Shown here piece after piece: positions 1-64,000 of a DNA stretch of 64,000 nucleotides. The stretch spans positions 1-64,000 of the forward strand of contig CANDCH010000002.1 of assembly GCA_947383145.1 (NCBI GenBank), in the 5' to 3' direction. Below the pieces are notes generated by a model. It saw nothing but the letters and a program-made list of their open reading frames with translations. It was not told the DNA's origin and ran no database searches. The stretch is from an uncultured bacterium (GTDB taxonomy: Bacteria; Bacillota; Clostridia; Oscillospirales; Oscillospiraceae). Position 1 is the first letter of the stretch; every line of letters starts with the position of its first letter. Made by a program: the position numbers and the translations under genes.

Positions 1-41
1 CCCAGGCCCTCATCCAAGCGCCGCTTCCCGCGAACTTTGTT

Positions 42-70
42 ATCTTACCACACGCTCGGAGGTTTGTCAA
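42..70 (-). promoter_or_regulatory. Strong promoter reading out of the left edge (proximal of two)
   Basis: On the minus strand TTGACA (70-65) is followed after exactly 17 nt by TAAGAT (47-42). The predicted start lies near position 35, so its gene is outside the window. Together with the promoter at 147-175 it forms a tandem pair about 105 bp apart, the arrangement seen at rRNA operons of Firmicutes; the identity of the driven gene is inference. Confidence 0.7.
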
Positions 71-146
71 GCACTTTTTTCGACTCCCTCGATTCCATGC
101 CTGACCTTCGCGCTCCCGCGCCGCCCCTCCTGTCGAGCGCTTTGCT

Positions 147-175
147 ATATTAGCAAATCCTCCCTCAAATGTCAA
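147..175 (-). promoter_or_regulatory. Strong promoter reading out of the left edge (distal of two)
   Basis: Minus-strand TTGACA (175-170), 17-nt spacer, TAATAT (152-147). Near-consensus and the upstream member of the tandem pair. The 176-319 stretch between it and the metA promoter shows no gene or clear motif. Confidence 0.7.
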
Positions 176-319
176 CCCCCTTTTTCAAGTTTTTTCGATA
201 ATTTCCGGCAAGGGCTTTTGGGGAACGCTGAGGCCGTCAAAAATCCTCCGGTCCATCCGGGCCTTCCGCCCTCCGCTCGCGCTTCCCGCGCTTTTTTACT
301 TGCGCAACCGCTCCGCCTG

Positions 320-348
320 TGTTACCCTAGTACTATCCAAAATATAAT
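320..348 (+). promoter_or_regulatory. Probable metA promoter
   Basis: A consensus TATAAT at 343-348 sits 17 nt behind a weak -35 (TGTTAC, 320-325). The leader to the metA start would be only about 20 nt, leaving no room for a SAM riboswitch or T-box. AAAGGAGG at 361-367 is the ribosome binding site. Confidence 0.5.
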
Positions 349-375
349 GTATATGTTATAAAAGGAGGCAGCCCT

Positions 376-1308
376 ATGCCGATCCGCGTACCCGATTCCC
401 TCCCCGCCGCCGGAGTGCTGGAGAGCGAGAACATCTTTGTCATGACGGAGCGCCGCGCCCTGCACCAGGACATCCGGCCCCTGAACCTGCTCATTCTGAA
501 CCTGATGCCCACGAAAATCGTCACCGAGACCCAGCTGCTGCGCAAGCTGTCCAACACCCCTCTCCAGGTCAACGTCCAGCTTCTCCAAACCAAGAGCCAC
601 ACCTCCCAGAACACCGACGTGGCCCACCTGAAGTCCTTCTATACCACCTTTGACCAGGTGAAGGACAGCCAATACGACGGCATGATCATCACCGGGGCCC
701 CGGTGGAAAACCTGGAGTTTGAGAAGGTGGACTACTGGGAGGAGCTGTGCGAAATCATGGACTGGACCCGCGCCCACGTCCACTCCACCTTCCACATCTG
801 CTGGGGGGCCCAGGCGGGGCTGTACCACCACTACGGCGTGGAGAAGCGCACTCTGCCTAAAAAACTCTCCGGCGTGTACGAGCACACCATTATCCGCAAG
901 CGCTCTCCCCTGTTCCGGGGCTTTGACGACCGGTTTTTCGCCCCTCACTCCCGGTACACCGAGGTGACCATGGAGCAGCTTCTGGCCCGGCCGGAGCTGG
1001 AGATTCTGGCGCTCTCCCACGAGGCGGGGGTGTTCGGGGTAAAGAGCTCGGACAACCGCAGGTTCTTCATCTTCGCCCACCCGGAATATGACGACGACAC
1101 CCTGGCCAAGGAGTACTTCCGGGACGTGAAGCGGGGCCTGGACCCGGCTCCTCCCGCCCATTACTTCCCCGGCGATAACCCCAGCCTGTCCCCCGTGGTC
1201 AACTGGCGCAGCGCGGGCCAGCTGCTGTACACAAACTGGCTGAATTACTATGTCTATCAGACCACTCCCTACGACCCCAGGGAAATTCCCCTGGAGCCCC
1301 AGAGCTGA
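376..1308 (+). CDS. metA: Homoserine O-acetyltransferase (MetA family)
   Basis: Activates homoserine for methionine synthesis in the cytoplasm. The 310-residue protein matches the MetA (HTS) family over its full length: the catalytic Cys142 sits in HICWGAQ, and His235 and Glu237 in HPEYD complete the known active site. Residue 111 is Glu (TGAPVE). In this family Glu111 goes with acetyl-CoA use and Gly111 with succinyl-CoA use, so the enzyme is predicted to be an acetyltransferase despite the metA name. An AAAGGAGG site lies 8 nt before the ATG. It is the first gene of a plus-strand run, 3 nt from the next gene. mtnA, a methionine-salvage gene, lies 4 kb downstream. Confidence 0.93.
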
Positions 1309-1311
1309 GCC

Positions 1312-2898
1312 ATGCTCCAGGTATCCAATCTCACCCTGCCGGTGGACGGAAACGAGGCCCAGCTCCGCCAAAAGGCCGCCAAGGCCCTGGGCGTCCGCCC
1401 GGACGGCATTTTGGAGCTTTCCCTCCACCGCCAGTCCATCGACGCCCGGAGGAAAACAGACGTCCACCTGGTGTGCACGGTCCGCGCCTCATTAAGCGGC
1501 GAAACGGAGAGGGCCGTCCTCCGCCGCGCCCCGAAAGGGGTGTCCGCTGTGGCCGACGCCCCCTATCAACCGCCGCCCCTGGGCCGGACCTCCTCCCTGC
1601 CCCCGGTGGTAGTCGGGACGGGCCCCGCAGGGCTCTTCGCCGCCCTCACCCTGGCCCGGGCGGGGCTGCGGCCCATTGTACTGGAGCGGGGCCGGGATGT
1701 GGACGAGCGCGCCGGGGATGTGGAGCGCTTCTGGCGGACGGGCATCCTCTCCGCCTCCTCCAACGTCCAGTTCGGCGAGGGGGGCGCGGGGACCTTTTCC
1801 GACGGCAAGCTGACCACCGGGGTCAACGACCCCCGAATCTCCCACGTTTTCGACGTCTTCGTGTCCCACGGGGCCCCGGCGGACATCAAGTGGTCCCACA
1901 AGCCCCACATCGGCACCGACGTGCTGCGGGGCGTGGTGAAGTCCATCCGGGGGGAGCTGCTGTCCCTGGGGGCGGACGTCCGCTTCGGGCACCAGCTCTG
2001 GGCGCTGCGTCAGGAGGGCGGGCGGCTGTCCGGCGTTACCGTGATGACTGAGCGCGGTCCTTACGATATTCCCTGTGATACGCTGGTGCTGGCCCCCGGC
2101 CACTCCGCCCGGGACACCTTTCAAATGCTATACGAGTCCGGCCTGCCCATGGAACCCAAGAGCTTCGCCGTCGGCCTGCGCATCGAGCACAGCCAGGAGG
2201 CCGTCAGCCGGGCCCAGTTCGGCGAGTTCTGGGACAGGCTCCCCGCCGCCGACTATAAGCTGGCCTGCCACCTGCCCTCGGGCCGGTCGGCGTTCACCTT
2301 CTGCGTGTGTCCCGGCGGGCAGGTCGTCGGCGCCGCCAGCGCGTGCGGCCAGGTGGTCACCAACGGCATGTCCCTCCGCGCCCGGGACGGGGCCAACATC
2401 AACGGCGGCTTCCTGGTGGGCGTCAGCCCGGAGGACTTCGGCGGGAGCGGCCCCCTGGCCGGGGTGCGCTTTCAGGAGAAGTGGGAGCGCGCCGCCTTTG
2501 ACCTGGGCGGCGGCGGTTTCCGCGCCCCCGCCCAGCTGACGGGGGACTTTCTGGCGGGCCGTCCCTCCGCCGGGCCCCGGTCCGTCCTGCCCACCTACCG
2601 CCCCGGCGTCGCCTGGGGCTCCATGGACGGCGTCCTCCCGGACTACGTGCTGAACACATTGCGGGAGGCCCTGCCCCTTTTTGACCGCAAGCTCCGCGGC
2701 TTCGCCCACCCGGACGCGGTGCTGACGGGGGTGGAAACCCGCTCGTCCTCCCCGGTGCGCATACTCCGGGACGGCGCGTACCAGTCTCCCGCGCTTCCCG
2801 GCCTCTACCCCTGCGGGGAGGGGGCGGGCTACGCCGGGGGCATCACCTCCGCCGCGGTGGACGGCGTCAAGGCGGCGGAGGCCGTCATCCGGGGGTAA
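1312..2898 (+). CDS. FAD-dependent dehydrogenase (COG2509 type)
   Basis: A 528-residue flavoprotein of the uncharacterised FAD-dependent dehydrogenase family common in Firmicutes. Residues 1-95 form a small leading domain. A dinucleotide-binding GTGPAG lies at 102-107, an E-R pair closes the Rossmann fold (VLERG), and the C-terminal YPCGEGAGYAGG is the second FAD-contact motif of this family. The substrate is not known for the family. It starts 3 nt after metA stops, so the two are probably co-transcribed and possibly translationally coupled; no link to methionine synthesis can be shown from the sequence. Confidence 0.85.
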   Translation: MLQVSNLTLPVDGNEAQLRQKAAKALGVRPDGILELSLHRQSIDARRKTDVHLVCTVRASLSGETERAVLRRAPKGVSAVADAPYQPPPLGRTSSLPPVVVGTGPAGLFAALTLARAGLRPIVLERGRDVDERAGDVERFWRTGILSASSNVQFGEGGAGTFSDGKLTTGVNDPRISHVFDVFVSHGAPADIKWSHKPHIGTDVLRGVVKSIRGELLSLGADVRFGHQLWALRQEGGRLSGVTVMTERGPYDIPCDTLVLAPGHSARDTFQMLYESGLPMEPKSFAVGLRIEHSQEAVSRAQFGEFWDRLPAADYKLACHLPSGRSAFTFCVCPGGQVVGAASACGQVVTNGMSLRARDGANINGGFLVGVSPEDFGGSGPLAGVRFQEKWERAAFDLGGGGFRAPAQLTGDFLAGRPSAGPRSVLPTYRPGVAWGSMDGVLPDYVLNTLREALPLFDRKLRGFAHPDAVLTGVETRSSSPVRILRDGAYQSPALPGLYPCGEGAGYAGGITSAAVDGVKAAEAVIRG

Positions 2899-2920
2899 TC
2901 CCCAGATCGGAGGAATCACA

Positions 2921-3304
2921 ATGACCATCAACCACGTCGGCATGTACGTCAAGGACCTGGAGGGCGCGCGGGCATTTTTTGAGCGCTACCTGGGCGCGGT
3001 CTCCAACGAGGCGTACCACAACCCAAGGACCGGCTTCCGCTCCTGTTTTCTGTCCTTCGGCGGCGGCGTCCGGCTGGAGCTTATGAACAGGCCGGACGCC
3101 GTGGAGCAGAGCCCCGCCCCGGCCCGGATGGGCTATATCCACATCGCCTTCAGCCTGGGCAGCGCCCAGAAGGTGGACGAGCTGACCGCCCTGCTGAAAG
3201 CCGGCGGCTATGAAGTGGCCAGCGGACCCCGCACCACGGGGGATGGATACTACGAAAGCTGCGTGGTGGGCTTTGAGGGCAATCAGATTGAGCTGACTGT
3301 ATAA
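2921..3304 (+). CDS. VOC-family (glyoxalase-like) protein
   Basis: 127 residues with the vicinal oxygen chelate fold pattern: an N-terminal INHVGMYVKDLE strand carrying a metal-ligand-type His, a middle GYIHIAF strand and a C-terminal EGNQIELTV strand with the usual Glu. Members act as lyases, isomerases or resistance proteins, and the substrate cannot be told here. A good GGAGG site is 7 nt before the ATG. It follows the FAD dehydrogenase by 22 nt, so it probably belongs to the metA operon. Confidence 0.85.
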   Translation: MTINHVGMYVKDLEGARAFFERYLGAVSNEAYHNPRTGFRSCFLSFGGGVRLELMNRPDAVEQSPAPARMGYIHIAFSLGSAQKVDELTALLKAGGYEVASGPRTTGDGYYESCVVGFEGNQIELTV

Positions 3305-3419
3305 AAACGGCTCCGCAACCTGAAATTTACCCCCCGCAACCCAAACGCAACACCAAATTGGTGGCCCGGACGGGGTGTTCCGCTCTACAATGGAGGCACC
3401 TTGAAAGGAGGTCATTTCC

Positions 3420-4292
3420 ATGACATTCGGTGAAAATCTGCAATTCCTGCGCAAGCGGGCCGACATGACCCAGGAGGATCTGGCGGAGAAGATGGAGGTC
3501 TCCCGCCAGTCGGTGAGCAAGTGGGAGTCCAATTCCGCCTACCCGGAGATGGACGCCATCCTGCGCCTGTGCGATCTGTTCCGCTGCGACATGGACACCC
3601 TGCTCCGGGGGGATGTATCCCGCCGCTTCGGCCAGGACGCCGCCCTCTGGGATAAGCACATGAACGGCTTCGCCGCCGCCATCGCCGCCGGGGTGGCGCT
3701 GGTTCTGGGCGGGATCACGCTGATGCTGGCCTTCAATGGCCTCGGGGCCGACGAGTACCGAAGCCTCCTGGCCTTTCTGGTCTTTCTCATCGCCGCCGTC
3801 ACCGTTTTCATCATCTCCGGCATGGGCCACGCCGCCTTCCTCCGCCGGCACCCCGGCATCGGCCCCTGCTATAGCAGGGAGGAGATGGACCGCTTCGAGC
3901 GCCGCTTTCCCCTCCTCATCGCCCTCCCCATCACCCTGATCCTGCTGGGCATCCTGGCCGTGGTCGCCATAGAGGTCGTGCCCGGCCCGGTCCGCCTCAC
4001 GAACGACTACATGTGCGCCGCCATGCTTCTGCTGTGCGTCACGATTGCCGCTGCCACCCTGGTATGGGCGGGCATCCAGCGCTCCAAATACGGTTTTCCG
4101 GAGGCGAAGACGACCCCGGGCGAGCGCCGGGTGGGCCGCATCTGGGGCGCGGGCATGGTGGCCGCCACGGCGGTGTTTCTGGCCCTGACCTTGATTCCAA
4201 ACCCCTTTGTACTCTATGCCTGGGTGATTTACCCGGTGGCCGCCCTGCTGTGCGTGGCCGCCACCATCCTGGTAAAAAAGGACGACGAATGA
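3420..4292 (+). CDS. HTH-type regulator with C-terminal membrane domain
   Basis: 290 residues. Residues 1-60 are a Cro/CI-type helix-turn-helix (FGENLQFLRKRADMTQEDLAEK and the SRQSVSKWE recognition helix). From about residue 85 to the end there are six hydrophobic stretches long enough to span the membrane. This layout is frequent in Firmicutes and is thought to let a membrane signal control DNA binding; the signal is unknown. AAAGGAGG precedes the ATG. A TACAAT -10 element lies at about 3387-3392, without a convincing -35. The 115-bp gap to the VOC gene suggests an independent transcript that continues into the FliB homologue 16 nt downstream. Confidence 0.85.
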   Translation: MTFGENLQFLRKRADMTQEDLAEKMEVSRQSVSKWESNSAYPEMDAILRLCDLFRCDMDTLLRGDVSRRFGQDAALWDKHMNGFAAAIAAGVALVLGGITLMLAFNGLGADEYRSLLAFLVFLIAAVTVFIISGMGHAAFLRRHPGIGPCYSREEMDRFERRFPLLIALPITLILLGILAVVAIEVVPGPVRLTNDYMCAAMLLLCVTIAAATLVWAGIQRSKYGFPEAKTTPGERRVGRIWGAGMVAATAVFLALTLIPNPFVLYAWVIYPVAALLCVAATILVKKDDE

Positions 4293-4308
4293 CAAAGGAG
4301 GCCCCGCC

Positions 4309-5370
4309 ATGGTAGAGCGCCGCCCGGACTACTACCCACAATTTCGCTGCCTGGTCGGGTCCTGCCCGGACACCTGCTGCCGGGACTGGTCTGTGGCGCC
4401 CGACGAAGCCGCCCTGGCGGACTATGCCGCCGCCCCCTCCCCTTTGCGGGAGCGCATCGCCCAAAATCTCGTCACCGACGAGGACGGGGATGTGTGCTTC
4501 CGGCTGGATGAGCGGGGGATGTGTACCCTTTTGACCCCCGACGGCCTGTGCGCCCTCCAGCGGGACTGGGGGGCGGCCCATCTCTGCGCCCACTGCGCCG
4601 CCTACCCCCGCTTCACCGAGGAGTTCGGCTGTCTCACCGAGACCGCCCTGGCCGTCTCCTGCCCCGAGGCAGCGCGGCTGCTCCTGGAGGCCCCCCGGTT
4701 TGCCCTCATTGAAAAGAATGACGGCATAGACGATCCACCCTTCGACGGCGTGGACCCGGGCCTGCTGGCGGGGCTGGAGCGCAGCCGCGCCCAGGTCCTG
4801 GCCCTGCTGGACGGCGGGGGCGGGTCCATCTGGGAGAAGCTGAACGCCCTGCTGGGCCAGGCCAAAACCCTGGAAACCTCCATTTTCGCCGGGGAGTGCC
4901 GCCGGGACTATCCCTTTCCGCCCCCGCCCATCCCGGACCTCTTCCGGGCCTCCGCCGTCTGGCTGTTGGAGCTGTTCGCGGAGCTGGAGCCCCTGCGCCC
5001 GGACTGGCCCGAATTGTTGAAGGAACGGGCCAAGCGGCTCGCCGCCCTGTCCCCGGCGGATTACGCCGCCCTGCGGGCAAGCTACGGGCAAAGCAGCCCC
5101 CATTGGGAGCGCCAGCTCGCCAACCTGGCCTGTTACTTCGTGTTCCGCCACTGGCACAAGGCGGTGAACGACGACGCGCTGTATGGCCGCGCCGCCTTTG
5201 TGTGCGCCGCCTGCCTCGTTCTGTACCACCTGGCCCTGTTCCAGCCGGGAGAGGAGGCGGCGCTGTGGACCCGGTTCAGCCGGGAGGTGGAGCACGATGA
5301 AAACAACCTGGGCGAACTGATCTGGGTTCTGTCGGAACCGGACGCCCTGCCCCCGCCGCTCACATTCTGA
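4309..5370 (+). CDS. FliB-family protein (flagellin lysine-N-methylase homologue)
   Basis: 353 residues. The N-terminus carries the family cysteine pattern (CPDTCCRDW near residue 20) followed by further Cys residues (LCAHCAAYPR), which resemble metal or Fe-S ligands. In Salmonella FliB methylates flagellin lysines, but homologues are widespread in Clostridia, many lacking flagella. No flagellar gene is in this window, so the target is open. It sits 16 nt after the membrane HTH regulator and 18 nt before mtnA, with ribosome binding sites before each. Confidence 0.8.
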   Translation: MVERRPDYYPQFRCLVGSCPDTCCRDWSVAPDEAALADYAAAPSPLRERIAQNLVTDEDGDVCFRLDERGMCTLLTPDGLCALQRDWGAAHLCAHCAAYPRFTEEFGCLTETALAVSCPEAARLLLEAPRFALIEKNDGIDDPPFDGVDPGLLAGLERSRAQVLALLDGGGGSIWEKLNALLGQAKTLETSIFAGECRRDYPFPPPPIPDLFRASAVWLLELFAELEPLRPDWPELLKERAKRLAALSPADYAALRASYGQSSPHWERQLANLACYFVFRHWHKAVNDDALYGRAAFVCAACLVLYHLALFQPGEEAALWTRFSREVEHDENNLGELIWVLSEPDALPPPLTF

Positions 5371-5388
5371 GGAGAGGAGCCAAGCCTG

Positions 5389-6444
5389 ATGCCGGAATAT
5401 CTCAGCGACCACGTCCATCTGGGGGACGATTTGACCAGCGTGGTCATTCTGGACCAGACCCTGCTGCCCAACGAGGTAAAATACCTGACCCTCCGGGAGC
5501 CGGAGGAGATGTTCGAGGCCATCCGGCTGCTGCGGGTGCGGGGAGCCCCCGCCATCGGCATCTGCGCCGGGTACTGCCTCGCCGCCCTGGCGGAGCAGCG
5601 CGGGGCCCTGCCCCCCGCCCGGTTCGCCGCCGAGCTGCACCGCCTGTCCGCCTATCTCAATTCCTCCCGGCCCACGGCGGTGAACCTGAGCTGGGCGCTG
5701 AACCGGCTGGGCGGGCTGGCCCACTCCATGGCAAAGGCCGCCCCCGCCGAAATCGCCGCCGCCCTCCGGGCGGAGGCCATCGCCATCCACCGGGAGGACA
5801 TCGCCATGTGCCGGGCCATCTCGGGGCACGGCCTCGCCCTCCTCAGGGACGGGGACGGGGTGCTCACCCACTGCAACGCGGGGCCGCTGGCCACCTCCCA
5901 ATACGGCACCGCCCTGGGCCCCCTGCTGCTGGGGACGGAACGGGGCATGACCTTCCGGGTGTTCGCCGACGAGACCCGCCCCCTCCTCCAGGGGGCGCGG
6001 CTCACCGCCTACGAGCTGGACCGGGCGGGGGTGGATGTGACCCTCATCTGCGACAACATGGCCTCCATGGCGATGAAAAACGGCTGGGTGAACGCCTGTT
6101 TCGTGGGCTGCGACCGGGTGGCGGCCAACGGAGACGCCGCCAACAAGATCGGCACCAGCGGCGTGGCCATTCTGGCAAAGCACTACGGAATCCCCTTCTA
6201 CGTGCTGGGCCCCACCTCCACCATCGACCTGAGCTGTCCCGACGGGGACCATATTCAAATCGAGCTCCGGGACCCGGAGGAGATCCGCTCCAAATTCTAC
6301 GCCCAGCCCATGGCCCCGGCGGGGGTGAAGTGCTGGAATCCCGCCTTCGACGTGACGGACCACAGCCTGATCAGCGGCATCGTCACGGAACGGGGAATCT
6401 GCCGCCCGCCCTACGGCCGGTCCCTGGCGGCGCTGTTCGCCTAA
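5389..6444 (+). CDS. mtnA: S-methyl-5-thioribose-1-phosphate isomerase
   Basis: 351 residues, normal family length. It converts methylthioribose-1-phosphate to methylthioribulose-1-phosphate in the methionine salvage pathway. Key segments are RGAPAIG near residue 50, the catalytic Cys in [10 protein letters not shown], the catalytic Asp in VGCDRV and the following ANKIGTS. No other salvage gene (mtnK, mtnN, mtnB) is next to it, which may mean a shunt rather than the full cycle; that is inference. AGGAGAGG lies ahead of the ATG. A strong stem-loop follows the stop. Confidence 0.93.
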
Positions 6445-6450
6445 TATAAC

Positions 6451-6478
6451 GAGGGCCCGCCTTCCCCGGCGGGCCCTC
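6451..6478. terminator. Terminator between mtnA and the flavodiiron gene
   Basis: An 11-bp perfect stem (GAGGGCCCGCC/GGCGGGCCCTC) with a 6-nt loop lies between convergent genes. On the plus strand it is followed by a pyrimidine stretch but only a short T run, so strength is uncertain. Confidence 0.7.
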
Positions 6479-6521
6479 TCCCTCTGTTTCACATAAAATA
6501 TTCGCTCTGTTTTCAGCCGCC

Positions 6522-7688
6522 TCACAGAGCCTGGGCCATGGCCCGGGCCAGCTCCTTCATCTGCTCCCGGTTTTCCGCGCTGGCGGCGGAGCGGATGGTG
6601 ATCTTGGGCTCCAGAATGGTCAGGCCCTTCATCCCCTCCAGCTCGGCCAGCATGGTCCGCAGGGCGGTGGGACCCCAGGAGCCGTTTTCCATCAGGCCCA
6701 CCACGCGGTCCTTGAAGCCCTTGGACTTGAGCCGGGCCAGCAGCTGGGCCATGGGCGGGAACACCCCCGCGTCATAGCTGGCCGCGGCCAGCGCCAGGCC
6801 GCTGAACCGGAACGCACCGGCCACGGCCTCCGCCCAGTCCCGGCGGGCCAGGTCCACGGTCTCCACCGTCAGACCCTCGTTTTTCAGCTGCTCCGCCAGC
6901 TCCAGGGCGGCCCGGGCGGTGTTGCCGTGGATGGAGGCGTAGGCCACCAGCACCCCCCGCTCCTCGGGGACGTAACGGCTCCAGAGGCCGTACTTCTCCA
7001 GCGCCAGGGCCAGGGTCTCCCCGGACAGCACCGGGCCGTGGAGGGGGCACACGGTCTGAATCTCCAGCGCCGCCGCCTTTTTCAGCAGGGCCTGAACGTT
7101 GGTGCCGTACTTGCCCACGATGTTGACATAGTACCGCCGGGCCTCGTCCGTCCAGGGGCCGTCCGGGTCGGCGCTCCCGAACCGGCCGAAGCCGTCGGCG
7201 GAAAACAGCGTCTTGCTCGTGCTCTCATAGGACACCATCACCTCCGGCCAGTGGACCATGGGGGCCATGATGAAGGTGAGCTTGTGACTCCCCAGGTCCA
7301 GAACATCCCCCTCCTTCACGATGAGGGCCCGGTCCTCAAAGGTCCGGCCGGTAAAGGCGGACAGCATGGGAAAGGTCTTGGCGTTGCCCACCAGGGTCAG
7401 GCCGGGGTACTTGTCCGCCAGGATGGCGGCGCCGCCGGCATGGTCGGGCTCCATGTGGTGGAGCACCAGGTAATCCGGGGTCCGGCCCGCCAGGGCCCGG
7501 TCCAGGTTGTCCAGCCATTCGCCGGTTTTGCGGGGGTCCACCGTGTCCAGCACGGCGATTTTTTCGTCCAGAATGACGTAGGAGTTATAGCTCACGCCGC
7601 CGGGAACGGCATACTGGCTCTCAAACAGGTCGATTTCGCCGTCAAAGCAGCCCACCGGCACAATGGCCGGGTCCAATTGAACGCGCAT
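6522..7688 (-). CDS. Flavodiiron protein (FprA type)
   Basis: 388 residues from the ATG at 7688, with AAAGGA 9 nt upstream; an in-frame start further up would lie ahead of the promoter. Flavodiiron proteins reduce O2 or NO to protect anaerobes. The N-terminal metallo-beta-lactamase-like half holds the diiron ligand motif HMEPDH, a later VHWPE and a distal HGP. The C-terminal half is a flavodoxin domain (YASIHGNTARA). This is the two-domain form without a fused rubredoxin; a separate rubredoxin gene lies at 15243-15407 and could donate electrons, an inference. Monocistronic, ending at the shared terminator. Confidence 0.92.
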   Translation of the reverse strand: MRVQLDPAIVPVGCFDGEIDLFESQYAVPGGVSYNSYVILDEKIAVLDTVDPRKTGEWLDNLDRALAGRTPDYLVLHHMEPDHAGGAAILADKYPGLTLVGNAKTFPMLSAFTGRTFEDRALIVKEGDVLDLGSHKLTFIMAPMVHWPEVMVSYESTSKTLFSADGFGRFGSADPDGPWTDEARRYYVNIVGKYGTNVQALLKKAAALEIQTVCPLHGPVLSGETLALALEKYGLWSRYVPEERGVLVAYASIHGNTARAALELAEQLKNEGLTVETVDLARRDWAEAVAGAFRFSGLALAAASYDAGVFPPMAQLLARLKSKGFKDRVVGLMENGSWGPTALRTMLAELEGMKGLTILEPKITIRSAASAENREQMKELARAMAQAL

Positions 7689-7740
7689 GATAACAGTCCT
7701 TTCTTTTGTGGGGCCGGAGCCCGCAGTTTTAACGCCCATC

Positions 7741-7769
7741 ATTTTACTATGCTTTTCGCCTCCCGTCAA
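7741..7769 (-). promoter_or_regulatory. Promoter of the flavodiiron gene
   Basis: Minus-strand TTGACG (7769-7764), 17-nt spacer, TAAAAT (7746-7741), about 50 nt upstream of the 7688 start. It shows that the upstream in-frame start codon at 7796 cannot be used. Confidence 0.75.
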
Positions 7770-7789
7770 GTTTTCCCACCGTCGGGCTC

Positions 7790-7818
7790 TTGACAATTTC
7801 CGTCTCCGGTGATAGACT
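7790..7818 (+). promoter_or_regulatory. Promoter of thrS
   Basis: TTGACA at 7790-7795, 17-nt spacer, TAGACT at 7813-7818. It is divergent from the flavodiiron promoter 20 bp away and feeds the T-box leader. Confidence 0.8.
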
Positions 7819-7824
7819 GTCTTG

Positions 7825-8049
7825 TGTTAAAATGGCGATGACGGAGAAGAGCCCGCGCGGCGGCGCACAGAGAGGGACCCGTTTGGTGGAAGGGTCCCGC
7901 GCACAGCGGCGGGCGGTACCGCTCCCGAGCCGCCCATGAGGAATGGGACGTCCGCCGCGCGTTACAGCGGCCTCGAGCGCGCCTTTTGGCGAATTAGGGT
8001 GGAACCGTGGAGCTTTTTGCTTCACCCCTGAACATCACATCAGGGGTGA
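7825..8049 (+). promoter_or_regulatory. T-box leader of thrS
   Basis: The leader contains the invariant T-box sequence AGGGTGGAACCG (7996-8007) that pairs with the uncharged tRNA acceptor end, followed by a terminator hairpin with a 10-bp stem (8022-8031 with 8040-8049) and a T run at 8053-8057. Upstream sequence folds into the usual GC-rich stems. An ACC triplet at about 7918-7920 is a possible threonine specifier, but its placement is not certain. Expected behaviour: uncharged tRNA-Thr stabilises the antiterminator and switches thrS on. Confidence 0.9.
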
Positions 8050-8091
8050 GGCGTTTTTATTTTCTCGCCCCCAACACAAGGAGGAATCATC

Positions 8092-9852
8092 ATGTCCCAA
8101 GAAAGCGAACAGTACACCTTTGAAAACGAGTCCTACCGCAAAACCTACTGGCACACCTGCTCCCACGTGCTGGCCCAGGCCATGAAGCGCCTCCACCCGG
8201 AGGTACGCCTGGCCATCGGCCCGTCCATCGACAACGGCTTCTATTACGACTTCGACACCCCGGAGCCCTTCACCGAGGGGCAGCTGGCGGAGCTGGAGGC
8301 CGAGATGCGCAAAATCTGCAAGGAAAAGCTGCGCCTGGAGCGGTTTGAGCTGCCCCGGGAGGAGGCCCTCCGGTTCATGGAGGAGAAGGGCGAGCCCTAC
8401 AAGGTGGAGCTCATCCACGATCTTCCCGAGGACGCGGTGATCTCCTTCTACAAGCAGGGCGAGTTCACCGACCTGTGCGCCGGCCCCCACCTGGACTCCA
8501 CCGGGCGGATCAAGGGCAACGCCATCAAGCTCACCGCCTGCAACGCCGCCTACTGGCGGGGCGACTCCAGCCGGGAGACCCTCCAGCGCATCTACGGCGT
8601 GGCCTTCCCCAAGAAGGACGAGCTGGACGAGTACCTGGCGAAAATCGAGGAGGCCAAGAAGCGGGATCACCGTAAGCTGGGCAAGGAGCTGGGCCTGTTC
8701 ATGCTGCGGGACGAGGGCCCCGGCTTCCCCTTCTTCCTGCCCAAGGGCATGGTGCTGAAAAACACCCTCATCGACTACTGGCGGCAGATCCACAAGAAGT
8801 ACGGATACGTGGAGATCTCCACCCCCATCATGCTGAACCGCCAGCTCTGGGAGCGCTCCGGCCACTGGGATCACTACAAGAACAATATGTATACCACCGT
8901 CATTGACGACGTGGATTTCGCCGTCAAGCCCATGAACTGCCCCGGCGGGATGCTGGTGTACGCCAGCGAGCCCCACTCCTACAAGGAGCTGCCCCTGCGG
9001 GTGGGGGAGTTGGGCCTGGTCCACCGCCATGAGCTGTCCGGGGCCCTCCACGGCCTGTTCCGGGTGCGCTGCTTCACCCAGGACGACGCCCACGTGTTCA
9101 TGACCCGGGATCAGATGAAGGACGTGATCCAGGAGACGGTGCGGCTGTTCGACGAGGTGTACTCCACCTTCGGACTGCGCTACACCATCGAGCTGTCCAC
9201 CATGCCCGAGGACCACATCGGCACCGTGGACGAGTGGGAGCGCAATCAGGACATCCTGAAGGACGCCATCACCGGCATGGGCAAGGAGTTCGTCATCAAC
9301 GAGGGCGACGGGGCCTTCTACGGCCCCAAGCTGGACTTCCATCTGGCCGACTCCCTGGGCCGGACCTGGCAGTGCGGCACCATCCAGCTGGACAGCCAGC
9401 TCCCCGAGCGGTTCGAGCTGGAGTACACCGGCGAGGACGGCCAGAAGCACCGCCCCGTCATGATCCACCGGGTGGTGCTGGGCTCCATCGAGCGGTTCAT
9501 CGGCGTCATCACCGAGCACTTCGCCGGGGCGTTCCCGGCGTGGCTGGCCCCGGTGCAGGTGAAGGTGCTGCCCGTCACCGACCGGGCGGAGGACTACGCC
9601 GCTCAAGTAGCCGCCAAGCTGGACGCCCAGGGCTTCCGCTGCGAGGTGGACGGCCGGAACGAGAAGATCGGCAAGAAAATCCGGGAGGCCACCCTGGAGA
9701 AGGTGCCCTATATGCTGGTGGTGGGCGACCGGGACGTGGAAAACGTCACCGTCTCCCCCCGCCGCCGCTCCGGCGAGGACCTGGGGGCCATGGCGCTGGA
9801 CCAGTTCGCCGCCCTGCTGGGGGACGAGGTCAGCTCCAAGGCAATCAAATAA
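8092..9852 (+). CDS. thrS: Threonyl-tRNA synthetase lacking the TGS domain
   Basis: 586 residues. It charges tRNA-Thr. The editing domain comes first (HTCSH at 21-25 and C129/H133), then the class II core with zinc ligands Cys283, His334 and His460, aligned with E. coli Cys334, His385 and His511, and a C-terminal anticodon-binding domain. The roughly 50-residue offset shows that the N-terminal TGS domain of the usual 640-residue enzyme is missing. Such short forms occur in some Clostridia. The start is fixed by AAGGAGG 9 nt upstream and by the T-box leader. Regulated by uncharged tRNA-Thr. Confidence 0.96.
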   Translation: MSQESEQYTFENESYRKTYWHTCSHVLAQAMKRLHPEVRLAIGPSIDNGFYYDFDTPEPFTEGQLAELEAEMRKICKEKLRLERFELPREEALRFMEEKGEPYKVELIHDLPEDAVISFYKQGEFTDLCAGPHLDSTGRIKGNAIKLTACNAAYWRGDSSRETLQRIYGVAFPKKDELDEYLAKIEEAKKRDHRKLGKELGLFMLRDEGPGFPFFLPKGMVLKNTLIDYWRQIHKKYGYVEISTPIMLNRQLWERSGHWDHYKNNMYTTVIDDVDFAVKPMNCPGGMLVYASEPHSYKELPLRVGELGLVHRHELSGALHGLFRVRCFTQDDAHVFMTRDQMKDVIQETVRLFDEVYSTFGLRYTIELSTMPEDHIGTVDEWERNQDILKDAITGMGKEFVINEGDGAFYGPKLDFHLADSLGRTWQCGTIQLDSQLPERFELEYTGEDGQKHRPVMIHRVVLGSIERFIGVITEHFAGAFPAWLAPVQVKVLPVTDRAEDYAAQVAAKLDAQGFRCEVDGRNEKIGKKIREATLEKVPYMLVVGDRDVENVTVSPRRRSGEDLGAMALDQFAALLGDEVSSKAIK

Positions 9853-9857
9853 CGCAA

Positions 9858-9891
9858 AGGACCGGCGGGCGCGAAGGCGTCCGCCGGTCCT
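9858..9891. terminator. Terminator after thrS, convergent
   Basis: An 11-bp stem (AGGACCGGCGG/CCGCCGGTCCT) directly after the thrS stop and before the end of the convergent CNNM gene, followed by GTTTCATTTTT on the plus strand. Confidence 0.8.
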
Positions 9892-9894
9892 GTT

Positions 9895-11157
9895 TCATTT
9901 TTCCTCTCCGTCCTCCGCCGGGGGCAGGACGGTCACCTTGATCTCCAGCACCCGGTGGTGCTCCGCCCGGGTCACGGTGACATCCAGATTTTCCCACACG
10001 AAGTGGTCCCCCACCTCGGGCACACGGCCCAGCTCCTCCAGCACCCAGCCGGACACGGTGGCCGCGTCGCATTGGCCGGTGATCTCAAACAGGTCGTACA
10101 TATCGTCCAGGGCGGCGGAGCAGGCGATGCGGTAGCTGCCGTCGGGCTGCCTGCGGAACTCCTCCACCACCTCGTCGTGCTCGTCCCAGATTTCGCCCAC
10201 CAGTTCCTCCACGATGTCCTCCATGGTGAGGATGCCCTCGGTGCCGCCGTACTCGTCCACCACCACCCCCATCTGGGTTTTGGTGCGCTGGAACTGGCGC
10301 ATGAGGTCGTCGATCTTGGTGCCGGAGGTGATGTGGAGCACCGGCCGCACCAGGGGGGAGAGCTGGTCCCGGCCGTGGTAGCGGGCGGAAAACAGGTCCT
10401 TCTGATGGATAACGCCCACAATGTCGTCGATGCTCTCATGGTACACCGGCAGGCGGGAATAGCCCTCGGCGGCAAACACCGCCGCCACCTCGCTGAGGGA
10501 GGCGGCGTCCTCCACGGCGATCACGTCCACCCGGGGGGTGAGGATGTCGCCGGCCTCCAAATCGTCGAAGCGGATGGCGGAGCGGATGAGCTGGCTCTCC
10601 TCCCGGTCCAGGCCGCCCTGGTCCTCCGCCTCCTCCACCATGGTCACCAGTTCCTCGTCGGTGATGCCCTCGTCCTCCGACTTGTGGAACAGCTTTGTCA
10701 GAAGCTTTTTCCACAGCCCGAACAGGAAGTTCAGCGGGGTGAGCGCCCACATGAACAGCCGCAGCAAGGGGGCGGACACCATGGCGAAGGCCTCCGGGGA
10801 CTCCTTGGCCAGACTCTTGGGGGAGATCTCGCCGAAGATGAGCACCACGATGGTGAGCACGATGGTGGACACCGCCGGACCGTTCACCTCGCCAATCAGC
10901 TTGATGAACAGCAGGGTGGACAGGGTGGCGGCCACGTTGTTGACAATGTTGTTGCCGATGAGAATGGTGGACAACAGCTTGTCGTAGTCCTCCGCCAGGG
11001 CCAGGGTCTTCTCCGCCTTTTTGTCGCCGTTGTCGGCGCGGCTCTTCAGGCGGATGCGGTTGAGGGACGTGAAGGCGGTCTCGGTGGCGGAAAAATAGCC
11101 GGACATGGCCACCATAACCACCAGCACAGCCAGCAGTATCATACTGTCAGGGTCCAT
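9895..11157 (-). CDS. CNNM/CorC-type membrane protein (DUF21-CBS pair-CorC_HlyC)
   Basis: 420 residues, often annotated as hemolysin-like. The N-terminal third is the DUF21 domain with hydrophobic helices and a conserved SGYFSATETAF. Two CBS motifs follow (near LTPRVDVIAVE and IDDLMRQFQ), then the small CorC_HlyC domain at the C-terminus. Related proteins transport or regulate Mg2+ or Co2+; the older hemolysin label is poorly supported. AGGAG is about 13 nt before the ATG, longer than usual. A TTGCTT-N17-TATATA promoter lies at 11246-11218. Confidence 0.88.
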   Translation of the reverse strand: MDPDSMILLAVLVVMVAMSGYFSATETAFTSLNRIRLKSRADNGDKKAEKTLALAEDYDKLLSTILIGNNIVNNVAATLSTLLFIKLIGEVNGPAVSTIVLTIVVLIFGEISPKSLAKESPEAFAMVSAPLLRLFMWALTPLNFLFGLWKKLLTKLFHKSEDEGITDEELVTMVEEAEDQGGLDREESQLIRSAIRFDDLEAGDILTPRVDVIAVEDAASLSEVAAVFAAEGYSRLPVYHESIDDIVGVIHQKDLFSARYHGRDQLSPLVRPVLHITSGTKIDDLMRQFQRTKTQMGVVVDEYGGTEGILTMEDIVEELVGEIWDEHDEVVEEFRRQPDGSYRIACSAALDDMYDLFEITGQCDAATVSGWVLEELGRVPEVGDHFVWENLDVTVTRAEHHRVLEIKVTVLPPAEDGEEK

Positions 11158-11217
11158 GGGGACGGATCAACTCCTATGATAAGTAAAGATTTGCCCCGCA
11201 GGGAGGCATTGCCAACA

Positions 11218-11246
11218 TATATACCATACTTTCGGCAAAAAAGCAA
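11218..11246 (-). promoter_or_regulatory. Probable promoter of the CNNM gene
   Basis: Minus-strand TTGCTT (11246-11241), 17 nt, TATATA (11223-11218), about 60 nt ahead of the start codon. Confidence 0.5.
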
Positions 11247-11297
11247 GAGGGAAGGGGAAAGCTCCCGCCCCTTCCCCGCGAAATTCAGGGAAAACGG

Positions 11298-11326
11298 TTG
11301 CGCCGCCCCCGCGCCTATGATATTCT
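11298..11326 (+). promoter_or_regulatory. Probable promoter of the small secreted protein
   Basis: TTGCGC, 17-nt spacer and TATTCT near 11298-11326. The surroundings (AAAACGGTTG ... TATGATAT) resemble the promoter ahead of ychF at 50159-50187. Confidence 0.4.
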
Positions 11327-11354
11327 GGGGGCAAAGCGAGGAGGTCATGCCAAA

Positions 11355-11726
11355 ATGAACCATGCAAAAAAGCGGGTCTGTGCCGCCGCCGTTTTGCTGT
11401 GCGCCGCCGCGGCCGCCGCGGTCCTGTCCTACCGCGCCGGATATCAGGCCGGCGGCAGGTCCGTGACCTTTTACGCCACAGTCTCTGAGGCCGGAGGCAG
11501 CCGGCTTCTCGCAACAGGCTCGGAGGACAACGATGTCAACCACAGGGGAGCGTTCGACCTTCGCATTTCAAACGGGACGGCGCTCTGCGCGCGGGACGGC
11601 TCAGGCATTCCGGCGCAGGAGCTGGAAGCGGGCGATCTCATCGCCGTGACCTATACCGGAATTGTCCTGGAGTCCAATCCGGCGGTGATCCCACAGGTCC
11701 TGGAAATTCGGAGGCTGAACCGTTAG
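11355..11726 (+). CDS. Small exported protein, possibly DUF3221-like
   Basis: 123 residues from the ATG at 11355, chosen because GAGGAGG lies 10 nt upstream while the longer frame has no site. Residues 1-28 look like a signal anchor (KKR then an Ala/Leu-rich run). The remainder has short beta strands ending in GDLIAVTYTGIVLESNPAVI, a pattern reminiscent of the OB-like DUF3221 proteins of Firmicutes. No catalytic motif is visible. It stands alone between the CNNM gene and a repeat element. Confidence 0.7.
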   Translation: MNHAKKRVCAAAVLLCAAAAAAVLSYRAGYQAGGRSVTFYATVSEAGGSRLLATGSEDNDVNHRGAFDLRISNGTALCARDGSGIPAQELEAGDLIAVTYTGIVLESNPAVIPQVLEIRRLNR

Positions 11727-11731
11727 CGCCC

Positions 11732-11880
11732 GTTTAATATCTCGAAAAATGCCAGTTGACGAGGGCTTCACCTGTCAGGCGAGGCGGGATTTCGCAGGAA
11801 TATTTGAGTTTATTTCAAGAAATCACAACGAAGCATGGCGGGTAAAGACCCGGCAAATGGCGTTTTGAGAGATGCTAAAC
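11732..11880. repeat. TIR-bounded repeat element, copy 1
   Basis: The 149-bp element has imperfect terminal inverted repeats (11732-11754 against 11858-11880, 18 of 23 matching). Its 41-nt core (11794-11834, containing TTTCAAGAAATCACAACGAA) recurs at 62244-62284 with only two or so differences. A short hairpin with an AAAGA loop follows the core in both copies. It fills the gap between the ends of two convergent genes. It looks like a MITE or a transcribed repeat; no transposase is nearby. Confidence 0.7.
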
Positions 11881-11886
11881 AGGCTC

Positions 11887-14205
11887 TTAGGCGCGGCCTC
11901 TGGGGCGGCGGCGCAGCAGCGCCGCCGCCAGCCCCGCCAGGGACAGCCCTCCCAGAGCCAGCCCCAAAGCCAGCCCCGGCGGGGTGTAGCGCAGCTCCAC
12001 CGTGTGCGCCCCGGGTGGAAGCTCCACGTACAAAAATGTGCCCAGCCAGCTGCCAAGCTCCGCCCTCTGGCCGTCCACCCAGGCGGACCAGCCGTCCCCG
12101 GCGGGGATGGTGGCGGCGAGGCCGCCCGCGCCCCCGTCCCGGACCGTCAGCCGCACCCGGCCGCTTTTGTCCACCGACACCACGTCCACGCCGCCGCGCA
12201 GCGCCTCCACGGCGGCGCCCAGGGCGTCCAGATCAAGCTCCCACAGCGTGCCGGCCCAGCCGTCGTCGCGGCGCACCTCCACCGTCCACGTCTCGCCCTG
12301 GGCGGGCGTGCCCAGATAGCGGACGCAGGCCGTCTCGTCACGCCCCAGGGACACAAGCCGCTCCCCGTTCACCAGCACCTCCCGCAGCCCGCCGGCGGAC
12401 AGGTCGGCATAGACGGGCTTTCCCGCGCCGGTCATGGTGAACACCGTCTCCTCCGCCCTCGTCTCCATCCAGGCGGGCACGGGGGCAAACACCGGCTCGT
12501 CCGTCCCGGAGAGGCTGCACAGCAAAGCGTTCTGCCGCTCAAAGGGCGTGTCCCCGGCCAGCCGGTCCTCCACCGCCTCCGGGATGAACGCCAGCGGGAG
12601 GGCGGCGGGGTTTTTCCACAGGGTCAGCCCCCCCGCCTGGGCGGCGGCCTCATATCCCGGCGGCATACCGGCCCGGCTGATGACGTAATCAATCCCCAGC
12701 AGGGCGTCGGTGACGGGGGTGGAGCCGTAATAGGCGCACCACATCCACGCCTGGGCGAAGCCCAGCTCCTTCAGCAGGCGGTTCACCTGCCCGCTGTACA
12801 GGCTGCTATAGTGGGTGACGCCGGGGTAGCCGAAGGACAGCGGGCTGTTCAGCCCCCGGTCCTCCGCCGCCCCCATGCGGTAAAAGCCGCCCCCCGCGTC
12901 CGCCTCCGCCGCCTGGGCCAGCGCGGCGTTGGCGGTATAGTAATTTTGATACCGGGCGTAGGACTCCGAGCCATACTGCCCCGCCAGCCCGCCCAGGACG
13001 GTCCGGGCGTTCCCGCCCAGCTCCAGCAGGGTGAAAGCCGCCAGCGCCGCCGCCAGCCCCCGGACCCACCGGGCGCGTTTTTTCTCCGCCAGCAGGATTC
13101 CCAGGTCCTGAACCGCCAGGTACAGCAGGAGGAAGGAGAACACGAAGGAGTAGCGGAAGGGGAACCAGTTGGGCCGCTGGAACAGGTGCCACGCCTTGTC
13201 CAGGGGGGACAGGAGGACGGACAGCGCCACCGCCGCCAGCGCCCCGCCGTGGGCCAGCTTCTCCCGCGGGGGGATCTCCCCGTTGAAAAAGTAGCGGATG
13301 GCGAAAAACAGCGCCGCGATGCCGCAGTAGACATAGGGCGGGGCCCCGTAGCCGATGGAGCCGTACTGCCCCGGCAGCATTTGGCGCAGCAGCGTCAGGG
13401 GATCGCAGGCCAGCGGGCCGTCGTAGCCCACATTGCCGCCGCTGAGCTTCCCGCCGAACATGGCCAGGAAGGTGGGCAGCCACATCCAGGCCGTCAGGCC
13501 CAGGGCGCAGGCCGCCCCGCCGAAAAACCGGGCCAGCACCCGGCCCAGCGCCCGCCGGGGGAGCTTCAGGACGATGAGACGGGCGCACAGGTACAGGGCG
13601 CAGAAGGCCCCCACCATGTAAGAGATGTACCAGGTGGAGAGGAAGCACACCGTCAGCGCGGCGATAAACGGCCCCGCCCCCCGGCCCGCCAGGACGCGCT
13701 CCACCGCCAGCAGGATGAGGGGCAGCCAGATCACCCCGTCCAGCCACATGACGCAGATGGCGTAGATCATATTGTAGGACATAAGGGCGTAGCACACCGC
13801 CCCGAACAGCGCCGCCCAGCCGCAGCCCGGGAACCGGCGACGGGCAAACAGGGCGAAGGACAGCCCCGCCAGCCCGATTTTCCCGGTGATGAGCAGCGTC
13901 AGCGCCGCGGGCATGGCCTCGTTGGGGACCGGCAGGGTGAGCAGAGACAAGGGGCTGGACACGTAGTAGGAGAACACCCCGATGTAGGACGTGCCCAGGG
14001 CCTTGGACCAGGAGAAGAACAGGTCCCCATGCTTCAGGGCGCAGAAAAACTCCACGTACTGGGTGGACATGTCGGAGATGAGCACCGTCCTGTCCCCGAA
14101 GGGGGCCACGCCCAGCGCCGCCCACACCCACAGCATCACCAGCACCGGCAGGGCAAAGGCCAGGGCATACACCGCCGCCCCGGCCCGGTCAATGCTCCTT
14201 TTCAT
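11887..14205 (-). CDS. YfhO-family membrane glycosylation protein
   Basis: 772 residues from the ATG at 14205 (MKRSIDRAG), preceded by GGAGGGG. The first two thirds contain about a dozen transmembrane helices in a GT-C-like layout with an early DRTVLISDMSTQYVEF loop whose acidic residues resemble the glycosyltransferase active site; a large extracytoplasmic domain follows, and a last helix plus an arginine-rich tail ends it. In Bacillus, YfhO works with a CsbB-type GT2 enzyme to put sugars on lipoteichoic acid or related polymers. Here it overlaps by 17 nt the GT2 gene that precedes it, which supports a shared pathway. No GtcA-like flippase gene is adjacent. Confidence 0.88.
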   Translation of the reverse strand: MKRSIDRAGAAVYALAFALPVLVMLWVWAALGVAPFGDRTVLISDMSTQYVEFFCALKHGDLFFSWSKALGTSYIGVFSYYVSSPLSLLTLPVPNEAMPAALTLLITGKIGLAGLSFALFARRRFPGCGWAALFGAVCYALMSYNMIYAICVMWLDGVIWLPLILLAVERVLAGRGAGPFIAALTVCFLSTWYISYMVGAFCALYLCARLIVLKLPRRALGRVLARFFGGAACALGLTAWMWLPTFLAMFGGKLSGGNVGYDGPLACDPLTLLRQMLPGQYGSIGYGAPPYVYCGIAALFFAIRYFFNGEIPPREKLAHGGALAAVALSVLLSPLDKAWHLFQRPNWFPFRYSFVFSFLLLYLAVQDLGILLAEKKRARWVRGLAAALAAFTLLELGGNARTVLGGLAGQYGSESYARYQNYYTANAALAQAAEADAGGGFYRMGAAEDRGLNSPLSFGYPGVTHYSSLYSGQVNRLLKELGFAQAWMWCAYYGSTPVTDALLGIDYVISRAGMPPGYEAAAQAGGLTLWKNPAALPLAFIPEAVEDRLAGDTPFERQNALLCSLSGTDEPVFAPVPAWMETRAEETVFTMTGAGKPVYADLSAGGLREVLVNGERLVSLGRDETACVRYLGTPAQGETWTVEVRRDDGWAGTLWELDLDALGAAVEALRGGVDVVSVDKSGRVRLTVRDGGAGGLAATIPAGDGWSAWVDGQRAELGSWLGTFLYVELPPGAHTVELRYTPPGLALGLALGGLSLAGLAAALLRRRPRGRA

Positions 14206-15139
14206 GCATATCCCCTCCCTGCTCCCGCAGGATGTAGATGGGCCTGCGCTTGACCTCCAGGTAGGTCTTGGCCAGGTACTGCCCCAGAATGCCCATGCAG
14301 AACAGCTGTATGCCCGCGATAAACAGAATGATGCACACCAGGGAGGGCCATCCGAAGGCGCTGCCGCCCCACACCAGCTGGCGGACAATGACGAACACAA
14401 TGGCGAAGAAGGACACCGCGCACAGGACCAGCCCCAGCACCGAGGCGACGGCCAGCGGGGCGGTGGAGAAGGCGGTGATGCCGTCCAGGGCGTAGAGCAG
14501 CAGCTTGAAGAAGGACCACTTGCTCTCCCCCGCGGACCGCTCCACGTTCACCGTCTCCACCCACTTGGTGCGGAAGCCCACCCAGGAGAAAATTCCCTTG
14601 GAAAAGCGGTTATACTCCGGCAGGCGCAGGATGGCGTCCACCATCTGGCGGCTCATGAGGCGGTAATCCCGGGCTCCGTCCACGATCTCCGTGTTGCTCA
14701 TTTTGTTGATGATCTTATAGAACTGCCGGGCAAACCAGGAGCGGATGGGCGGCTCTCCCCTGCGGTCCACCCGGCGGACGGCGGCGCAGTCATACGCCCC
14801 ATCCCTCACAAGCTCCAGCAGCCGGGGAAGAAGCTCCGGCGGGTCCTGGAGGTCGGCGTCCATCACCGCGGCCCAGTCGCCCCGGGCGTGCTCCAGCCCG
14901 GCCAGCATGGCGGCCTCCTTGCCGAAGTTCCGGGAGAAGGACAGCCACCGCACGCCTCCCCGCTCCGTCCCCAGCCTGCGCAGGATATCCAGCGTGCCGT
15001 CGGTGGAGCCGTCGTCCACAAAGATGTACTCCACCTCCACGCCGTCCAGTGCCGCGCACACCGCCGCCGTCTCGGCGTAAAACCGCTCCACCGTGTCCTC
15101 CTCGTTGCAGCAGGGGACGATGAGGCTCAACAGCGCCAC
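14189..15139 (-). CDS. Family 2 glycosyltransferase, CsbB/GtrB-like
   Basis: 316 residues from a GTG at 15139. The N-terminal GT-A domain shows IVPCCNEEDTVE, FVDDGSTDGT, the DXD-type MDADLQDPPEL and a later QXXRW-like region; two C-terminal helices (SVLGLVLCAVSFFAIVFVI and SLVCIILFIAGIQLFCMGIL) anchor it. Enzymes of this type make undecaprenyl-phosphate sugars on the cytoplasmic face for later transfer by GT-C partners. The overlap with the YfhO gene indicates translational coupling. The ribosome site is a G-rich stretch plus GGAGGA. Confidence 0.9.
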   Translation of the reverse strand: MALLSLIVPCCNEEDTVERFYAETAAVCAALDGVEVEYIFVDDGSTDGTLDILRRLGTERGGVRWLSFSRNFGKEAAMLAGLEHARGDWAAVMDADLQDPPELLPRLLELVRDGAYDCAAVRRVDRRGEPPIRSWFARQFYKIINKMSNTEIVDGARDYRLMSRQMVDAILRLPEYNRFSKGIFSWVGFRTKWVETVNVERSAGESKWSFFKLLLYALDGITAFSTAPLAVASVLGLVLCAVSFFAIVFVIVRQLVWGGSAFGWPSLVCIILFIAGIQLFCMGILGQYLAKTYLEVKRRPIYILREQGGDMHEKEH

Positions 15140-15211
15140 TCCGGCTCCCCCCCTTCCTCCAATTATACGGCGTACATTTTATCACAGGCGGTTTGCCCTG
15201 TCAAATGGCAG

Positions 15212-15235
15212 GGCCGGGGCCTGACGGCCCCGGCC
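15212..15235. terminator. Stem-loop after the rubredoxin gene
   Basis: A 10-bp perfect GC stem (GGCCGGGGCC/GGCCCCGGCC) with a 4-nt loop, just behind the rubredoxin stop. There is no T run, so termination may be partial and the glycosyltransferase pair may share the transcript. Confidence 0.5.
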
Positions 15236-15242
15236 GCTTCCT

Positions 15243-15407
15243 TCACATGGGGGAAAACGCGTCCTTGCCCAGCATACACACCGGACACACCCAGTCGTCG
15301 GGGATGTCCTCAAAGGGGGTGCCGGGGGCGATGCCGCCGTCGGGGTCGCCCTGCTCCGGGTCGTAGATCCAGCCGCACACGCACAGATATTTGTCCATCT
15401 TGCCCAT
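15243..15407 (-). CDS. Rubredoxin
   Basis: 54 residues. Two CXXC-type knuckles, CVCG near residue 9 and CPVC near residue 41, bind one iron; the middle [15 protein letters not shown] is the typical rubredoxin core. The first knuckle is C-V-C-G, so spacing should be noted: the ligands are a C-x-C-G motif rather than the common CxxCG, a form seen in some anaerobe rubredoxins. AAGGAG lies 9 nt ahead of the ATG. It is a plausible electron donor for the flavodiiron protein at 6522-7688. Confidence 0.9.
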
Positions 15408-15470
15408 CTGACTTCGCTCCTTTTCAAAAAAGATACCCAAAGTATGCCCCAATCTCCGCTCCGCCACACG

Positions 15471-15518
15471 AAAAAAACGCCAGCCTGCTTTTTCCACGCA
15501 TAGGACCGGCGTTTTTTT
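15471..15518. terminator. Orphan bidirectional terminator-like hairpin
   Basis: AAAAAAACGCC (15471-15481) pairs with GGCGTTTTTTT (15508-15518) around a 26-nt loop, giving A/T tracts on both sides. It lies between divergent genes (rubredoxin and dacF), where no transcript should end, so it may be an attenuator in the dacF leader or mark an unseen RNA. Confidence 0.6.
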
Positions 15519-15562
15519 CACATCCTTTCCCACAGAAGTTAAATGGAAAAGAGGTTCACGCC

Positions 15563-16702
15563 ATGAAACGAATAACCGCCCTGGGGCTGGCGCTGTCTGC
15601 TCTGACCCTGCTCTGCGCCCCGGCTTACGCCCTTCCGGCGGAGGTAACCGCCCCCTCCGCCATTCTGATGGAAAAGACCACCGGCAGGGTCCTGTGCGAA
15701 CAGGACGCCGATGTTCAGTACGAGCCCGCCTCCGTCACCAAGGTGATGACCCTGCTGCTGGCGATGGAGGCCATCGACGGCGGGCGGCTGAGCTGGGACG
15801 ACATGGTCACCGCCTCCCCCCACGCCATCTCCATGGGCGGGTCCCAGATCTGGCTGAAGGAGAACGAGCAGATGACCGTCCGGGACATGGTGAAGGCGGT
15901 GACGGTGGTATCCGCCAACGACTGCGCCGTGGCTCTGGCCGAGCACATCGCGGGCAGCGAGAGCGCCTTTGTGGAGCGGATGAACCAGCGGGCCCGGGAG
16001 CTGGGCATGGAGCGCACCAACTTTGTCAACTGCACCGGCCTGCCCGCCCCGGGCCACCTCACCTGCGCCTATGACATCGCGCTGATGAGCCGGGAGCTGA
16101 TCCTGAACCACCCCTCCATCCGGGAGTTCACCACCATCTGGATGGACACCCTGCGGGACGGCGCCTTTCAGCTGTCCAACACCAACCGGCTGATCTTCTA
16201 CTACGAGGGGGCCACCGGGCTGAAAACCGGCTTCACCGACACGGCGCTGTACTGCCTGTCCGCCACCGCCGAGCGGGACGGCATGGAACTCATCGCGGTG
16301 GTGATGCACGCCCCCACCTCCAACGACCGGTTTGACAGCTGCAAGGCCCTGCTGAACTACGGCTTTGCCAACTACGCCGTCACCCCGGTGTACCCCGGCG
16401 AGGCCATCCCGCCGGTGGAGGTGCTGCTGGGAACCCAGGACACCGTCCAGCCCGTGACGGCCCGGGAGTGCTCCATCCTGCTGGAGAAGAGCAAGTCGGG
16501 GACGGTGACCACCCAGCTGGAGCTGGCCCCCCAGGTGGAAGCCCCGGTGGAGGCGGGCCAGAAGCTGGGCGAGCTGCGGGTGCTGGTGGACGGGGAGCAG
16601 GTGGACGCCATCGACCTGGTGGCCGCCCAGGAGGTGCCCCGGCTGAGCGTCGGGGGCATTTTCAAGCGGTTCCTGAACACCCTCTTTTTGCAGGAAGCGT
16701 GA
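15563..16702 (+). CDS. dacF: D-alanyl-D-alanine carboxypeptidase (DacF/PBP5 family)
   Basis: 379 residues from the ATG at 15563; the open frame extends far upstream but the signal peptide ([16 protein letters not shown], cleavage near AYA) fixes this start. The protein trims the terminal D-Ala of peptidoglycan peptides outside the membrane. The active-site triad motifs are all intact: SVTK (Ser57), SAN (Ser116) and KTG (220-222). The C-terminal domain ends in an amphipathic segment ([11 protein letters not shown]) suited to membrane attachment. The ribosome site is weak (AAAGAGG). A post-stop repeat copy follows immediately. Confidence 0.93.
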
Positions 16703-16835
16703 GGACAGCCGCGCAGGCGAGCTTGGACCGAAGCGAAGGCAAAAGCCCAGGGGCCGCGCAGCGGCACCGGATTTTGCCTGAGTCGGAGGGAAAGCGGTCC
16801 GGCAGCGCGGCCAATCCGAGCGTGACAACATCGTA
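16703..16835 (+). repeat. Post-stop hairpin repeat, copy A (after dacF)
   Basis: Core hairpin 16738-16778: outer arms GGCAAAA/TTTTGCC and an inner GGCCGC-gca-GCGGCA stem. Flanks GGACCGAAGCGAA before and TGAGTCGGAGGGAAAGCGG after match the other copies at 20.6, 25.1, 26.9, 28.6-28.9 and 38.3 kb. It begins directly after the dacF stop and is the only plus-orientation copy, matching the plus orientation of dacF. Confidence 0.85.
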
Positions 16836-16874
16836 GCGGAATGCCCTTTCCCCGCCGGGGTGCGGCCTCCGGCG

Positions 16875-16989
16875 GGGTACTTTCTCTCATGTGAGAGAAA
16901 GTACCCAAAGAGAACACTTAAGGGGAGAAATCCGGCTCGGCTTCGAGCGCCAAGGGCGCGCTCTCGCTCGCAGAATTTCTCCCCTTAAG
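16875..16989. repeat. Double perfect palindrome block
   Basis: Two nested inverted repeats with perfect 15-bp arms: GGGTACTTTCTCTCA (16875-16889) with its complement at 16892-16906, and CTTAAGGGGAGAAAT (16917-16931) with its complement at 16975-16989. The loop of the second holds a GC-rich 43-nt segment. It sits between the convergent dacF and murC. The remaining 16990-17152 is GC-rich with no gene that can be supported. Confidence 0.8.
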
Positions 16990-17152
16990 AATCCCCATTA
17001 CGGGGGAGCCCGATACGCCGCGCGGACGCGGACCCTCCCGGCGCGCGCGGCCTTCGACTGGCGTCCCCCTATTTGCGCTGCCGCCTGTGCCCGGTCACTG
17101 ACAGGCTGGAAGGGTCCACCACCCGCGCCTCCGGGGCGGGCCGCTCGGGATG

Positions 17153-18532
17153 TTATGCTTCCTTCACCAGCGCCTCGCCCGCGAGGTAGATATCCCCCGC
17201 GCCCACCGTTAAGATCAAATCCCCCGGCTGGGCCAGGCGGCGCAGCTTGGCCGTCACGTCCTCCAGGGTGGGGCAGAACACGCTGCCGGGAATTTTCGCC
17301 GCCAGATCCGCCGAGGAAATGCCGATGTCGTTGTCCTCCCGGGCGGCGAAAATCTCCGCCAACAAGGTGACGGCGGGCCGCTTCAGCACCTCCACGAAGT
17401 CGTTGAACAGCTCGTGGGTGCGGGAATAGGTGTGGGGCTGGAAGGCGCAGATCACCCGCTTGAAGTCCAGCGCCGCCGCCGTGTCGAACAGCGCCGCCAG
17501 CTCGCCGGGGTGGTGGGCGTAATCGTCGCACACCTCCGCGCCGTTGTACATCCCCTTGTACTCAAACCGGCGGCCCGGAAGCCGGAAGTCCCGCATTCCG
17601 TCCTCCACCGCCCTCCCCGGCACCCCCAGGGCCAGGGCCGCCGCCGCCGCCGCGACGGCGTTTTTCACGTTGTGCATCCCCGGCACGGACAAGTCCAGAT
17701 GGGCGTACTTTTCTCCCCGGTGGACCACGTCAAAGGAGCCGAAGCCGTGGGCCATGGACAGGTTCTCGGCGTGAACGTCCCCCGTCTCTATACCGAAGGT
17801 CATGACCGGCCGGGTCTCCCCCCGGAGGGTGGCCATGGTGTTCTCGTCCTCGCAGTTGGCCACAATGAGGCCATTCGCCGGCACCTTGTCGGCAAAGGCC
17901 CGGAAGGAGCGCTCCACGTCGTCCAGATCCTTGAAAAAATCCAGGTGGTCGGCCTCCACGTTGAGGATCACCGCCACCGTGGGGTAAAAGGACAGGAACG
18001 AGTTGCAGTATTCGCAGGACTCCAAAATGATGGTGTCCCCATGGCCCACCCGGTGGCCCGCCTCCAGCAGGGGCAGGGTGCCGCCGATCATCACGGTGGG
18101 GTCCCGCCGGGCCGCCATAAAGATGTGGGTGCACATGGAGGTGGTGGTGGTCTTGCCGTGGGTGCCCGAGATGCACAGGGCGTTTTGATAGTCCCGCATG
18201 ATGGCCCCCCAGGCCTGGGCCCGCTCGAACACGGGGATTCCGGCGTCCAGGGCGGCGGCGATTTCGGGGTTCTCGTTGTGGACGGCGGCGGTGCGCACCA
18301 CGCAGTCCGCCCCCCGGACGCTCTCGGGCAGGTGTCCGATCACCACCGGGATGCCCAGGTCGCGCAGGTGGAGCACGGTGGCGCTCTCCCGCTGGTCGGA
18401 GCCGGTGACCGTCACCCCCGCCCCGTGGAGCACCTCCGCCAGGGACGCCATGGACACCCCGCCGACGCCCACCAGATGGGCCCGCTTCCCCGGCTGCAAA
18501 TAGTCGCGGATGTTGTTCGCTTCCATATTCAT
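17153..18532 (-). CDS. murC: UDP-N-acetylmuramate--L-alanine ligase
   Basis: 459 residues, normal length. It adds L-Ala to UDP-MurNAc in the cytoplasm, the first peptide step of peptidoglycan synthesis. The N-terminal Rossmann domain has HLVGVGGVSMASLAE, the ATP-binding P-loop is GTHGKTTTT, and downstream DYAHHP is the family signature of the ligase C-terminal domain. Two in-frame ATGs (18532 and 18526) are possible; neither has a strong ribosome site. It is monocistronic, well away from a dcw cluster, as often in Clostridia. Confidence 0.95.
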   Translation of the reverse strand: MNMEANNIRDYLQPGKRAHLVGVGGVSMASLAEVLHGAGVTVTGSDQRESATVLHLRDLGIPVVIGHLPESVRGADCVVRTAAVHNENPEIAAALDAGIPVFERAQAWGAIMRDYQNALCISGTHGKTTTTSMCTHIFMAARRDPTVMIGGTLPLLEAGHRVGHGDTIILESCEYCNSFLSFYPTVAVILNVEADHLDFFKDLDDVERSFRAFADKVPANGLIVANCEDENTMATLRGETRPVMTFGIETGDVHAENLSMAHGFGSFDVVHRGEKYAHLDLSVPGMHNVKNAVAAAAAALALGVPGRAVEDGMRDFRLPGRRFEYKGMYNGAEVCDDYAHHPGELAALFDTAAALDFKRVICAFQPHTYSRTHELFNDFVEVLKRPAVTLLAEIFAAREDNDIGISSADLAAKIPGSVFCPTLEDVTAKLRRLAQPGDLILTVGAGDIYLAGEALVKEA

Positions 18533-18581
18533 TACCCCATATCCCAGCGTTTTTCAACGCATTTTCACAATTTGGCAACTC

Positions 18582-18610
18582 ATTATACAATGGGCCGGAG
18601 GAAAATGCAA
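18582..18610 (-). promoter_or_regulatory. Promoter of murC
   Basis: Minus-strand TTGCAT (18610-18605), 17 nt, TATAAT (18587-18582), about 50 nt upstream of the start. Confidence 0.75.
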
Positions 18611-18670
18611 CCTGTAAATCAGTATAAGCGGGGGGATGGGGTTTTAGACGGGGCGGACGGGCCGTTGGGC

Positions 18671-18702
18671 AAAAAAACATCCCGGCGGTCTCCCGCCGGG
18701 AT
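18671..18702 (-). terminator. Terminator of the padR operon
   Basis: A 10-bp perfect stem (ATCCCGGCGG/CCGCCGGGAT) with a 4-nt loop followed on the minus strand by seven T residues, 20 bp after the stop of the DUF1700/DUF4097 gene. Confidence 0.92.
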
Positions 18703-18721
18703 AGTTCTGTTGCAATCCGTC

Positions 18722-19933
18722 CTACTGGAAATCTATGTTCACGTCCCCCAGGTCGCTTTTGGCCTCCAACTGATAGGGGTAGCTCCCCTTCTGCTCCGCC
18801 TTGTCGCCCCGGCCCGTGCCGTTCACCCTCACCTTGCCCAGGCTGCACTTCAGCTCGTACCCGCACTCCTGCTCCGAGCAGCCCAGGGTGGCCTCTACCT
18901 GGCCCAGGTTGGTCTCCAGCTCGATCTCCAGTCCCTCGAACAGTTCCTCCAAACCCAAGGTCACATCGCCCATATGGCTGTCCAGGGTAAGCTCCTTCAC
19001 CACCCGCGAATCATAGCACTCCACCTCGCCCAAATCACTTTTGGCCTCCAGCTCCTGGGCGGACACGCCGTATACCTCCACGTCGCCCAGGTTGGTTTTG
19101 GCGTTCAGCTTCTTCTCCACCGTCAGCTCGGACAGGAAAATGTCCCCCAGGCTGGTCTTGATATCCGCCTTCTCCAGCCGGACATGATCCGGCACTGTGA
19201 TACTCACATTCAAGCTGTGTTCCCCCACCAGCCCGTTCAGGTTCATTTGGAAGCCGCCCGGTCTCGCGTCCTGGATTTTCAGCCTGCCGTCCTCAATCTT
19301 CCACTTCAGCTCATAACCGCCCAGGTCGCCCACCCGCGTAATGGACAGGGAGTAGTCACTCCCGGCGGTCACTGTAATCCCGCCGAAGCTGATCTCCGCG
19401 TCAATGCCGGAGAACGCGTTCAGACAGCCGTCCTCCTGGGACCAGAAGCCCTCGCCAGCCGCCTTGTTACCCTCGTCCTCTTGATAGACCGCCCCGCTGT
19501 CGGAGCCCACCGGGTCATGCTCATAGGCGGTGCCGAACTGGGCGTTGTCCACCGCCTCCACCACTGCGGTCTGCTCTGCCTCCTGCCCGACGAACCGCCC
19601 CACCAAACGCCCGATCTGGGCCGACGCGTACGCCACCGACATCCCCACGACGGCCACGCACACCAGCGTCCCCGCCAGCACCCAGGGCCACTTCTTCCGC
19701 CTGGGGGGCGTCCAGCTTTCCGCCTCCCGCTGGGTGACGTAGCCGCCCTCCACCGCCAGACGGCAGGACAGGGCCCAGGGGTCCCCCAGCTCGGCCACCA
19801 CCTGAGCCTCCCGGTCCGGCCCGGCCTCCTCGAAATATTCCGCGTAGTAGCGCAGGATGTCCTGCCGCTCCCGCTCGGGCACCCAGCGGGCCAGCCCCTC
19901 CGCCAGCTCAGCCAAATAAGTAAGTTTGTCCAT
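18722..19933 (-). CDS. DUF1700-DUF4097 membrane protein
   Basis: 403 residues in three parts. Residues 1-70 are a DUF1700-type helical domain that starts with a PERERQDILRYYAEYFEEAG motif. One membrane helix lies near residues 95-115. From about 170 to the end a repetitive beta-rich domain shows rungs such as KSDLGEVECYD, KTNLGDVEVYG and ETNLGQVEATL, the DUF4097 putative-adhesin solenoid. Proteins of this kind are usually encoded with a PadR repressor and are linked to envelope stress; the precise role is not known. It overlaps the padR gene by 26 nt. Confidence 0.85.
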   Translation of the reverse strand: MDKLTYLAELAEGLARWVPERERQDILRYYAEYFEEAGPDREAQVVAELGDPWALSCRLAVEGGYVTQREAESWTPPRRKKWPWVLAGTLVCVAVVGMSVAYASAQIGRLVGRFVGQEAEQTAVVEAVDNAQFGTAYEHDPVGSDSGAVYQEDEGNKAAGEGFWSQEDGCLNAFSGIDAEISFGGITVTAGSDYSLSITRVGDLGGYELKWKIEDGRLKIQDARPGGFQMNLNGLVGEHSLNVSITVPDHVRLEKADIKTSLGDIFLSELTVEKKLNAKTNLGDVEVYGVSAQELEAKSDLGEVECYDSRVVKELTLDSHMGDVTLGLEELFEGLEIELETNLGQVEATLGCSEQECGYELKCSLGKVRVNGTGRGDKAEQKGSYPYQLEAKSDLGDVNIDFQ

Positions 19934-20246
19934 CTTGCTCCTCCTCCTTCAAAAGCTCCTCCACGCCGTCCCGGAACTGCTTCCACTCCTCCCGCCGCCG
20001 GGCCAGCTGGGTCCGGCCCACGGGGGTGATGGCGTAATACCGGCGGTTGCGGCCCTGATAGGGCCGGTCGTAGACCTTCAACAGCCCATCCCGCTGCAAG
20101 CGCCGCAGCACCGGGTACAGGGTGGACTCAGAGATATCCAGCCGCGCCTTCACCTGCTGGGTGAGGATATAGCCGTAGGCGTCCCCCCGGGACAGCACCG
20201 CCAGCACACAGCCGTCCAGCAGCTGGGGACTGATTGCAAAGGCCAT
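19908..20246 (-). CDS. PadR-family transcriptional regulator
   Basis: 112 residues from the ATG at 20246 with AAAGGAG 8 nt upstream. The winged helix runs through GYILTQQVKARLDISESTLY (split over the turn and recognition helix) and LRRLQRDGLL, with the wing YQGRNRRYYAIT. It is a small PadR-like repressor with a short C-terminal dimerisation helix. The operon partner is the DUF1700/DUF4097 protein, with which it overlaps. A perfect inverted repeat over its own -10 element suggests autoregulation. Confidence 0.92.
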   Translation of the reverse strand: MAFAISPQLLDGCVLAVLSRGDAYGYILTQQVKARLDISESTLYPVLRRLQRDGLLKVYDRPYQGRNRRYYAITPVGRTQLARRREEWKQFRDGVEELLKEEEQDGQTYLFG

Positions 20247-20390
20247 CGTGCTCACTCCTTTCGCCGCCGCAGGCTCTATGACGCCCGCCGTTCTCCGAAA
20301 AAGCGGAGGCATTCCGCTGCGGCCGTTCTCCCCGCGCGTCCCACCCGGCGGGCGTTCGCGGGGGACCTGATCAAGCTTTGCTCTTCGAAC

Positions 20391-20423
20391 AATATTATAT
20401 TCTGTATAATATTGCTTTGTCAA
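20391..20423 (-). promoter_or_regulatory. padR promoter with palindromic operator
   Basis: Minus-strand TTGACA (20423-20418), 18-nt spacer, TATAAT (20399-20394). A perfect 9-bp inverted repeat, AATATTATA (20391-20399) and TATAATATT (20405-20413), covers the -10 and spacer, the expected place for PadR binding. Binding is inference. Confidence 0.75.
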
Positions 20424-20466
20424 TATAGAGCGGAACGGTTTTACAAATTCTTAAAAAATATCAAAA

Positions 20467-20492
20467 GAGCGCCCCCGGGCAGGGGGGCGCTC
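20467..20492 (-). terminator. Terminator of the mreB transcript
   Basis: A 10-bp stem (GAGCGCCCCC/GGGGGCGCTC) followed on the minus strand by TTTTGATATTTTTT. A second perfect 11-bp stem (20510-20520 with 20528-20538) lies just before it in the same transcript. Confidence 0.8.
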
Positions 20493-20558
20493 CGCGCTTT
20501 TGCTGGGGCCCCGCAAAGCCGGCCTTTGGCTTTGCGGGAAAAGGAGGGGCAGCAAAGT

Positions 20559-20799
20559 AAGCGAGCTTTTGCCGTCAGGCGGAAGCGAGCGATACGCAGC
20601 TTGCCCCGACGCTGTCACGCTGCGAACCGGCCAAGGCGTTTGGCCGCTTCTCCTACGACTCAGGCAAAATACAGATTTGCTCCGCAAATCTTGGTTTTTT
20701 GCCTTCGCTTCGGTCCATCCGCACTGCTCATGACGGCTCCGCGCTTCTTTGTTGTCACGCTCCGCTCCATCCGCGCTGCTCACGACGGCTCCGCGCTTC
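20559..20799 (-). repeat. Post-stop hairpin repeat, copy B (after mreB)
   Basis: Core hairpin 20663-20703 with outer GGCAAAA/TTTTGCC and an AT-rich inner stem ATTTGC/GCAAAT around a 3-nt loop, unlike the GC stems of other copies but still paired. A second partial unit with the GAGCCGTCGTGAGCAGCGCGGATGG-type motif lies between it and the mreB stop. Read on the mreB sense strand, the order is stop, flank, hairpin, as in all other copies. Confidence 0.85.
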
Positions 20800-21822
20800 T
20801 CAGTTCATCTGCTGCCTTCTTCCGATATTCATGGTGCCGTCCTGCATACTGTCGATGGTGTCCAGGCTCCGGCCGGTGCCGTGGGCCACGCAGGAGATGG
20901 CGTCGTCAGCCACATAGGTCTCAATGCCGGTATGGGATTCGATCAGCTTGTCAAAGCCCCAGACCAGCGACCCGCCGCCGGTCATGATAATGCCGTTGCT
21001 GGAGATATCGGCAACCAGCTCGGGGGGCGTGCGCTCCAGCACGCCGTGGATGGCCTCCAGAATGCGGGAGCAGGGCTCCTCGAAGGCCTCGATCATCTCG
21101 CCGGAGGTGACGGAGAACACCCGGGGCAGGCCGGTCATGAGGCAGCGGCCCTTGACCTCCATGGAGATCTCCTCCGGCCGGGGGAACACGCAGCCGATGG
21201 TCATTTTCAGTTCCTCCGCCGTGCGGTCGCCGATGAGCACGTTGTGCCGTTTGCGGATGTACTTCACCACGGCCTCGCTGAAGGCGTCGCCCGCCACCTT
21301 GATGGAGGCGGACTCCACAATTCCGGACAGGGAGATCACGGCGATGTCTGCGGTGCCGCCGCCGATATCCACCACCATGTGGCCGTCGGGCTGGGTGATG
21401 TCCACCCCCGCGCCAATGGCGGCGGCCAAGGGCTCCTCAATGAGGTACACCCGGCGGGCGCCCGCCTGGATGCCCGCGTCGATGACGGCGCGCTCCTCCA
21501 CCTCGGTGATGCCGGAGGGCACGCAGATCACCACCCTGGGCTTGAACAGGTGGACGGGGGCCACCTTGCGGATGAACTCCCGGAGCATCCGCTCGGTCAT
21601 GTCGTAGTCGGAAATCACGCCGTCCCGGAGGGGGCGGATGGCCACGATGTTGCCGGGGGTCTTGCCCAGCATCTGCTGGGCCTCGGTGCCCACCTTCAGC
21701 AGCTTGCCGGTGTTCTTGTCCAACGCCACCACGGAGGGCTCCCGCAGGACGATCCCCTTGTCCTTGATATAGACCAGCACGCTGGCCGTGCCCAGGTCGA
21801 TGCCGATATCTCTTGCAAACAT
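20800..21822 (-). CDS. mreB: Rod shape-determining actin homologue
   Basis: 340 residues from the ATG at 21822, 7 nt after AGGAG; an upstream in-frame GTG overlaps the ribosome site. MreB filaments on the inner membrane face direct lateral wall synthesis. Actin-fold motifs are present: DIGIDLGTASVLVY (phosphate 1), DIGGGTADIAVISL (phosphate 2) and the adenosine motif MTGGGSL. No mreC or mreD follows; instead the transcript ends in a repeat copy and terminator, so this may be a solo MreB/Mbl-type paralogue. Confidence 0.95.
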   Translation of the reverse strand: MFARDIGIDLGTASVLVYIKDKGIVLREPSVVALDKNTGKLLKVGTEAQQMLGKTPGNIVAIRPLRDGVISDYDMTERMLREFIRKVAPVHLFKPRVVICVPSGITEVEERAVIDAGIQAGARRVYLIEEPLAAAIGAGVDITQPDGHMVVDIGGGTADIAVISLSGIVESASIKVAGDAFSEAVVKYIRKRHNVLIGDRTAEELKMTIGCVFPRPEEISMEVKGRCLMTGLPRVFSVTSGEMIEAFEEPCSRILEAIHGVLERTPPELVADISSNGIIMTGGGSLVWGFDKLIESHTGIETYVADDAISCVAHGTGRSLDTIDSMQDGTMNIGRRQQMN

Positions 21823-21923
21823 AGCATTCACTCCTGTATTGATCCCGCGGGGCCGTCTGTGGGCAAGTCTGCCCCAAAAACGCCCTGCGTAGTCATATCT
21901 AAAATACCCACTGCGGGTATATC

Positions 21924-21952
21924 TTCATACTATTGTCAATCATACTAGACAA
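21924..21952 (-). promoter_or_regulatory. Possible mreB promoter
   Basis: Minus-strand TTGTCT (21952-21947), 17 nt, TATGAA (21929-21924), about 95 nt upstream of the start. It is moderate; the stronger promoter at 22384-22412 could also supply mreB. Confidence 0.4.
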
Positions 21953-22074
21953 TCCCCGATTTTGCAAGCTTTTTTCCCAAATGCACTCCTTAATTTTTCA
22001 TAAGGAAACCCCTCATTTTTCGTCGGAATGCCCGCCGGGCAGCGGAGCGGACGGTGCGGAGTCTGCCCCGACGA

Positions 22075-22377
22075 CACCAAGCCCCCAGCCGTCCTACTCA
22101 CGCGGCTGGGGGCTTACTTCTGGGTTTGATTGTCCAAGGGCCGTTACCTTCGCTTTCTTCCGATTCTTCTTCGGATGTGTTTGCGTTGGGGGTCCGCCTG
22201 AAACGTTTGTCTCCCTGTTTCCTCAAACAATGGCAGGCTTCAGACTGAATCTGGCTTCCGTCGCTTTCATAAGCGTGTTTGGAACGAGCCGAGGCTTCGT
22301 TTCACTTTGCGTTTCCCAATCGCAGAAAGTGGTTGGTGCGTTCTACGTTAGTACATTGGACTCACCTTTTCCTTTCT
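22075..22377 (-). ncRNA. Candidate structured RNA upstream of mreB
   Basis: A 660-bp gap has no convincing ORF, but a consensus promoter (22412-22384) fires into it. The predicted minus-strand RNA contains a chain of short hairpins (CACTTT/AAAGTG, CGCTT/AAGCG, CAGA/TCTG, nested GCCTG+GTTTG/CAAAC+CAGGC, TCCGA/TCGGA, AAGG/CCTT) and a long-range pairing GTCCAA near its 5' end with TTGGAC near its 3' end. It ends in a perfect 13-bp stem at 22079-22115. I do not recognise it as RNase P RNA, tmRNA, SRP RNA or 6S. It may be a free RNA or a long mreB leader, because no T run follows the last stem. Confidence 0.6.
22079..22115. terminator. 13-bp stem-loop at the 3' end of the candidate RNA
   Basis: AAGCCCCCAGCCG (22079-22091) pairs perfectly with CGGCTGGGGGCTT (22103-22115). 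No T run follows on either strand, so it may be a terminal stem rather than a full terminator. Confidence 0.5.
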
Positions 22378-22383
22378 GTCTGT

Positions 22384-22412
22384 ATTGTACTATATACCCG
22401 TGGGTTTGTCAA
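22384..22412 (-). promoter_or_regulatory. Strong promoter of the candidate RNA
   Basis: Minus-strand TTGACA (22412-22407), 17 nt, TACAAT (22389-22384). Predicted start near 22377. Confidence 0.8.
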
Positions 22413-22442
22413 CACCTTTTTGTGAGATTTTTAAAAATTTTT

Positions 22443-22473
22443 GGGCCGGTCCCGCCCTTCGCGGGGCCGGCCC
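22443..22473 (-). terminator. Terminator at the end of the phage-like cluster
   Basis: GGGCCGG/CCGGCCC outer stem with an inner CGC stem, followed on the minus strand by AAAAATTTTT, directly behind the last baseplate gene. Confidence 0.75.
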
Positions 22474-22484
22474 AATGCGCCCGG

Positions 22485-23081
22485 TCAGTCCGCCGCGTCC
22501 TGGAAGCCGTCGTTTTCCGTGGCCACGCCGTACCAGCTCAGGCCCGTGGCGGCGGCGTCCCCCCAGGTGGGGTGGCGCAGGGCGGCCATCCCCCAGGTAT
22601 TGTACCAGAACACATAGGACACGTCCACATGACTGGGCAGAATGTCCTCGATGATGAGCCTCAGCTGGGCGAAGCCCTCCGGAATGCCCGCCACGTCGGG
22701 GAAGTACACCTTCACATATCCCGGCCTGCCGGCCTCCTCCGCCCTGGCGTTGAGGCCGCATCCACGCAGGGTGTCGTTGATGGCGGCGGTGGTGAAGCTG
22801 TCCCCGTTGATGCGCAGCAGCGCGGCCAGCGCCTGCCGCCGCTGTCCCGCTGTCTCGCACACCGGGCGGTAAGGCAGCAGCGCCTCGATCCGCTCCAGCC
22901 CGAAATCTTCCGCGGTGGTCAGATTCATCTCCCGGGCGGTGTGGTCCAGCTCCCCCGCCGCCCCGTCCAGCCTGACGCCATAGGCCGCCAGCTCCCCCCG
23001 GTTGATGGTTCCGGGTCTCAGGTCATATACCCCCAGCGGCCGGAGCAGGGCCGCCATACAGTCTTCAAAGCGTAACGTCAC
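22485..23081 (-). CDS. Phage tail protein, DUF2313 (XkdU/YmfQ-like)
   Basis: 198 residues. The N-terminal part (LRFEDCMAALLRPLGVYDL then AAYGVRLDGAAGELDHTAREM) and the later LPSHVDVSYVFWYNTW segment fit the DUF2313 family, encoded just after the gpJ-like baseplate protein in PBSX and Mu-like phages and thought to sit at the baseplate edge. Its start overlaps the gpJ-like stop by 4 nt (ATGA). It is the last gene of the cluster: no fibre or fibre-assembly gene follows. Confidence 0.82.
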   Translation of the reverse strand: MTLRFEDCMAALLRPLGVYDLRPGTINRGELAAYGVRLDGAAGELDHTAREMNLTTAEDFGLERIEALLPYRPVCETAGQRRQALAALLRINGDSFTTAAINDTLRGCGLNARAEEAGRPGYVKVYFPDVAGIPEGFAQLRLIIEDILPSHVDVSYVFWYNTWGMAALRHPTWGDAAATGLSWYGVATENDGFQDAAD

Positions 23082-24160
23082 CCGCTCTCACCGCCCGCTT
23101 CCGCTTCCGCGCCGTTTTCGATGGTCAGCGCCCCCAGCACCGGCAGCGTCACGCTGTCCAGAGGCAGGTCGGCCTCCGGCCGGAGCAGCAGGCAGTTTGC
23201 CACCCCGTCCACGGCGTAAATCAGCGACACCAGTTGGGCGCGGGGCAGGGGCCGCCCCAGCCGCTCCCCGTTGAACCAGCCCTCCAGCCGGTCTCTCACC
23301 GCCCGGGCCACCCCGGCGAATTCCCGGCCCTCCTCCACCCACAGCCGGACGGACACGTTCACCGTCTCCGCCGCGGGCGCCAGCACCTTCACGTCGCAGG
23401 CAATCTCCCGCACCCCGTCGAAGTAGCTCTGGAGGGCGGCAATCAGCTCCCCGCCGGGCACGCCGCCGGGGGCGGCGGGTACGATGTCCACCGTGCCCAC
23501 CCCCCGGTTCCGGGGCAGCACCGCCACCTCCGCGACCCCGTCAAAGGACATGGCGGCCTGCCGGTAAAAGGCGCTGTTGGCCCCGTTTGCCAGCCGCCGG
23601 TAGGTGGCCAGCACCCGGGCCCGGAGGGACTCGTCCCCCTCCTGGTCCCGCCCGCTGGACAGCGGCTCCGGGTTGGCGCAGGCCACAATGCCCGTGGGGG
23701 GGAGGGCCATGTATACGATGGTGTTCTGGCCCACATTGCCCGCCGCGCCGGCCTCCGCCGCCGTCACCGGCAGCTCGCAGCAGGTCTGCCCCGCCGGCAC
23801 CACGCCCGCCGCGCCGGTGAGAAACCGCACCCCTCCTGCGGTCATGCACACCGTCCCCGCCGGCACCTCCGTGTCCACCTCACGGCCCTGGTCCACATAG
23901 AACCGCACCGTTCCCACGGCGGGGGCGGCGCTCCGCCGGGACACTCCCCGCAGGGCGGCGTGCTTATCCAGCTCCTCCCCTTGGGCCGTCTGGGGAAAGC
24001 ACTGCCTCCGGGTCCACTCCGCCTGGACATACAGGCTGTATATCTGGGCGGCCACCGCGTAGAACCGCACCGCCAGCTCGCTGCTTCCCCCGGCGGTCTG
24101 GCCGGTCTGGCTCTGGAATTCCGAGGCCAGTCCCTGGTAGATTTCCTCTAACGTTATCAA
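23078..24160 (-). CDS. Baseplate J-like protein (XkdT)
   Basis: 360 residues. The N-terminus has the wedge-protein pattern SELAVRFYAVAAQIYSLY and the characteristic LDKHAALRGVSR; the middle has EVPAGTVCMTAGGVRF and the family-typical VGQNTIVYMALPPTGI loop, and then a second domain with LRARVLATYRRLANGANSAFY (split). GpJ-like proteins join the baseplate wedge to the hub in contractile tails. Length and motifs are complete. It is 4 nt from the gpW-like gene and overlaps the DUF2313 gene. Confidence 0.9.
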   Translation of the reverse strand: MITLEEIYQGLASEFQSQTGQTAGGSSELAVRFYAVAAQIYSLYVQAEWTRRQCFPQTAQGEELDKHAALRGVSRRSAAPAVGTVRFYVDQGREVDTEVPAGTVCMTAGGVRFLTGAAGVVPAGQTCCELPVTAAEAGAAGNVGQNTIVYMALPPTGIVACANPEPLSSGRDQEGDESLRARVLATYRRLANGANSAFYRQAAMSFDGVAEVAVLPRNRGVGTVDIVPAAPGGVPGGELIAALQSYFDGVREIACDVKVLAPAAETVNVSVRLWVEEGREFAGVARAVRDRLEGWFNGERLGRPLPRAQLVSLIYAVDGVANCLLLRPEADLPLDSVTLPVLGALTIENGAEAEAGGESG

Positions 24161-24164
24161 TCTC

Positions 24165-24515
24165 TCATCCCTCCAACTGCGCCGTCACCGACAGCCGCGA
24201 CCCCTGCCAGAGCAGCTCCACCGCCGCCCACAGCGCGTCCCGCTCCCGCCGCACCGCCGCGCCGGCGACCGCCACGCCGTCCAGGCCGTCCAGCGCCTCC
24301 ACGGCGAACTGTCGGGCCAAGGCGTCCCAGGCGGAGGGCTTCTCCCGCCGGAGCTGATACATCCGGCTGCCCAGCTCAGGCAGGAAGGGAAAGCTCCCCC
24401 TCCGGGCCGTGAGACGGAACAGCGCCTCGTTCACCAGGGCCTCTCCGTCCCGCGCCGCCGCCACGCCGCCGTTCCCGTCGGCGGCGTAATCCCTGTCCTT
24501 CAGCAGCAGGCTCAT
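24165..24515 (-). CDS. Baseplate gpW/gp25-like protein (XkdS/DUF2634 position)
   Basis: 116 residues from the ATG at 24515 after GGGGGAG. The sequence LVNEALFRLTARRGSFPFLPELGSRMYQL is close to the gp25-like lysozyme-fold baseplate family; the C-terminal beta hairpin has GSRLSVTAQLEG. Such proteins start sheath assembly on the baseplate. The longer open frame upstream is repeat sequence, not gene. Position between the spike-like and gpJ-like genes fits PBSX order. Confidence 0.8.
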   Translation of the reverse strand: MSLLLKDRDYAADGNGGVAAARDGEALVNEALFRLTARRGSFPFLPELGSRMYQLRREKPSAWDALARQFAVEALDGLDGVAVAGAAVRRERDALWAAVELLWQGSRLSVTAQLEG

Positions 24516-24538
24516 CTCATTCTCCCCCTTCCGTGCTC

Positions 24539-24961
24539 CTATCCCATTCCAGACAAAATCGCGATCACGATTCTGTAGATCAAATCCTCCAGCCGCTCTC
24601 CGTTGACGTATATCTCGCCGTTCCAGTCCAGCCTCCGCCCGGACAGGGTCACGCCCGTCCCGCCGCTGATGTTCACAGCCGTCCCTCCGGCGGTGAGCTG
24701 TCCGGCCCTGATGTCCACCTGGTCGGGCACGGCGCCGTCCTGCCGCAGGCCCACCACGCAGGGGGCCTCCCCCTTCCCCTGGATCACCAGCACCCGCTGG
24801 CCCACCTTGGGGGTCCAGCGGTAGCCCGCCGGACCGTACAGCTGCACCCCCCGCCGCTCGCAGTCCAGCATCACCGCCAGCTTCCCGCCGCTCATGGTGA
24901 TGATGCCGGTCTGACCCTCGCCGGGGTCGGCGGGCTGCTTCTGCTGTCCGCTCAGCCACAT
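24539..24961 (-). CDS. Baseplate spike-like protein (gpV/XkdR position)
   Basis: 140 residues. An OB-type segment (GIITMSGGKLAVMLDC and WTPKVGQRVLVIQGKGE) is followed by Gly-rich repeats (GGTAVNISGGTGVTLSG) that resemble the start of a trimeric beta-helix spike, then a short hydrophobic tail. It probably forms the central membrane-piercing spike. No PAAR gene is visible. A 268-bp intergenic stretch with repeat copy C lies upstream. Confidence 0.75.
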   Translation of the reverse strand: MWLSGQQKQPADPGEGQTGIITMSGGKLAVMLDCERRGVQLYGPAGYRWTPKVGQRVLVIQGKGEAPCVVGLRQDGAVPDQVDIRAGQLTAGGTAVNISGGTGVTLSGRRLDWNGEIYVNGERLEDLIYRIVIAILSGMG

Positions 24962-25229
24962 GGCGTTGTTCTCCTTTCATTATCATGCTCCGCGTCCCCG
25001 CGCCGCTCACGACGGCTCCGCGCTTCCTCGTTGTCACGCTGCAAAGCGGCCAGACCGCTCGCTCGCTTTCCCTCCGCCTCGGGCATAATTCGGATTTGCT
25101 CCGCAAATCTTCGCCTTTTGCCCTCGCTCCGGTCCAAGCTCCCTCGCTGTCCGCTTCTTCGCGCTTCCTCGTTGTCGCGCTGCGAAGCGGCCAGACCGCT
25201 CGCTCGCTGTCCGCTTCTTCGCGCTTCTT
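24962..25229 (-). repeat. Post-stop hairpin repeat, copy C
   Basis: Core hairpin 25081-25123: outer GGGC/GCCC plus inner ATTTGC/GCAAAT around a 3-nt loop. Flanking GCTTGGACCGGAGCGA and GCGTGACAACGAGGAAGCGC modules occur twice. In the sense of the upstream XkdQ-like gene it begins immediately after its stop. It separates two phage genes that are normally adjacent. Confidence 0.85.
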
Positions 25230-26183
25230 TTAAATCATCGCGTCCGTCTCTCCCAGCGCCAGGGTGGTGGCCAGCCCCTCCGCGCCGCAGGACACCTCCG
25301 ACTGGGCCACCCGGTACCGCCCGTTGGCCCCGCAGTCCCGCAGCCCCACCGACACCAGCTGCCCCGGCCAGGCCAGAAACGCCCCGGCCAGGGTGATCCG
25401 CATCCGCACCCGGCCCGACCGGGCCGCCTTCAGCTGATACCCGGCGGTGTAGCGCATGGCGGCGGTGCCGGTGGTGTTGGGCACGGCGACCACCCGCCGG
25501 GCGCAGCCGCCCTGGGCCAGAAAATCCGGGTCGGACACCCACTGGGTTCCCAGGGCGGTCCGCCGCCGGACGGCCACCTGGCTGAGCACTCCATGGCGCT
25601 CCTCCCGGTATTCCCAGCCCGTCGCCGGGTCCCCCTCCCGGACCCGCAGCACCGTTTCGTCCCGGTGGGGGTCCAGCACCAGCCGCCCCTCCCGGTCAAA
25701 CCGGGGAATCACGCCGCCGTAGTAGCAGGCGTAACGCCGCACCACGCTCCACTCGCTCTCCCCGCTGGACACGGTGAAGCCCTCCAGGGTGGGCAGCTCC
25801 CCGCCGCCCACCGCCTCGATCCCATAGGGCGACACATGGCCCGCCACGATGTCCGCCCGGGTGACCCGCTGGTACTCGGCGGGCATGGCCTCGTTGTCCA
25901 GCAGCAGGGCGGCCATCCCCCGTCCGGCCAGCTCCAGGTACAGCCCGTCCTTGCCGCACCGCACGGCGAACTCGTCCACCACCCCGGTAAACACCCGCTC
26001 CCCCTCCCATTCGGCGAAGAAGCGGCAGGCGGCGGACAGCAGCTTTTCCTGCCCCCGCTCCCACAGGCACCGCAGGAAGAAGCTGTCGCAGGGGGTGTCG
26101 GTGCCGTAGCAGAACCTCCAGCTGACGGCGGTGGGCAGGGCCAGCGTCTCTCCCCCGCCCAGCTTCACCCAGCACTTCATCAT
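25230..26183 (-). CDS. XkdQ-like hub protein (phage late-control D-like)
   Basis: 317 residues from the ATG at 26183, which overlaps the LysM gene stop (ATGATGA). The protein has the pattern of tail hub proteins: an early beta domain (WRFCYGTDTPCDSFFLRC), FTGVVDEFAVRCGKDG, MAALLLDNEAMPAEYQ, and a late GRVRMRITLAGAFLAWPGQL. It probably trimerises under the spike. The long frame running further upstream overlaps LysM and repeat sequence and is not used. Confidence 0.82.
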   Translation of the reverse strand: MMKCWVKLGGGETLALPTAVSWRFCYGTDTPCDSFFLRCLWERGQEKLLSAACRFFAEWEGERVFTGVVDEFAVRCGKDGLYLELAGRGMAALLLDNEAMPAEYQRVTRADIVAGHVSPYGIEAVGGGELPTLEGFTVSSGESEWSVVRRYACYYGGVIPRFDREGRLVLDPHRDETVLRVREGDPATGWEYREERHGVLSQVAVRRRTALGTQWVSDPDFLAQGGCARRVVAVPNTTGTAAMRYTAGYQLKAARSGRVRMRITLAGAFLAWPGQLVSVGLRDCGANGRYRVAQSEVSCGAEGLATTLALGETDAMI

Positions 26184-26749
26184 TTGATTCTCACCCTCTG
26201 TCCCGCGTAAATCAGATTGGGGTTGCGGATGGACGGGTTGAGCTCCACAATCCGGTTCAGCTCCACGCCGTACCGCCGCGCCAGCTCCCACAGGGTTTCT
26301 CCCCGGGCCACGGTGTGCCATTGGGGTTCCTCCCCGTCCCCCTGGCCGCCCGCAGAGGCCGCGGGCCGGACGGACAGCTTGGCGTCCCCCGCGCCGTCCA
26401 CCACCTCCCAGAACTCGAAGGAGTAGGCCACATAGTCCCGCCGGGGCGCCTGCCGCAGCTCCAGGGAGGCGAACCAGGCGGTGGTGGTCATCCACACCGG
26501 GTGGACCAGCACCCCGGGCGTCTCCTCGTAGAACACGGTGGCCAGCTCCTTGAAGGTGTCGTAGGCCCGCTCCCCCACGAACTCCCCCTCTCCCCGGAGC
26601 ACCCGCCGGGTCTGGCCCAGGCTCTGGAGGTGATAGCGGCCGAAGGGGATCTTCTGCACCGCGATTTTCCGATCGTAGGCGATGGAGTACACCCTGGGAT
26701 TGTGGGGCCACACAAAGCTCTTGAACCGCATGGGCGTCAGGATCATCAT
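26180..26749 (-). CDS. LysM-domain tail protein (XkdP-like)
   Basis: 189 residues from the first ATG of MMILTP, behind GGGGGGAAGAG. The N-terminal 130 residues resemble the PBSX XkdP head domain (FKSFVWPHNPRVYSIAYDRK split at the strand), and the C-terminal 50 residues are a LysM domain (HTVARGETLWELARRYG ... LIYAGQRVRIK). In phage tails this type links tube and hub. It normally follows the tape measure gene; here it follows a 185-residue acidic protein and repeat copy D. Confidence 0.85.
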   Translation of the reverse strand: MMILTPMRFKSFVWPHNPRVYSIAYDRKIAVQKIPFGRYHLQSLGQTRRVLRGEGEFVGERAYDTFKELATVFYEETPGVLVHPVWMTTTAWFASLELRQAPRRDYVAYSFEFWEVVDGAGDAKLSVRPAASAGGQGDGEEPQWHTVARGETLWELARRYGVELNRIVELNPSIRNPNLIYAGQRVRIK

Positions 26750-26764
26750 CTCTTCCCCCCTCAT

Positions 26765-26978
26765 TTTGTCTCATTGAGCGCGGCCCGCCGCTCACGGCGG
26801 CTCCGCGCTCCCTCGCTGTCCGCTTCTCCGCGCTTCCTCCCTGTCACGCTGCGAAGCGGCCAGAACGCTCGGTCCCTTTCCCTTCGTCTCGGGCAGAACC
26901 CGCCTCCGCTGCGCGGCGGCTGGGCTTCTGCCCTCGCTCCGCTCCAAGCTCCCTCGCTGTCCGCTTCTCCGCGCTTCC
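26765..26978 (-). repeat. Post-stop hairpin repeat, copy D
   Basis: Core hairpin 26891-26933: outer GGGCAGAA/TTCTGCCC (the A-to-G and T-to-C changes compensate each other relative to GGCAAAA/TTTTGCC) and inner CCGC-tgc-GCGG. Flanks match copy C closely. It starts right after the stop of the acidic protein gene, in that gene's sense. Confidence 0.85.
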
Positions 26979-27536
26979 TCAAAAGATGCTCATGCCGCCG
27001 TCGTAGCGGCGGCTGTCCCGGCGCACCGCCCGGTCCAGCTCGTCCACGGCCAGGGCGGCGGACCGCCCCGGCTCCTCCGCCGGCCAGACCCGGCCAGCCT
27101 GCTCCACCGGCAGGGCCAGCGCCGCCGGGCTCACCGCCCGTGCGGTCCTGCGGTACAGCTCCTCCAGCCCGCTCCCGGCCTCCCGGCGGAGGCGCGGAAG
27201 GCTGTCCGCCCTTCCGGCGTCCCGTCCTTCCCCTTCCTGCCGCTGCGCAGCCTGCGCCGCCGCAGTCAGCTCCCGGAGGGCCTCCCCCGCGCGCTCCTCC
27301 GCTCCGTCCCGCTCCGGGCCTCCGGCCTGCGCCGGGCCGGGGCCGCGGTCCCGGAAAACCTCCGTCTCCGGCCCGCCGCCGGAAAAACCCGCTTCATCCT
27401 CCGGGTCCGGCGCCTTCCCGGCCTCCGGGGCGGGGCGGGCGGGGGACCCGGCCCACCGAATCTCCAGCCCGTCCTCCCGCTCCTCCTCGTCCTCGGCCTC
27501 CAGCAGGGTCAGCAGCTCCTCCAGCCGGTCAACCAC
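26979..27536 (-). CDS. Unknown acidic protein at the tape-measure position
   Basis: 185 residues, rich in Ala, Glu, Gly and Pro. The first 15 residues (DRLEELLTLLEAEDEEE) are a likely helix, the middle is low complexity, and the last 50 (GLEELYRRTARAVSPAALAL ... DELDRAVRRDSRRYDGGMSIF) look helical. It sits exactly where a tape measure of 600-2000 residues should be, between the assembly chaperone and the LysM protein. No other gene of the right size exists. It could be a much reduced tape measure or an adaptor; no family was recognised. Its start overlaps the preceding zinc-ribbon frame. Confidence 0.6.
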   Translation of the reverse strand: MVDRLEELLTLLEAEDEEEREDGLEIRWAGSPARPAPEAGKAPDPEDEAGFSGGGPETEVFRDRGPGPAQAGGPERDGAEERAGEALRELTAAAQAAQRQEGEGRDAGRADSLPRLRREAGSGLEELYRRTARAVSPAALALPVEQAGRVWPAEEPGRSAALAVDELDRAVRRDSRRYDGGMSIF

Positions 27537-27822
27537 CGCCGCCGCCCCCTTTCAGTTCTTGATACCGGGCCCAGTCGAACCCGGCGTTGACAGACCAGCT
27601 CTCCCTGGGCGCGCCGCAGGCGGGGCAGGGCTCCGCCTGCGCCCTTTGGAGGCAGTCGGGGCACAGCCGGGCCAGCTCCTCCTCCTGGTCCAGGGCCAGG
27701 TTGAGGGCGCACCACAGGTAATCCCGGTCGGTCATGCGTTTTGCCCGCTCCTCGGTGGGCAGAGCGCCGAACAGGCGGAGCACGCGCCACTGAAGGCGCT
27801 CATAATGCGCGTGCTCCAGGCT
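27529..27822 (-). CDS. Zinc-ribbon extension of the tail assembly chaperone (-1 frame)
   Basis: This 97-residue segment is read in the -1 frame after the A7 slip site at 27828-27822. It contains a helical part (EHAHYERLQWRVLRLFGAL), MTDRDYLWCALNLALDQEEE, then a zinc ribbon (CPDC ... CPAC) and a Gly-rich end. The frame has clear protein-like sequence before its first Met (27735), which only makes sense if it is entered by frameshifting, as in gpG-gpGT of lambda-like and many other phages. A 68-residue product from the ATG at 27735 (overlapping TGA) is the alternative. Confidence 0.7.
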   Translation of the reverse strand, partial: SLEHAHYERLQWRVLRLFGALPTEERAKRMTDRDYLWCALNLALDQEEELARLCPDCLQRAQAEPCPACGAPRESWSVNAGFDWARYQELKGGGGGG

Positions 27823-28151
27823 TTTTTTCGCCGGGATATCTCCTCCCCGCCGTCCAGGGGGGAGGGGTTGCACTCCCGGTTGAACGCCGCCCAGGCGTCC
27901 GCCAGCCGGGCCACATCCTCCACCCGCAGGGCGGCCAGCACGGCCTCCCCGCCGTCAAATACGGGCTTCCCATGCCGCTCCAGCGCCCGGGCGATGAGGC
28001 AGGCGTTGCGGCACAGGGCCCGTTCCCGGCCGTCCCTGGCCATGGCGTCCCCCTCCCGGCGGGCGTCCAGCGCCTCCCGGGCGGACAGCAGCCGCAGCTC
28101 GCCCTGGGGGATTTTTATCCGGTCCGGCCCGGACCAAAATCCGCTGTCCAT
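27732..28151 (-). CDS. Tail assembly chaperone (XkdN-like), frame-0 product
   Basis: 139 residues without frameshift. Residues 1-100 (IKIPQGELRLLSAREALDA, CRNACLIARALERHGKPVFDGGEAVLAAL split) are a helical domain found at the XkdN position. Codon 110 ends at the A7 slip site; the 29 residues after it in frame 0 are low-information and Ser/Cys-rich, whereas the -1 frame encodes a proper domain. Slippage would give a 207-residue fusion. Chaperones of this kind hold the tape measure during tail assembly. Confidence 0.75.
   Translation of the reverse strand: MDSGFWSGPDRIKIPQGELRLLSAREALDARREGDAMARDGRERALCRNACLIARALERHGKPVFDGGEAVLAALRVEDVARLADAWAAFNRECNPSPLDGGEEISRRKKAWSTRIMSAFSGACSACSALCPPRSGQNA
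27822..27828 (-). other. A7 slippery heptamer for programmed -1 frameshift
   Basis: On the minus strand the codons CGA AAA AAA G contain A AAAAAA in the frame needed for -1 slippage. It lies at the junction where frame-0 protein quality drops and -1 quality begins. A GC-rich hairpin could form downstream but was not modelled. Confidence 0.7.
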
Positions 28152-28152
28152 C

Positions 28153-28566
28153 CTACGCCGCCGTCTCCATCCGCCGTCCGGCCACCAGGGTGAGCTTCTC
28201 CACCACCGTTTTGCCCAGCTGGGCGTCCTCCTCGATGCCGCTCCATTGGCAGTCGGAGTAGATCACCTTTCGGTCGGGCTTGCAGATGACCAGGGAGAAG
28301 TTCTTCATGCCGTAGAAATCCAGCCCGTCGGCGATGGCCTGGTCGGTGGCGTACAGCCGGGTGAGCTGGATGACGTAATTCTGGGGCCCCTGGACGGTGG
28401 CCACCGGCTCCTCCTCGCCAAAGGCCTCCACGGAGTAAGAGCTTCTGGACGCCTTGCAGTTATAGCTCTGGACCACGGCCACCTTCTGTCCGTCCAGCTC
28501 CAGCCAGATGTCGGAGCTGGTGGGAAAGCCCGCGGCGCTCAGCCCCGCGTTAAAGTTTGCGCTCAT
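28153..28566 (-). CDS. Contractile tail tube protein (XkdM, DUF2001)
   Basis: 137 residues from the ATG at 28566, with AAGGAGG ahead. The beta-rich sequence (DIWLELDGQKVAVVQSYNCK, then GPQNYVIQLTRLYAT and FSLVICKPDRKVIYSDCQW) fits the XkdM tail tube family, which stacks into the inner tube of contractile tails. It ends 2 nt before the assembly chaperone start. The 334-bp gap to the sheath gene holds repeat copy E. Confidence 0.9.
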   Translation of the reverse strand: MSANFNAGLSAAGFPTSSDIWLELDGQKVAVVQSYNCKASRSSYSVEAFGEEEPVATVQGPQNYVIQLTRLYATDQAIADGLDFYGMKNFSLVICKPDRKVIYSDCQWSGIEEDAQLGKTVVEKLTLVAGRRMETAA

Positions 28567-28599
28567 TGTATTCCCTCCTTGTATCCTGAATCCGCGTCT

Positions 28600-28900
28600 C
28601 GCCTGCTCGCGGCGCGCGGCGGCTCGAACGCTATACCGCATCCACGTCTCGCCTGCTCGCGACGCGCGGCTTCCCTCCGGCTCAGGCAAAACCCAGTCCC
28701 GCTGCGCGGGCCTTGGCTTTTGCCTTCGCTTCGGTCCATCCGCGCTGCTCGCAACGGCTCGAACGCTATACCGCATCCACGTCTCGCCTGCTCGCGACGC
28801 GCGGCTTCCCTCCGGCTCAGGCAAAACCCAGTCCCGCTGCGCGGGCCTTGGCTTTTGCCTTCGCTTCGGTCCATCCGCGCTGCTCGCAACGGCTCGAACG
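28600..28900 (-). repeat. Post-stop hairpin repeat, copies E1 and E2, in a 135-bp tandem duplication
   Basis: Hairpins 28685-28724 and 28820-28859 are identical (GGCAAAACC ... CCCGC-tgc-GCGGG ... TTTTGCC). The units 28621-28755 and 28756-28890 are an exact 135-bp tandem copy and a third start of the unit (28891-28902) reaches into the sheath stop codon. The duplication is therefore recent or maintained. As with other copies it begins right behind the stop of the gene upstream in sense. Confidence 0.9.
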
Positions 28901-29935
28901 CTATACTGTAATATGCGCCGACAGCCACACCTGGTTGAGCCCGTGGGCCACGGTGAAGGCGAACTCCACCAGACACACGGTGGGGTCGCCGTCCAGGGCG
29001 GACACGGTCACGTCCTCATAGCTGTCGATGATCTCCCGGCTGACCCGCTTTTCCAGCTCCATCACCGTGAGGGAGCGGATGGCCCCCCGGCTCTGGGCGG
29101 TATTTTTGGCGCGGCTGAACCTGGCCCGCAGAGCGCTGCGGATGCCGGGAATCACCTCGTCCACCACCAGAATGGTGGTGAGCTCCCGCCAGGTGGCGTC
29201 CACCGCGCCGCCGGTTTTGGTGCGGGTGGTGACCCCCCGCACCACGTAGCAGGCCCCGGCCAGGGTCTCCAGGGGAGTCACGCCCCCCTGCACCAGCAGG
29301 TCGATGTCGCCGTCGCCGTAATTGCACTCCAGCTCCCCCAGTCCGTAGAGCTGCGCGCCCCCCAGGGGCAGGGCGGGGTCGGCCCCTCCGGCGATGGCTC
29401 CGGCCACGGCGGCGGCGCACAGGGCTCCGCCGTTTTCCTCCCCCGCGCCGGGGGCGGCCAGCACCACCCGCTCGCAGTTGAGCTGTCCCGCCCGCCGGAC
29501 CAGCTGCTCCACCGTCTCGCCTTTCGCGCCACCCACCACGGCGATGCGCTCCCGCCGGGCGGCGGAGCACTCCTGCACCATGGTTTTCAGCGCCTGCTGC
29601 ACCGCCGTGTCCGCGCTTGCGCACACGATCACATTCACATGCTCCAGCTCCGCTGCCGTGGCGAAGGCGGCGGTATAGTCCGCGTCGGCGGGCACGCCGT
29701 ACACCACGCCCGCGCCGTTGCGGATGGCCAGCTGGGCCATCCGGCTGAGCAGGCAGCCGCCCACGTCCGCCGCCGCCCGGCTGTAGCTGGTCCACTGGTA
29801 GTACGTCCCGCCGTCCGCGCCGTCCATGGCGGCGATCACCGCCACGCTGCCGCCGCCCGCGGCGGCGGCGGTGAGGCTGGACGCCTCATAGGAGGAATAC
29901 ACCCCCGGCCTCTCATGCTTGGTCACCGCGCTCAT
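28901..29935 (-). CDS. Contractile tail sheath protein (XkdK-like)
   Basis: 344 residues. The start HERPGVYSSYEASSLTAAAAGGGSVAVIAAM and the end VTVSALDGDPTVCLVEFAFTVAHGLNQVWLSAHITV are the N- and C-terminal parts of the sheath fold that link neighbouring subunits. The central LYGLGELECNYGDGDIDLLVQGGV and ELEKRVSREII are typical. It is shorter than PBSX XkdK (around 466 residues), lacking most of the outer domain; this minimal size is seen in small contractile systems. The gene overlaps the end of the previous one by 4 nt. Confidence 0.9.
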   Translation of the reverse strand: MSAVTKHERPGVYSSYEASSLTAAAAGGGSVAVIAAMDGADGGTYYQWTSYSRAAADVGGCLLSRMAQLAIRNGAGVVYGVPADADYTAAFATAAELEHVNVIVCASADTAVQQALKTMVQECSAARRERIAVVGGAKGETVEQLVRRAGQLNCERVVLAAPGAGEENGGALCAAAVAGAIAGGADPALPLGGAQLYGLGELECNYGDGDIDLLVQGGVTPLETLAGACYVVRGVTTRTKTGGAVDATWRELTTILVVDEVIPGIRSALRARFSRAKNTAQSRGAIRSLTVMELEKRVSREIIDSYEDVTVSALDGDPTVCLVEFAFTVAHGLNQVWLSAHITV

Positions 29936-30435
29936 TTTATCCTCCCTCTCACTTCAAAGTCCGCAAAGGTCCCCGCCTCTCCGTCCGTCCGGGCCACCAG
30001 CCAGGCTCCGCACCGGCAGCTCACCGTCTGGCGGTACAGCCCCTCCCGCTCCAGAAACTCCACCCGGCCCGCCTGAACCTCCAGGGCGGGCAGTCCCGCC
30101 GCCCCCTGGCAGAGCAGCGTCTCCAGCGCGGTCTCCGCCGCCCGCTGGCAGGCTTCCCCGCCCCCGTCCCTGGGGGCGAAGATGTCCACAAGGAAGGTGA
30201 GCTCCGCCTCCCGGCCATAGAGCTCCCGCTCCCTTCCGGTGTCCGGGTCTCTGTGCGCGCCCAGGTAGTCGCCGAAGCCGCCGCAGGCGCACGCCGCCCT
30301 GCCCAGGGCCACGGCGGCCGCCGCCTCCCGCCAGCGGGGGGCCGGGGCGCAGTCCATGGCGGCCACGGCGTTGAGGCCGTTTTGCCGCAGCTGCTCCGCC
30401 ACCCTCTCCCGCAGGGCGCCGAAGGCCCCGCTCAC
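29932..30435 (-). CDS. Probable tail completion or terminator protein
   Basis: 167 residues from a GTG that overlaps the upstream stop (GTGA). N-terminal helix (SGAFGALRERVAEQLRQNGL) and a central ELTFLVDIFAPRDGGGEACQ followed by ETVSCRC-like beta strands fit proteins that sit just before the sheath gene and cap the tail. No exact family is claimed. It is translationally coupled to its neighbours on both sides. Confidence 0.6.
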   Translation of the reverse strand: MSGAFGALRERVAEQLRQNGLNAVAAMDCAPAPRWREAAAAVALGRAACACGGFGDYLGAHRDPDTGRERELYGREAELTFLVDIFAPRDGGGEACQRAAETALETLLCQGAAGLPALEVQAGRVEFLEREGLYRQTVSCRCGAWLVARTDGEAGTFADFEVRGRIK

Positions 30436-30767
30436 GGCGCGTTCTCCGGGCAGGGCCGCAGGGCCAGCCACAGATGGGTGACCTGCCCCCCCACCCAGAT
30501 AGGCCGCACGGTCATCACCTCATATCGTCCGCCGCCCCACTCCAGCCAGCCGCCGGGTCCGGTTTTGTCCAGGGGCAGCTCCGGGTCGGCCAGCCCCAGA
30601 AACCGGTCCTGGGCATAGCTGCCCAGCGCCCCGGCGGTGTACTGCCAGTCCGCCCTTGTCATGGGCTGAACGATGGCCATGCCCCGGCCCGCCTCGGTTC
30701 CGTCCTCCCTGCGGCACACCATCTCCTGCCCATAGGTCCTGATGACCCACTCAAACGCCTCGATCAA
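30432..30767 (-). CDS. Head-tail joining protein candidate
   Basis: 111 residues from a TTG at 30767, chosen because GGGGGTGAG lies just upstream and the TTG overlaps the preceding TGA. The segment GRGMAIVQPMTRADWQYTAGALGSYAQDRFLGL and the C-terminal RYEVMTVRPIWVGGQVTHLWLALR read as one beta-rich domain like XkdH-class joining proteins. The extended reading frame upstream overlaps the coding region of the previous gene and is not used. Confidence 0.6.
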   Translation of the reverse strand: MIEAFEWVIRTYGQEMVCRREDGTEAGRGMAIVQPMTRADWQYTAGALGSYAQDRFLGLADPELPLDKTGPGGWLEWGGGRYEVMTVRPIWVGGQVTHLWLALRPCPENAP

Positions 30768-31117
30768 CCGCTCACCCCCTGAAATACGAACCCCTCGTCC
30801 CGCAGGTAGGGGCCCATCAGCTCCATGGCCCTCCGGGCCAGCCTGTCCCCGCCGCCGCTTCCCGGCTCCCGGCGCACGGAGATGTCCCCGGCGGACAGGG
30901 CGGTGACGCCCTCCAGCCCCCGGCCATCCCGCAGCCAGTCCATGGCCAGCCACGCCGCCGCCAGGGGGTACTCCTCCCCGCAGTCCTCCGGGGTGAGGCC
31001 GTCCCTCAATTTGCGCTCCAGCGTCCGGCAGGCGGCGGCGCACACCGCCTCCAGCAGCTCCCCGCTCTGCCCCGCGCCGCCCAGGGCCTGAACCAGCTTC
31101 ATCACCTGTTCCGTCAT
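30764..31117 (-). CDS. Head-tail connector candidate
   Basis: 117 residues from the ATG at 31117. A helical protein (VMKLVQALGGAGQSGELLEAVCAAACRTLERKLRDGL) of a size and place matching XkdG-following connector proteins. ALSAGDISVRREPG is a repeated theme of gp6-like connectors. The ribosome site is weak. It overlaps the next gene by 4 nt. Confidence 0.6.
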   Translation of the reverse strand: MTEQVMKLVQALGGAGQSGELLEAVCAAACRTLERKLRDGLTPEDCGEEYPLAAAWLAMDWLRDGRGLEGVTALSAGDISVRREPGSGGGDRLARRAMELMGPYLRDEGFVFQGVSG

Positions 31118-31128
31118 GGCCGCGCCCC

Positions 31129-31998
31129 CTAGATGAGAAAGGCGCCGTCGGCCTCCTGCCGGGGGCCTTCCTCCGGGCCATAGCTCAGCTGGACGCCGGG
31201 GACCAGCAGGCGGTCCGTTTTTTCCCGGCACAGCTTGAGGAAGCCCAGCAGCTCCTCCTCATCCAGCTTGCCCGCCGCCCGCTCCAGCAGGGCGTGGTCC
31301 GCCCCCGGCTCGGCCACGCCGGCCAGCCGCACCAGCTCCCGCCGCAGGCTTTTGAGGTACTTCCGGCCCAGCCGGGCCTCGTCCTCCATGCGCCTGCCCG
31401 CGCTCTTGACCACGCCGGAGCGGCGCTGGGCCGGCACCGCCACAAAGGACCACTCGTACACGTCGGCGGCCCCTGTGAGCACGCCGCAGCACAGCTGTCC
31501 GCCGTACTCCTCCCCCTTCTCGTGGGGGCAGGCGTCCAGCTCCTCCCCGCAGACGGAGCAAACCACCCGGTCCACGGCGCAGCCCACGCTGACCTCCCGC
31601 TTGATGCCGCCGTCGATCTCGGCGATGAGGGCGGCGTTTTCCGGGGTGCGCATCAGGTAGGCCCAGCCCTTGAGCCAGCGGCAGGGCCGCCCGTCCCGGG
31701 TGAGGGAGCCGTCCCCGTCCACCACCTGGGTGCGGTAAATACGGGCGGTCTGTCCCTTTGCGGACCACTGGTGGTCAAACACCCCGGGCACCCCCACAAA
31801 GAGGGGGGCCAGCTCCTCCAGGGTCTGGCCGTCGAACCGCTCGCAGTCCCGGTCGATGTCGTTGTCGCACAGCCGAAGGGCGAAGGTATACACCTCGCCG
31901 GCCTCCAGCTCCCTCCGGGCCAGGGCGTTGATGAGGGCCAGGTCCCCGTCCTCCGGGGCGCCGATGGCCTTGACCCGCGCGTCCTTATTGATCCCCAT
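31129..31998 (-). CDS. Phage prohead protease or XkdF-like protein
   Basis: 289 residues from MGINKD at 31998 (spacing to GGAGGAGG is better than from the ATG at 32004). LCDNDIDRDCERFDGQTLEELAPLFVGVPGVFDHQWS has the His and context of the capsid protease nucleophile region, and DVYEWSFVAVPAQRR is the family C-terminal strand. A four-Cys cluster (VCSVCGEELDACPHEKGEEY split, then LCCGVLTG) may bind zinc. The last 70 residues are helical and may act as a scaffold. It lies after the portal gene. Confidence 0.75.
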   Translation of the reverse strand: MGINKDARVKAIGAPEDGDLALINALARRELEAGEVYTFALRLCDNDIDRDCERFDGQTLEELAPLFVGVPGVFDHQWSAKGQTARIYRTQVVDGDGSLTRDGRPCRWLKGWAYLMRTPENAALIAEIDGGIKREVSVGCAVDRVVCSVCGEELDACPHEKGEEYGGQLCCGVLTGAADVYEWSFVAVPAQRRSGVVKSAGRRMEDEARLGRKYLKSLRRELVRLAGVAEPGADHALLERAAGKLDEEELLGFLKLCREKTDRLLVPGVQLSYGPEEGPRQEADGAFLI

Positions 31999-33136
31999 GT
32001 CCATTCTCCTCCTCCATGGCCCTTGCCTGGGCCCGGTACAGCGCCGCTCTGGCCTCCGACTCCCCGTCCTGGAGGTTCACGTCCAGCCAGTCAACCTCCA
32101 CCCGGCTGTCCCGGCCCTTCAGCCGGAGCCACAGCTCGCACACCCGCTCCACCACCGGCTCCAGGCTCCGGCGGATGGCGGCGATCTCGCTGGTCATGAT
32201 GTCGGCCTGTTGGCTGCTCATCCGCTCGGTGGACGACCAGCTCAGCCCCAGCAGGAAGGGGGGGATGCCCGTCTTGGCCACCAGCTGCTCCAGGATCTGG
32301 CGGACGGGCGCCTCGCTGTCCAGGATCTGGTTGTCCGCGCCGATGGTGCGTATGTCCACGTCCCCGGCGGCCACAAAATCCCGCACGGCCCCGTCCCTGC
32401 CCGCCTGCATGGCGGCGCCCCACTCCCGGGCCACCTGGGCGCACCGCTCCTGGGAGGAGCCGCCCTCCCCGTCCCGGCACACCACGGCGAAGCGCACGTT
32501 GCCCATCCGCTCCCAGTTTTTGCCCATGGCCCGGAAGATTTTCACCAGAATCTCCGCCAGGAAGGGCATGGACCGCAGCATGGACACCCCGTAGGGGGAG
32601 CAGGTCTCCGGCTGGAAGGGGGTGAACAGCAGCAGCTCCTGCCGGGGCAGCTCCCGGGCCGCGCCGCCGCCGTCCCGGGCGCACAGGGTGAAGTCCAGGG
32701 GGCTGGCCCCCTCCTTGATCTCCACCCGGCTCACGTCGGCGCACAGCAGGGCGGCGATGTCCCGGCCGTCCCGGCTGAGAACCATCTCGCCCACCGCCCG
32801 GCCGCACACCAGCATGGAGTCCAGGTACTGGTCCAGAAAGGCCTGAACGCCCCGCTGGCCCCGGCCCACGGGGACGGTGCGCAGGAAGCGGTCCAGCTCC
32901 TCCTGGGCCTCCCGGTCCCGGCAGGCGACCTTGAGCCCGCCGCACAGCCGCACCAGCTTGCAGATGGCGGCGTCCACCACGGGGACGGCCTCCCGGACGG
33001 CACGGTAGAGGTCAATCTCCCCGGTGTGGAGGGGCACGTACCCGTCCAGCTGGACGAAGGGGTGCCGCCCCTCATCCCGGAGCTGGGCGGCGGCCGCCGC
33101 CCCCCGCTCCGTTTTGTTCCGCCTCGCCCCGCTCAT
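31985..33136 (-). CDS. Phage portal protein
   Basis: 383 residues. The sequence has the portal pattern: early LYRAVREAVPVVDAAICKLVRLCGGL, a mid ETCSPYGVSMLRSMPFLAEIL, and the helix with GIPPFLLGLSWSSTERMSSQQADIMTSEIAAIRR typical of SPP1/PBSX-like portals. A dodecameric portal is the DNA gateway and terminase docking site. Its ATG overlaps the capsid gene stop (TGATG). It lies downstream of the capsid gene, the reverse of the usual order. Confidence 0.88.
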   Translation of the reverse strand: MSGARRNKTERGAAAAAQLRDEGRHPFVQLDGYVPLHTGEIDLYRAVREAVPVVDAAICKLVRLCGGLKVACRDREAQEELDRFLRTVPVGRGQRGVQAFLDQYLDSMLVCGRAVGEMVLSRDGRDIAALLCADVSRVEIKEGASPLDFTLCARDGGGAARELPRQELLLFTPFQPETCSPYGVSMLRSMPFLAEILVKIFRAMGKNWERMGNVRFAVVCRDGEGGSSQERCAQVAREWGAAMQAGRDGAVRDFVAAGDVDIRTIGADNQILDSEAPVRQILEQLVAKTGIPPFLLGLSWSSTERMSSQQADIMTSEIAAIRRSLEPVVERVCELWLRLKGRDSRVEVDWLDVNLQDGESEARAALYRAQARAMEEENGHGDQ

Positions 33137-34146
33137 CAGACGGTGAGCACCCGGCTGGCGTCCTCAAAGATCTTGGCATAGCCGGAAATGGTGGTGATGG
33201 CGGCCCGCTCCAGCTGGCGGTCGATGATCTTGTCGTATTCCACCATCACGTCGCCGGCCTTGACCATCTCCAGGGCGTAATTTTTGTCCAGGCCGATGAT
33301 GCTGCCCTTGGGCACGGCGGAGGAGCGCAGCGCCTTGGCCCCCAGGGGGGTGATGAGCCTGCCGGTGCCGTGGAAGTCCAGGCCGGCCACGGCGTCCTGC
33401 ATCTGGCTGAGTCCCAGCAGCTGGGGCATGGTGTCTGCGCCCACCAGCAGGGTGTTGAGCTGATAGGGCTCAAAGCTGTTCCAGAAGGCCAGCAGGTCCT
33501 GATAGGTCAGCTTGCCCTTGGTCTCCACGGAGCTGGTCTGGGCGGGGTTGCCGTTGCCGTCGCCGTTGAGGATGACGCCGATGGCGTCCTCCAGGTGCAT
33601 CCGGCCGATCTGCGCGCCGATCTGGCGCAGGGCGACGGAGAACAGGTCCAGCTTCTGGAATCGGATGGCCTCATAGGAGGCCACCAGCATCCGGCCCCGC
33701 TTGTGGAGCTTCACCAGGGCGTCCCGGGTGCGCACGGTGGTCTGGGGGATGGCCGCGCCCTCGGCCACCTGCTTGAGCGCTTTCTCGTCCTGGGGGACGG
33801 AGGTGATGGAGCGGTAGTCCATCCCCTGGATGAGGGTCTCGGTGGCGGTGATGTCGGGGAGGATATTGGCCTCCTCCATGCCCACCTTCACCGCCCGGGC
33901 GATGTACTCGGGGAAGAGCACCGCCGACTGGGCGGTGGAGAAAAACTTGTCCACCAGGTCGGAGCCCGCGCCCTTCACCCGGATGTCGAAGCGCTTGAGC
34001 TGCCGCTGATAGGCGTCCAGCCCCTCCAGGGCGGTGCCCCGGTACTGCTCGCTGGGGTCCAGCTTTTCCAGCACCTGGGTGAAGGATTTCCCCGCCTCGT
34101 GGTACATCCCCTTTTCCAGCTTCACATTGTCGAATCTCTGCGCCAT
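33136..34146 (-). CDS. Major capsid protein (HK97 fold)
   Basis: 336 residues from the ATG at 34146, after AAGGAGGAATGGGT. N-terminal helix KLEKGMYHEAGKSFTQVLEKLDP, the SAVLFPEYIARAV and GMDYRSITSVPQ segments, and the C-terminal GAKALRSSAVPKGSIIGLDKNYALEMV are typical of HK97-type coats encoded with PBSX-like tails. It is intact by length. It lies just after a small decoration-like gene and just before the portal. Confidence 0.85.
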   Translation of the reverse strand: MAQRFDNVKLEKGMYHEAGKSFTQVLEKLDPSEQYRGTALEGLDAYQRQLKRFDIRVKGAGSDLVDKFFSTAQSAVLFPEYIARAVKVGMEEANILPDITATETLIQGMDYRSITSVPQDEKALKQVAEGAAIPQTTVRTRDALVKLHKRGRMLVASYEAIRFQKLDLFSVALRQIGAQIGRMHLEDAIGVILNGDGNGNPAQTSSVETKGKLTYQDLLAFWNSFEPYQLNTLLVGADTMPQLLGLSQMQDAVAGLDFHGTGRLITPLGAKALRSSAVPKGSIIGLDKNYALEMVKAGDVMVEYDKIIDRQLERAAITTISGYAKIFEDASRVLTV

Positions 34147-34169
34147 ACCCATTCCTCCTTTTTCCGCCG

Positions 34170-34517
34170 TCAAAGCTTCACAACCACGGTCCCAGTCCCG
34201 GCGTCCACCGCCAGCACCAGGCACTGGAGCCCGCCGGTGGCCGCGATTTTGACGCCGCCCTTGCCGTCGCAGGCCAGGGCCTGCCAGCCGGTCCCGGGGG
34301 CGGCGCCGCTGTAGCCCACCTTGGCCGCGCCGCCGATCTGGACCGCCGCCGCGCCGCCCCGCACGCCGCCCAGCGCCACGCCGCAGGGCAGTGCGCCGTC
34401 CGCGCCCTTGCGCACGGCCCCTCCGGCGGTGAGGGCCACCGCCATGCCGGGCAGGACCTCGCCCTCCGCCGGGAAGGTGGCGGCCGTCTGGCCGACGCCA
34501 TCGAAACAGATATCCAT
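34170..34517 (-). CDS. Capsid decoration-like protein
   Basis: 115 residues, Gly/Ala-rich and beta-rich (GEVLPGMAVALTAGGAVRKG, GVALGGVRGGAAAVQIGG, LQCLVLAVDAGTGTVVVKL), consistent with small head decoration or stabilisation proteins placed next to capsid genes. Good AAGGAGAGGAG site. The 130 bp upstream of it (34518-34650) are non-coding, with GC-rich stems, and could hold a second promoter of the cluster, but none is clear. Confidence 0.6.
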   Translation of the reverse strand: MDICFDGVGQTAATFPAEGEVLPGMAVALTAGGAVRKGADGALPCGVALGGVRGGAAAVQIGGAAKVGYSGAAPGTGWQALACDGKGGVKIAATGGLQCLVLAVDAGTGTVVVKL

Positions 34518-34650
34518 GTTTCTTCTCCTCTCCTTGCTGAAATATTTATAGAAATCCCCTGTTTAGGGCATTCCTCATCAATGCGGAGGGTCCGCGGGGG
34601 CACGCCGTCCACCCCGGGGCGGAAAGGCCGCCGGAGGCCCTGGGCGGGCC

Positions 34651-35889
34651 TCAGAACGCCCCCCGCTCCACATAGGCGGCGGCGCTCCCGCCGCCCTCCC
34701 GCTCCAGGCTCATCACAAAGTACCGGATGTCGTCCATGGCGTGGTCGTTCTCCTTTTTCACCCGGTCCATGGTCCGGTCGTCCTCCCAGCGGTAGGCGGC
34801 GAACTCCCGGGCGGCGGCCCCGCACCCCCGGCAGATCACGATTTTCCCGGATTTCAGGGCCTCCGCCGTCCGGCGGATGCCCTCCAGCACTCGGTTGTCG
34901 GCCTTACGGACGGTCCAGCCCGCCCGCCGCAGGGCCTCGATGAAGCTGGCCGCCGACGGGTCCGCGACCACCAGCTCGATCTCCCGCCCCCCGGCCAGCG
35001 CTTCCAGGTCCCGGACGTACTCCCCGTCGGTTTTCTGCCGCCCCTCCGCCCGGGCGTCGTAATAGTATTCACGGACTCTGTACCACGTCCCGTCCAGCTC
35101 GCCCCACAGCCCGAAGGAGGCGGGGTTCCGGGTGCCGTAGTCGCAGGAGATCCGCCAGCGGCGGAAGGGGCCCGGCGGTGCCTGGGGCATTTGCTTCCGC
35201 CGGAAGAAGTCGTACACCAGCCCCTGGCTGGCCACCCACTCCCCCAGCACATACCGCCGGTAAAAAACGCCCTGGAACAGCCGCGCGTACCGCTCCCTGG
35301 TCCGAAGGGACAGCCTGGGGTTGTCCTCCATGGTGAAGCGCAGGTACAGCAGCCGCTTCTCCTGCGCCCTTTGAATCCACTCCCGGTAGAACCAGTGCTC
35401 CGGCCCGGCGGGGTTGCAGGAGAACCACAGCTTTCCCCCCTCCACGGAGCACCGGGCGGCGGCCTGCTCCACGAAGGAGCGGGGCATGAGCGCCGCCTCG
35501 TCCAGCAGCACGCCCGCCAGGGTGGCCCCCTGGATGGAGGCGGCGCTGCCCTCGTCCCGCCCGCCGTAGAGGTAGAACCGGTTTTCCCGCCCTCCGCCCC
35601 GGAGGATCACCTCATTCCGGCTGACCCTTTCCTCCCACTGGAAGCCCAGCCCCTCCAGCACGGGGCGGGCCTGGGCCAGCAGGTTGCGCCGCGCGCCGTT
35701 GACGGACCCGGCGCACAGGCCGAACCGCTGCCGCCGGAAGCGGGCCATGGCCCACAGAAAGAAGGATACGGCCAGCGCGAAGGTTTTGCCCGAGCGCACC
35801 GCGCCGTCGCAGATGACGGCGTCATAGTCCTCCTCCCGCCACCAGTCCAGCACCCGGCGCTGCTTGGGGGAAAATTGGAGCCCGCTCAC
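34651..35889 (-). CDS. Phage terminase large subunit (PBSX type)
   Basis: 412 residues, complete. It cuts DNA and pumps it into the capsid. ATPase: Walker A GAVRSGKT (29-36), Walker B LLD130 E131, coupling motif FSCNP (157-160). Nuclease: Asp250 (ISCDYG), Asp310 (VVADPSA) and Asp386/Asp387 (HAMDDIRY), so all three acidic positions of the RNase H-like fold remain. The retained active sites argue that packaging function is still selected. It overlaps the small subunit gene by 4 nt. Confidence 0.93.
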   Translation of the reverse strand: MSGLQFSPKQRRVLDWWREEDYDAVICDGAVRSGKTFALAVSFFLWAMARFRRQRFGLCAGSVNGARRNLLAQARPVLEGLGFQWEERVSRNEVILRGGGRENRFYLYGGRDEGSAASIQGATLAGVLLDEAALMPRSFVEQAAARCSVEGGKLWFSCNPAGPEHWFYREWIQRAQEKRLLYLRFTMEDNPRLSLRTRERYARLFQGVFYRRYVLGEWVASQGLVYDFFRRKQMPQAPPGPFRRWRISCDYGTRNPASFGLWGELDGTWYRVREYYYDARAEGRQKTDGEYVRDLEALAGGREIELVVADPSAASFIEALRRAGWTVRKADNRVLEGIRRTAEALKSGKIVICRGCGAAAREFAAYRWEDDRTMDRVKKENDHAMDDIRYFVMSLEREGGGSAAAYVERGAF

Positions 35890-36206
35890 GTCTCACCGCC
35901 GCCCGTCTCCCGTCCCAGGCCGTCCAGGAACTCGCCCAGGGCCCCGTCCCTCCGCTCCTCCGCCAGCTCCCGCAGCATGGCCAGCACCCGCAGCTTGTCC
36001 ACGAACTTGGCCTCGAAAGCGCCGTTGGCGCCCCGTTTCAGCTCGGCCACCCCGGCGAGGTCCAGCCTGTCCACCTGCCCCGCGTCCTCCGGGCCCAGCA
36101 GGGACAGCTTCACCACGTCGTTGCTCTTCCAGCGGGCCAGCCTGCGCAGATAGGCGGTCAGCTCCCGCCGCGCCCTCTGCTCCTCGGTTTTTTTCTGTGT
36201 CTCCAT
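35886..36206 (-). CDS. Phage terminase small subunit candidate
   Basis: 106 residues from METQKK at 36206 with GAGGAGG 6 nt ahead. Helical: EEQRARRELTAYLRRLARWKSNDVVKLSLL, then a coiled stretch KFVDKLRVLAMLRELAEERRDG. It lacks an obvious helix-turn-helix, unlike PBSX XtmA, so DNA recognition may be weak or non-specific, as in gene transfer agents. The identification rests mainly on position directly before the large subunit and on size. Confidence 0.65.
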   Translation of the reverse strand: METQKKTEEQRARRELTAYLRRLARWKSNDVVKLSLLGPEDAGQVDRLDLAGVAELKRGANGAFEAKFVDKLRVLAMLRELAEERRDGALGEFLDGLGRETGGGET

Positions 36207-36278
36207 CCCAAACCTCCTCACGGCCCGCCGCTGGAACATGCGTTTTGTTGCCTGTTCCGGTGCAAGGCGCAAAAAAAT

Positions 36279-36303
36279 TTCCGGGACGGCTTCCGTCCCG
36301 GAA
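36279..36303 (-). terminator. Terminator just ahead of the phage-like cluster
   Basis: Perfect 11-bp stem (TTCCGGGACGG/CCGTCCCGGAA) followed on the minus strand by seven T residues. It stops minus-strand transcripts 70 bp before the small terminase gene, so the cluster needs its own start. Only a poor match (TTGCGC-N17-AACAAA) is visible between 36206 and 36270. Confidence 0.88.
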
Positions 36304-36310
36304 AAAAGGG

Positions 36311-36346
36311 GCGCCCCGCGAAAAGGCCTTGCTTTTCACGGGGCGC
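36311..36346 (+). terminator. Plus-strand stem-loop overlapping a promoter
   Basis: GCGCCCCG (36311-36318) pairs with CGGGGCGC (36339-36346), extended by AAAAG/CTTTT, then six T residues. The T run merges into the -10 element of the promoter at 36329-36357. Confidence 0.7.
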
Positions 36347-36357
36347 TTTTTTATAAT
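36329..36357 (+). promoter_or_regulatory. Promoter of the broken gene at 36389
   Basis: TTGCTT (36329-36334), 17 nt, TATAAT (36352-36357), nested inside a terminator-like hairpin and its T run. Confidence 0.6.
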
Positions 36358-36388
36358 GATATCAAGCCGAACATTGAGGAGGGCCGTC

Positions 36389-36701
36389 ATGCTGTATCAC
36401 GGAACAACAATACCTGGCCTGCGCGCCGTCAAAGCGAACTCAAAATTCCACGCCTCGGGCAGGCCGGTGGCCTATTTCACCTGCGACCGGAGCTGCGCGC
36501 TGGCCTGCTTCCGGGACAGGAGCGAAAACTTTGTCACCATGGGGCTTGGCGGGGACGGGCGGCGGCGTCATACACAGGTATCGGGAAATCGACCCCGCCG
36601 AGCAAAAAATGCACGCGAACTACATCAAGGAGCGCCTGGACGGGGAGCGTGAGGAGATGCGGCGGTTTTATCTCGCCCACTTTTCGCCGCTGTGGGACTG
36701 A
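36389..36701 (+). pseudogene. Broken gene of an unknown protein
   Basis: A good start (GAGGAGG then ATG at 36389) opens a frame with plausible protein sequence (YHGTTIPGLRAVKANSKFHA, then GRPVAYFTCDRSCALACF) up to about 36555. Sequence of equal quality then continues in another frame (GVIHRYREIDPAEQKMHANY, then EEMRRFYLAHFSPLWD, stop at 36701). The two parts are too short for the parent protein, so an internal deletion with a frame change is likely. I do not recognise the family beyond the HGT start motif shared by various nucleotide-handling or unknown proteins. Confidence 0.65.
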
Positions 36702-36731
36702 GCCGGCGGAGGCCGCTCCTTCCCGCGCCTC

Positions 36732-37214
36732 CTATTTGTGGTAGTCCGACCCCTCCTGAATCTTGAACGCCCGGTAGATCTGCTCCAGCAGCATCACCCG
36801 GGCCAGGTGGTGGGGGAAGGTCATGGGGGACATGGACAGCATATCCCACGCCTCCGCCTTGACGCAGGCGTGGAGGCCATAGGACCCGCCGATGACGAAC
36901 ACAAGGTTTTTGCAGGGCCCCTGCTCCCAGCCGGAGATCATCCGGGCCAGCTCCTCGCTGGAGCGCATCCTGCCCTCGACGCACAGGGCGGTCACCCGGG
37001 CGCCGGGCGGAATCTTCGCCCGAATGGCCTCCCCCTCCTTTTCCAGGGCGTTTTGAATCTCGGCGGGGGAGGGATTTTTAGGCAGCTTCTGCTCCGCCAG
37101 CTCCACAACGCGCAGCTTGCAGTACCCGCCCAGCCGCTTGGCGTACTCCGCCGCCGCCTCCTGGTAAAATTTTTCCTTTAATTTTCCCACGCAGATCACC
37201 GTAATACCGGCCAT
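36732..37214 (-). CDS. rlmH: 23S rRNA pseudouridine-1915 N3-methyltransferase
   Basis: 160 residues from MAGITV at 37214, matching the usual 155-160 length. It methylates pseudouridine 1915 in helix 69 of 23S rRNA using SAM. The SPOUT-type knot is in the C-terminal half: FVIGGSYGL, then LSMSPMTFPHHLARVMLLEQIYRAF, both near invariant. An ATG three codons upstream is also possible. It is encoded 76 nt after the WalJ-like hydrolase, a neighbour pair frequent in Firmicutes. Confidence 0.95.
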   Translation of the reverse strand: MAGITVICVGKLKEKFYQEAAAEYAKRLGGYCKLRVVELAEQKLPKNPSPAEIQNALEKEGEAIRAKIPPGARVTALCVEGRMRSSEELARMISGWEQGPCKNLVFVIGGSYGLHACVKAEAWDMLSMSPMTFPHHLARVMLLEQIYRAFKIQEGSDYHK

Positions 37215-37290
37215 ATCATCCACCCCCGGCGCGGAGCCAATTCCCCCGCTTCTCTCCCCGCAAGACCCGAAGGGCTGCCTTGCGGGCCCG

Positions 37291-38076
37291 TCATACCTCC
37301 ATCCATCCCGTCGCCTCGCTCCTGGGCGCGGCCGTCAGCTCCACGTCTTTTTCCCCCAGCCCCAGCTCCGCCAGGGCCCTCCGCGCCGCCTCCAGGGCCA
37401 GCTCGGGCCGGTTGTTCTCCTGGGAGAGGTGGGCCAGAATCACCCGGCGCGCGCCCTGGCTCCCCGCCCAGGCCGCCAGCTCTCCCCCCATCTCGTTGGA
37501 CAGGTGGCCCCAATCCCCCCGGATGCGCTCCTGGAGGTGGGGGGGATAGGGTCCTTTTCTCAGCATCACCGGGTCGTAGTTGAACTCTCCGATGAGGGTA
37601 TGGGCTCCCCGCACCGCCTCCCGGGCCTGGGGGGTGATTACGCCGGTGTCGGTGCACAGGACCAGCTTCCGCCCGCCGCCGCTCACCGAAAAGCCGCAGG
37701 GGCGGGCGCAGTCGTGGCTGGTGGGGAAGGTGCCGATCTCCAGCCCCGCCAGACTGAACCGCTGGCCCGGCTCAAATACCCGGAACCGCTCCACCAGCCC
37801 CTGCCACCGGCCGCACAGCTCCCGCGCGGTGCCCTCGGCGGTGTACAGCGGGGCGGCCGTCTGGCGGCACAGAACCGGCAGTCCGGCCACGTGGTCGGTG
37901 TGCTCATGGGTGATGAGCACGCCGGACAGGTGCCGCAGCTCCAGGCCCAGGCTTTTGAGCCCCTGGGAGATGCGCCGGGTGGAGATACCCGCGTCGATGA
38001 GGATATGTATCTGTCCGTCGCTGACCACCGCGCAGTTTCCCGACGACCCGCTGGCCAGCGTAGCCACGCTCAGCAT
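37291..38076 (-). CDS. MBL-fold metallohydrolase, YycJ/WalJ family
   Basis: 261 residues. Metallo-beta-lactamase fold with HEHTDHVAG, a later SHDC and the terminal HLSQENNRPE loop typical of WalJ; an SGSSGNC motif opens the protein. In Bacillus WalJ has nuclease activity linked to cell division timing and is co-transcribed with walRK; here walRK is absent, but rlmH follows as often in Firmicutes. Strong GAGGAGG site. The gene follows the murA transcript end by 300 bp. Confidence 0.9.
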   Translation of the reverse strand: MLSVATLASGSSGNCAVVSDGQIHILIDAGISTRRISQGLKSLGLELRHLSGVLITHEHTDHVAGLPVLCRQTAAPLYTAEGTARELCGRWQGLVERFRVFEPGQRFSLAGLEIGTFPTSHDCARPCGFSVSGGGRKLVLCTDTGVITPQAREAVRGAHTLIGEFNYDPVMLRKGPYPPHLQERIRGDWGHLSNEMGGELAAWAGSQGARRVILAHLSQENNRPELALEAARRALAELGLGEKDVELTAAPRSEATGWMEV

Positions 38077-38147
38077 AGGCGTTCCTCCTCTCCGCTGCGG
38101 AGCCGGAGCGCGCTTCGCGGCGGAAAATCTCTCTTTTTCACAAATAT

Positions 38148-38174
38148 GCCGGAAAGAGCAGCGCCCTTTCCGGC
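38148..38174 (-). terminator. Stem-loop after murA
   Basis: GCCGGAAAG (38148-38156) pairs with CTTTCCGGC (38166-38174); in the murA sense it follows repeat copy F and is followed by ATATTTGTG, so it is a weak terminator. Confidence 0.55.
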
Positions 38175-38189
38175 AGTTATTCCATATTT

Positions 38190-38384
38190 TGGCGTTGCCC
38201 TGGGCTTTTGCTTTCGCTCCGCTCCATCCGCGCTGCTCACGATGGCTCCGCGCTATCCATTCACGCTGCGCCTGTTCGCGGCGCGCGGCTTCGCTGCGCC
38301 TCCAGCAAAACCCGGCCCAACTTCGTTGGCCCTGGGCTTTTGCTTTCGCTCCGCTCCATCCGCGCTGCTCACGACGGCTCCGCG
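38190..38384 (-). repeat. Post-stop hairpin repeat, copy F (after murA)
   Basis: Core hairpin 38304-38344: AGCAAAA/TTTTGCT outer arms (again a compensated change) and inner CCAAC-ttc-GTTGG. A 61-bp direct repeat of its second half lies 132 bp away (38198-38259 and 38330-38391 region). It abuts the murA stop on the murA sense strand. Confidence 0.85.
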
Positions 38385-39683
38385 CTATCCGGCGATATTG
38401 GCCTTTTTCTGCTCCGGGTCGGGGACCTCCACCACCCGGATATCCGCGCCCAGGCCGGACAGCTTTCCGATGATGTCCTCATAGCCCCGCTCAATGTGCT
38501 TCACGTTGGAGATCTCGCTGGTGCCCTGCGCGGCCAGTCCGGCGATAATCATGGCCGCTCCGGCCCGGAGGTCGCAGGCCTCCATGGGCGCTCCGGTGAG
38601 CTTCTCCACACCCTCGATGATGGCGATTTTGCCGTCCACCTGGATTTTGGCCCCCAGGCGGCGGAACTCCTCGGTGTAGCGGTAGCGGTTGTCCCACACG
38701 CCCTCCGTGATGACGCTGGTGCCCCGGGCCAGGCAGAGCACGGCGGCAATCTGGGGATGCATATCGGTGGGAAAACCGGGGTAGAACATGGTTTTCACAT
38801 TGGTGCGCTGAAGGGCGCCGTGCCGCCGGACAATGATGCTGTCCCCCCGCTCCTCCACCTCGGCGCCCATCTCCAGCAGCTTGGCGGTGATGCACTCCAG
38901 GTGCTTGGGGATGACGTTGCACACCCGCACCTCGCCTCCGGCGGCGGCCACCGCGGCCATATAGGTGCCTGCCTCGATCTGGTCGGGGATGATGGAGTAC
39001 TCCCCGCCCCGGAGCTTTTCCACGCCCCGGATTTTGATCACGTCGGTGCCCGCTCCGGTGATCTCCGCCCCCATGGAGTTGAGAAAATTGGCCAAATCCA
39101 CGATATGGGGCTCCTTGGCGGTGTTTTCAATGACGGTGGTGCCCTCCGCCAGCACGGCGGCCAGCATCAGGTTCATGGTGGCCCCCACGCTGGCCACGTC
39201 CAGGTATATCTGGCTGCCCTTCATGCGCCCCCCCTTGGCGGCGGCGCACATATAGCCCTTTTCCACGGTCACGTCCGCCCCCAGGGCGGCCAGACCCTTG
39301 AGGTGCTGGTCGATGGGGCGGCTGCCGAAGTCGCATCCGCCGGGCAGGGGCACCTCGGCGCGGCCGAACCGGCCCAGCATGGCGCCCAGCAGGTAGTAGC
39401 TGGCCCGGAGCTTCCGCCCCGCGTCATAGGGCACGGTCATGCACCTGGCCCCGGCGCAGTCCACCTCCACGGTGGTGCGGTTGATCATGCGCACGCTTGC
39501 GCCCAGGTCGCGCAGAATATTCAAAAGCAGGTCCACATCGCTGATGGCGGGAATATTTTCAATGCGGCAGGGCCCTTCCACCAGCAGGGCGGCGGGGATG
39601 ATGCCCACGGCGGCGTTCTTTGCGCCGCTGATCTCAACCCTGCCATACAGCGGACGCCCGCCGTGAATCACATACTTTTTCAA
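38385..39683 (-). CDS. murA: UDP-N-acetylglucosamine 1-carboxyvinyltransferase
   Basis: 432 residues from a TTG at 39683 (reads KKYVIHGGRPLYG after the initiator) with AGAGGTG 6 nt upstream. Catalyses the first committed step of peptidoglycan synthesis with PEP. The family SGAKNAAVGIIPAALL core with the PEP-binding Lys and the later LRASYYLLGAMLGRFG (catalytic-loop region with an unusual Cys position earlier, GARCMTV) are present. The active-site Cys of fosfomycin-sensitive enzymes lies in a GCXXG-type loop; here the loop reads PLPGGCDFGSRP, so Cys is kept. Own promoter at 39841-39813. Confidence 0.94.
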   Translation of the reverse strand: MKKYVIHGGRPLYGRVEISGAKNAAVGIIPAALLVEGPCRIENIPAISDVDLLLNILRDLGASVRMINRTTVEVDCAGARCMTVPYDAGRKLRASYYLLGAMLGRFGRAEVPLPGGCDFGSRPIDQHLKGLAALGADVTVEKGYMCAAAKGGRMKGSQIYLDVASVGATMNLMLAAVLAEGTTVIENTAKEPHIVDLANFLNSMGAEITGAGTDVIKIRGVEKLRGGEYSIIPDQIEAGTYMAAVAAAGGEVRVCNVIPKHLECITAKLLEMGAEVEERGDSIIVRRHGALQRTNVKTMFYPGFPTDMHPQIAAVLCLARGTSVITEGVWDNRYRYTEEFRRLGAKIQVDGKIAIIEGVEKLTGAPMEACDLRAGAAMIIAGLAAQGTSEISNVKHIERGYEDIIGKLSGLGADIRVVEVPDPEQKKANIAG

Positions 39684-39812
39684 ATCAGCACCTCTGACTC
39701 CCGGCAATACCGGTTTAATCGTATAGAGAGGGGGATTTCCCTCAAAAATATCTGTATAAAGGGAAACCGCTCAACCAAAGCCCTGGCCAGGGAGCCCATT
39801 CCCCATCGCCCC

Positions 39813-39841
39813 ATTATAACACCGCAGGTAAGTAAAGGCAA
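39813..39841 (-). promoter_or_regulatory. Promoter of murA
   Basis: Minus-strand TTGCCT (39841-39836), 17 nt, TATAAT (39818-39813), leaving a leader of about 120 nt with a CCCTGGCCAGGG palindrome (39781-39792). No known riboswitch was recognised in it. The rest of the 345-bp gap holds the MCP terminator only. Confidence 0.7.
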
Positions 39842-39991
39842 CCAAAACTTTCATCTTTCCCAACCGTCCCCGTCATTTCTCCCATCCAGCCATATTCTGC
39901 CCCCGGAGCGCCCGGATATTCCGGGAAAATTGTGAATTTTCATCTGAGAAGCCCATATTATTTTGCGGCGCAGCCATAAAAAATCAAAAAA

Positions 39992-40037
39992 CGGCGGGCC
40001 GCCCCAGCGCCTGCGCCGGCGCAAAGGCGGCCCGCCG
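39992..40037 (-). terminator. Terminator of the solute-binding protein/MCP operon
   Basis: Perfect 12-bp stem (CGGCGGGCCGCC/GGCGGCCCGCCG) followed on the minus strand by TTTTTTGATTTTTT. Confidence 0.93.
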
Positions 40038-40052
40038 CGAAATGGCGCAGGC

Positions 40053-41639
40053 CTACAAATTTGCGAACATCTCCATCTGCCGCTGGAGCTCCCCCACGAT
40101 TTCCTGATTGGCGTCCATCCGCCCGGTGATCCCCTCCATGTCCTCCACCAGGACGCGGGTGCTTCCGGCGGCGCCGCTGATGCCGGAGGCCGCCCCGTCG
40201 ATGGAGCCGGAGATGCTGGAGATGGATACGGCGATTTGATCCATGGCCGACTTCAGCCGCTCCACCCGGCCGTTGTACTCCTCCATGGACTGCCCGATGT
40301 AATCCGAGTCCTCCCGGTACTGCCGCCCGGCCTGGACGGACCGCTCCAGCTGCTCCGCGATGACCTGGCTCAGATAACCGGCCAGCTCCCGGGCGCTGAC
40401 GGCCAGATACTCCACCGCCCCCGTGACGGCTCCGCTGACCTCCTGAATGTGGCCGGCGGTTTCGGCGCAGGAGTCGGCCAGCTTGTGGACCTCCTGGGCC
40501 ACAACGGAAAACCCGGCTCCCGCCGTCCCCGCCCGGGCCGCCTCGATGGAGGCGTTGACGGCGATGAGATTGGTGGAGGAGGATATGCTGAGGATATCCT
40601 CGGTCAGGCTTTTGATCTGCTCCACGCTGTGGCTTTTCTCAATGGCCTGGTCCAGCATGGCCATGATGTCCGCCGTCTTGTCCCGGATCGCCGCCTTCTC
40701 CATCCGGGCGGTGCGTTCCATCTCCTCGGCGCGCTCCCGCATCCCGGCGGAGTAGGCCGTGATGGCGGCGCACTCCTCCGCCATGCGCTGGGTGTCTCCC
40801 TGGGTGCCGGCGGCCCCGGCGGTGATGGCGGCGGCGCTGCCCGCGATCTCCTCAAGGGCGGCGGAGAGCTGCTCCGTCAGCCGGGAAAGGGTTCGGACGC
40901 TGTCGTTGGAGTGCTTTGTCCGCCGCCGCACCTCTCCCACCACGCCGCTGATCCGCTCCGAGCTGTCCTGGAGGGTGCCCATGGTGTCCCGGATGGGGGT
41001 GAGGACATACCTGCGTATCATCCGAAAAGCCGCCGCCACCAGGACAATGCCCACGGCCAAGGTGAGCGCGCTGGTGATGAGGGAGATGATGTAGACCAGC
41101 GTGAGCCGCCCCCGGGCCCCCTCCGCCTGGGCGCTGACGGCGGCGGACAGGGCGTCGATCTCGGCCTCCGCCGCCTCGCCCCAGCGGGCCACGTCCCCGT
41201 TGGCCGTGGCGTAGGCCTCCTGGGTCTTGCTGTCGGCGCTGGCGCTGACCAGATAGACCAGGGCGTGCTTGAATTGCGCGTAGCTGTCCAGGAGGGACCG
41301 GTAGGTATCCCCATCCGTTTCGGAGACAAAGCCCTCGTAAGCGCTCAGCCTTTCATCCAGGGCGGCCTCCTCCGCCTTGATGTCCTGCACCAGCCGGATC
41401 ATGGTGGCGTGGTCCGCCGCCACGATGTGGGACAGGGCCAGCCGGTGGATCTCCATGACGGACCGCCTGATCTCCTCCAGCCGCTCCTCGCTGGCCATGG
41501 CGGTGTCCACAATGCTCCCCGCGTTGGCGTGGACGTTGTTGATGCTGAATACCGCCAGAATATTGGACAGCAGGGTGATCAGTCCCAGCAGGACAATGGG
41601 CAGGATCAGGCGCTGTTGAAGTGTCAATCTGCCTTTCAT
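40053..41639 (-). CDS. Methyl-accepting chemotaxis protein
   Basis: 528 residues. One N-terminal helix (ILPIVLLGLITLLSNILAVF), a four-helix-bundle-like extracytoplasmic domain to about residue 185, a second helix (LTLVYIISLITSALTLAVGIVLV), a HAMP-like linker, and a long coiled-coil signalling domain. The hairpin tip reads STNLIAVNASIEAARAGTAGAGFSVVAQEV, close to the CheA/CheW-binding consensus. It lies 28 nt after the solute-binding lipoprotein gene, which suggests that the lipoprotein presents the ligand. No cheA or cheW is in the window. Confidence 0.92.
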   Translation of the reverse strand: MKGRLTLQQRLILPIVLLGLITLLSNILAVFSINNVHANAGSIVDTAMASEERLEEIRRSVMEIHRLALSHIVAADHATMIRLVQDIKAEEAALDERLSAYEGFVSETDGDTYRSLLDSYAQFKHALVYLVSASADSKTQEAYATANGDVARWGEAAEAEIDALSAAVSAQAEGARGRLTLVYIISLITSALTLAVGIVLVAAAFRMIRRYVLTPIRDTMGTLQDSSERISGVVGEVRRRTKHSNDSVRTLSRLTEQLSAALEEIAGSAAAITAGAAGTQGDTQRMAEECAAITAYSAGMRERAEEMERTARMEKAAIRDKTADIMAMLDQAIEKSHSVEQIKSLTEDILSISSSTNLIAVNASIEAARAGTAGAGFSVVAQEVHKLADSCAETAGHIQEVSGAVTGAVEYLAVSARELAGYLSQVIAEQLERSVQAGRQYREDSDYIGQSMEEYNGRVERLKSAMDQIAVSISSISGSIDGAASGISGAAGSTRVLVEDMEGITGRMDANQEIVGELQRQMEMFANL

Positions 41640-41667
41640 GCGATTTCCTCCCGATTCAATTATGTGC

Positions 41668-42903
41668 TCAGCGCTCCGTCACGCCCTCGGCCATTCGGTC
41701 CAGCTGGGCCTGAAGGGACACGCCGGAGGGGTTCCCCTGGGCCATGCTGGCGGAAAACTCGGCCACGGGGTCCCAGAACTTCCCGCCCACCCGCTGGAGC
41801 TGGGAATAGTTGGACTGCTCCAGCAGGGCCGCGATGGCCGGGGACGACTGAACCTGGGGGGAGTTGGCCGCGCTGACATTGGCCGGGCCCTGCCCCCGCG
41901 CCTCAAAGCGCAGGCGCTGGTTCTCCTCGCTGGTGATCCACTGCGCCAGCCGCGCCGCCCAGTCCGGGCGCCGGGAGTAGGCGTTTACCCCGATGAGCTT
42001 GCAGCCGGAAAAGGACGCCATCTGCACCTGCCGCCCAGCGCAGGTAAACGAGGGCAGCTTGGCGGCCCCCATGTCGCCGCCCCACGCCTCCTCCACGGCC
42101 ATCGCGTTCCACACGCCGCTGACGCCGGCGATCACGGTGCCGTCCCGCACGCCGGCGAGGAATTCCCCGTCCGGGCGGTTGGAGAAGGCGGGGCTGGCCG
42201 CGATGTCCAGCATGGCCTGGGCCACGTCCACGCCCCGGATGGGCCCGTCGGCACTGTTCCAGGTACAGTAGTTGGTCAGCCCGTCCTCGTTGAGGCCCAC
42301 CTCCAGCCCGGTGTTGCCGAAGAAGGCGTAGACATACCAGGCGGAGGACCAGTCCATGGACACCAGCTTCTCCGCCTGGGCGGCCACCTCCAGCATCCGC
42401 TCCAGGCTCTGGACGTCCTCCTCGGTGAAATACGCCTTGTTATAGTATAAGAAATACCCGTTATCCGCCGTCAGCGGGTAGGCGTAGAGGGTGCCCCCCA
42501 CGCTGGCCGCCTCCACCGCGGCGGGGAGGGAAGCGCCGCGGACGGCGGCCTCGTCCTCGATGGGGTCCAGCCCGCCGGCGGCGGCCAGCGCCGCCACCTG
42601 GTCGTCGGCAAAGGCAAACACATCCGCGCCCTCCTCCAGGCCGCCCAGCAGGGCGTCCTTGCAGTTGGACTCGCTCTGGGGCCGGTAGGTGATCTGAATG
42701 TCGGCCTGCCCGGCGTAGTGGGCCCGGAATGAGGCGAATATCTGCTCCAGCAGCGCCTCGTCCTCCTCCGCTCCCCACACGGTCAGGGCGACGCTCTCCC
42801 TCATGGGGCCGCTTTCCTCCGGAAGCGGCCCTTCGCCCCCGCAGGCGGCCAGCAAAAACACGAAACAGGCGGATAGCGCCGTCAGAAGCAAACGTTTTCC
42901 CAT
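41668..42903 (-). CDS. Extracellular solute-binding lipoprotein (family 1-like), orphan
   Basis: 411 residues. A signal peptide ends in the lipobox LAAC (Cys21), so the mature protein is lipid-anchored. The two-lobed binding fold is shown by LTVWGAEEDEALLEQIFASF, GADVFAFADDQVAALAAAGGL and NGYFLYYNKAYF, typical of carbohydrate-binding ABC components. No permease or ATPase gene is adjacent; the MCP gene is. The likely role is therefore sensing rather than uptake, or feeding a distant transporter. Consensus promoter at 42964-42936. Confidence 0.9.
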   Translation of the reverse strand: MGKRLLLTALSACFVFLLAACGGEGPLPEESGPMRESVALTVWGAEEDEALLEQIFASFRAHYAGQADIQITYRPQSESNCKDALLGGLEEGADVFAFADDQVAALAAAGGLDPIEDEAAVRGASLPAAVEAASVGGTLYAYPLTADNGYFLYYNKAYFTEEDVQSLERMLEVAAQAEKLVSMDWSSAWYVYAFFGNTGLEVGLNEDGLTNYCTWNSADGPIRGVDVAQAMLDIAASPAFSNRPDGEFLAGVRDGTVIAGVSGVWNAMAVEEAWGGDMGAAKLPSFTCAGRQVQMASFSGCKLIGVNAYSRRPDWAARLAQWITSEENQRLRFEARGQGPANVSAANSPQVQSSPAIAALLEQSNYSQLQRVGGKFWDPVAEFSASMAQGNPSGVSLQAQLDRMAEGVTER

Positions 42904-42935
42904 GGTTTTCCACTCCTCCCATCAATTGCTGAGAT

Positions 42936-42964
42936 ATTATAGCATTCCGCCCATAAAATTTCAA
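42936..42964 (-). promoter_or_regulatory. Promoter of the solute-binding protein/MCP operon
   Basis: Minus-strand TTGAAA (42964-42959), 17 nt, TATAAT (42941-42936). Confidence 0.8.
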
Positions 42965-43038
42965 CCAGAATCAGCGGCCGCCGCCCGAACGCCTCGGGAT
43001 GCTCCCGCGCCCCGGAGCAGGCGCGCCGCGGAGAGATA

Positions 43039-43071
43039 CGCCTTGACATCAAGGCGAAAATATATTAATGT
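43039..43071 (+). promoter_or_regulatory. Promoter of the hybrid kinase with palindrome over the -35
   Basis: TTGACA (43043-43048), 17 nt, TAATGT (43066-43071). An 18-bp perfect palindrome CGCCTTGACATCAAGGCG (43039-43056) contains the -35, a likely repressor or activator site. Confidence 0.7.
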
Positions 43072-43139
43072 TATGGGCAGCAAAAACCGCGCGAAATTAT
43101 GGCCACGCGCGGGCGGCAGAACGGGGACAGGTGGGCAAA

Positions 43140-45983
43140 ATGGTAAACTTTGTAATCGTGCTGGAATGTCTGAGCATATGCCTGACTTTTGTGGCGCTGA
43201 TTCTCCTGCTGAACGGGGAGGGCGCGCGGGAGCAAAAGCTGCTCATCTTTATCATGTGCGGCTCGCTGGTGCAAAACGTGGGCTACCTGCTGGAGCTGAC
43301 CGCGCCCACCGTGGAGGCCGCCATGGCGGCGGTAACGGTGGAAAACGTGGGCTCCGCCTTTGTCCCGCTGTGCTACTGCTGGTTCACCTACACCTACTGT
43401 TACGCGCCCCCGCCCAAAAAGCTGCTGCGGGTGCTGGGCGCCGTCAACTTTCTGGTGCTGCCCACGGTTTTTTTCAACTGGAACGGCCTGTTTTATCAGG
43501 AATTCCAGTGGCTGTCCACTGCGGACGGGTTTCACTATGTCAGCATCTCCTACGGCCCGCTGTACACGCTGTTCATGGTCACCCGCATCGTCATTCCCTA
43601 CGCGCTTTGCATTTCCACCCTGGTGCGGGCCATCCGAATGCGCTCAGATCGGGAGGTCAGCCGTCAGTACCAGACCATTCTGGTCATATCCACCCTGCCC
43701 GTCATCGTCCTGGCGGCCTATGTGTTTAAGGTGTTCAACGTCTTCGACCTGACGCCGGTGACGCTGGCCCTGTCCATGTCCATGGTGGCCATCGTGGTGT
43801 GGAGCCGCCGGAACTACGACTTCCGCCACCTGGCGGCGGAAAAGGTGCTGGAGAGCCTTGGAGACGGCGTCATCGCCCTGGACGACCACGACCGGCTGGT
43901 GAGCTACAACCGGGCCGCGGCCAACATCTTCGCCAGCCTGCCCAAGCACAAGCTGGGGGAGAACATCCGGGTGGTGGAGGATTTCCGGGAGGAGATGCTC
44001 AACGAGGACATTCCCTGGAGCTTCTCCATCAACGGGCAGAACTACGAGTGCCACAGCAAGCGGATCATCGACGAGAGCGGCCAGAAGCAGGGCTGCGTCA
44101 TTCTGGTGCTGGACATGACCGACATCAAAGCGTACATCAACGAGATCAAACGGGTCCGCCAGCAGGCGGAGAAGGCCAACATCGCCAAGAGCGAGTTTTT
44201 GGCCAACATGTCCCACGAGATCCGCACCCCCATGAACGCCATCATCGGCCTGAACGACATCATCATGGAGGAGTGCACCAACCCGTCCATCTACGCCCAC
44301 GCCAAGGACGTGCAGTCCGCGGCCAAAAACCTGCTTGCCATCATCAACGACATTCTGGACCTGTCCAAGGTGGAGGCGGGCAAGATGGAGCTGGTGTACA
44401 CCGACTACCACCTGAAGACCGTGGTGGGCGAGGTGGTGGGCATGATGGACATGGCCGCCTCCAAGCGCGGGCTCATCATGAAATACGAGTGCGACGAAAC
44501 CCTCCCCTGCCGGTATAACGGCGACGAGGGCCGCATCAAGCAGATCCTCATCAACATCATCAACAACGCCATCAAGTTTACCAAGGAGGGCTATGTCCGG
44601 GCCAGCGTCACCGGCCGTCCCGGACCCGGCGAAGACGAGGAGCTGCTTACCTTCCGGGTGGAGGACACCGGCTGCGGCATACGGCAGGAGGATTTGACCA
44701 AGATTTTCGAGGACTTCCGCCAGGTGGACTCCAAGCGGAACCGAAGCGTGGAGGGAACCGGCCTGGGGCTGGCCATCGTCAAGCACCTGGTGGAGCTGAT
44801 GGGCGGCTCCATCCAGGTGGACAGCGTGTACGGCAAGGGGACCACGGTCGTCATCAACATTCCCCAGAGGATCGTGGACCGGCGGACCATCGCCCAGGCG
44901 CCGGAGCTGACCCAGACGGAGCTGGAGGGCGGCGAGGCCTTCACCGCCCCGGGGGTGAAGGTGCTGGTGGTGGACGACAACGTGATCAACCGCAAGGTGG
45001 CCCGGGGCTTTTTGAAGAAGTACAGCTTCGACCTGGACGAGGCGGGGAGCGGGCCGGAGGCAATTGAGCTGGTGCGCCAAAACCGCTACGACATCATCTT
45101 CATGGACCACATGATGCCCATGATGGACGGGATCGAGGCGGCGGAGATCATCCGCCGGGACTGCGGCGAGAACGGCACCGCCCCCGCCATGATCGCCCTC
45201 ACCGCCAACGCCATGGAGGGAATGCGGGAGAAATTCTTGGACTGCGGCTTCCAGGACTTCATCGCCAAGCCCTTGGACCGGCGGGAGCTGAGCCAGCTGC
45301 TGGCCCGCTGGGTGCCGGAGGACCGGCGTCAGGCCGGAGGCGGGGAGGAGGAACCCGCCTTGGACCCGTCGGCCTTCCCCATTGAGGGCATCGACATGCA
45401 GGCCGCCATGCGCTATTTCACCGGCGGCGAGGAGGGCTTTGTGGAGCTGCTGGAGCTGTACTACATGGATGGGATGCGCAAAACGGAGCTCTTGCAGGAG
45501 CTGGCGGCCTCCGACCTGTCCCGTTACCGCACGGAGGTCCACGCACTCAAGAGCGCCGCGGCCAACGTGGGGGCCATGGAGGTGTCCAATCTGGCCCGGG
45601 CCCAGGAGAACGCCGCCGCCCGGGGGGATACGGGCTTCATCGCCCGGCAGCTTCCCCAGCTGATCGAGGCGCACCAGGCGCTTCTGGCCCGCCTCGGGGA
45701 GTTTTTGGAGGGGCGGCGGAAGGACCGACCCCAGGAGGAGAAGCTCCCGCAGCCCGCGCCCCGGGAATTGCGGGAGCGGGTGGGCGCGGCCCTGGAGGCG
45801 CTGGAGGATTTCCAGTCCAGGGAGTGCGCCGCCATGGTGGAGGACCTTCTGCGCTGCGCCCTGCCCCCGGAGGTGGAGGGCGCGCTGAGGGAGATACAGG
45901 GCCAGCTGAAGCTGTATGAGGACGACAACGCCGAGTCGCTGCTGGGCAGGCTGCTGAGCGGCTTGGAAAAGGAGGAAGGGTAA
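43140..45983 (+). CDS. 7TM hybrid sensor histidine kinase (HisKA-HATPase-REC-Hpt)
   Basis: 947 residues from the ATG at 43140; the upstream in-frame start lies before the predicted transcript start. About seven membrane helices (residues 1-225) form a 7TM sensor, followed by a PAS-like domain (GVIALDDHDRLVSYNRAAAN), HisKA with phospho-acceptor His359 (MSHEIRTPMN), a HATPase (NNAIKF, DTGCGI, GTGLGLAI), a receiver with Asp656 (FMDHMMPMMDG), and an Hpt domain with His801 (HALKSAAANVG). This is a full phosphorelay in one chain, whose output is probably one of the two receivers encoded next. Confidence 0.93.
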   Translation: MVNFVIVLECLSICLTFVALILLLNGEGAREQKLLIFIMCGSLVQNVGYLLELTAPTVEAAMAAVTVENVGSAFVPLCYCWFTYTYCYAPPPKKLLRVLGAVNFLVLPTVFFNWNGLFYQEFQWLSTADGFHYVSISYGPLYTLFMVTRIVIPYALCISTLVRAIRMRSDREVSRQYQTILVISTLPVIVLAAYVFKVFNVFDLTPVTLALSMSMVAIVVWSRRNYDFRHLAAEKVLESLGDGVIALDDHDRLVSYNRAAANIFASLPKHKLGENIRVVEDFREEMLNEDIPWSFSINGQNYECHSKRIIDESGQKQGCVILVLDMTDIKAYINEIKRVRQQAEKANIAKSEFLANMSHEIRTPMNAIIGLNDIIMEECTNPSIYAHAKDVQSAAKNLLAIINDILDLSKVEAGKMELVYTDYHLKTVVGEVVGMMDMAASKRGLIMKYECDETLPCRYNGDEGRIKQILINIINNAIKFTKEGYVRASVTGRPGPGEDEELLTFRVEDTGCGIRQEDLTKIFEDFRQVDSKRNRSVEGTGLGLAIVKHLVELMGGSIQVDSVYGKGTTVVINIPQRIVDRRTIAQAPELTQTELEGGEAFTAPGVKVLVVDDNVINRKVARGFLKKYSFDLDEAGSGPEAIELVRQNRYDIIFMDHMMPMMDGIEAAEIIRRDCGENGTAPAMIALTANAMEGMREKFLDCGFQDFIAKPLDRRELSQLLARWVPEDRRQAGGGEEEPALDPSAFPIEGIDMQAAMRYFTGGEEGFVELLELYYMDGMRKTELLQELAASDLSRYRTEVHALKSAAANVGAMEVSNLARAQENAAARGDTGFIARQLPQLIEAHQALLARLGEFLEGRRKDRPQEEKLPQPAPRELRERVGAALEALEDFQSRECAAMVEDLLRCALPPEVEGALREIQGQLKLYEDDNAESLLGRLLSGLEKEEG

Positions 45984-45984
45984 T

Positions 45985-46431
45985 ATGATTCAAACACGCG
46001 CAACAGCCGGCAGAAAGCGGATTTTGGCAGTGGACGACGCGGCGACGATTCTGCTCCGGATCACGGACGCCTTGGATAAATATTATGAGGTAGTCACCGT
46101 AAACTCCGGGGCGCGGGCCCTGCGGTATCTGGAGCGGGTGAAGCCGGACCTGATTCTTCTGGACATCCGCATGGCGCCAAAAAACGGGTTTGACACCCTG
46201 CGGGATATCCGCGACATGAAGGACCGGGCGGACATCCCGGTTATCATGCTCACCGCCATGGAGGACAAGGACTCTGTCCTGGAGGGCCTCAGCCTGGGGA
46301 TCAGCGACTATATCCTGAAGCCCTTCGCCCCCAACGACCTGCTCAGCCGCATCCGGCGGGTGCTGGAAAGCGGAGAGCAGCAGCGGGAGCGCGCCCTGTC
46401 CGGGCAGGGCGGAGAGGGGGCCGGGGAATGA
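45985..46431 (+). CDS. Response regulator, receiver-only
   Basis: 148 residues with a single receiver: acidic pair in AVDDAA, phospho-acceptor Asp60 (LILLDIRM), Thr/Lys positions in VIMLTAMED and LKPF. There is no DNA-binding domain; the last 20 residues are polar and loose. It starts 1 nt after the kinase stop, and the next gene overlaps it by 4 nt, so it is made together with both. Confidence 0.9.
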   Translation: MIQTRATAGRKRILAVDDAATILLRITDALDKYYEVVTVNSGARALRYLERVKPDLILLDIRMAPKNGFDTLRDIRDMKDRADIPVIMLTAMEDKDSVLEGLSLGISDYILKPFAPNDLLSRIRRVLESGEQQRERALSGQGGEGAGE

Positions 46432-46922
46432 ACACCGCCATGACCAGAGAGGAGCTGGAGCGGGTTTTGGACAAGGCCCTCCAGGATGTCACGGAGCGGA
46501 CCGCCGGAGTCCGCCTGCGCCAGGGGGACCAGCCGCTGGGCGAGGACCTGTGCACCGTCCACATCACCTTCGACAAGGGGTTTTCCACCAGCCTGACCCT
46601 GTGCGCGGACACCGCCCTGCTCATCCGTATGGCGGGCAATTCCTTCCACGAGGATACGGTGACGCCGGAGGACCTGGAGGAGTTCAGCAAGGAGTATTTC
46701 AACGTGCTGTGCGGCAAGGTGGCCGGGGCCATGTTCCAGGCCACCCAGGTGTCCGCCCACTTCGGCCCGCCCGCCTTTTACCACGGGCGTTATGAGCCGG
46801 AGGGCCGTGAGGCGCAGCTTGTGCTCACCTACTGCGACGAGCACAGCGAGGGGGCGCAGCTGATTCATCATGTGGCGCAGTCCAACGAGGGCGGTACCGG
46901 CGGGAGGGAGAATGCCGAATGA
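46428..46922 (+). CDS. CheX-like chemotaxis phosphatase
   Basis: 164 residues, CheC/CheX fold: the phosphatase helix normally has E-x2-N; here TPEDLEEFSKEYFNVLCGKVAGAMF carries a Glu and an Asn at fitting spacing. Such proteins dephosphorylate CheY-like receivers. It is sandwiched with overlaps between two receiver genes, which are its probable substrates. Confidence 0.8.
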   Translation: MNTAMTREELERVLDKALQDVTERTAGVRLRQGDQPLGEDLCTVHITFDKGFSTSLTLCADTALLIRMAGNSFHEDTVTPEDLEEFSKEYFNVLCGKVAGAMFQATQVSAHFGPPAFYHGRYEPEGREAQLVLTYCDEHSEGAQLIHHVAQSNEGGTGGRENAE

Positions 46923-47281
46923 AAAAACGAGTAATGGTGGTGGACGATTCCCGGCTGGTGCGGGTCCAGCTGGAGGATGTGCTGGAGGGCACGGACTACG
47001 AGGTGGCGGCCTACTGCCGCAGCGGCGAGGAGGCCATCGAGCGGTACGCCGCGGTGCGTCCCGATCTTGTGACCATGGATATCATCATGCGGGGGATGGA
47101 CGGGCTGGACGCCGCGGAGATTATCCTGAAAAACCACCCGGACGCCAGGATCGTGATGATCTCCTCCCTGGCCTACGGCGATACGTTTGACCGGGCCAAA
47201 TCCATCGGCGCCCGGGGATTCGTGGAGAAGCCCTTTCACCAGGAGCAGCTGGTGCGGGTGTTCGGCGAGGCCCTGGCATAG
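46919..47281 (+). CDS. CheY-like response regulator
   Basis: 120 residues, single receiver: VVDDSRLVR start, phospho-acceptor Asp54 (LVTMDIIMRGMDG), Ser in VMISSLA and Lys in VEKPF. The compact length and MDIIMRGMDG motif are those of CheY-type proteins. It ends the operon at a strong terminator. In the absence of flagellar genes nearby its target is open. Confidence 0.92.
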   Translation: MKKRVMVVDDSRLVRVQLEDVLEGTDYEVAAYCRSGEEAIERYAAVRPDLVTMDIIMRGMDGLDAAEIILKNHPDARIVMISSLAYGDTFDRAKSIGARGFVEKPFHQEQLVRVFGEALA

Positions 47282-47285
47282 CGCG

Positions 47286-47326
47286 GCGGCGTTTTTCTCT
47301 CCCCTGCGGGGAGAGAAAAACGCCGC
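47286..47326 (+). terminator. Terminator of the sensory operon
   Basis: A 19-bp perfect stem (47286-47304 with 47308-47326, loop TGC) followed by five T residues. One of the longest stems in the window. Confidence 0.95.
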
Positions 47327-47385
47327 TTTTTATGCTTGGGTGCGCCTGAGGCCGCGGCCCCAGGCGGCGGAGCGCCGTCCGCCCT

Positions 47386-48009
47386 TTACTGCGGCTCTCC
47401 CGGGTTCCGGGCCACGTCCAGAATAAACCGGGCGCACCGCTCGACGCCCGCCGCGCTGGAGTCCAGGGAGAGGTGGTAGTTCTGGCTCATGCCCCACTCG
47501 CGGTCGGCGTAGTGCTTGTAGTACGCCCTGCGGCGCTTGTCCTTCTCCTCCAGCCGCTTTTCCGGGGCCACATCGGACTCCCCGTACAGCCGCACCACCC
47601 GGTCCGCCCGGTAGGGAATGGGGGCGTGGATAAACACGTTGAGCACGTCCGTCCGGTCCCGCAGGATGTAGTCGGCGCACCGGCCCACAATGACGCAGGG
47701 GCCCTTTTCCGCCAGGTCCAGGATCACCCGGCACTGGATCACCCACAGAAAATCGGCGGTGGACAGGCCGTTCATGTGCTGGCGGGCGCCGCCGCCCCCG
47801 GCAAAGGCGTAGGACATCAGGGACTGCCAGGGAGAGGCGTACTCCCCCTCGTGCTCGATGAATTTCTCATCGAAGCCGGTCTCCACCGCCACCTGCTTCA
47901 CCAGCTCCTTGTCGTAGCAGGGCACGCCCAGCAGCTCGGCCACCCGGCGCCCCACCGACCGGCCGCCGGACCCGAACTCCCGGCTGATGGTGATAATCTG
48001 TTTGCTCAT
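47386..48009 (-). CDS. Cytidylate kinase-like family protein
   Basis: 207 residues from the ATG at 48009, overlapping the previous stop (ATGA). It opens with ITISREFGSGGRSVGRRVAE, the P-loop form of the cytidylate-kinase-like family widespread in gut Clostridia; downstream VIVGRCADYILRD and NVFIHAPIPYRADRV match. The family is annotated by similarity only and does not replace the essential Cmk. It is coupled to a phosphopantetheinyl transferase gene. Confidence 0.88.
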   Translation of the reverse strand: MSKQIITISREFGSGGRSVGRRVAELLGVPCYDKELVKQVAVETGFDEKFIEHEGEYASPWQSLMSYAFAGGGGARQHMNGLSTADFLWVIQCRVILDLAEKGPCVIVGRCADYILRDRTDVLNVFIHAPIPYRADRVVRLYGESDVAPEKRLEEKDKRRRAYYKHYADREWGMSQNYHLSLDSSAAGVERCARFILDVARNPGEPQ

Positions 48010-48527
48010 ACAAAGCCCTCCTTCTCCCAATTGACGTCCAGCCAGACGATCTCCTCCGGCGGCGCTCCGGCGCAGCAAACCGCCGCCCGCCAGCCCTCCC
48101 CGGCATAGCTTTTGTGGGGGCAGGGGGGCGGCGTCTCCACCGCCCGGGGCGGGTACAGGGACGCGTCCTCCCGCTTGCACCAGCTCTCCTTCAGCGTCCA
48201 CAGGCGGTAGAAGTCCCCCCAGGAGCCGTCGAACCGGGCCAGCTCGGCTCCGCTGAGCAGCCGCCCCGGGGCCCCCGCCCGCCGGGGCCGGACCAACTCC
48301 ACATCCACCCCCACCGGGCCCCGGGACAGGGCGCACAGCGCCAGTCCTCCGCTGTGGGACAGGGAGAACCAGCGGTCCTCCAGCCCGGGGAAGAAGGGCC
48401 TGCCCCGGGGAGAGCGCTCCACCGGGGGCAGGGCGTTCCAGCCCCACCGAAGCCTGACCGCCCGCTCCAGAAGGGGCCAGACCAGCCTCCGGCCGTCCGC
48501 CCCCGCCGCGCCGTAGATGGCCGTCAT
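48006..48527 (-). CDS. 4'-phosphopantetheinyl transferase superfamily protein
   Basis: 173 residues, single-gene Sfp-like but short. Motifs: FSLSHSGG, PVGVDVELVRPR (Mg2+ ligands Asp and Glu) and the core WTLKESWCKRE. It adds the phosphopantetheine arm to carrier proteins. No carrier-protein or synthase gene is in the window, so the substrate is open. Own promoter at 48584-48556 and AAGGAGGG site. Confidence 0.88.
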   Translation of the reverse strand: MTAIYGAAGADGRRLVWPLLERAVRLRWGWNALPPVERSPRGRPFFPGLEDRWFSLSHSGGLALCALSRGPVGVDVELVRPRRAGAPGRLLSGAELARFDGSWGDFYRLWTLKESWCKREDASLYPPRAVETPPPCPHKSYAGEGWRAAVCCAGAPPEEIVWLDVNWEKEGFV

Positions 48528-48555
48528 GGCCTCCCTCCTTCGCCTCTTTGTATAT

Positions 48556-48584
48556 ATGATACAACATCGGCGTTAGAATTTCAA
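48556..48584 (-). promoter_or_regulatory. Promoter of the phosphopantetheinyl transferase operon
   Basis: Minus-strand TTGAAA (48584-48579), 17 nt, TATCAT (48561-48556). Confidence 0.7.
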
Positions 48585-48634
48585 GTGTTTTGCACAAATA
48601 TTCCATTTTCCGGACGGGACATTCAAAGAAAAAT

Positions 48635-48663
48635 TTGACAACGCCGCCCTCCCGCGGTAAGAT
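48635..48663 (+). promoter_or_regulatory. Promoter of the aldehyde dehydrogenase gene
   Basis: TTGACA (48635-48640), 17 nt, TAAGAT (48658-48663). The spacer (CGCCGCCCTCCCGCGG) is almost the same as in the rplJ promoter at 59882-59910. Confidence 0.8.
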
Positions 48664-48708
48664 AAACGGGTCAAATCAAGGCAATTCTGCGGATCGGAGA
48701 GACGAAGG

Positions 48709-50082
48709 ATGGACATTCACCAGCTTGTGGAGGAACAGCGGCGCTTTTTTCACACCGGCGCCACCCTGCCCGTCTCCTTCCGGGTGAAGATGCTCAAGCG
48801 CCTGCGGGAGGCGGTAGACCGCCGCCAGGGGGACATCGCCGCCGCCCTGGCCTCCGACCTGGGCAAAAGCGGCTATGAGAGCTTTCTGTGCGAGACGGGG
48901 CTGGTGCGTTCGGAGCTCAGCTATATGATCCGCCACACCGCCCGTCTGGCGGGGGAGCGCGCCGTTCCCACTCCCCTGGCCCAGTTTGCCGCCCGGAGCC
49001 TGCGCAAGCCCTCCCCCTACGGCAATACCCTCATCATGAGCCCTTGGAACTACCCGGTGCTGCTCACCCTGGACCCGCTGGCCGACGCCATCGCCGCAGG
49101 CAACACCGCCATTGTCAAGCCCAGCGCCTACGCCCCCGCCTCTTCCGCCCTGCTGGCGGAGCTCATCGGGGACTGTTTCCCGCCGGAGTACGCGGCGGTG
49201 GTCGCCGGCGGGCGGACGGAGAACGCCGCCCTGCTGGACGAAAAATTTGACTTCATCTTCTTCACCGGCAGCCAGGAGGTGGGGCGGGAGGTGCTGCGCC
49301 GGGCGGCGGAGCGCCTCACCCCGGCGGTGCTGGAGCTGGGGGGCAAAAGCCCCTGCATTGTGGACGAGACCGCCAAAATTCCCCTGGCGGCCCGGCGGAT
49401 CGTCTTTGGAAAATTTCTGAACTGCGGCCAGACCTGCGTGGCCCCCGACTACATTCTATGCCACAGCGCCGTGAAGGAGCGGCTGGTGGAGGCGCTGTGC
49501 CGGGAGGTCCGGCGGCAGTACGGCGAGGACCCCCTCCAGAACCCGGACTACGGCCGCATTGTCAACGAGAAGCACTTTCACCGGCTGCTGGGTCTGCTGG
49601 ACCCGTCCAAAACGGCCATCGGCGGGCGGTGGTCCCAGGACACTCTTCAGATCGCCCCCACCATCCTGGACGGGACGGACGGCGGCGACCCGGCGATGGG
49701 GGAGGAGATTTTCGGCCCCATCCTGCCCGTGCTGGCCTATGACCGCTTTGAGGACCTGTATCAATACCTGGCGGACCGTCCCAAGCCCCTGGCCCTCTAC
49801 CTGTTCTCCGAAAACCGGCCCCGGGTCCGGGAGGCCATGGCCAGGTTCCGCTTTGGCGGCGGCTGCGTCAACGACGTGGTCATCCACCTGGCCACCAGCC
49901 GGATGGGCTTCGGCGGCGTGGGGGAGAGCGGCATGGGGGCCTATCACGGGGCGGAGGGCTTCCGGGCCTTCTCCCACAGCAAAAGCATCGTGGATAAAAA
50001 GACCTGGATGGACCTGCCCATGCGCTATCAGCCCTACCGGAGGGGGCTGTATGAGCGGCTGATCCACCTGTTCCTGCGGTGA
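48709..50082 (+). CDS. Aldehyde dehydrogenase, class 3-like
   Basis: 457 residues. NAD(P)-dependent oxidation of aldehydes; catalytic Cys243 (NCGQTC) and general base Glu209 (LELGGKSP) are present, with PWNYPV, AGNTAIVKPS and the FTGS NAD-contact. The short N-terminus and the C-terminal segment fit class 3 (YwdH-like) enzymes acting on fatty or aromatic aldehydes. Monocistronic, with its own promoter and a terminator at 50091-50116. Substrate cannot be fixed from sequence. Confidence 0.92.
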   Translation: MDIHQLVEEQRRFFHTGATLPVSFRVKMLKRLREAVDRRQGDIAAALASDLGKSGYESFLCETGLVRSELSYMIRHTARLAGERAVPTPLAQFAARSLRKPSPYGNTLIMSPWNYPVLLTLDPLADAIAAGNTAIVKPSAYAPASSALLAELIGDCFPPEYAAVVAGGRTENAALLDEKFDFIFFTGSQEVGREVLRRAAERLTPAVLELGGKSPCIVDETAKIPLAARRIVFGKFLNCGQTCVAPDYILCHSAVKERLVEALCREVRRQYGEDPLQNPDYGRIVNEKHFHRLLGLLDPSKTAIGGRWSQDTLQIAPTILDGTDGGDPAMGEEIFGPILPVLAYDRFEDLYQYLADRPKPLALYLFSENRPRVREAMARFRFGGGCVNDVVIHLATSRMGFGGVGESGMGAYHGAEGFRAFSHSKSIVDKKTWMDLPMRYQPYRRGLYERLIHLFLR

Positions 50083-50090
50083 TCCGCCCA

Positions 50091-50116
50091 GCGCCCCGGG
50101 GATTTCCCTGGGGCGC
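50091..50116 (+). terminator. Terminator after the aldehyde dehydrogenase
   Basis: GCGCCCC/GGGGCGC stem followed by CCGTTTTT. Confidence 0.75.
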
Positions 50117-50158
50117 CGTTTTTCCCCGGAGCGCCCCCGCTTATTTTCGCAAAAACGG

Positions 50159-50187
50159 TTGTGGAACCTGCGGCGCTATGATATACT
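50159..50187 (+). promoter_or_regulatory. Promoter of ychF
   Basis: TTGTGG (50159-50164), 17 nt, TATACT (50182-50187), about 100 nt before the start codon. Confidence 0.6.
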
Positions 50188-50293
50188 ACAGGGGTTATAT
50201 CAGGCGCTTTTCCCGGCTCTATCCGCCGCCGGGCCCCGCGTCAGGCGCGGCGCGCCATACCGATACCGCAAAACGAAGGAGCTGTGAGGAGAT

Positions 50294-51391
50294 ATGAAAT
50301 TAGGAATCGTGGGCCTCCCCAACGTGGGCAAATCCACCCTGTTCAACGCCATCACCAACGCCGGCGCGGAGAGCGCCAACTACCCCTTCTGCACCATCGA
50401 CCCCAACGTGGGCACCGTGGCCGTGCCGGACAGCCGCCTGGACTGGCTCTCCGATTTTTACAAGCCGAAAAAAACCACCCCCGCCGTGGTGGAGTTCGTG
50501 GACATCGCCGGACTGGTGAAGGGAGCCTCCCGGGGAGAGGGCCTGGGCAACAAATTTTTGGCCAACATCCGGGAGTGCGCCGCCATCGTCCATGTGGTGC
50601 GGTGCTTTGACGACGACAACGTCATCCACGTGGAGGGCTCCACCGATCCCATCCGGGATATGGACATCATCGACCTGGAGCTCATCATGGCCGACGTGGA
50701 GATGGCCGACCGGCGCATCGACAAGGCCCGGAAGGCCGCCAAGGCGGACAAGAAATTCAACCGCGAGGCGGAGGTGTTCGAGGGCCTGCGGGACTGGCTC
50801 AACGACGGCAAATCCGCCCGCTCCTATCTGGCGGAGGTGGACGGGGAGGACGCCGCCCTCATCGCCACCAGCGAGCTTTTGTCCCTCAAGCCGGTGATCT
50901 ACGCCGCCAACCTGGATGAGGACGGCTTCGCGGACCCCGCCGCCGTGCCCTACTACGGCCAGGTGGCGGAGCGCGCCGCCGGCGAGGGGGCCCAGGTCAT
51001 CCCCGTGTGCGCCAAGCTGGAGGCGGAGATCGCCGAGCTGCCCGCCGAAGAAAAGGCCCTGTTCCTGGAGGATCTGGGCATCGCCGAGTCCGGCCTGGAT
51101 CGGCTCATCCGCGCCAGCTACACCCTGCTGGGCCTCATCTCCTTCCTCACCAGCGGCGAGGACGAGTGCCGGGCCTGGACCATCACCCGGGGCGCCAAGG
51201 CCCCCCAGGCGGCGGGCAAAATCCATACCGACTTTGAGCGGGGCTTCATCCGGGCGGAGACGGTGGCCTTTGAGGACCTGAAGGCCTGCGGCTCCATGGC
51301 CGCCGCCCGGGAGAAGGGGCTCATCCGCTCCGAGGGCAAGGAATATGTGGTGCAGGACGGGGACATCATCCTGTTTCGGTTTAACGTGTAA
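50294..51391 (+). CDS. ychF: Redox-responsive ATPase YchF (Obg-like family)
   Basis: 365 residues. P-loop GLPNVGKST, the coiled-coil insert around [19 protein letters not shown] and a C-terminal TGS domain. It prefers ATP over GTP because the NKxD motif is altered (here YAANLDED). Family members bind ribosomes and modulate oxidative stress responses. The start follows GGAG closely. It is followed by a strong stem-loop, so monocistronic. Confidence 0.95.
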
Positions 51392-51417
51392 GAGCCCGCG
51401 TCCCAAAAAGCGTCACA

Positions 51418-51442
51418 GCCGCCGGGGCTCCGCCCCGGCGGC
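51418..51442 (+). terminator. Terminator after ychF
   Basis: 10-bp perfect stem (GCCGCCGGGG/CCCCGGCGGC) followed by GTTTGCTTCT. Confidence 0.7.
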
Positions 51443-51512
51443 GTTTGCTTCTGCCGCCCCCGTTCCGGCGCGGTCCGGCCCCTGCTTTATTTTGGGAAAG
51501 CGGCGCTCCAGG

Positions 51513-51541
51513 TTGACAGGGCAGGAAATAGCCGATATAAT
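51513..51541 (+). promoter_or_regulatory. Promoter of ftsEX
   Basis: TTGACA (51513-51518), 17 nt, TATAAT (51536-51541): full consensus. Confidence 0.88.
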
Positions 51542-51602
51542 AAAAAGGCTGATTCCAGCATAGAAAGACTACAAAGCAGCGGCATGGGAGATGCGGGCCA
51601 TC

Positions 51603-52283
51603 ATGATACGACTGATCGACATTCACAAGGAATACGACAACGGGACCAAGGCCCTGAAGGGGATCAACCTGCGCATTGAGGACGGCGAATTCGTGTTCCT
51701 GGTGGGCCCCTCCGGCTCGGGCAAATCCACCATCGTCAAGCTGCTGACGGCGGAGATCACCGCCAGCCGGGGGCGGGTCATCGTCAACGGCTACAACCTC
51801 AACAACATCCGCCGCTGGCAGATTCCCCATATGCGGCGCACTCTGGGCATCATTTTCCAGGACTTCCGGCTCATTGAAAAAAAGACGGTGCAGGGCAATC
51901 TGGAGTTCGCCATGCGCACCGTGGGCGCCAGCGGCCGGGAGATGCGTAAGCGCATTCCCTACGTGCTGGACCTGGTGGGGCTGGAGGACAAGGCGGACGC
52001 CTACCCCAACGAGATGAGCGGCGGCGAGCAACAGCGGGTGGCCATCGCCCGGGCGCTGGTGAACAACCCCCGGATGATCATCGCCGACGAGCCCACCGGC
52101 AACCTGGACCCACGGCGCTCCCTGGAAATCATGACCCTGCTGGAGCGGATCAATTCCATGGGCACCACCATGCTGGTGGTCACCCACGAGCGGGACCTGG
52201 TCAACCGTTTCTCCAAGCGGGTGGTGGCCATCAAGGACGGAGAGCTGATACGGGACGGTCAGGGAGGCTACTACAGAGCATGA
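51603..52283 (+). CDS. ftsE: Cell division ATP-binding protein FtsE
   Basis: 226 residues from the ATG at 51603 (a second ATG four codons upstream is possible). ABC ATPase with Walker [10 protein letters not shown], signature [15 protein letters not shown] and Walker [14 protein letters not shown]. It drives FtsX, which activates peptidoglycan hydrolases outside the cell. It overlaps ftsX by 4 nt, and an EnvC-like hydrolase activator follows. Confidence 0.95.
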
Positions 52284-53173
52284 GAAGATTTAACTTGGGC
52301 TATTTCATCAAAGAGGGTTTTTCCAGCATTTTTTCCCACGGGCTGATGTCCTTCGCCGCGGTGTGCATGATCGTGGCCTGCCTCATCATCATGGGGTCCT
52401 TCTCCCTGCTGGCCGTCAACGTGGACGGGATGCTCAGCCAGCTGGAGGAGGAAAACGAGTTCCTGGCCTACATCGACGAGAGCCTCACCGACGACCAGGT
52501 GCGCACCCTCATGGAGAAGGTGAAGCAGATCGACAACGTGGACCCGGGCAGCGTGACCTTCATCACCCGGGAGCAGGCCAAGCAGGACTACCTCAAGGGC
52601 CACGAGGCCGACGGGCTGTACGTCAACATGCCCGACGAGGTGCTGCGGGATCGGTTTTCCATCCACGTCATCGACCTGGAGAAGTTCACCGAGACGGTGG
52701 AGGCGGTGTGCGCCCTGCCCGGCGTTGCCAACCATCGGGCGGAAAACAAGGTGGCGGAGGGTTTCGTCGCCGTGCGCAACGCGGTCACCGCCCTGGCGTG
52801 GGTGCTCATCGGCATCCTGGCGGCGGTCTCCCTGTTCATCATCTCCAACACCACCCGGCTCGCCGCCTTCTCCCGGCGGGAGGAGATCGCCATTATGAAG
52901 ATGTGCGGCGCCACCGACGGCTTTGTGCGCTGGCCCTTCATCGTGGAGGGGCTTCTGTTGGGCCTCATGGGGGCGGTGGTGGCCTTTTTCCTCCAGTGGG
53001 GGGTGTACGCCGCCGTGGGCCGGGCCCTGACGGACAGCGGCGCCACCGCCCTGTTCACCCTCATGGAGTTCGCCCTGATCTGGAGGCGGGTGCTCACCGT
53101 GTTCCTTCTGTCCGGCGGGGCCATCGGAGCCCTGGGCTCCGGCTTCGCCATCCGCAAGTTCCTCCAGGTCTGA
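52280..53173 (+). CDS. ftsX: Cell division protein FtsX
   Basis: 297 residues. Four membrane helices and one extracytoplasmic loop after the first (residues about 55-165) that contacts hydrolase partners. Features: FIKEGFSSIFSHGLMSFAAV at the start, and REEIAIMKMCGATDGFVRWPF before the third helix, the usual FtsX motif. ATGA overlap with ftsE, 19 nt before the EnvC-like gene. Confidence 0.95.
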   Translation: MRRFNLGYFIKEGFSSIFSHGLMSFAAVCMIVACLIIMGSFSLLAVNVDGMLSQLEEENEFLAYIDESLTDDQVRTLMEKVKQIDNVDPGSVTFITREQAKQDYLKGHEADGLYVNMPDEVLRDRFSIHVIDLEKFTETVEAVCALPGVANHRAENKVAEGFVAVRNAVTALAWVLIGILAAVSLFIISNTTRLAAFSRREEIAIMKMCGATDGFVRWPFIVEGLLLGLMGAVVAFFLQWGVYAAVGRALTDSGATALFTLMEFALIWRRVLTVFLLSGGAIGALGSGFAIRKFLQV

Positions 53174-53192
53174 GATACGCAAGGAGGCCGCT

Positions 53193-54455
53193 ATGAAGAA
53201 AAAGACCCAGCGGATTATTGTCATGCTCGTGGCGGCGGCGATGCTGCTGTCGGTGCTCCTGCCGGCCCTGACCCTGCTGGCCCGGGCGGACGTGACCAAA
53301 AACGACATCCAGAACATCAAAAACGAGCTCAGCGACATCACCGCCCAGAAGAAGGAGGCGGAGGCCAAGCTGGCCTCCATCCGAAACGACCTGTCCAAGG
53401 CCAGGGAGCAGGCGGACCTGATCCAGCAGCAGGTGCTGCTCACCGAGCAGGAGGTCAACGCCAGTCAGGCCATGCTGGACGGCTACGACCTCCAGATCGC
53501 CGACAAGGAGCGGGAGATCGCCCTTCTGGAACGGCGGGAGGAGGAGCAGTACCGGGAGTTCTACCAGCAGGTGCGCTGGATGGAGGAGACGGGGGGCGTG
53601 TCCTACCTCTCCATCCTCTTTGAGGCCAAGAGCTTTGCCGACATGCTGGACTACACCATGCTCATCGGCGACATCATGGACTACTCCAACCGGATCATCG
53701 AGGAGCTGGAGGCCACCCAGGCGGAGCTGGGTCTGGCCCGGGAGGCCCTCCAGGCCGACCGGGACGCCCAGGCGGAGGTCCAGGCGGAGCTGGAGGGACG
53801 GCTGGAGGATCTGGAGCTGAAGCGGCAGGAGCAGCAGAAGCTGCTTCAGCAGATCGCCGCCTCGGAGAGCGAATACGCCAAGGAGGCCAAGGAACTGGCG
53901 GACAGCGAGGCCAAGATCAACAAGGAGCTGAAGGACGCCGAGAAGAAGTACGCCGCCCAGCTGGCCGCCCTGGAGGCCCAGCAGAACGCCAACATCAACA
54001 TGACCAGCGGGGACTGGTACTGGCCCCTGCCCGGCCGGTATAAGATCTCCTCCCTCTTCGGCAACCGGGCCGACCCCTTCACCGGCAGGCGGGACAACCA
54101 CACCGGCACCGACATTCCCGCCCCCAGGGGCACCCCCATCTACGCCGCCAAGGACGGCGTGGTGACCACAGTAAACAAAAACCAGTACGCCTCCTCCTAC
54201 GGCTATTACTGCATCATCGGCCACGGCGGCGGCTACTCCACCCTGTACGCCCACCAGAACCAGGTTCCCATCGTCCAGGAGGGGCAGACCGTGAAAAAGG
54301 GCCAGGTCATCGGCTATGTGGGCACCACCGGCCGTTCCACCGGCTATCACCTCCACTTTGAGCTGCGCGTCAACGGCATACGCAACGACGTGCTCAAGCT
54401 CTACCCCGGCATGACCTTCACCTCTCCCGGCGGCGCGAAGATCAAGGGCGGCTGA
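53193..54455 (+). CDS. EnvC-like coiled-coil M23 (LytM) peptidase or activator
   Basis: 420 residues. Signal peptide, then a long coiled coil (about residues 30-265, KNELSDITAQKKEAEAKL and similar), then a LytM/M23 domain. Zinc-type motifs are NHTGTDIPAP and GYHLHFEL, so the domain may be catalytic rather than degenerate. In other bacteria such proteins are driven by FtsEX to split the septum. The operon order ftsE-ftsX-this gene fits. Confidence 0.93.
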   Translation: MKKKTQRIIVMLVAAAMLLSVLLPALTLLARADVTKNDIQNIKNELSDITAQKKEAEAKLASIRNDLSKAREQADLIQQQVLLTEQEVNASQAMLDGYDLQIADKEREIALLERREEEQYREFYQQVRWMEETGGVSYLSILFEAKSFADMLDYTMLIGDIMDYSNRIIEELEATQAELGLAREALQADRDAQAEVQAELEGRLEDLELKRQEQQKLLQQIAASESEYAKEAKELADSEAKINKELKDAEKKYAAQLAALEAQQNANINMTSGDWYWPLPGRYKISSLFGNRADPFTGRRDNHTGTDIPAPRGTPIYAAKDGVVTTVNKNQYASSYGYYCIIGHGGGYSTLYAHQNQVPIVQEGQTVKKGQVIGYVGTTGRSTGYHLHFELRVNGIRNDVLKLYPGMTFTSPGGAKIKGG

Positions 54456-54490
54456 CGCCGGAGCGGCGCCCGGTCAAAGCATAAAACCCA

Positions 54491-54515
54491 GGGGCGCGGG
54501 GAAAACCCGCGCCCC
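54491..54515 (+). terminator. Terminator after the EnvC-like gene
   Basis: 10-bp perfect stem (GGGGCGCGGG/CCCGCGCCCC) then CGTTTCATTTTC. The next gene starts only 29 nt on, so read-through is likely. Confidence 0.75.
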
Positions 54516-54544
54516 CGTTTCATTTTCAGCGAGGAGGACGGACC

Positions 54545-55714
54545 ATGGAGGAACGGCAGACGGTACATACGCAAAAGAGGCGGCGGAGTCCGGCGGGCTG
54601 GGTCAAGATTCTGGCGGCGGCGCTGCTCACCCTGCTCCTGTCCACCGGGGCGTGGTGCCTGCTGCTCGGCCCTGACGGGCTGACCATGGTGCAGGTCTTT
54701 CTGCTGGCCCGGTTCGCCTTCGTGGAGGAGGACGCGGACCTGGGCGGAGCTGTGGACGCGGGGCTGGACGCCTTTGTGGACGCGCTGGGCGACCGCTGGT
54801 CCTACTATCTGGACCGGGAGAGCTACCAGTCCACCACCCAGCGGCGGGCCAACAGCTATGTGGGGGTGGGCGTTACCATCGACTACAGCCGGGAGGAGGG
54901 CCTGCTGGTCCAGTCCGTGGTGAAGGACGGCCCCGCGGACCGGGCGGGCGTGGTCCCCGGCGACGTCGTCACCGCGGTGGACGGCCTGTCCATCGCCGGG
55001 GACGCCCGGCAGGAGGGCTCCGGCCGCATCAAGGGAGAGCCGGGCACCCAGGTGGTCCTCACCCTGCTGGGGGAGGACGGCTCCACCCGGGACGTGACCT
55101 GCACCCGCGCCTCCCTCCACCACCCCTCCGCCAGCGGGAAGCTGCTGGAGGGGGAGATCGGGTACGTGCAGCTGAGCAATTTCTATTCCGGCTCGGCGGA
55201 CAGCTTCCGGGGGGAGGTGGACGCCCTGCTGGACCAGGGGGCCCGCTCCCTCATCGTGGACGTGCGGGGAAATCCCGGCGGCTATGTGTCCGAGCTGGAG
55301 CAGATTCTGGACTATCTTCTGCCCGAGGGGCCGGTATTCACCAGCAAGCCCCGGTGGGGCTGGCAGTCGGTGTACCAGTCGGACGGGAACTGCCTCGGCC
55401 TGCCCATGGCGGTGCTGGCGGACCGGAACAGCTATTCGGCGGCGGAGCTTCTGGCCGCCCAGCTGAGGGAGAGCGCCGGAGCCCCCATCGCGGGGGAGGT
55501 CACCTCGGGCAAGGGGTACTCCCAGATCACCTTCCCCCTTCTGAACGGAGGGGGCGTGGGTCTGTCCACCGCCGCCTACTGCACCGGCAGCGGGCGCTCC
55601 CTCATCGGGGAGGGCCTCACCCCCGACGCGGAGCTGTCCCTGACGGAGGGCGCGGCCATGGGCGGCCCGGAGGACAACCAGCTCCAGGCGGCCATCGGGC
55701 TGCTGCGCTCCTGA
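54545..55714 (+). CDS. S41 family C-terminal processing peptidase
   Basis: 389 residues. N-terminal membrane anchor (WVKILAAALLTLLLSTGAWCLL), PDZ domain (GVGVTIDYSREEGLLVQSV ... GDVVTAVDGLSI) and S41 peptidase domain with the Ser298/Lys323 dyad (SYSAAELL and TSGKGYSQ). CtpA-type enzymes trim or control envelope proteins, including peptidoglycan hydrolase partners, and are often encoded after ftsEX-envC in Firmicutes. GAGGAGG site. Confidence 0.93.
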   Translation: MEERQTVHTQKRRRSPAGWVKILAAALLTLLLSTGAWCLLLGPDGLTMVQVFLLARFAFVEEDADLGGAVDAGLDAFVDALGDRWSYYLDRESYQSTTQRRANSYVGVGVTIDYSREEGLLVQSVVKDGPADRAGVVPGDVVTAVDGLSIAGDARQEGSGRIKGEPGTQVVLTLLGEDGSTRDVTCTRASLHHPSASGKLLEGEIGYVQLSNFYSGSADSFRGEVDALLDQGARSLIVDVRGNPGGYVSELEQILDYLLPEGPVFTSKPRWGWQSVYQSDGNCLGLPMAVLADRNSYSAAELLAAQLRESAGAPIAGEVTSGKGYSQITFPLLNGGGVGLSTAAYCTGSGRSLIGEGLTPDAELSLTEGAAMGGPEDNQLQAAIGLLRS

Positions 55715-55719
55715 AAGCG

Positions 55720-55752
55720 AGTCTCCCCCCGCCCAACAGGCGGAGGGAGACT
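55720..55752. terminator. Bidirectional terminator between ctpA-like and degV genes
   Basis: AGTCTCC/GGAGACT and CCGCC/GGCGG stem, six T residues on the plus side (55755-55760). Convergent genes end on both sides. Confidence 0.85.
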
Positions 55753-55758
55753 GGTTTT

Positions 55759-56598
55759 TTATCCCTTTCTCAGGAAGATGACGCCCAGCGTATTGGGCCC
55801 GCAGTGGCAGGAGATGGTGGACCCGGCCACGGCCTGGACCACCTCCCGGAAGCCATACTGCCGCACCATGCCGCACACGGCCTCGGGAATCTCCGGATTG
55901 CACCGGGTGTGAACCACGAACACCCGGTCCAGGTCCACGTTTTTTCCGCTCAGCTGGTCCAGCACGTAGTCGCCCAGCACCTTGTCAAAGGCCCCCCGGT
56001 ACTTCTTCCCCACCGACATTTTGCCGCCGGCCAGCACGATGCAGGGCTTCAGCTTCAGCAGGTTGGCCCCCAGGGCCACCACGGAGGAGCACCGCCCGCC
56101 CTTGGCCAGATAGTCCAGCTTGTCCACCACAAAGGTGGTGTCCACCCGGTCAATCATCCCCTCCAAAATGGACACGATTTCGTGGATGTCCGCCCCCCGC
56201 TCCGCCGCCTCGGCGGCGGCGATGGCCAGAATCCCCTGGCCCACGGTGAGGTTCCGGGAGTCCACCACGCGGACGTTGCCGAAGTCCTCCGCCGCCGCCA
56301 GGGCGTTCTGATAGCAGCTGGAGAACTCGCTGCCGATGGTGATGTGGAGCACCTCGTCATACCGGGGGGACAGCTCTGAAAACAGCTCCTGATAGTCCGC
56401 GATGTTGACGGCGGCGGTGGTGGGCAGCTGCCCGCCCCCCTCCACATGGCGGAAGATGTCCTCCGGTCCGGCGTCCACGCCGTCCCGGAAGGTGTTCCCC
56501 CCAAAAGAGATGTACAGGGGTACCATGGTGATCTGATAGCGCTCCAGCAGCTGGGGCGGCAGGTCGCAGGTGCTGGTGGCGGTGATTTTGATGGACAT
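55759..56598 (-). CDS. DegV-family fatty acid-binding protein
   Basis: 279 residues. N-terminal TATSTCDLPPQLLERYQITMVPLYI and FSSCYQNA, and the DTTFVVDKLDYLAKGGRCS region in the middle, match DegV proteins, which bind fatty acids (FakB-type when paired with FakA). Without fakA nearby it may be a FakB feeding a distant kinase. AGGGCTTTCC-type weak ribosome site; a GGAGGG site is 6-9 nt ahead. Confidence 0.92.
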   Translation of the reverse strand: MSIKITATSTCDLPPQLLERYQITMVPLYISFGGNTFRDGVDAGPEDIFRHVEGGGQLPTTAAVNIADYQELFSELSPRYDEVLHITIGSEFSSCYQNALAAAEDFGNVRVVDSRNLTVGQGILAIAAAEAAERGADIHEIVSILEGMIDRVDTTFVVDKLDYLAKGGRCSSVVALGANLLKLKPCIVLAGGKMSVGKKYRGAFDKVLGDYVLDQLSGKNVDLDRVFVVHTRCNPEIPEAVCGMVRQYGFREVVQAVAGSTISCHCGPNTLGVIFLRKG

Positions 56599-56645
56599 GG
56601 AAAGCCCTCCGTTCCGTAATCAGAATGACAGAAATCATTGGAAGG

Positions 56646-56674
56646 ATTATATCAAACGGGACGGGAAAATACAA
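56646..56674 (-). promoter_or_regulatory. Promoter of degV
   Basis: Minus-strand TTGTAT (56674-56669), 17 nt, TATAAT (56651-56646). Confidence 0.7.
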
Positions 56675-56734
56675 CCGGGGAATTGTACAAGCTCCCTTGC
56701 CGTTCTCCCGAAGCCTGTTAAGAGTTTTGACAGA

Positions 56735-56762
56735 ACCCCGGCGCCTGTCAAGACAGGCGCTG
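56735..56762. repeat. Inverted repeat upstream of the 56810 gene
   Basis: GCGCCTGTC AA GACAGGCGC is a perfect 9-bp inverted repeat (within about 56740-56760), overlapping TTGACA-like motifs on both strands (TTGACA on plus near 56727). It could be an operator or a small terminator. Confidence 0.5.
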
Positions 56763-56809
56763 TCATATCCGGCCCCTCCGGCGCATATGCGTCTTTGGAG
56801 GTGTTGGAT

Positions 56810-57523
56810 ATGGTGGGCGTGCTGGAGCTCCGGCGGGAACGGGGTCGCTTCCGGCTGGAAAAGGCGGAGCTGGGACCGCTGGCGGCGCTGCGGGCGGCGG
56901 TGTACGCGCCGGAGGGACTTCCCCTCTGGCGGCTGCGGCTGCGCCTGCGCAAGGCCGAACGCGCCCTGGTCCGGGCCGGGGCGGGCCGGGTGATCCTGGC
57001 CGGAGGCTTCCCCTATGGGGACCGGCTGTCCTTGCTGCGGCCGGTGGACCCCCTCCCCTTCCGGCGGGGGTGCGCCGATGTGCTGGCCCTGGGGGCGCTG
57101 GAGCTGGAGGGAGTTTCTCCCCGCCGGGGGCGGCTGGCCCTGTCCGCCCCCCGGCTTTGCCCCGAGCTGGAGGGGGCCGCGGAGCGGCTCTGCCCCCAGG
57201 TGCGGGGACTGCTCATCGACGCGCCGGGCGGGGCGGACTACGCCCGGTATTTACAGGCGAAATTCGGCCTGCCGGTGACGCCCCCGGCCGCCGGGGCGGA
57301 CGCCACCGTGGCCTTCGGCCCGGTTGGGGGCCGCTGGGGGCGGAGCGTGGAGGTGTACGAGGGCGGTTCCTTGGGCGGGCTCACGCTGGAGGCGGAGGGG
57401 GTGGAGCTGCCTCCGGACTGCGCCGATCAGGTGCTGGCCCTGCTGTGGGAGCGGGGGGAGGTGGGGCGTGGGGAGCTGCGCGTGAGCGTGGAAACGCCTA
57501 GATTGTCCGACAAAACGCGATGA
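56810..57523 (+). CDS. Unknown protein
   Basis: 237 residues from the ATG at 56810, 8 nt after GGAGG. Rich in Leu, Arg and Gly. Basic N-terminal half (LRRERGRFRLEKAELG, LRLRLRKAERALVRAG) followed by GRVILAGGFPYGDRL; later KFGLPVTPPAAGADATVAFG. No membrane helix, signal peptide or recognised domain. It is convergent with, and overlaps by 26 nt, the flavodoxin-fold reductase gene. Confidence 0.65.
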   Translation: MVGVLELRRERGRFRLEKAELGPLAALRAAVYAPEGLPLWRLRLRLRKAERALVRAGAGRVILAGGFPYGDRLSLLRPVDPLPFRRGCADVLALGALELEGVSPRRGRLALSAPRLCPELEGAAERLCPQVRGLLIDAPGGADYARYLQAKFGLPVTPPAAGADATVAFGPVGGRWGRSVEVYEGGSLGGLTLEAEGVELPPDCADQVLALLWERGEVGRGELRVSVETPRLSDKTR

Positions 57524-58037
57524 TCTCGTCCTTCCGCGGCGCCACCGCCCGCTTGTCCTCTATGCCGCACAGCCCGAGGCTGCCGCGGCATTCGATCTCC
57601 ATATGCCCATAGAAATGCGCGAGGCTCTCTATGATGCGGTCACATTCCCTCATGCCCGGCCCTGTGCGCAGCGCGATGGAATATCCCTTTTTGCCGGGGC
57701 CGATGGCGGCGTGGGGCTCGTGGGTGTTACACCAAGGGGTGCATCGGTCGATGAACGCCTTGAACTGACCGGGGATGTCCGCCCAATAGGAGGGGGCGAC
57801 GCACAGGATGATATCCGCCCACTCAAACTGGCCCATCAACCGCTCCATATCGTCGCTCTGGGTGCACTTCGCCGTGCTGTGGCAGGTCCGGCAGCCCCTG
57901 CAGAAGCCGATCCGGAAATCGTCGATGCAGGCGGCTCGGGTGTCATACCGCTCCTCCAGGCACCCGGCGGCTGTTTTTACGATCTCGGCGGTGGCCCCGT
58001 TCCGGACGGGGCTGCAATTCATGACCAACGCGTTCAT
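57498..58037 (-). CDS. Flavodoxin-fold NAD(P)H-dependent reductase
   Basis: 179 residues. FMN-binding opening NCSPVRNGATAEIVK and the second-loop motif VAPSYWADIPGQFKAFIDR fit the NADPH-dependent FMN reductase superfamily. A Cys-rich loop, GFCRGCRTCHSTAKC, resembles the iron-sulfur flavoprotein type of anaerobes. The gene overlaps its convergent neighbour at the 3' end. Substrate unknown. Confidence 0.85.
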   Translation of the reverse strand: MNALVMNCSPVRNGATAEIVKTAAGCLEERYDTRAACIDDFRIGFCRGCRTCHSTAKCTQSDDMERLMGQFEWADIILCVAPSYWADIPGQFKAFIDRCTPWCNTHEPHAAIGPGKKGYSIALRTGPGMRECDRIIESLAHFYGHMEIECRGSLGLCGIEDKRAVAPRKDEIIAFCRTI

Positions 58038-58110
58038 CAGAATTTCTCCTCACAAAGCATGATGAGCAGAACCCGGTGTGGGAAGGCTCCCGCCGGGTTC
58101 TGCTCCGCGC

Positions 58111-59712
58111 TCAGAATTTTGCCCCGCCGAACTCGGACAGGGTGATGGATTTGTTCCGCTCCGCCGTCCAGTTGATGGACCACTGGGAGGCGAAGAGCAG
58201 CAGCTGGTTCTGCCGGTAGTCCTCCACCAGCATGGCGTCCCCGGGGAGGGTGAGCTCCTCGGCCCGGAGAGGCTCGTCCCCATCGTGGTGGAGCCAGCGC
58301 AGGTACTCGTAGGGCAGGCCCTCGGCGTACAGGTCCACGCCGTACTCGTTCTTGAGCCGGTACTCCAGCACATCAAATTGCAGCGTGCCGACGACCCCCA
58401 CGATGACCTCCTCCATGCCGGAGTAGGGGGTCTTGAAAATCTGGATGGCGCCCTCCTGGGCAATCTGCTCCATGCCCTTCAAAAACTGCTTGCGTTTCAT
58501 GGTGTCCAGGGGCCGCACCCGGCGGAAATGCTCCGGGGCGAAGGTGGGGATGGGATCGAACCGAAACTTGTGCCCCGGCGCGCACAGGGTGTCCCCGATG
58601 GAGAAGATGCCCGGGTCGAACACGCCGATGATGTCTCCGGCGTAGGCCTCCTCGATGATCTCCCGCTCCGCCGCCATCAGCTGCTGGGGCCGGGACAGCT
58701 TCAGCTTTTTGCCCCCCTGGACGTGGTAAACCTCCTTGTCCGCGTCAAACCGGCCGGACACCACCCGCAGGAAGGCGATGCGGTCCCGGTGGGCCTTGTT
58801 CATGTTGGCCTGGATTTTGAACACGAAGGCGGAAAACCCGTCGTCGAAGGCGTCGATGAGCTCCTCTCCGGCGGCGCGGGGGAGGGGCGCGGTGGTCATG
58901 CGCAGAAAGTCCTCCAGGAAGGGCTCCACCCCGAAGTTGGTCAGCGCCGAGCCGAAAAACACCGGGGAGAGCCGCCCGTGGCGCACCCGGTCCATGTCGA
59001 ACTCACAGGAGGCCCCGTCCAGAAGCTCGATTTCCTCGTTGAGCCGGTCCCGGCTGTCCTGGCCGATGAGGCCCGCCAGCTCGGGATCGTCCAGGGACAC
59101 CTCGGCGGCGGTGGCCGCCTTGGACCCGCCGTTGGAGGTGAAATGGAGGATGCGGCGGCGCTCCCGGTCGTAGACCCCCTGGAAGGCCTTGCCGCAGCCG
59201 ATGGGCCAGTTGACGGCGTAGGTGTCGATGCCCAGCTCGTGCTCCAGCTCCTGGCACAGCTCGAAGGGGTCCCGGGCCTCCCGGTCCATCTTGTTGATGA
59301 AGGTAAAAATGGGGATGTCCCGCAGGCGGCACACCTTGAACAGCTTCCGGGTCTGGGCCTCCACGCCCTTGGCGGCGTCGATGACCATCACGGCGGAGTC
59401 CGCCGCCATGAGGGTGCGGTAGGTGTCCTCGGAGAAGTCCTGGTGGCCGGGGGTGTCCAGGATGTTGATGCAGAAGCCCTCGTACTGGAACTGCATCACG
59501 GAGGACGTCACCGAGATACCCCGCTGCTTCTCAATCTCCATCCAGTCGGAGGTGGCGGCCCGGGCGTTTTTCTTGCCCTTGACCACCCCCGCCTGGGCGA
59601 TGGCCCCGCCGTAGAGCAGGAACTTTTCGGTGAGGGTGGTTTTGCCCGCGTCCGGGTGGGAGATGATGGCAAAGGTTCTCCGCCGCTTGATTTCCGATTC
59701 ATATTGTGGCAT
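58111..59712 (-). CDS. prfC: Peptide chain release factor 3
   Basis: 533 residues from the ATG at 59712 with AGGAGG 8 nt ahead. RF3 is a GTPase that removes RF1/RF2 from the ribosome after peptide release. P-loop SHPDAGKTT, switch region DTPGHQDF, and NKMD are intact, and the family-specific C-terminal domains are present. The leader contains an AUG-UAA mini-ORF. TTTCCT-N17-TATACT promoter at 59833-59805. Confidence 0.95.
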   Translation of the reverse strand: MPQYESEIKRRRTFAIISHPDAGKTTLTEKFLLYGGAIAQAGVVKGKKNARAATSDWMEIEKQRGISVTSSVMQFQYEGFCINILDTPGHQDFSEDTYRTLMAADSAVMVIDAAKGVEAQTRKLFKVCRLRDIPIFTFINKMDREARDPFELCQELEHELGIDTYAVNWPIGCGKAFQGVYDRERRRILHFTSNGGSKAATAAEVSLDDPELAGLIGQDSRDRLNEEIELLDGASCEFDMDRVRHGRLSPVFFGSALTNFGVEPFLEDFLRMTTAPLPRAAGEELIDAFDDGFSAFVFKIQANMNKAHRDRIAFLRVVSGRFDADKEVYHVQGGKKLKLSRPQQLMAAEREIIEEAYAGDIIGVFDPGIFSIGDTLCAPGHKFRFDPIPTFAPEHFRRVRPLDTMKRKQFLKGMEQIAQEGAIQIFKTPYSGMEEVIVGVVGTLQFDVLEYRLKNEYGVDLYAEGLPYEYLRWLHHDGDEPLRAEELTLPGDAMLVEDYRQNQLLLFASQWSINWTAERNKSITLSEFGGAKF

Positions 59713-59765
59713 AAAGGTTCCTCCTGATAAACAGTTTATTGAGCAATGCGGTCCTGCGCAGTTGT

Positions 59766-59785
59766 TTACATGGGAAGGACCTCCT
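59766..59785 (-). promoter_or_regulatory. AUG-UAA start-stop mini-ORF in the prfC leader
   Basis: On the minus strand AGGAGG (59785-59780) is followed after 8 nt by ATG (59771-59769) and directly by TAA (59768-59766). This minimal ORF lies 54 nt ahead of prfC, inside the transcript predicted to start near 59798. Confidence 0.75.
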
Positions 59786-59804
59786 AAAAACACATAACTT
59801 TGAC

Positions 59805-59833
59805 AGTATACCATAAGAGCCGAAAAAAGGAAA
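59805..59833 (-). promoter_or_regulatory. Probable promoter of prfC
   Basis: TTTCCT (59833-59828), 17 nt, TATACT (59810-59805). The -35 is weak. Confidence 0.5.
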
Positions 59834-59881
59834 GGGCTTTTTGCGCGGTTCTGTCCTCCTCGGAAATTACGCATTTTTTCC

Positions 59882-59910
59882 TTGACAATGCCGCCTCTCC
59901 GCGGTATAAT
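59882..59910 (+). promoter_or_regulatory. Promoter of rplJL
   Basis: TTGACA (59882-59887), 17 nt, TATAAT (59905-59910): full consensus. It faces the prfC promoter. Confidence 0.9.
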
Positions 59911-59916
59911 GCGTAA

Positions 59917-60060
59917 AGTGTTCAAAGACAGCGGGCGCGTCAGCGTAAGTCCCGCCGAGAATGCAGCCGATACGGTTTGTTTTGCGCTGTTTTCGTTGGA
60001 ACACGAAGGCGGCGGTTTTTTATGTAAAAAAATCACCTGCCGCAATAAAATTACCCGGAG
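59917..60060 (+). promoter_or_regulatory. Ribosomal protein L10 leader
   Basis: The leader carries the AAAGACAGCGGG start and the TCCCGCCGAG partner strand typical of the Firmicutes L10 leader, followed by a GC stem ending in GGCGGCGGTTTTTT (terminator-like, near 60010-60022). L10 (or L10-L12 complex) binding to this leader is known to repress the operon. Confidence 0.85.
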
Positions 60061-60073
60061 GTGAATTCAAACA

Positions 60074-60616
60074 ATGCCTAACGCAAAGGTTCTCAGTGAG
60101 AAGCAGGCCATCGTGGCCGCTCTGGTGGACAGCCTGAAGGCCGCAAGCTCCGGCGTCCTGGTGGACTACAAGGGCATCACCGTGGCGGAGGACACCGCCC
60201 TGCGCCATGAGCTGCGTGAGAATGGCGTGGAGTACGGCGTGGTGAAAAACACCCTGCTCCGCCGCGCCCTGGACGGCGTGAATCTGGGCGAACTGGACGA
60301 GGTGCTCAACGGCACCACTTCCATGGCCATCTCTAAGGAAGACCCCATCGCCCCCATGCGCATCGTCAACAAGTACGCCAAGCAGATGGGCGACCGCTTC
60401 AACATCAAGGCCGGCTTCATGGACGGCAAGGTGCTCCCCCTGGAGGACGTGTACGCCCTGGCCGAACTGCCCTCCAAGGATGTCCTGCTGGGTCAGGTCC
60501 TGGGCATGATGCTGGCCCCCATCACCAGTCTGGCCATCGTCATCAAGGCCATCGCCGAGAAGAACGGCGAACCCGCCGCCGAGGCTCCTGCCGAGGAGGC
60601 CCCCGCCGCCGAATAA
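60074..60616 (+). CDS. rplJ: 50S ribosomal protein L10
   Basis: 180 residues. N-terminal VLSEKQAIVAALVDSLKAAS and GVLVDYKGITVAEDTALRHEL form the L11/rRNA-binding part of the L12 stalk base; the C-terminal helix that carries L12 dimers ends in an Ala/Glu/Pro-rich tail. GGAGG site 9 nt before ATG. First gene of rplJL. Regulated by the leader. Confidence 0.97.
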   Translation: MPNAKVLSEKQAIVAALVDSLKAASSGVLVDYKGITVAEDTALRHELRENGVEYGVVKNTLLRRALDGVNLGELDEVLNGTTSMAISKEDPIAPMRIVNKYAKQMGDRFNIKAGFMDGKVLPLEDVYALAELPSKDVLLGQVLGMMLAPITSLAIVIKAIAEKNGEPAAEAPAEEAPAAE

Positions 60617-60661
60617 GCGGCACACATACTTTTATATTTGAACATTAGGAGGAATATCATC

Positions 60662-61036
60662 ATGGCTAGCGAGAAGATCACTGCTCTGATTGAAGAAGTC
60701 AAGGCCCTTACCGTCCTGGAGCTGAACGACCTGGTCAAGGCTCTGGAGGAGGAGTTCGGCGTTTCCGCCGCCGCCATGGCCGCTCCCGCCGCCGGTCCCG
60801 CCGCCGCCGCCGTGGAGGAGAAGACCGAGTTCGACGTGGTGCTGGCGGGCTTCGACGCCGCCGCCAAGATCAAGGTCATCAAGGTGGTCCGCGAGATCAC
60901 CGGCCTGGGTCTGGCCGAGGCCAAGGCCGCTGTGGAGGGCACTCCCAAGACCCTGAAGGAGGCCGTTTCCAAGGACGAGGCCGAGGAGCTGAAGAAGAAG
61001 ATCGAGGAGGCCGGCGGCAAGGTGGAGCTGAAGTAA
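60662..61036 (+). CDS. rplL: 50S ribosomal protein L7/L12
   Basis: 124 residues from MASEKI at 60662, with AGGAGG 9 nt upstream. N-terminal dimerisation helices ([22 protein letters not shown] split), Ala-rich hinge ([16 protein letters not shown]), and the C-terminal domain ([32 protein letters not shown]). The factor-binding stalk protein. Ends the operon. Confidence 0.97.
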
Positions 61037-61045
61037 TCCGCCCCC

Positions 61046-62000
61046 GCTGTTGTTCTTGACATTCCAATCTTGAACACGTCAGCACCCCAATAATGACCCG
61101 AAAAGGGCTCAGGAATTCACCATTCCTGGGCTCTTTTTTTGTGCGCACCCCCAGGCAAGGCCCCCGCCATTCTCTCATTTTTTCTCCTTCGGGGGCATTG
61201 GAATAGTTAGAACTATAGCTGAAAAATCCCGAAAATCAAGACTTTCCCCAGTAAATTCTCCTCTCACTCTCTCCCATCCCCATGTTTTGCACTCCCCATG
61301 CCATCCCCAGAAAAATCTCACACAAAACCGGCGCGGGCGGCTGGAAATCCCGGCCTGTTTTTGCGAAAACAAGCACGATTTTTGCGAAATTATTGGGTGA
61401 TGCCATCGGATTGGACGTTTGCCCCCTGAAAGGGAAGAAATGAGGGGGTTGCGGGGGTGCGCCCGGGGAGGGAGCGGCCAAAATAACTCAGACATTGTGT
61501 GCGTTTTTCGTCGAACGCTGACAGCTGTTGTTCTTGACATTCCAATCTTGAACACATCAACACCCCAATAATGACCCAAAAAGGGCTCAGGAATTCACCA
61601 TTCCTGGGCTCTTTTTTTGTGCGCACCCCCAGGCAAAGCCCCCGCCACTCTTTCATTCTCTCCCCTTCGGGGCTTCGGAATCGTGAGCATTATAGCTGAA
61701 AAATCCAGAAAACCAGGACTTTCCCCAGTAAATTCTCCCCTTCCCCTCTCCCATCCCCATGCACTGCACTCCCCATGCCATCCCCCTATAAATCTCGAAC
61801 AAAACCGGCGCGGATAGCTGGGAATCCCGGCCTGTTCTTGAGAAAACAAGCACGATTTTTGCCAAATTACTGAGTGAGAAGGCTAAATTGGACGCTCCCC
61901 CCGAAGGGGAGGATGAGGGTGCAGCGGGAGGGGCGCCTGGGGAGGGAACAGAGGTCAAAATAATCCGGACACTGTGTGCGTTTTTCGCCGAACGCTGACA
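61046..62000. repeat. Tandem imperfect 478-bp repeat downstream of rplL
   Basis: Unit 1 (61046-61523) and unit 2 (61524-62000) are alike from GCTGTTGTTCTTGACATTCC at the start to CGAACGCTGACA at the end, with many substitutions and small indels. Each holds a TTGACA hexamer near its start, a 13-bp stem with a run of T (61104-61140 in unit 1), and AT-rich then GC-rich segments. Minus-strand ORFs inside differ between units and show no protein-like conservation. Unit 1's terminator serves rplJL. Confidence 0.85.
61104..61140 (+). terminator. Terminator of rplJL
   Basis: 13-bp stem (AGGGCTCAGGAAT/ATTCCTGGGCTCT, two G-T wobbles) followed by TTTTTTT. An equal copy ends unit 2's first part near 61584-61620. 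Confidence 0.9.
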
Positions 62001-62176
62001 TAGTATCTCGCTCTAATTCCAATTTTTCCGAGATTTTGCGGGCAATTATTCCGAGATTTTGACGCTAAATTTTCCAGTTGCTGTCAAATTTTACCGCAAA
62101 ATCTCCGCCCATTCATTCCATTACATCAAAAAGGAGGTAGATATCGTCAAAGAAAGAGTGTAAAATTTTATGTTGG
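62001..62176. other. AT-rich junction region
   Basis: No gene seen. It contains two copies of TTCCGAGATTTTG and an isolated AAGGAGGT (about 62132) followed by a six-codon frame without a start codon, probably a decayed gene start. GC content drops from here to the right edge. Confidence 0.4.
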
Positions 62177-62336
62177 GGAAGGACTGATTAAATCGGCAAG
62201 AGCGGTTTGCGAGAGATTTTCCGCCACAGTAAGGCGCGATTTTGCAGGAATAATTGTGTTTATTTCAAGAAATCACAACGAAGCTGCGGCGGAAAAGATC
62301 CGCAAAGCGCCGCAGACGCATTTAATCAGTGCTTCC
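62177..62336. repeat. TIR-bounded repeat element, copy 2
   Basis: 160 bp with near-perfect terminal repeats: GGAAGGACTGATTAAAT (62177-62193) and ATTTAATCAGTGCTTCC (62320-62336). The 41-nt core (62244-62284) equals that of the element at 11732-11880 and is followed by a GCGGA-AAAGA-TCCGC hairpin. The TIR sequence itself differs from that of copy 1. No transposase. Confidence 0.75.
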
Positions 62337-62393
62337 TTAAGTCATCAATGCTCAAATTTGACACCGCAAAAGGTAAAAGGGAGTTTTTTGTTT

Positions 62394-62732
62394 TCAGTCT
62401 GTGCAATCCGGCAAATTGCGCTCTCCCCATTGTTTCATATAGCGGATCACGTCAATAAAGCTCATTCCCAATTCAGACAGCGTGTATTCCACCCTTGGCG
62501 GAATCTCCTTATAGTCGTGCCGGATCAAAAATCCATCGGCTTCTAACTCCCGAAGCTGTTTTGTCAGGGAGGATTCCGTAATCTCGCCAAGCTGGCGGCG
62601 CAAAGCGCCAAACCTGTGAATGTCGTTAAATGCGATATAGTAGAGGATTTCAAGTTTCCACTTACCGCCCAAGATTTTTTGGAGCGTTGACATAGTCTTG
62701 CAGCGTTGAATCGCTGTTTCTGTTTTCCTCAT
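62394..62732 (-). CDS. HxlR-family transcriptional regulator
   Basis: 112 residues from the ATG at 62732 with GGAGG 8-10 nt ahead. Winged helix with LGGKWKLEILYYIAFND, RFGALRRQLGEITESSLTKQLRELEADGFL and PPRVEYTLSELG, the HxlR signature. Such regulators sense redox-active or aldehyde compounds and often act on a divergent gene; here that is the radical SAM gene. Base composition is lower in GC than the core genes to the left. Confidence 0.92.
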   Translation of the reverse strand: MRKTETAIQRCKTMSTLQKILGGKWKLEILYYIAFNDIHRFGALRRQLGEITESSLTKQLRELEADGFLIRHDYKEIPPRVEYTLSELGMSFIDVIRYMKQWGERNLPDCTD

Positions 62733-62755
62733 GTTCCACAACCTCCTGTCAGCAT

Positions 62756-62784
62756 ATTATATCGCCCTGGCACTACAAAAGCAA
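62756..62784 (-). promoter_or_regulatory. Promoter of hxlR-type gene
   Basis: TTGCTT (62784-62779), 17 nt, TATAAT (62761-62756). Confidence 0.75.
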
Positions 62785-62795
62785 TGTACTGCAAA

Positions 62796-62810
62796 AAAGT
62801 ACCGTACTTT
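62796..62810. promoter_or_regulatory. Candidate HxlR operator
   Basis: AAAGTAC C GTACTTT is a perfect 7-bp inverted repeat between the two divergent promoters, with further GTAC steps at 62786-62790 and 62821-62824. HxlR proteins are known to use GTAC-type palindromes. Confidence 0.6.
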
Positions 62811-62860
62811 CATTTTCTCCGTACCGTGATATAATGGCAGAAAAACAAGGAGGTTCTGCT

Positions 62861-63796
62861 ATGCATTACACTGGAACGATATGGCGGCCACCCTATGAGG
62901 CTTCCTCGCTGCTGCTTGAGGTCACGGCTGGCTGCACCCACCACAAATGTAAATTCTGTACGCTCTATCATGACCTGCCATTCAAATTCAGAATGTCCCC
63001 CCTTGAGGATATAGAAAGTGACTTGCAGGAAGCGCAGCTTTGGAGTACAGACCCCATCTCCATGCTGACGGCCCGTTTGCAGGGGATACCCAGGCCGGAA
63101 CGTCTCCAGCGGGCTTTTTTGACCGGCGCAAACCCCTTTGTGTTGAAGCATGAACGGCTTATCGCTGTCGCCGGCCTGATCCGGCAATACATTCCCTCCA
63201 TCAAAACGATTGGATGTTTTGCCCGGATTACGGATGTTACGCTAAAATCGGACGAGGAATTGGCATCGCTCCATCAAGCCGGATATGACGGCCTGACCAT
63301 CGGAATCGAAACCGGCGATGATGAAGCCCTGCGATTTATGAATAAGGGGTATGCCGCCGCCGATATTGTGAAACAATGCCAGCGGTTGGACAAAGCCGGT
63401 ATTCATTACAGCTTCTTCTACTTGGTGAGCATTTCCGGCGCTGGCCGGGGTGAAATTGGCGCAAAGGCGACTGCCGCCATCTGCAATCAACTCCACCCGA
63501 CGCTCATTGGCGTCAATATGCTGACCATTTACCCGGACTCGGAACTTTATCAGGAAATCCAACGCGGCAACTGGAAAGAGGAAAGCGAGATTGAAAAGTA
63601 TAAGGAAATTCGCACTCTCCTCGAAAACCTGGAGATACCTGTCCAATTTGCCGCTTTAGGCGCATCCAATGCGTTCCAGTTTCAGGGGACTTTGCCGGAG
63701 GATAAAGACGCTCTCACTGCGGCGCTTGACAAAATCATTGAGACTGTGCGGGAAGATGACTTGCGTGAATATCGCAAGAATCTCCCCCATTTATAA
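62861..63796 (+). CDS. Radical SAM protein (B12-independent, HemN/elongator-like)
   Basis: 311 residues from the ATG at 62861, after AAGGAGG. The Fe-S site is split as CTHHKCKFC (C-x4-C-x2-C), and LTGANPFVL, IGIETGDDEALRFMNKGY and VNMLTIYPDSELYQEI are typical of Clostridia radical SAM proteins found beside HxlR regulators. The substrate is unknown. TATAAT at 62830-62835 with a poor -35, consistent with a regulated promoter. Strong stem-loop after the stop. Confidence 0.88.
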   Translation: MHYTGTIWRPPYEASSLLLEVTAGCTHHKCKFCTLYHDLPFKFRMSPLEDIESDLQEAQLWSTDPISMLTARLQGIPRPERLQRAFLTGANPFVLKHERLIAVAGLIRQYIPSIKTIGCFARITDVTLKSDEELASLHQAGYDGLTIGIETGDDEALRFMNKGYAAADIVKQCQRLDKAGIHYSFFYLVSISGAGRGEIGAKATAAICNQLHPTLIGVNMLTIYPDSELYQEIQRGNWKEESEIEKYKEIRTLLENLEIPVQFAALGASNAFQFQGTLPEDKDALTAALDKIIETVREDDLREYRKNLPHL

Positions 63797-63797
63797 A

Positions 63798-63840
63798 AAA
63801 GCAGGCCCCGCACAGGTGAAATTTGTGCGGGGCCTGCTTT
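63798..63840 (+). terminator. Terminator after the radical SAM gene
   Basis: 17-bp perfect stem (63798-63814 with 63824-63840); T residues on both flanks, so it may also end the convergent TnpV-like gene. Confidence 0.92.
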
Positions 63841-63877
63841 ATGCTAAAATCAGTTCTTCCATAATGATTTCTTTCGA

Positions 63878-64000
63878 TCAGTTGCGGATGCTGTTCATCT
63901 TTCTGACCCATTCCATTTGACTTTCTTCTTTAAGCAGCTCAGTGATACCCTCTTGGTTTGCCATCTGCTCAATCAGTCGTAAAAGCATCTCTTGGGCCTG
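63878..64000 (-). CDS. TnpV-like transposon protein, 3' part only
   Basis: The last 40 residues of a gene cut by the window edge. The sequence ends QEGITELLKEESQMEWVRKM then NSIRN, much like the C-terminus of TnpV proteins carried by Tn4451-type and other integrative elements of Clostridia. The known role of TnpV is unclear. It supports a mobile origin for the AT-richer right end. Confidence 0.65.
   Translation of the reverse strand, partial: QAQEMLLRLIEQMANQEGITELLKEESQMEWVRKMNSIRN

Follow-up and report, generated by a model that had tools for sequence, protein, structure and literature searches.

Introduction

The REP superfamilies GTAG and CGTC are palindromic DNA repeats of patchy copy number whose stems carry alternative complementary residues (PMC3733652). 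The available text of that study describes GTAG/CGTC-tagged units of 20-40 bp, with many families mostly in opposite orientation and GT pairing "often observed". Between unidirectional ORFs, in the genomes shown there, REPs lie close to the upstream ORF's 3′ end, and their distance to the next one varies; between convergent ORFs they lie under 20 bp from an ORF 3′ end, and GTAG-REP termini often provide a TAG stop (PMC3733652). The phyla that this text names for REPs exclude Firmicutes (PMC3733652).

BOX elements of Streptococcus pneumoniae are modular, containing internal tandem modules that vary in number, are folded if transcribed and have been judged parasitic; they have terminal inverted repeats and target-site duplications, are enriched between convergent genes and are patchy in relatives (PMC3049150). 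In IS200/IS605 ends and REPtrons, as portrayed in PMC6006769, the enzyme acts on a single DNA strand in folded form, and insertion is strand-specific. Integron attC sites were also considered because they fold as a single strand behind genes, whereas the hosts of the repeat described here are conserved chromosomal genes.

Here we analyze a repeat for which the first-pass annotation of the sequence knew no fitting family. As a kind, it does match described interspersed palindromic repeats (REP, BOX). It shares with REPs the palindrome, patchy copy number, complementary stems and stop-proximal placement, and with BOX, which was compared by description alone, the modular interspersed unit, tandem arrays and patchiness. 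The broad features of REPs are all present: high copy number, intergenic location, complementary stems and a position close behind the upstream ORF. Stop-proximal placement as such is already published for REPs in the text cited (PMC3733652). However, unlike REPs, the repeat is a tagless multi-helix unit of ~135 nt, arranged head-to-tail and strongly oriented, with little G-U excess, and the available description of BOX gives no stop-codon or orientation rule (PMC3049150). A literature search, in which subscription journals were thinly covered, found no existing description of this repeat. We consider it probable, if not firmly established, that these are mobile but non-autonomous interspersed palindromic repeats of the REP/BOX kind, belonging to one bacterial family, and that the folding of their sense strand matters at the DNA level rather than as an RNA element maintained by selection.

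Copies of the repeat in the window

The window, a 64,000-nucleotide stretch of DNA from an uncultured bacterium, contains seven hairpin-bearing copies at six sites, together with half and truncated units:

16694..16829, plus strand: full unit overlapping the stop of the dacF-like gene (Peptidase_S11); core match 16724-16796
20748..20799, minus strand: half unit without hairpin, abutting the mreB stop
20610..20747, minus strand: full unit behind mreB; core match 20645-20717
25168..25227, minus strand: partial unit without hairpin, behind the baseplate-hub (XkdQ/gp44-like) gene
25030..25167, minus strand: full unit behind the hub gene, after the half unit; core match 25064-25136
24991..25029, minus strand: truncated next unit, terminating the hub array
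26841..26977, minus strand: full unit behind a 185-aa ORF (26979-27536); core match 26874-26946
26780..26840, minus strand: truncated next unit after the 26.9-kb copy
28766..28900, minus strand: unit 1 of the sheath array, which has two units and abuts the sheath-gene stop (Phage_sheath); core match 28802-28873
28631..28765, minus strand: unit 2 of this array, with a period of 135 nt; core match 28667-28738
28588..28630, minus strand: truncated third unit of the sheath array
38253..38384, minus strand: full unit abutting the murA stop (EPSP_synthase); core match 38286-38358, arms AGCAAAA/TTTTGCT
38193..38252, minus strand: truncated second unit at murA; the bases GGATAG recur before it

A covariance-model search of the window returned these seven at 77-95 bits, and the other seven of its 14 rows scored at most 18 bits. 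The pattern GGCAAAA-N(8-30)-TTTTGCC occurs four times in the window, versus 0.01 expected. The repeat had been reported at six loci, and it is present at all six, oriented like the gene upstream of it, with the inner stems and the variant outer arms GGCAGAA/TTCTGCC (unit 26841..26977) and AGCAAAA/TTTTGCT as first described. Its placement directly after the stop codon, claimed for every locus, is exact at the sheath gene, murA and mreB, but the piece abutting mreB is the hairpin-less half unit, and the full unit starts 52 nt further on. At the remaining loci contact is looser or takes another form: one G separates the ORF stop from the unit at 26.98 kb, two As lie between the hub stop (TAA, 25230-25232) and the hairpin-less partial unit at 25.23 kb, and the dacF stop (TGA, 16700-16702) falls within the first nine bases of the unit, GAAGCGTGA. 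In the sheath array, the bases GTATAG recur before unit 2.

Architecture and predicted fold

The unit is ~135 nt long, with conserved purine-rich strands ~43 nt apart flanking the hairpin, in the order GAAGCGCGg, outer arm, GGAnCGnAGCGA, hairpin, GAGnCGnAGnGAA, outer arm, GCGTGACAAC. Outer arms co-vary, and units often stand in head-to-tail arrays, the longest having at least three units. In the fold modelled for the sense strand, the hairpin stacks on internal loops of the types GA/GA and GnA/GnA, and the outer arms, variable yet matching each other, close the structure. The sense strand is favored over the antisense strand in 160 of 166 cores under DNA folding parameters, and likewise in 153 of 166 under RNA parameters.

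Triloops were present in 101 of 107 copies, 74 of them purine-N-A (42 GNA), with a C-G closing pair in 97; in the own genome (that of the window), purine-N-A accounted for 44 of 52 triloops. Terminator-like hairpins of the same species (n=158) had 31 triloops, five of which were purine-N-A. GNA loops on G-C pairs are described as extraordinarily stable DNA mini-hairpins (PMC4686876), and the loops of the repeat are compatible with such very stable structures. GA loops and purine-N-A triloops also occur outside DNA and are not exclusive to it.

In ~1.4 Mb we found 174 distinct pairs of half motifs, and only six had abnormal spacing. Five contained extra hairpins (+30 to +53 nt). The sixth, a 554-nt pair in L067, spans an rplI-like gene because the copy's own 5′ strand deviates from the motif. 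None of the 174 pairs carried cargo, and an autonomous copy was rejected on this basis.

Placement relative to genes

Placement was assessed with a gene caller seeded with five window genes that had Pfam matches, the gp44-like domain match of the hub gene being just under the cut-off. In co-directional gaps, the repeat ran in the sense of its neighbors in 40 of 46 cases in the own genome and 73 of 83 in other species. Its 5′ end lay at most 5 nt from the upstream stop, or overlapped it, in 27 of these 40 and 48 of these 73, where uniform placement would predict 7.0 and 9.7. The repeat is thus found directly behind the stop, or overlaps the last codons and so supplies the stop. The orientation bias and stop adjacency first read from the six loci therefore extend genome-wide, neither feature being random against controls. 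In a second genus, each of the seven copies found follows a stop, with 30-35 nt between stop and core. Stops containing TA preceded 46 of 61 abutting copies, versus 300 of 630 genes.

Neighboring genes include dnaK-dnaJ, mreB and murA; reading the translations by eye adds rplA, rplI and rpsO. No same-strand gene was called upstream of nine of 58 copies in the own genome and 20 of 100 elsewhere; perhaps some of these are misses of the gene caller. By eye, the C45 copy follows an ORF which the gene caller lost.

Sense orientation and stop adjacency, together with location between co-directional genes for 40 of the 56 own-genome copies with both neighbors called, are what would be expected of a functional mRNA 3′-end element, a post-stop RNA fold, maintained in place by selection, that would act as a barrier to exonucleases or adjust read-through from one cistron to the next. 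The strong RNA fold is also in its favor. A terminator role is opposed by the lack of an own U-tract, and termination at the hub, 26.9-kb and sheath copies would cut off the tail genes that lie beyond them.

Covariation and the G-U versus A-C count

Paired substitutions had been noted from the start, and in 12 copies of the own genome both bases had changed in 27 pair cells, and no cell had reached another standard pair through a change of a single base. Stem compensation beyond chance was borne out in the larger set, with 350 cells versus 109 (sd 11.6) after shuffling and 0 of 500 shuffles as high; double changes were seen at 21 of 23 pairs. Arms of the same copy also pair better than arms across copies (mean score 13.6 versus 10.7-11.5; 20 shuffles, 175 distinct of 183 copies).

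Counting G-U against A-C pairs provides a cheap test of DNA or RNA folding for any co-varying hairpin repeat. RNase P RNA of the genus served as RNA control, since tRNA stems gave one dubious tRNA only; 30 sequences were fetched and two (G013, G052) were left out, their slice being without conserved GGAAAGTCCG. The G-U:A-C ratio was 0.8-2.4 in the repeat, depending on the structure used, and 14-16 in RNase P RNA (269 versus 19); cross-validated values were 1.9 and 16.2. For the repeat, the counts were 30 versus 39 on the 18 pairs of the covariance model, 19 versus 22 in the own genome, and 42 versus 40 over the 15 of 23 pairs free of the fetching pattern, which fixes both sides in seven of the 23. 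Some counts put G-U above A-C, as an mRNA element would have it: 69 versus 52 (23 pairs), 42 versus 25 (free pairs minus pair 23-62), 67 versus 36 over 20 pairs, and 63 versus 26 (one-sided, 52 versus 16) on pairs picked by RNAalifold, which differ in part from those of the model. At pair 6-81, 19 U-G stood against one C-A, and C-A is hardly observable there because the fetching pattern fixed G81. All ratios in the repeat are far under that of RNase P RNA, which argues against an mRNA element; alternatively, the low ratio could mean that copies are merely young.

Distribution, empty and filled sites

The own genome had 73 covariance-model matches at E<=0.1. Across the genus, 33 of 42 genomes were positive, with 0-105 copies each, and an order-wide sample, in which few candidates were scored per genome, gave nine positives among 295 genomes, all in one family. 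Records of this family, whose members are mostly uncultured, are named Oscillospiraceae. At the dnaK-dnaJ site, compared in 28 genomes, both empty and filled orthologues were found, and further orthologous sites in four relatives were likewise either empty behind stops or filled.

The first-pass annotation had offered two roles, an element in the 3′ end of messages or one that inserts at stop codons. The second fits better, and the first less well, because of the empty and filled orthologous sites, the spread of 0-105 copies among species of one genus, the low G-U preference and the lack of an own U-tract. We therefore regard a selected mRNA 3′-end element as unlikely, though still a serious alternative.

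The same comparisons bear on a history without present transposition, in which an old repeat was spread by homologous recombination and gene conversion, with arrays altered by unequal crossing-over. Some orthologous sites in sister species carry a different arm type between similar flanks, tandem arrays are present, G047 has a 20-nt stub where G000 has three units, and the 3′ flanks at dnaK are similar in G054, G002 and G000, all of which recombination would explain. However, it requires a resident copy, yet sites without any repeat trace were common among the orthologous sites read, and we consider recombination as the sole process improbable. No clear target duplication was seen by eye at the dnaK and rplA junctions, and no terminal inverted repeat of the unit was noticed by eye. 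IS200/IS605 insertion proceeds without target duplication.

Candidate movers and proposed mechanism

IS200/IS605 elements and REPtrons need a Y1 transposase, and Y1_Tnp (PF01797) had no match in any of the seven genus genomes with at least 18 copies (G000, G002, G013, G014, G016, G018, G022); it was matched in 10 of 18 genus genomes with fewer than 18 copies. At 84-94% completeness, the gene could be missing by chance from one assembly but hardly from all seven. Y1, Y2, Rep_trans and RVT_1 (reverse transcriptase) were rejected as movers, since their presence did not follow copy number. A strict REP/REPIN family moved by RAYT (Y1 HUH transposase) would account for the palindrome, the patchy high copy number and the proximity to ORF 3′ ends published for REPs. 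Against it stand the missing Y1_Tnp matches, the lack of a GTAG/CGTC foot in the conserved flanks GGAnCGnAGCGA and GAGnCGnAGnGAA, and units of ~135 nt head-to-tail rather than 20-40 bp mostly in opposite orientation; this explanation appears very improbable.

For the mobile DNA repeat that we favor, the sense strand would have to fold as single-stranded DNA while being moved or copied by a putative enzyme, and this requirement, not a need of the mRNA in place, would maintain arm complementarity. The gene-end position would combine a target preference, as the enrichment of TA-containing stops suggests, with selection against insertions elsewhere. Copies within mRNA would form 3′ hairpins, which may incidentally protect transcripts or attenuate them. 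Escherichia coli REPs near stop codons are said, in one report, to stall ribosomes.

A tentative possibility, which we rate as rather unlikely, is RAYT-independent transposition in which an enzyme would handle the folded sense (non-template) DNA strand, with one-orientation placement at TA-biased stops of transcribed genes, perhaps via DNA exposed behind the terminating ribosome; the arms would then be complementary by DNA-level templating and not through RNA function.

The mobile-repeat reading extends palindromic repeats without a known mover to this Firmicutes family. The unit is modular and unusually large, strongly prefers one orientation and follows a rule of contact with the stop codon. 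If copies are placed by a preference of insertion, a mechanism yet to be described would recognize the 3′ ends of genes as targets. The natural pairs of empty and filled sites offer material for finding the mobilizing enzyme.

Other origins considered

No Rfam family matched the window at gathering score, and one copy gave two matches far under it (E 1.2 and 1.5). An intrinsic terminator was rejected: no U-tract follows directly, and TTTT lies inside the stem, followed by GCC. A terminator scan of 16600-36500 flagged only the copies at 20.7, 28.7 and 28.8 kb, for their inner stems, with T runs following at a distance of a few bases. Three window sites, at 25-29 kb, are within a portal/capsid/sheath region. 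A phage origin was rejected: the tail-gene ends of this region match in four relatives too, and the sole match in a viral collection has the repeat behind what is, by eye, a cellular rlmH-like gene.

Architecture of the repeat

The first-pass annotation had described a dispersed repeat at six loci of the window. This repeat proved to be real and larger than described, the six loci holding seven full units together with several truncated or hairpin-less ones.

Repeat loci in the window
16.7 kb, behind dacF
20.7 kb, behind mreB
25.1 kb, behind the hub gene
26.9 kb, behind the 26.9-kb gene
28.6-28.9 kb, behind the sheath gene
38.3 kb, behind murA

Each unit (132-138 nt) comprises, in order, GAAGCGCGg, an outer arm, the strand GGAnCGnAGCGA, the hairpin, the strand GAGnCGnAGnGAA, the second outer arm and GCGTGACAAC. 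Of 174 distinct pairs of conserved strands, 124 had a spacing of 43 nt and 168 one of 38-46 nt, as counted with search motifs biased toward consensus copies. One additional hairpin was inserted in five of the 174 pairs, and no cargo-bearing unit was found in a search of this set. Head-to-tail arrays had a period of ~135-141 nt.

Structure and covariation

Across 107 distinct copies, the structure comprised 23 pairs and was 91.5% paired. The paired substitutions claimed earlier were borne out: 350 cells were changed on both sides versus 109 in shuffles, none of 500 shuffles reached 350, and the signal was lost when partners were slid. Outer arms co-varied too (mean pairing score 13.6 for arms of the same copy versus 10.7-11.5 when arms were shuffled between copies). 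Two elements went beyond the first-pass annotation, a lower helix that pairs the variable position of GGAnCG with its counterpart in AGnGAA (C-G 39, G-C 38), and an R-Y pair beneath the hairpin (G-C 59, A-U 38); together they leave internal loops GA/GA and GnA/GnA.

Triloops were present in 101 of the 107 copies, with purine-N-A in 74 and a C-G closing pair in 97. By comparison, 158 terminator-like hairpins from these species included 31 with triloops, five of these being purine-N-A. According to passages of PMC4686876, G-C-closed GNA loops are extraordinarily stable in DNA. The sense strand outfolded the antisense strand in 160 of 166 cases with DNA parameters and in 153 of 166 with RNA parameters; because both favour the sense strand, folding energy does not decide between RNA and DNA.

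Position and orientation relative to genes

Gene calling relied on a codon model for which window genes matching Pfam served as seeds. For the 58 first-of-array copies of the own genome, a same-strand gene preceded 49, and in 35 of these the stop lay 11-35 nt before the core (the stretch matched by the covariance model), that is, at or inside the 5′ end of the unit. In other species (80 of 102 genome stretches and one viral contig), a same-strand gene preceded 80 of 100 copies, with the core 11-36 nt past the stop in 54 of these 80.

The reported sense orientation held within co-directional gaps, where 40 of 46 units in the own genome (p=3e-7) and 73 of 83 in other species (p=6e-13) were in sense, although these p values are optimistic because orthologous copies of several species were counted separately. 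Adjacency to stop codons was likewise upheld: the unit's 5′ end overlapped the stop or lay within 5 nt of it in 27 of 40 cases (own genome) and 48 of 73 (other species), where uniform placement predicts 7.0 and 9.7 and the maxima of 20,000 simulations were 16 and 20. Stops abutting the unit were TAA (30), TAG (16) and TGA (15), compared with 218, 82 and 330 among called genes; stops inside it were mostly TGA (19 of 28). By a crude ORF rule, a stop preceded the core by 30-35 nt in every one of the seven copies detected in a second genus, and 13 copies in two further genera were of mixed placement.

A subfamily (AAGGCCGGAGCGGAGCC..., with flank TACAGGTTGCGGAG) was intergenic and frequently tandem in four stretches (L083, L085, L086 and L058). 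Its four first copies in the own genome were not behind any same-strand gene.

Distribution

A covariance model built from 12 copies gave 73 matches in the own genome at E<=0.1, of which one, a palindromic copy read in antisense, was set aside. Within the genus, 33 of 42 genomes had matches, with 0 to about 105 copies per genome. An order-level sample, in which filters were stricter and few candidates were scored, had matches in 9 of 295 genomes, every one in the same family. The named carriers among the matches listed were MAGs labelled Oscillospiraceae, Clostridiales, Bacillota or just bacterium.

Filled and empty sites, array growth and mover

The dnaK-dnaJ gap was short in 20 of 28 genomes (48-89 nt where measured), and three had a longer gap with no copy seen by eye. 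Copies of differing arm types immediately followed the TAA in G000, G054 and G002, and a hairpin-less remnant and a fragment were present in G053 and G014, respectively. A survey of 26 own-genome sites against four close relatives gave 97 matches. Among the sites listed, some were traceless, e.g., after the 26.9-kb gene and after one resembling acetate kinase (4 of 4 relatives each). One relative, G047, had a 20-nt stub of the repeat at the C1:114633 site and an 8-nt stub, possibly by chance, behind rplI. At the rplA and rplI sites, arm type differed between genomes (rplA, rplI, rpsO and acetate kinase were named by eye from translations). Judging by relatives, the dacF copy may have entered a few codons ahead of the native stop.

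In two arrays, the end of the host gene with its stop, located before the first unit, reappeared before the next one.

Recurring gene-end bases before units
28631-28636 (-), GTATAG, sheath
28766-28771 (-), GTATAG, sheath
38253-38258 (-), GGATAG, murA

Thus, array growth seems to have copied the host flank, as would be expected if arrays grew by duplication including the flank.

With regard to a mover, no Y1 transposase match was detected in the seven copy-rich genomes tested from the genus (at least 18 copies each), and matches occurred in 10 of the other 18 tested. Presence of reverse transcriptase, Y2 or Rep_trans did not follow copy number. A history by recombination only, with no transposition at present, appears unlikely to us.

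RNA or DNA folding

In a selected RNA, changes from G-C to A-U are expected to pass via G-U intermediates.

G-U to A-C counts
Repeat, covariance-model pairs: 30 to 39
Own-genome copies: 19 to 22
15 pairs unconstrained by the sequence-fetching pattern: 42 to 40
Same 15 pairs minus one poorly aligned pair: 42 to 25
All 23 pairs: 69 to 52
RNAalifold pairs, all copies: 63 to 26
20 hand-named pairs: 67 to 36
RNase P RNA control, 28 genomes of the genus: 269 to 19

In a half-split cross-validation (one half of the sequences for learning the structure, the other for counting pairs), the ratio was 16.2 for RNase P RNA and 1.9 for the repeat. These countings therefore indicate a mild G-U excess at most, far below the control. 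On balance, and with moderate confidence, we attribute the upkeep of arm complementarity to DNA folding at birth or movement of the unit, rather than to RNA folding in place.

Likeness to known repeats

As far as the sections of PMC3733652 describe them, REPs resemble the repeat in sitting close to stops, in lying at varying distances from the following gene and in supplying stop codons, and one REP super-family is, as here, without a dedicated transposase. Modularity and array growth are common to BOX elements in the portions of PMC3049150. The repeat departs from strict REPs in tag, size and RAYT (the Y1 transposase known to move REPs), and we therefore name it REP/BOX-like, not REP.

Other observations

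A second dispersed repeat (TCGGGGCAAGCTGCGTATCGC...GGCTTTGCGGGGCCCC) lies directly after the mreB unit (20480-20609, -), with 26 matches in 23 of the stretches searched (the window counted; stretches may overlap). In G016, the gene for RNase P RNA (L373) contains a 109-nt, 78%-identical relative; its counterparts in G006, G046, G056 and G020 carry ~100-nt inserts unmatched by this query. An inverted repeat, CTTAAGGGGAGAAATcC...GaATTTCTCCCCTTAAG, is located downstream of dacF (16914-16989); G047 and G053 contain a similar sequence. Between mreB and murA, a phage-like block (22485-36206) encodes portal, capsid, sheath and hub. Four relatives had matches to its tail-gene ends; in two of them, G047 (C25) and G053 (C26), these ends lie on a single contig together with those of dacF and murA, which suggests that the phage region is long resident or has been domesticated.
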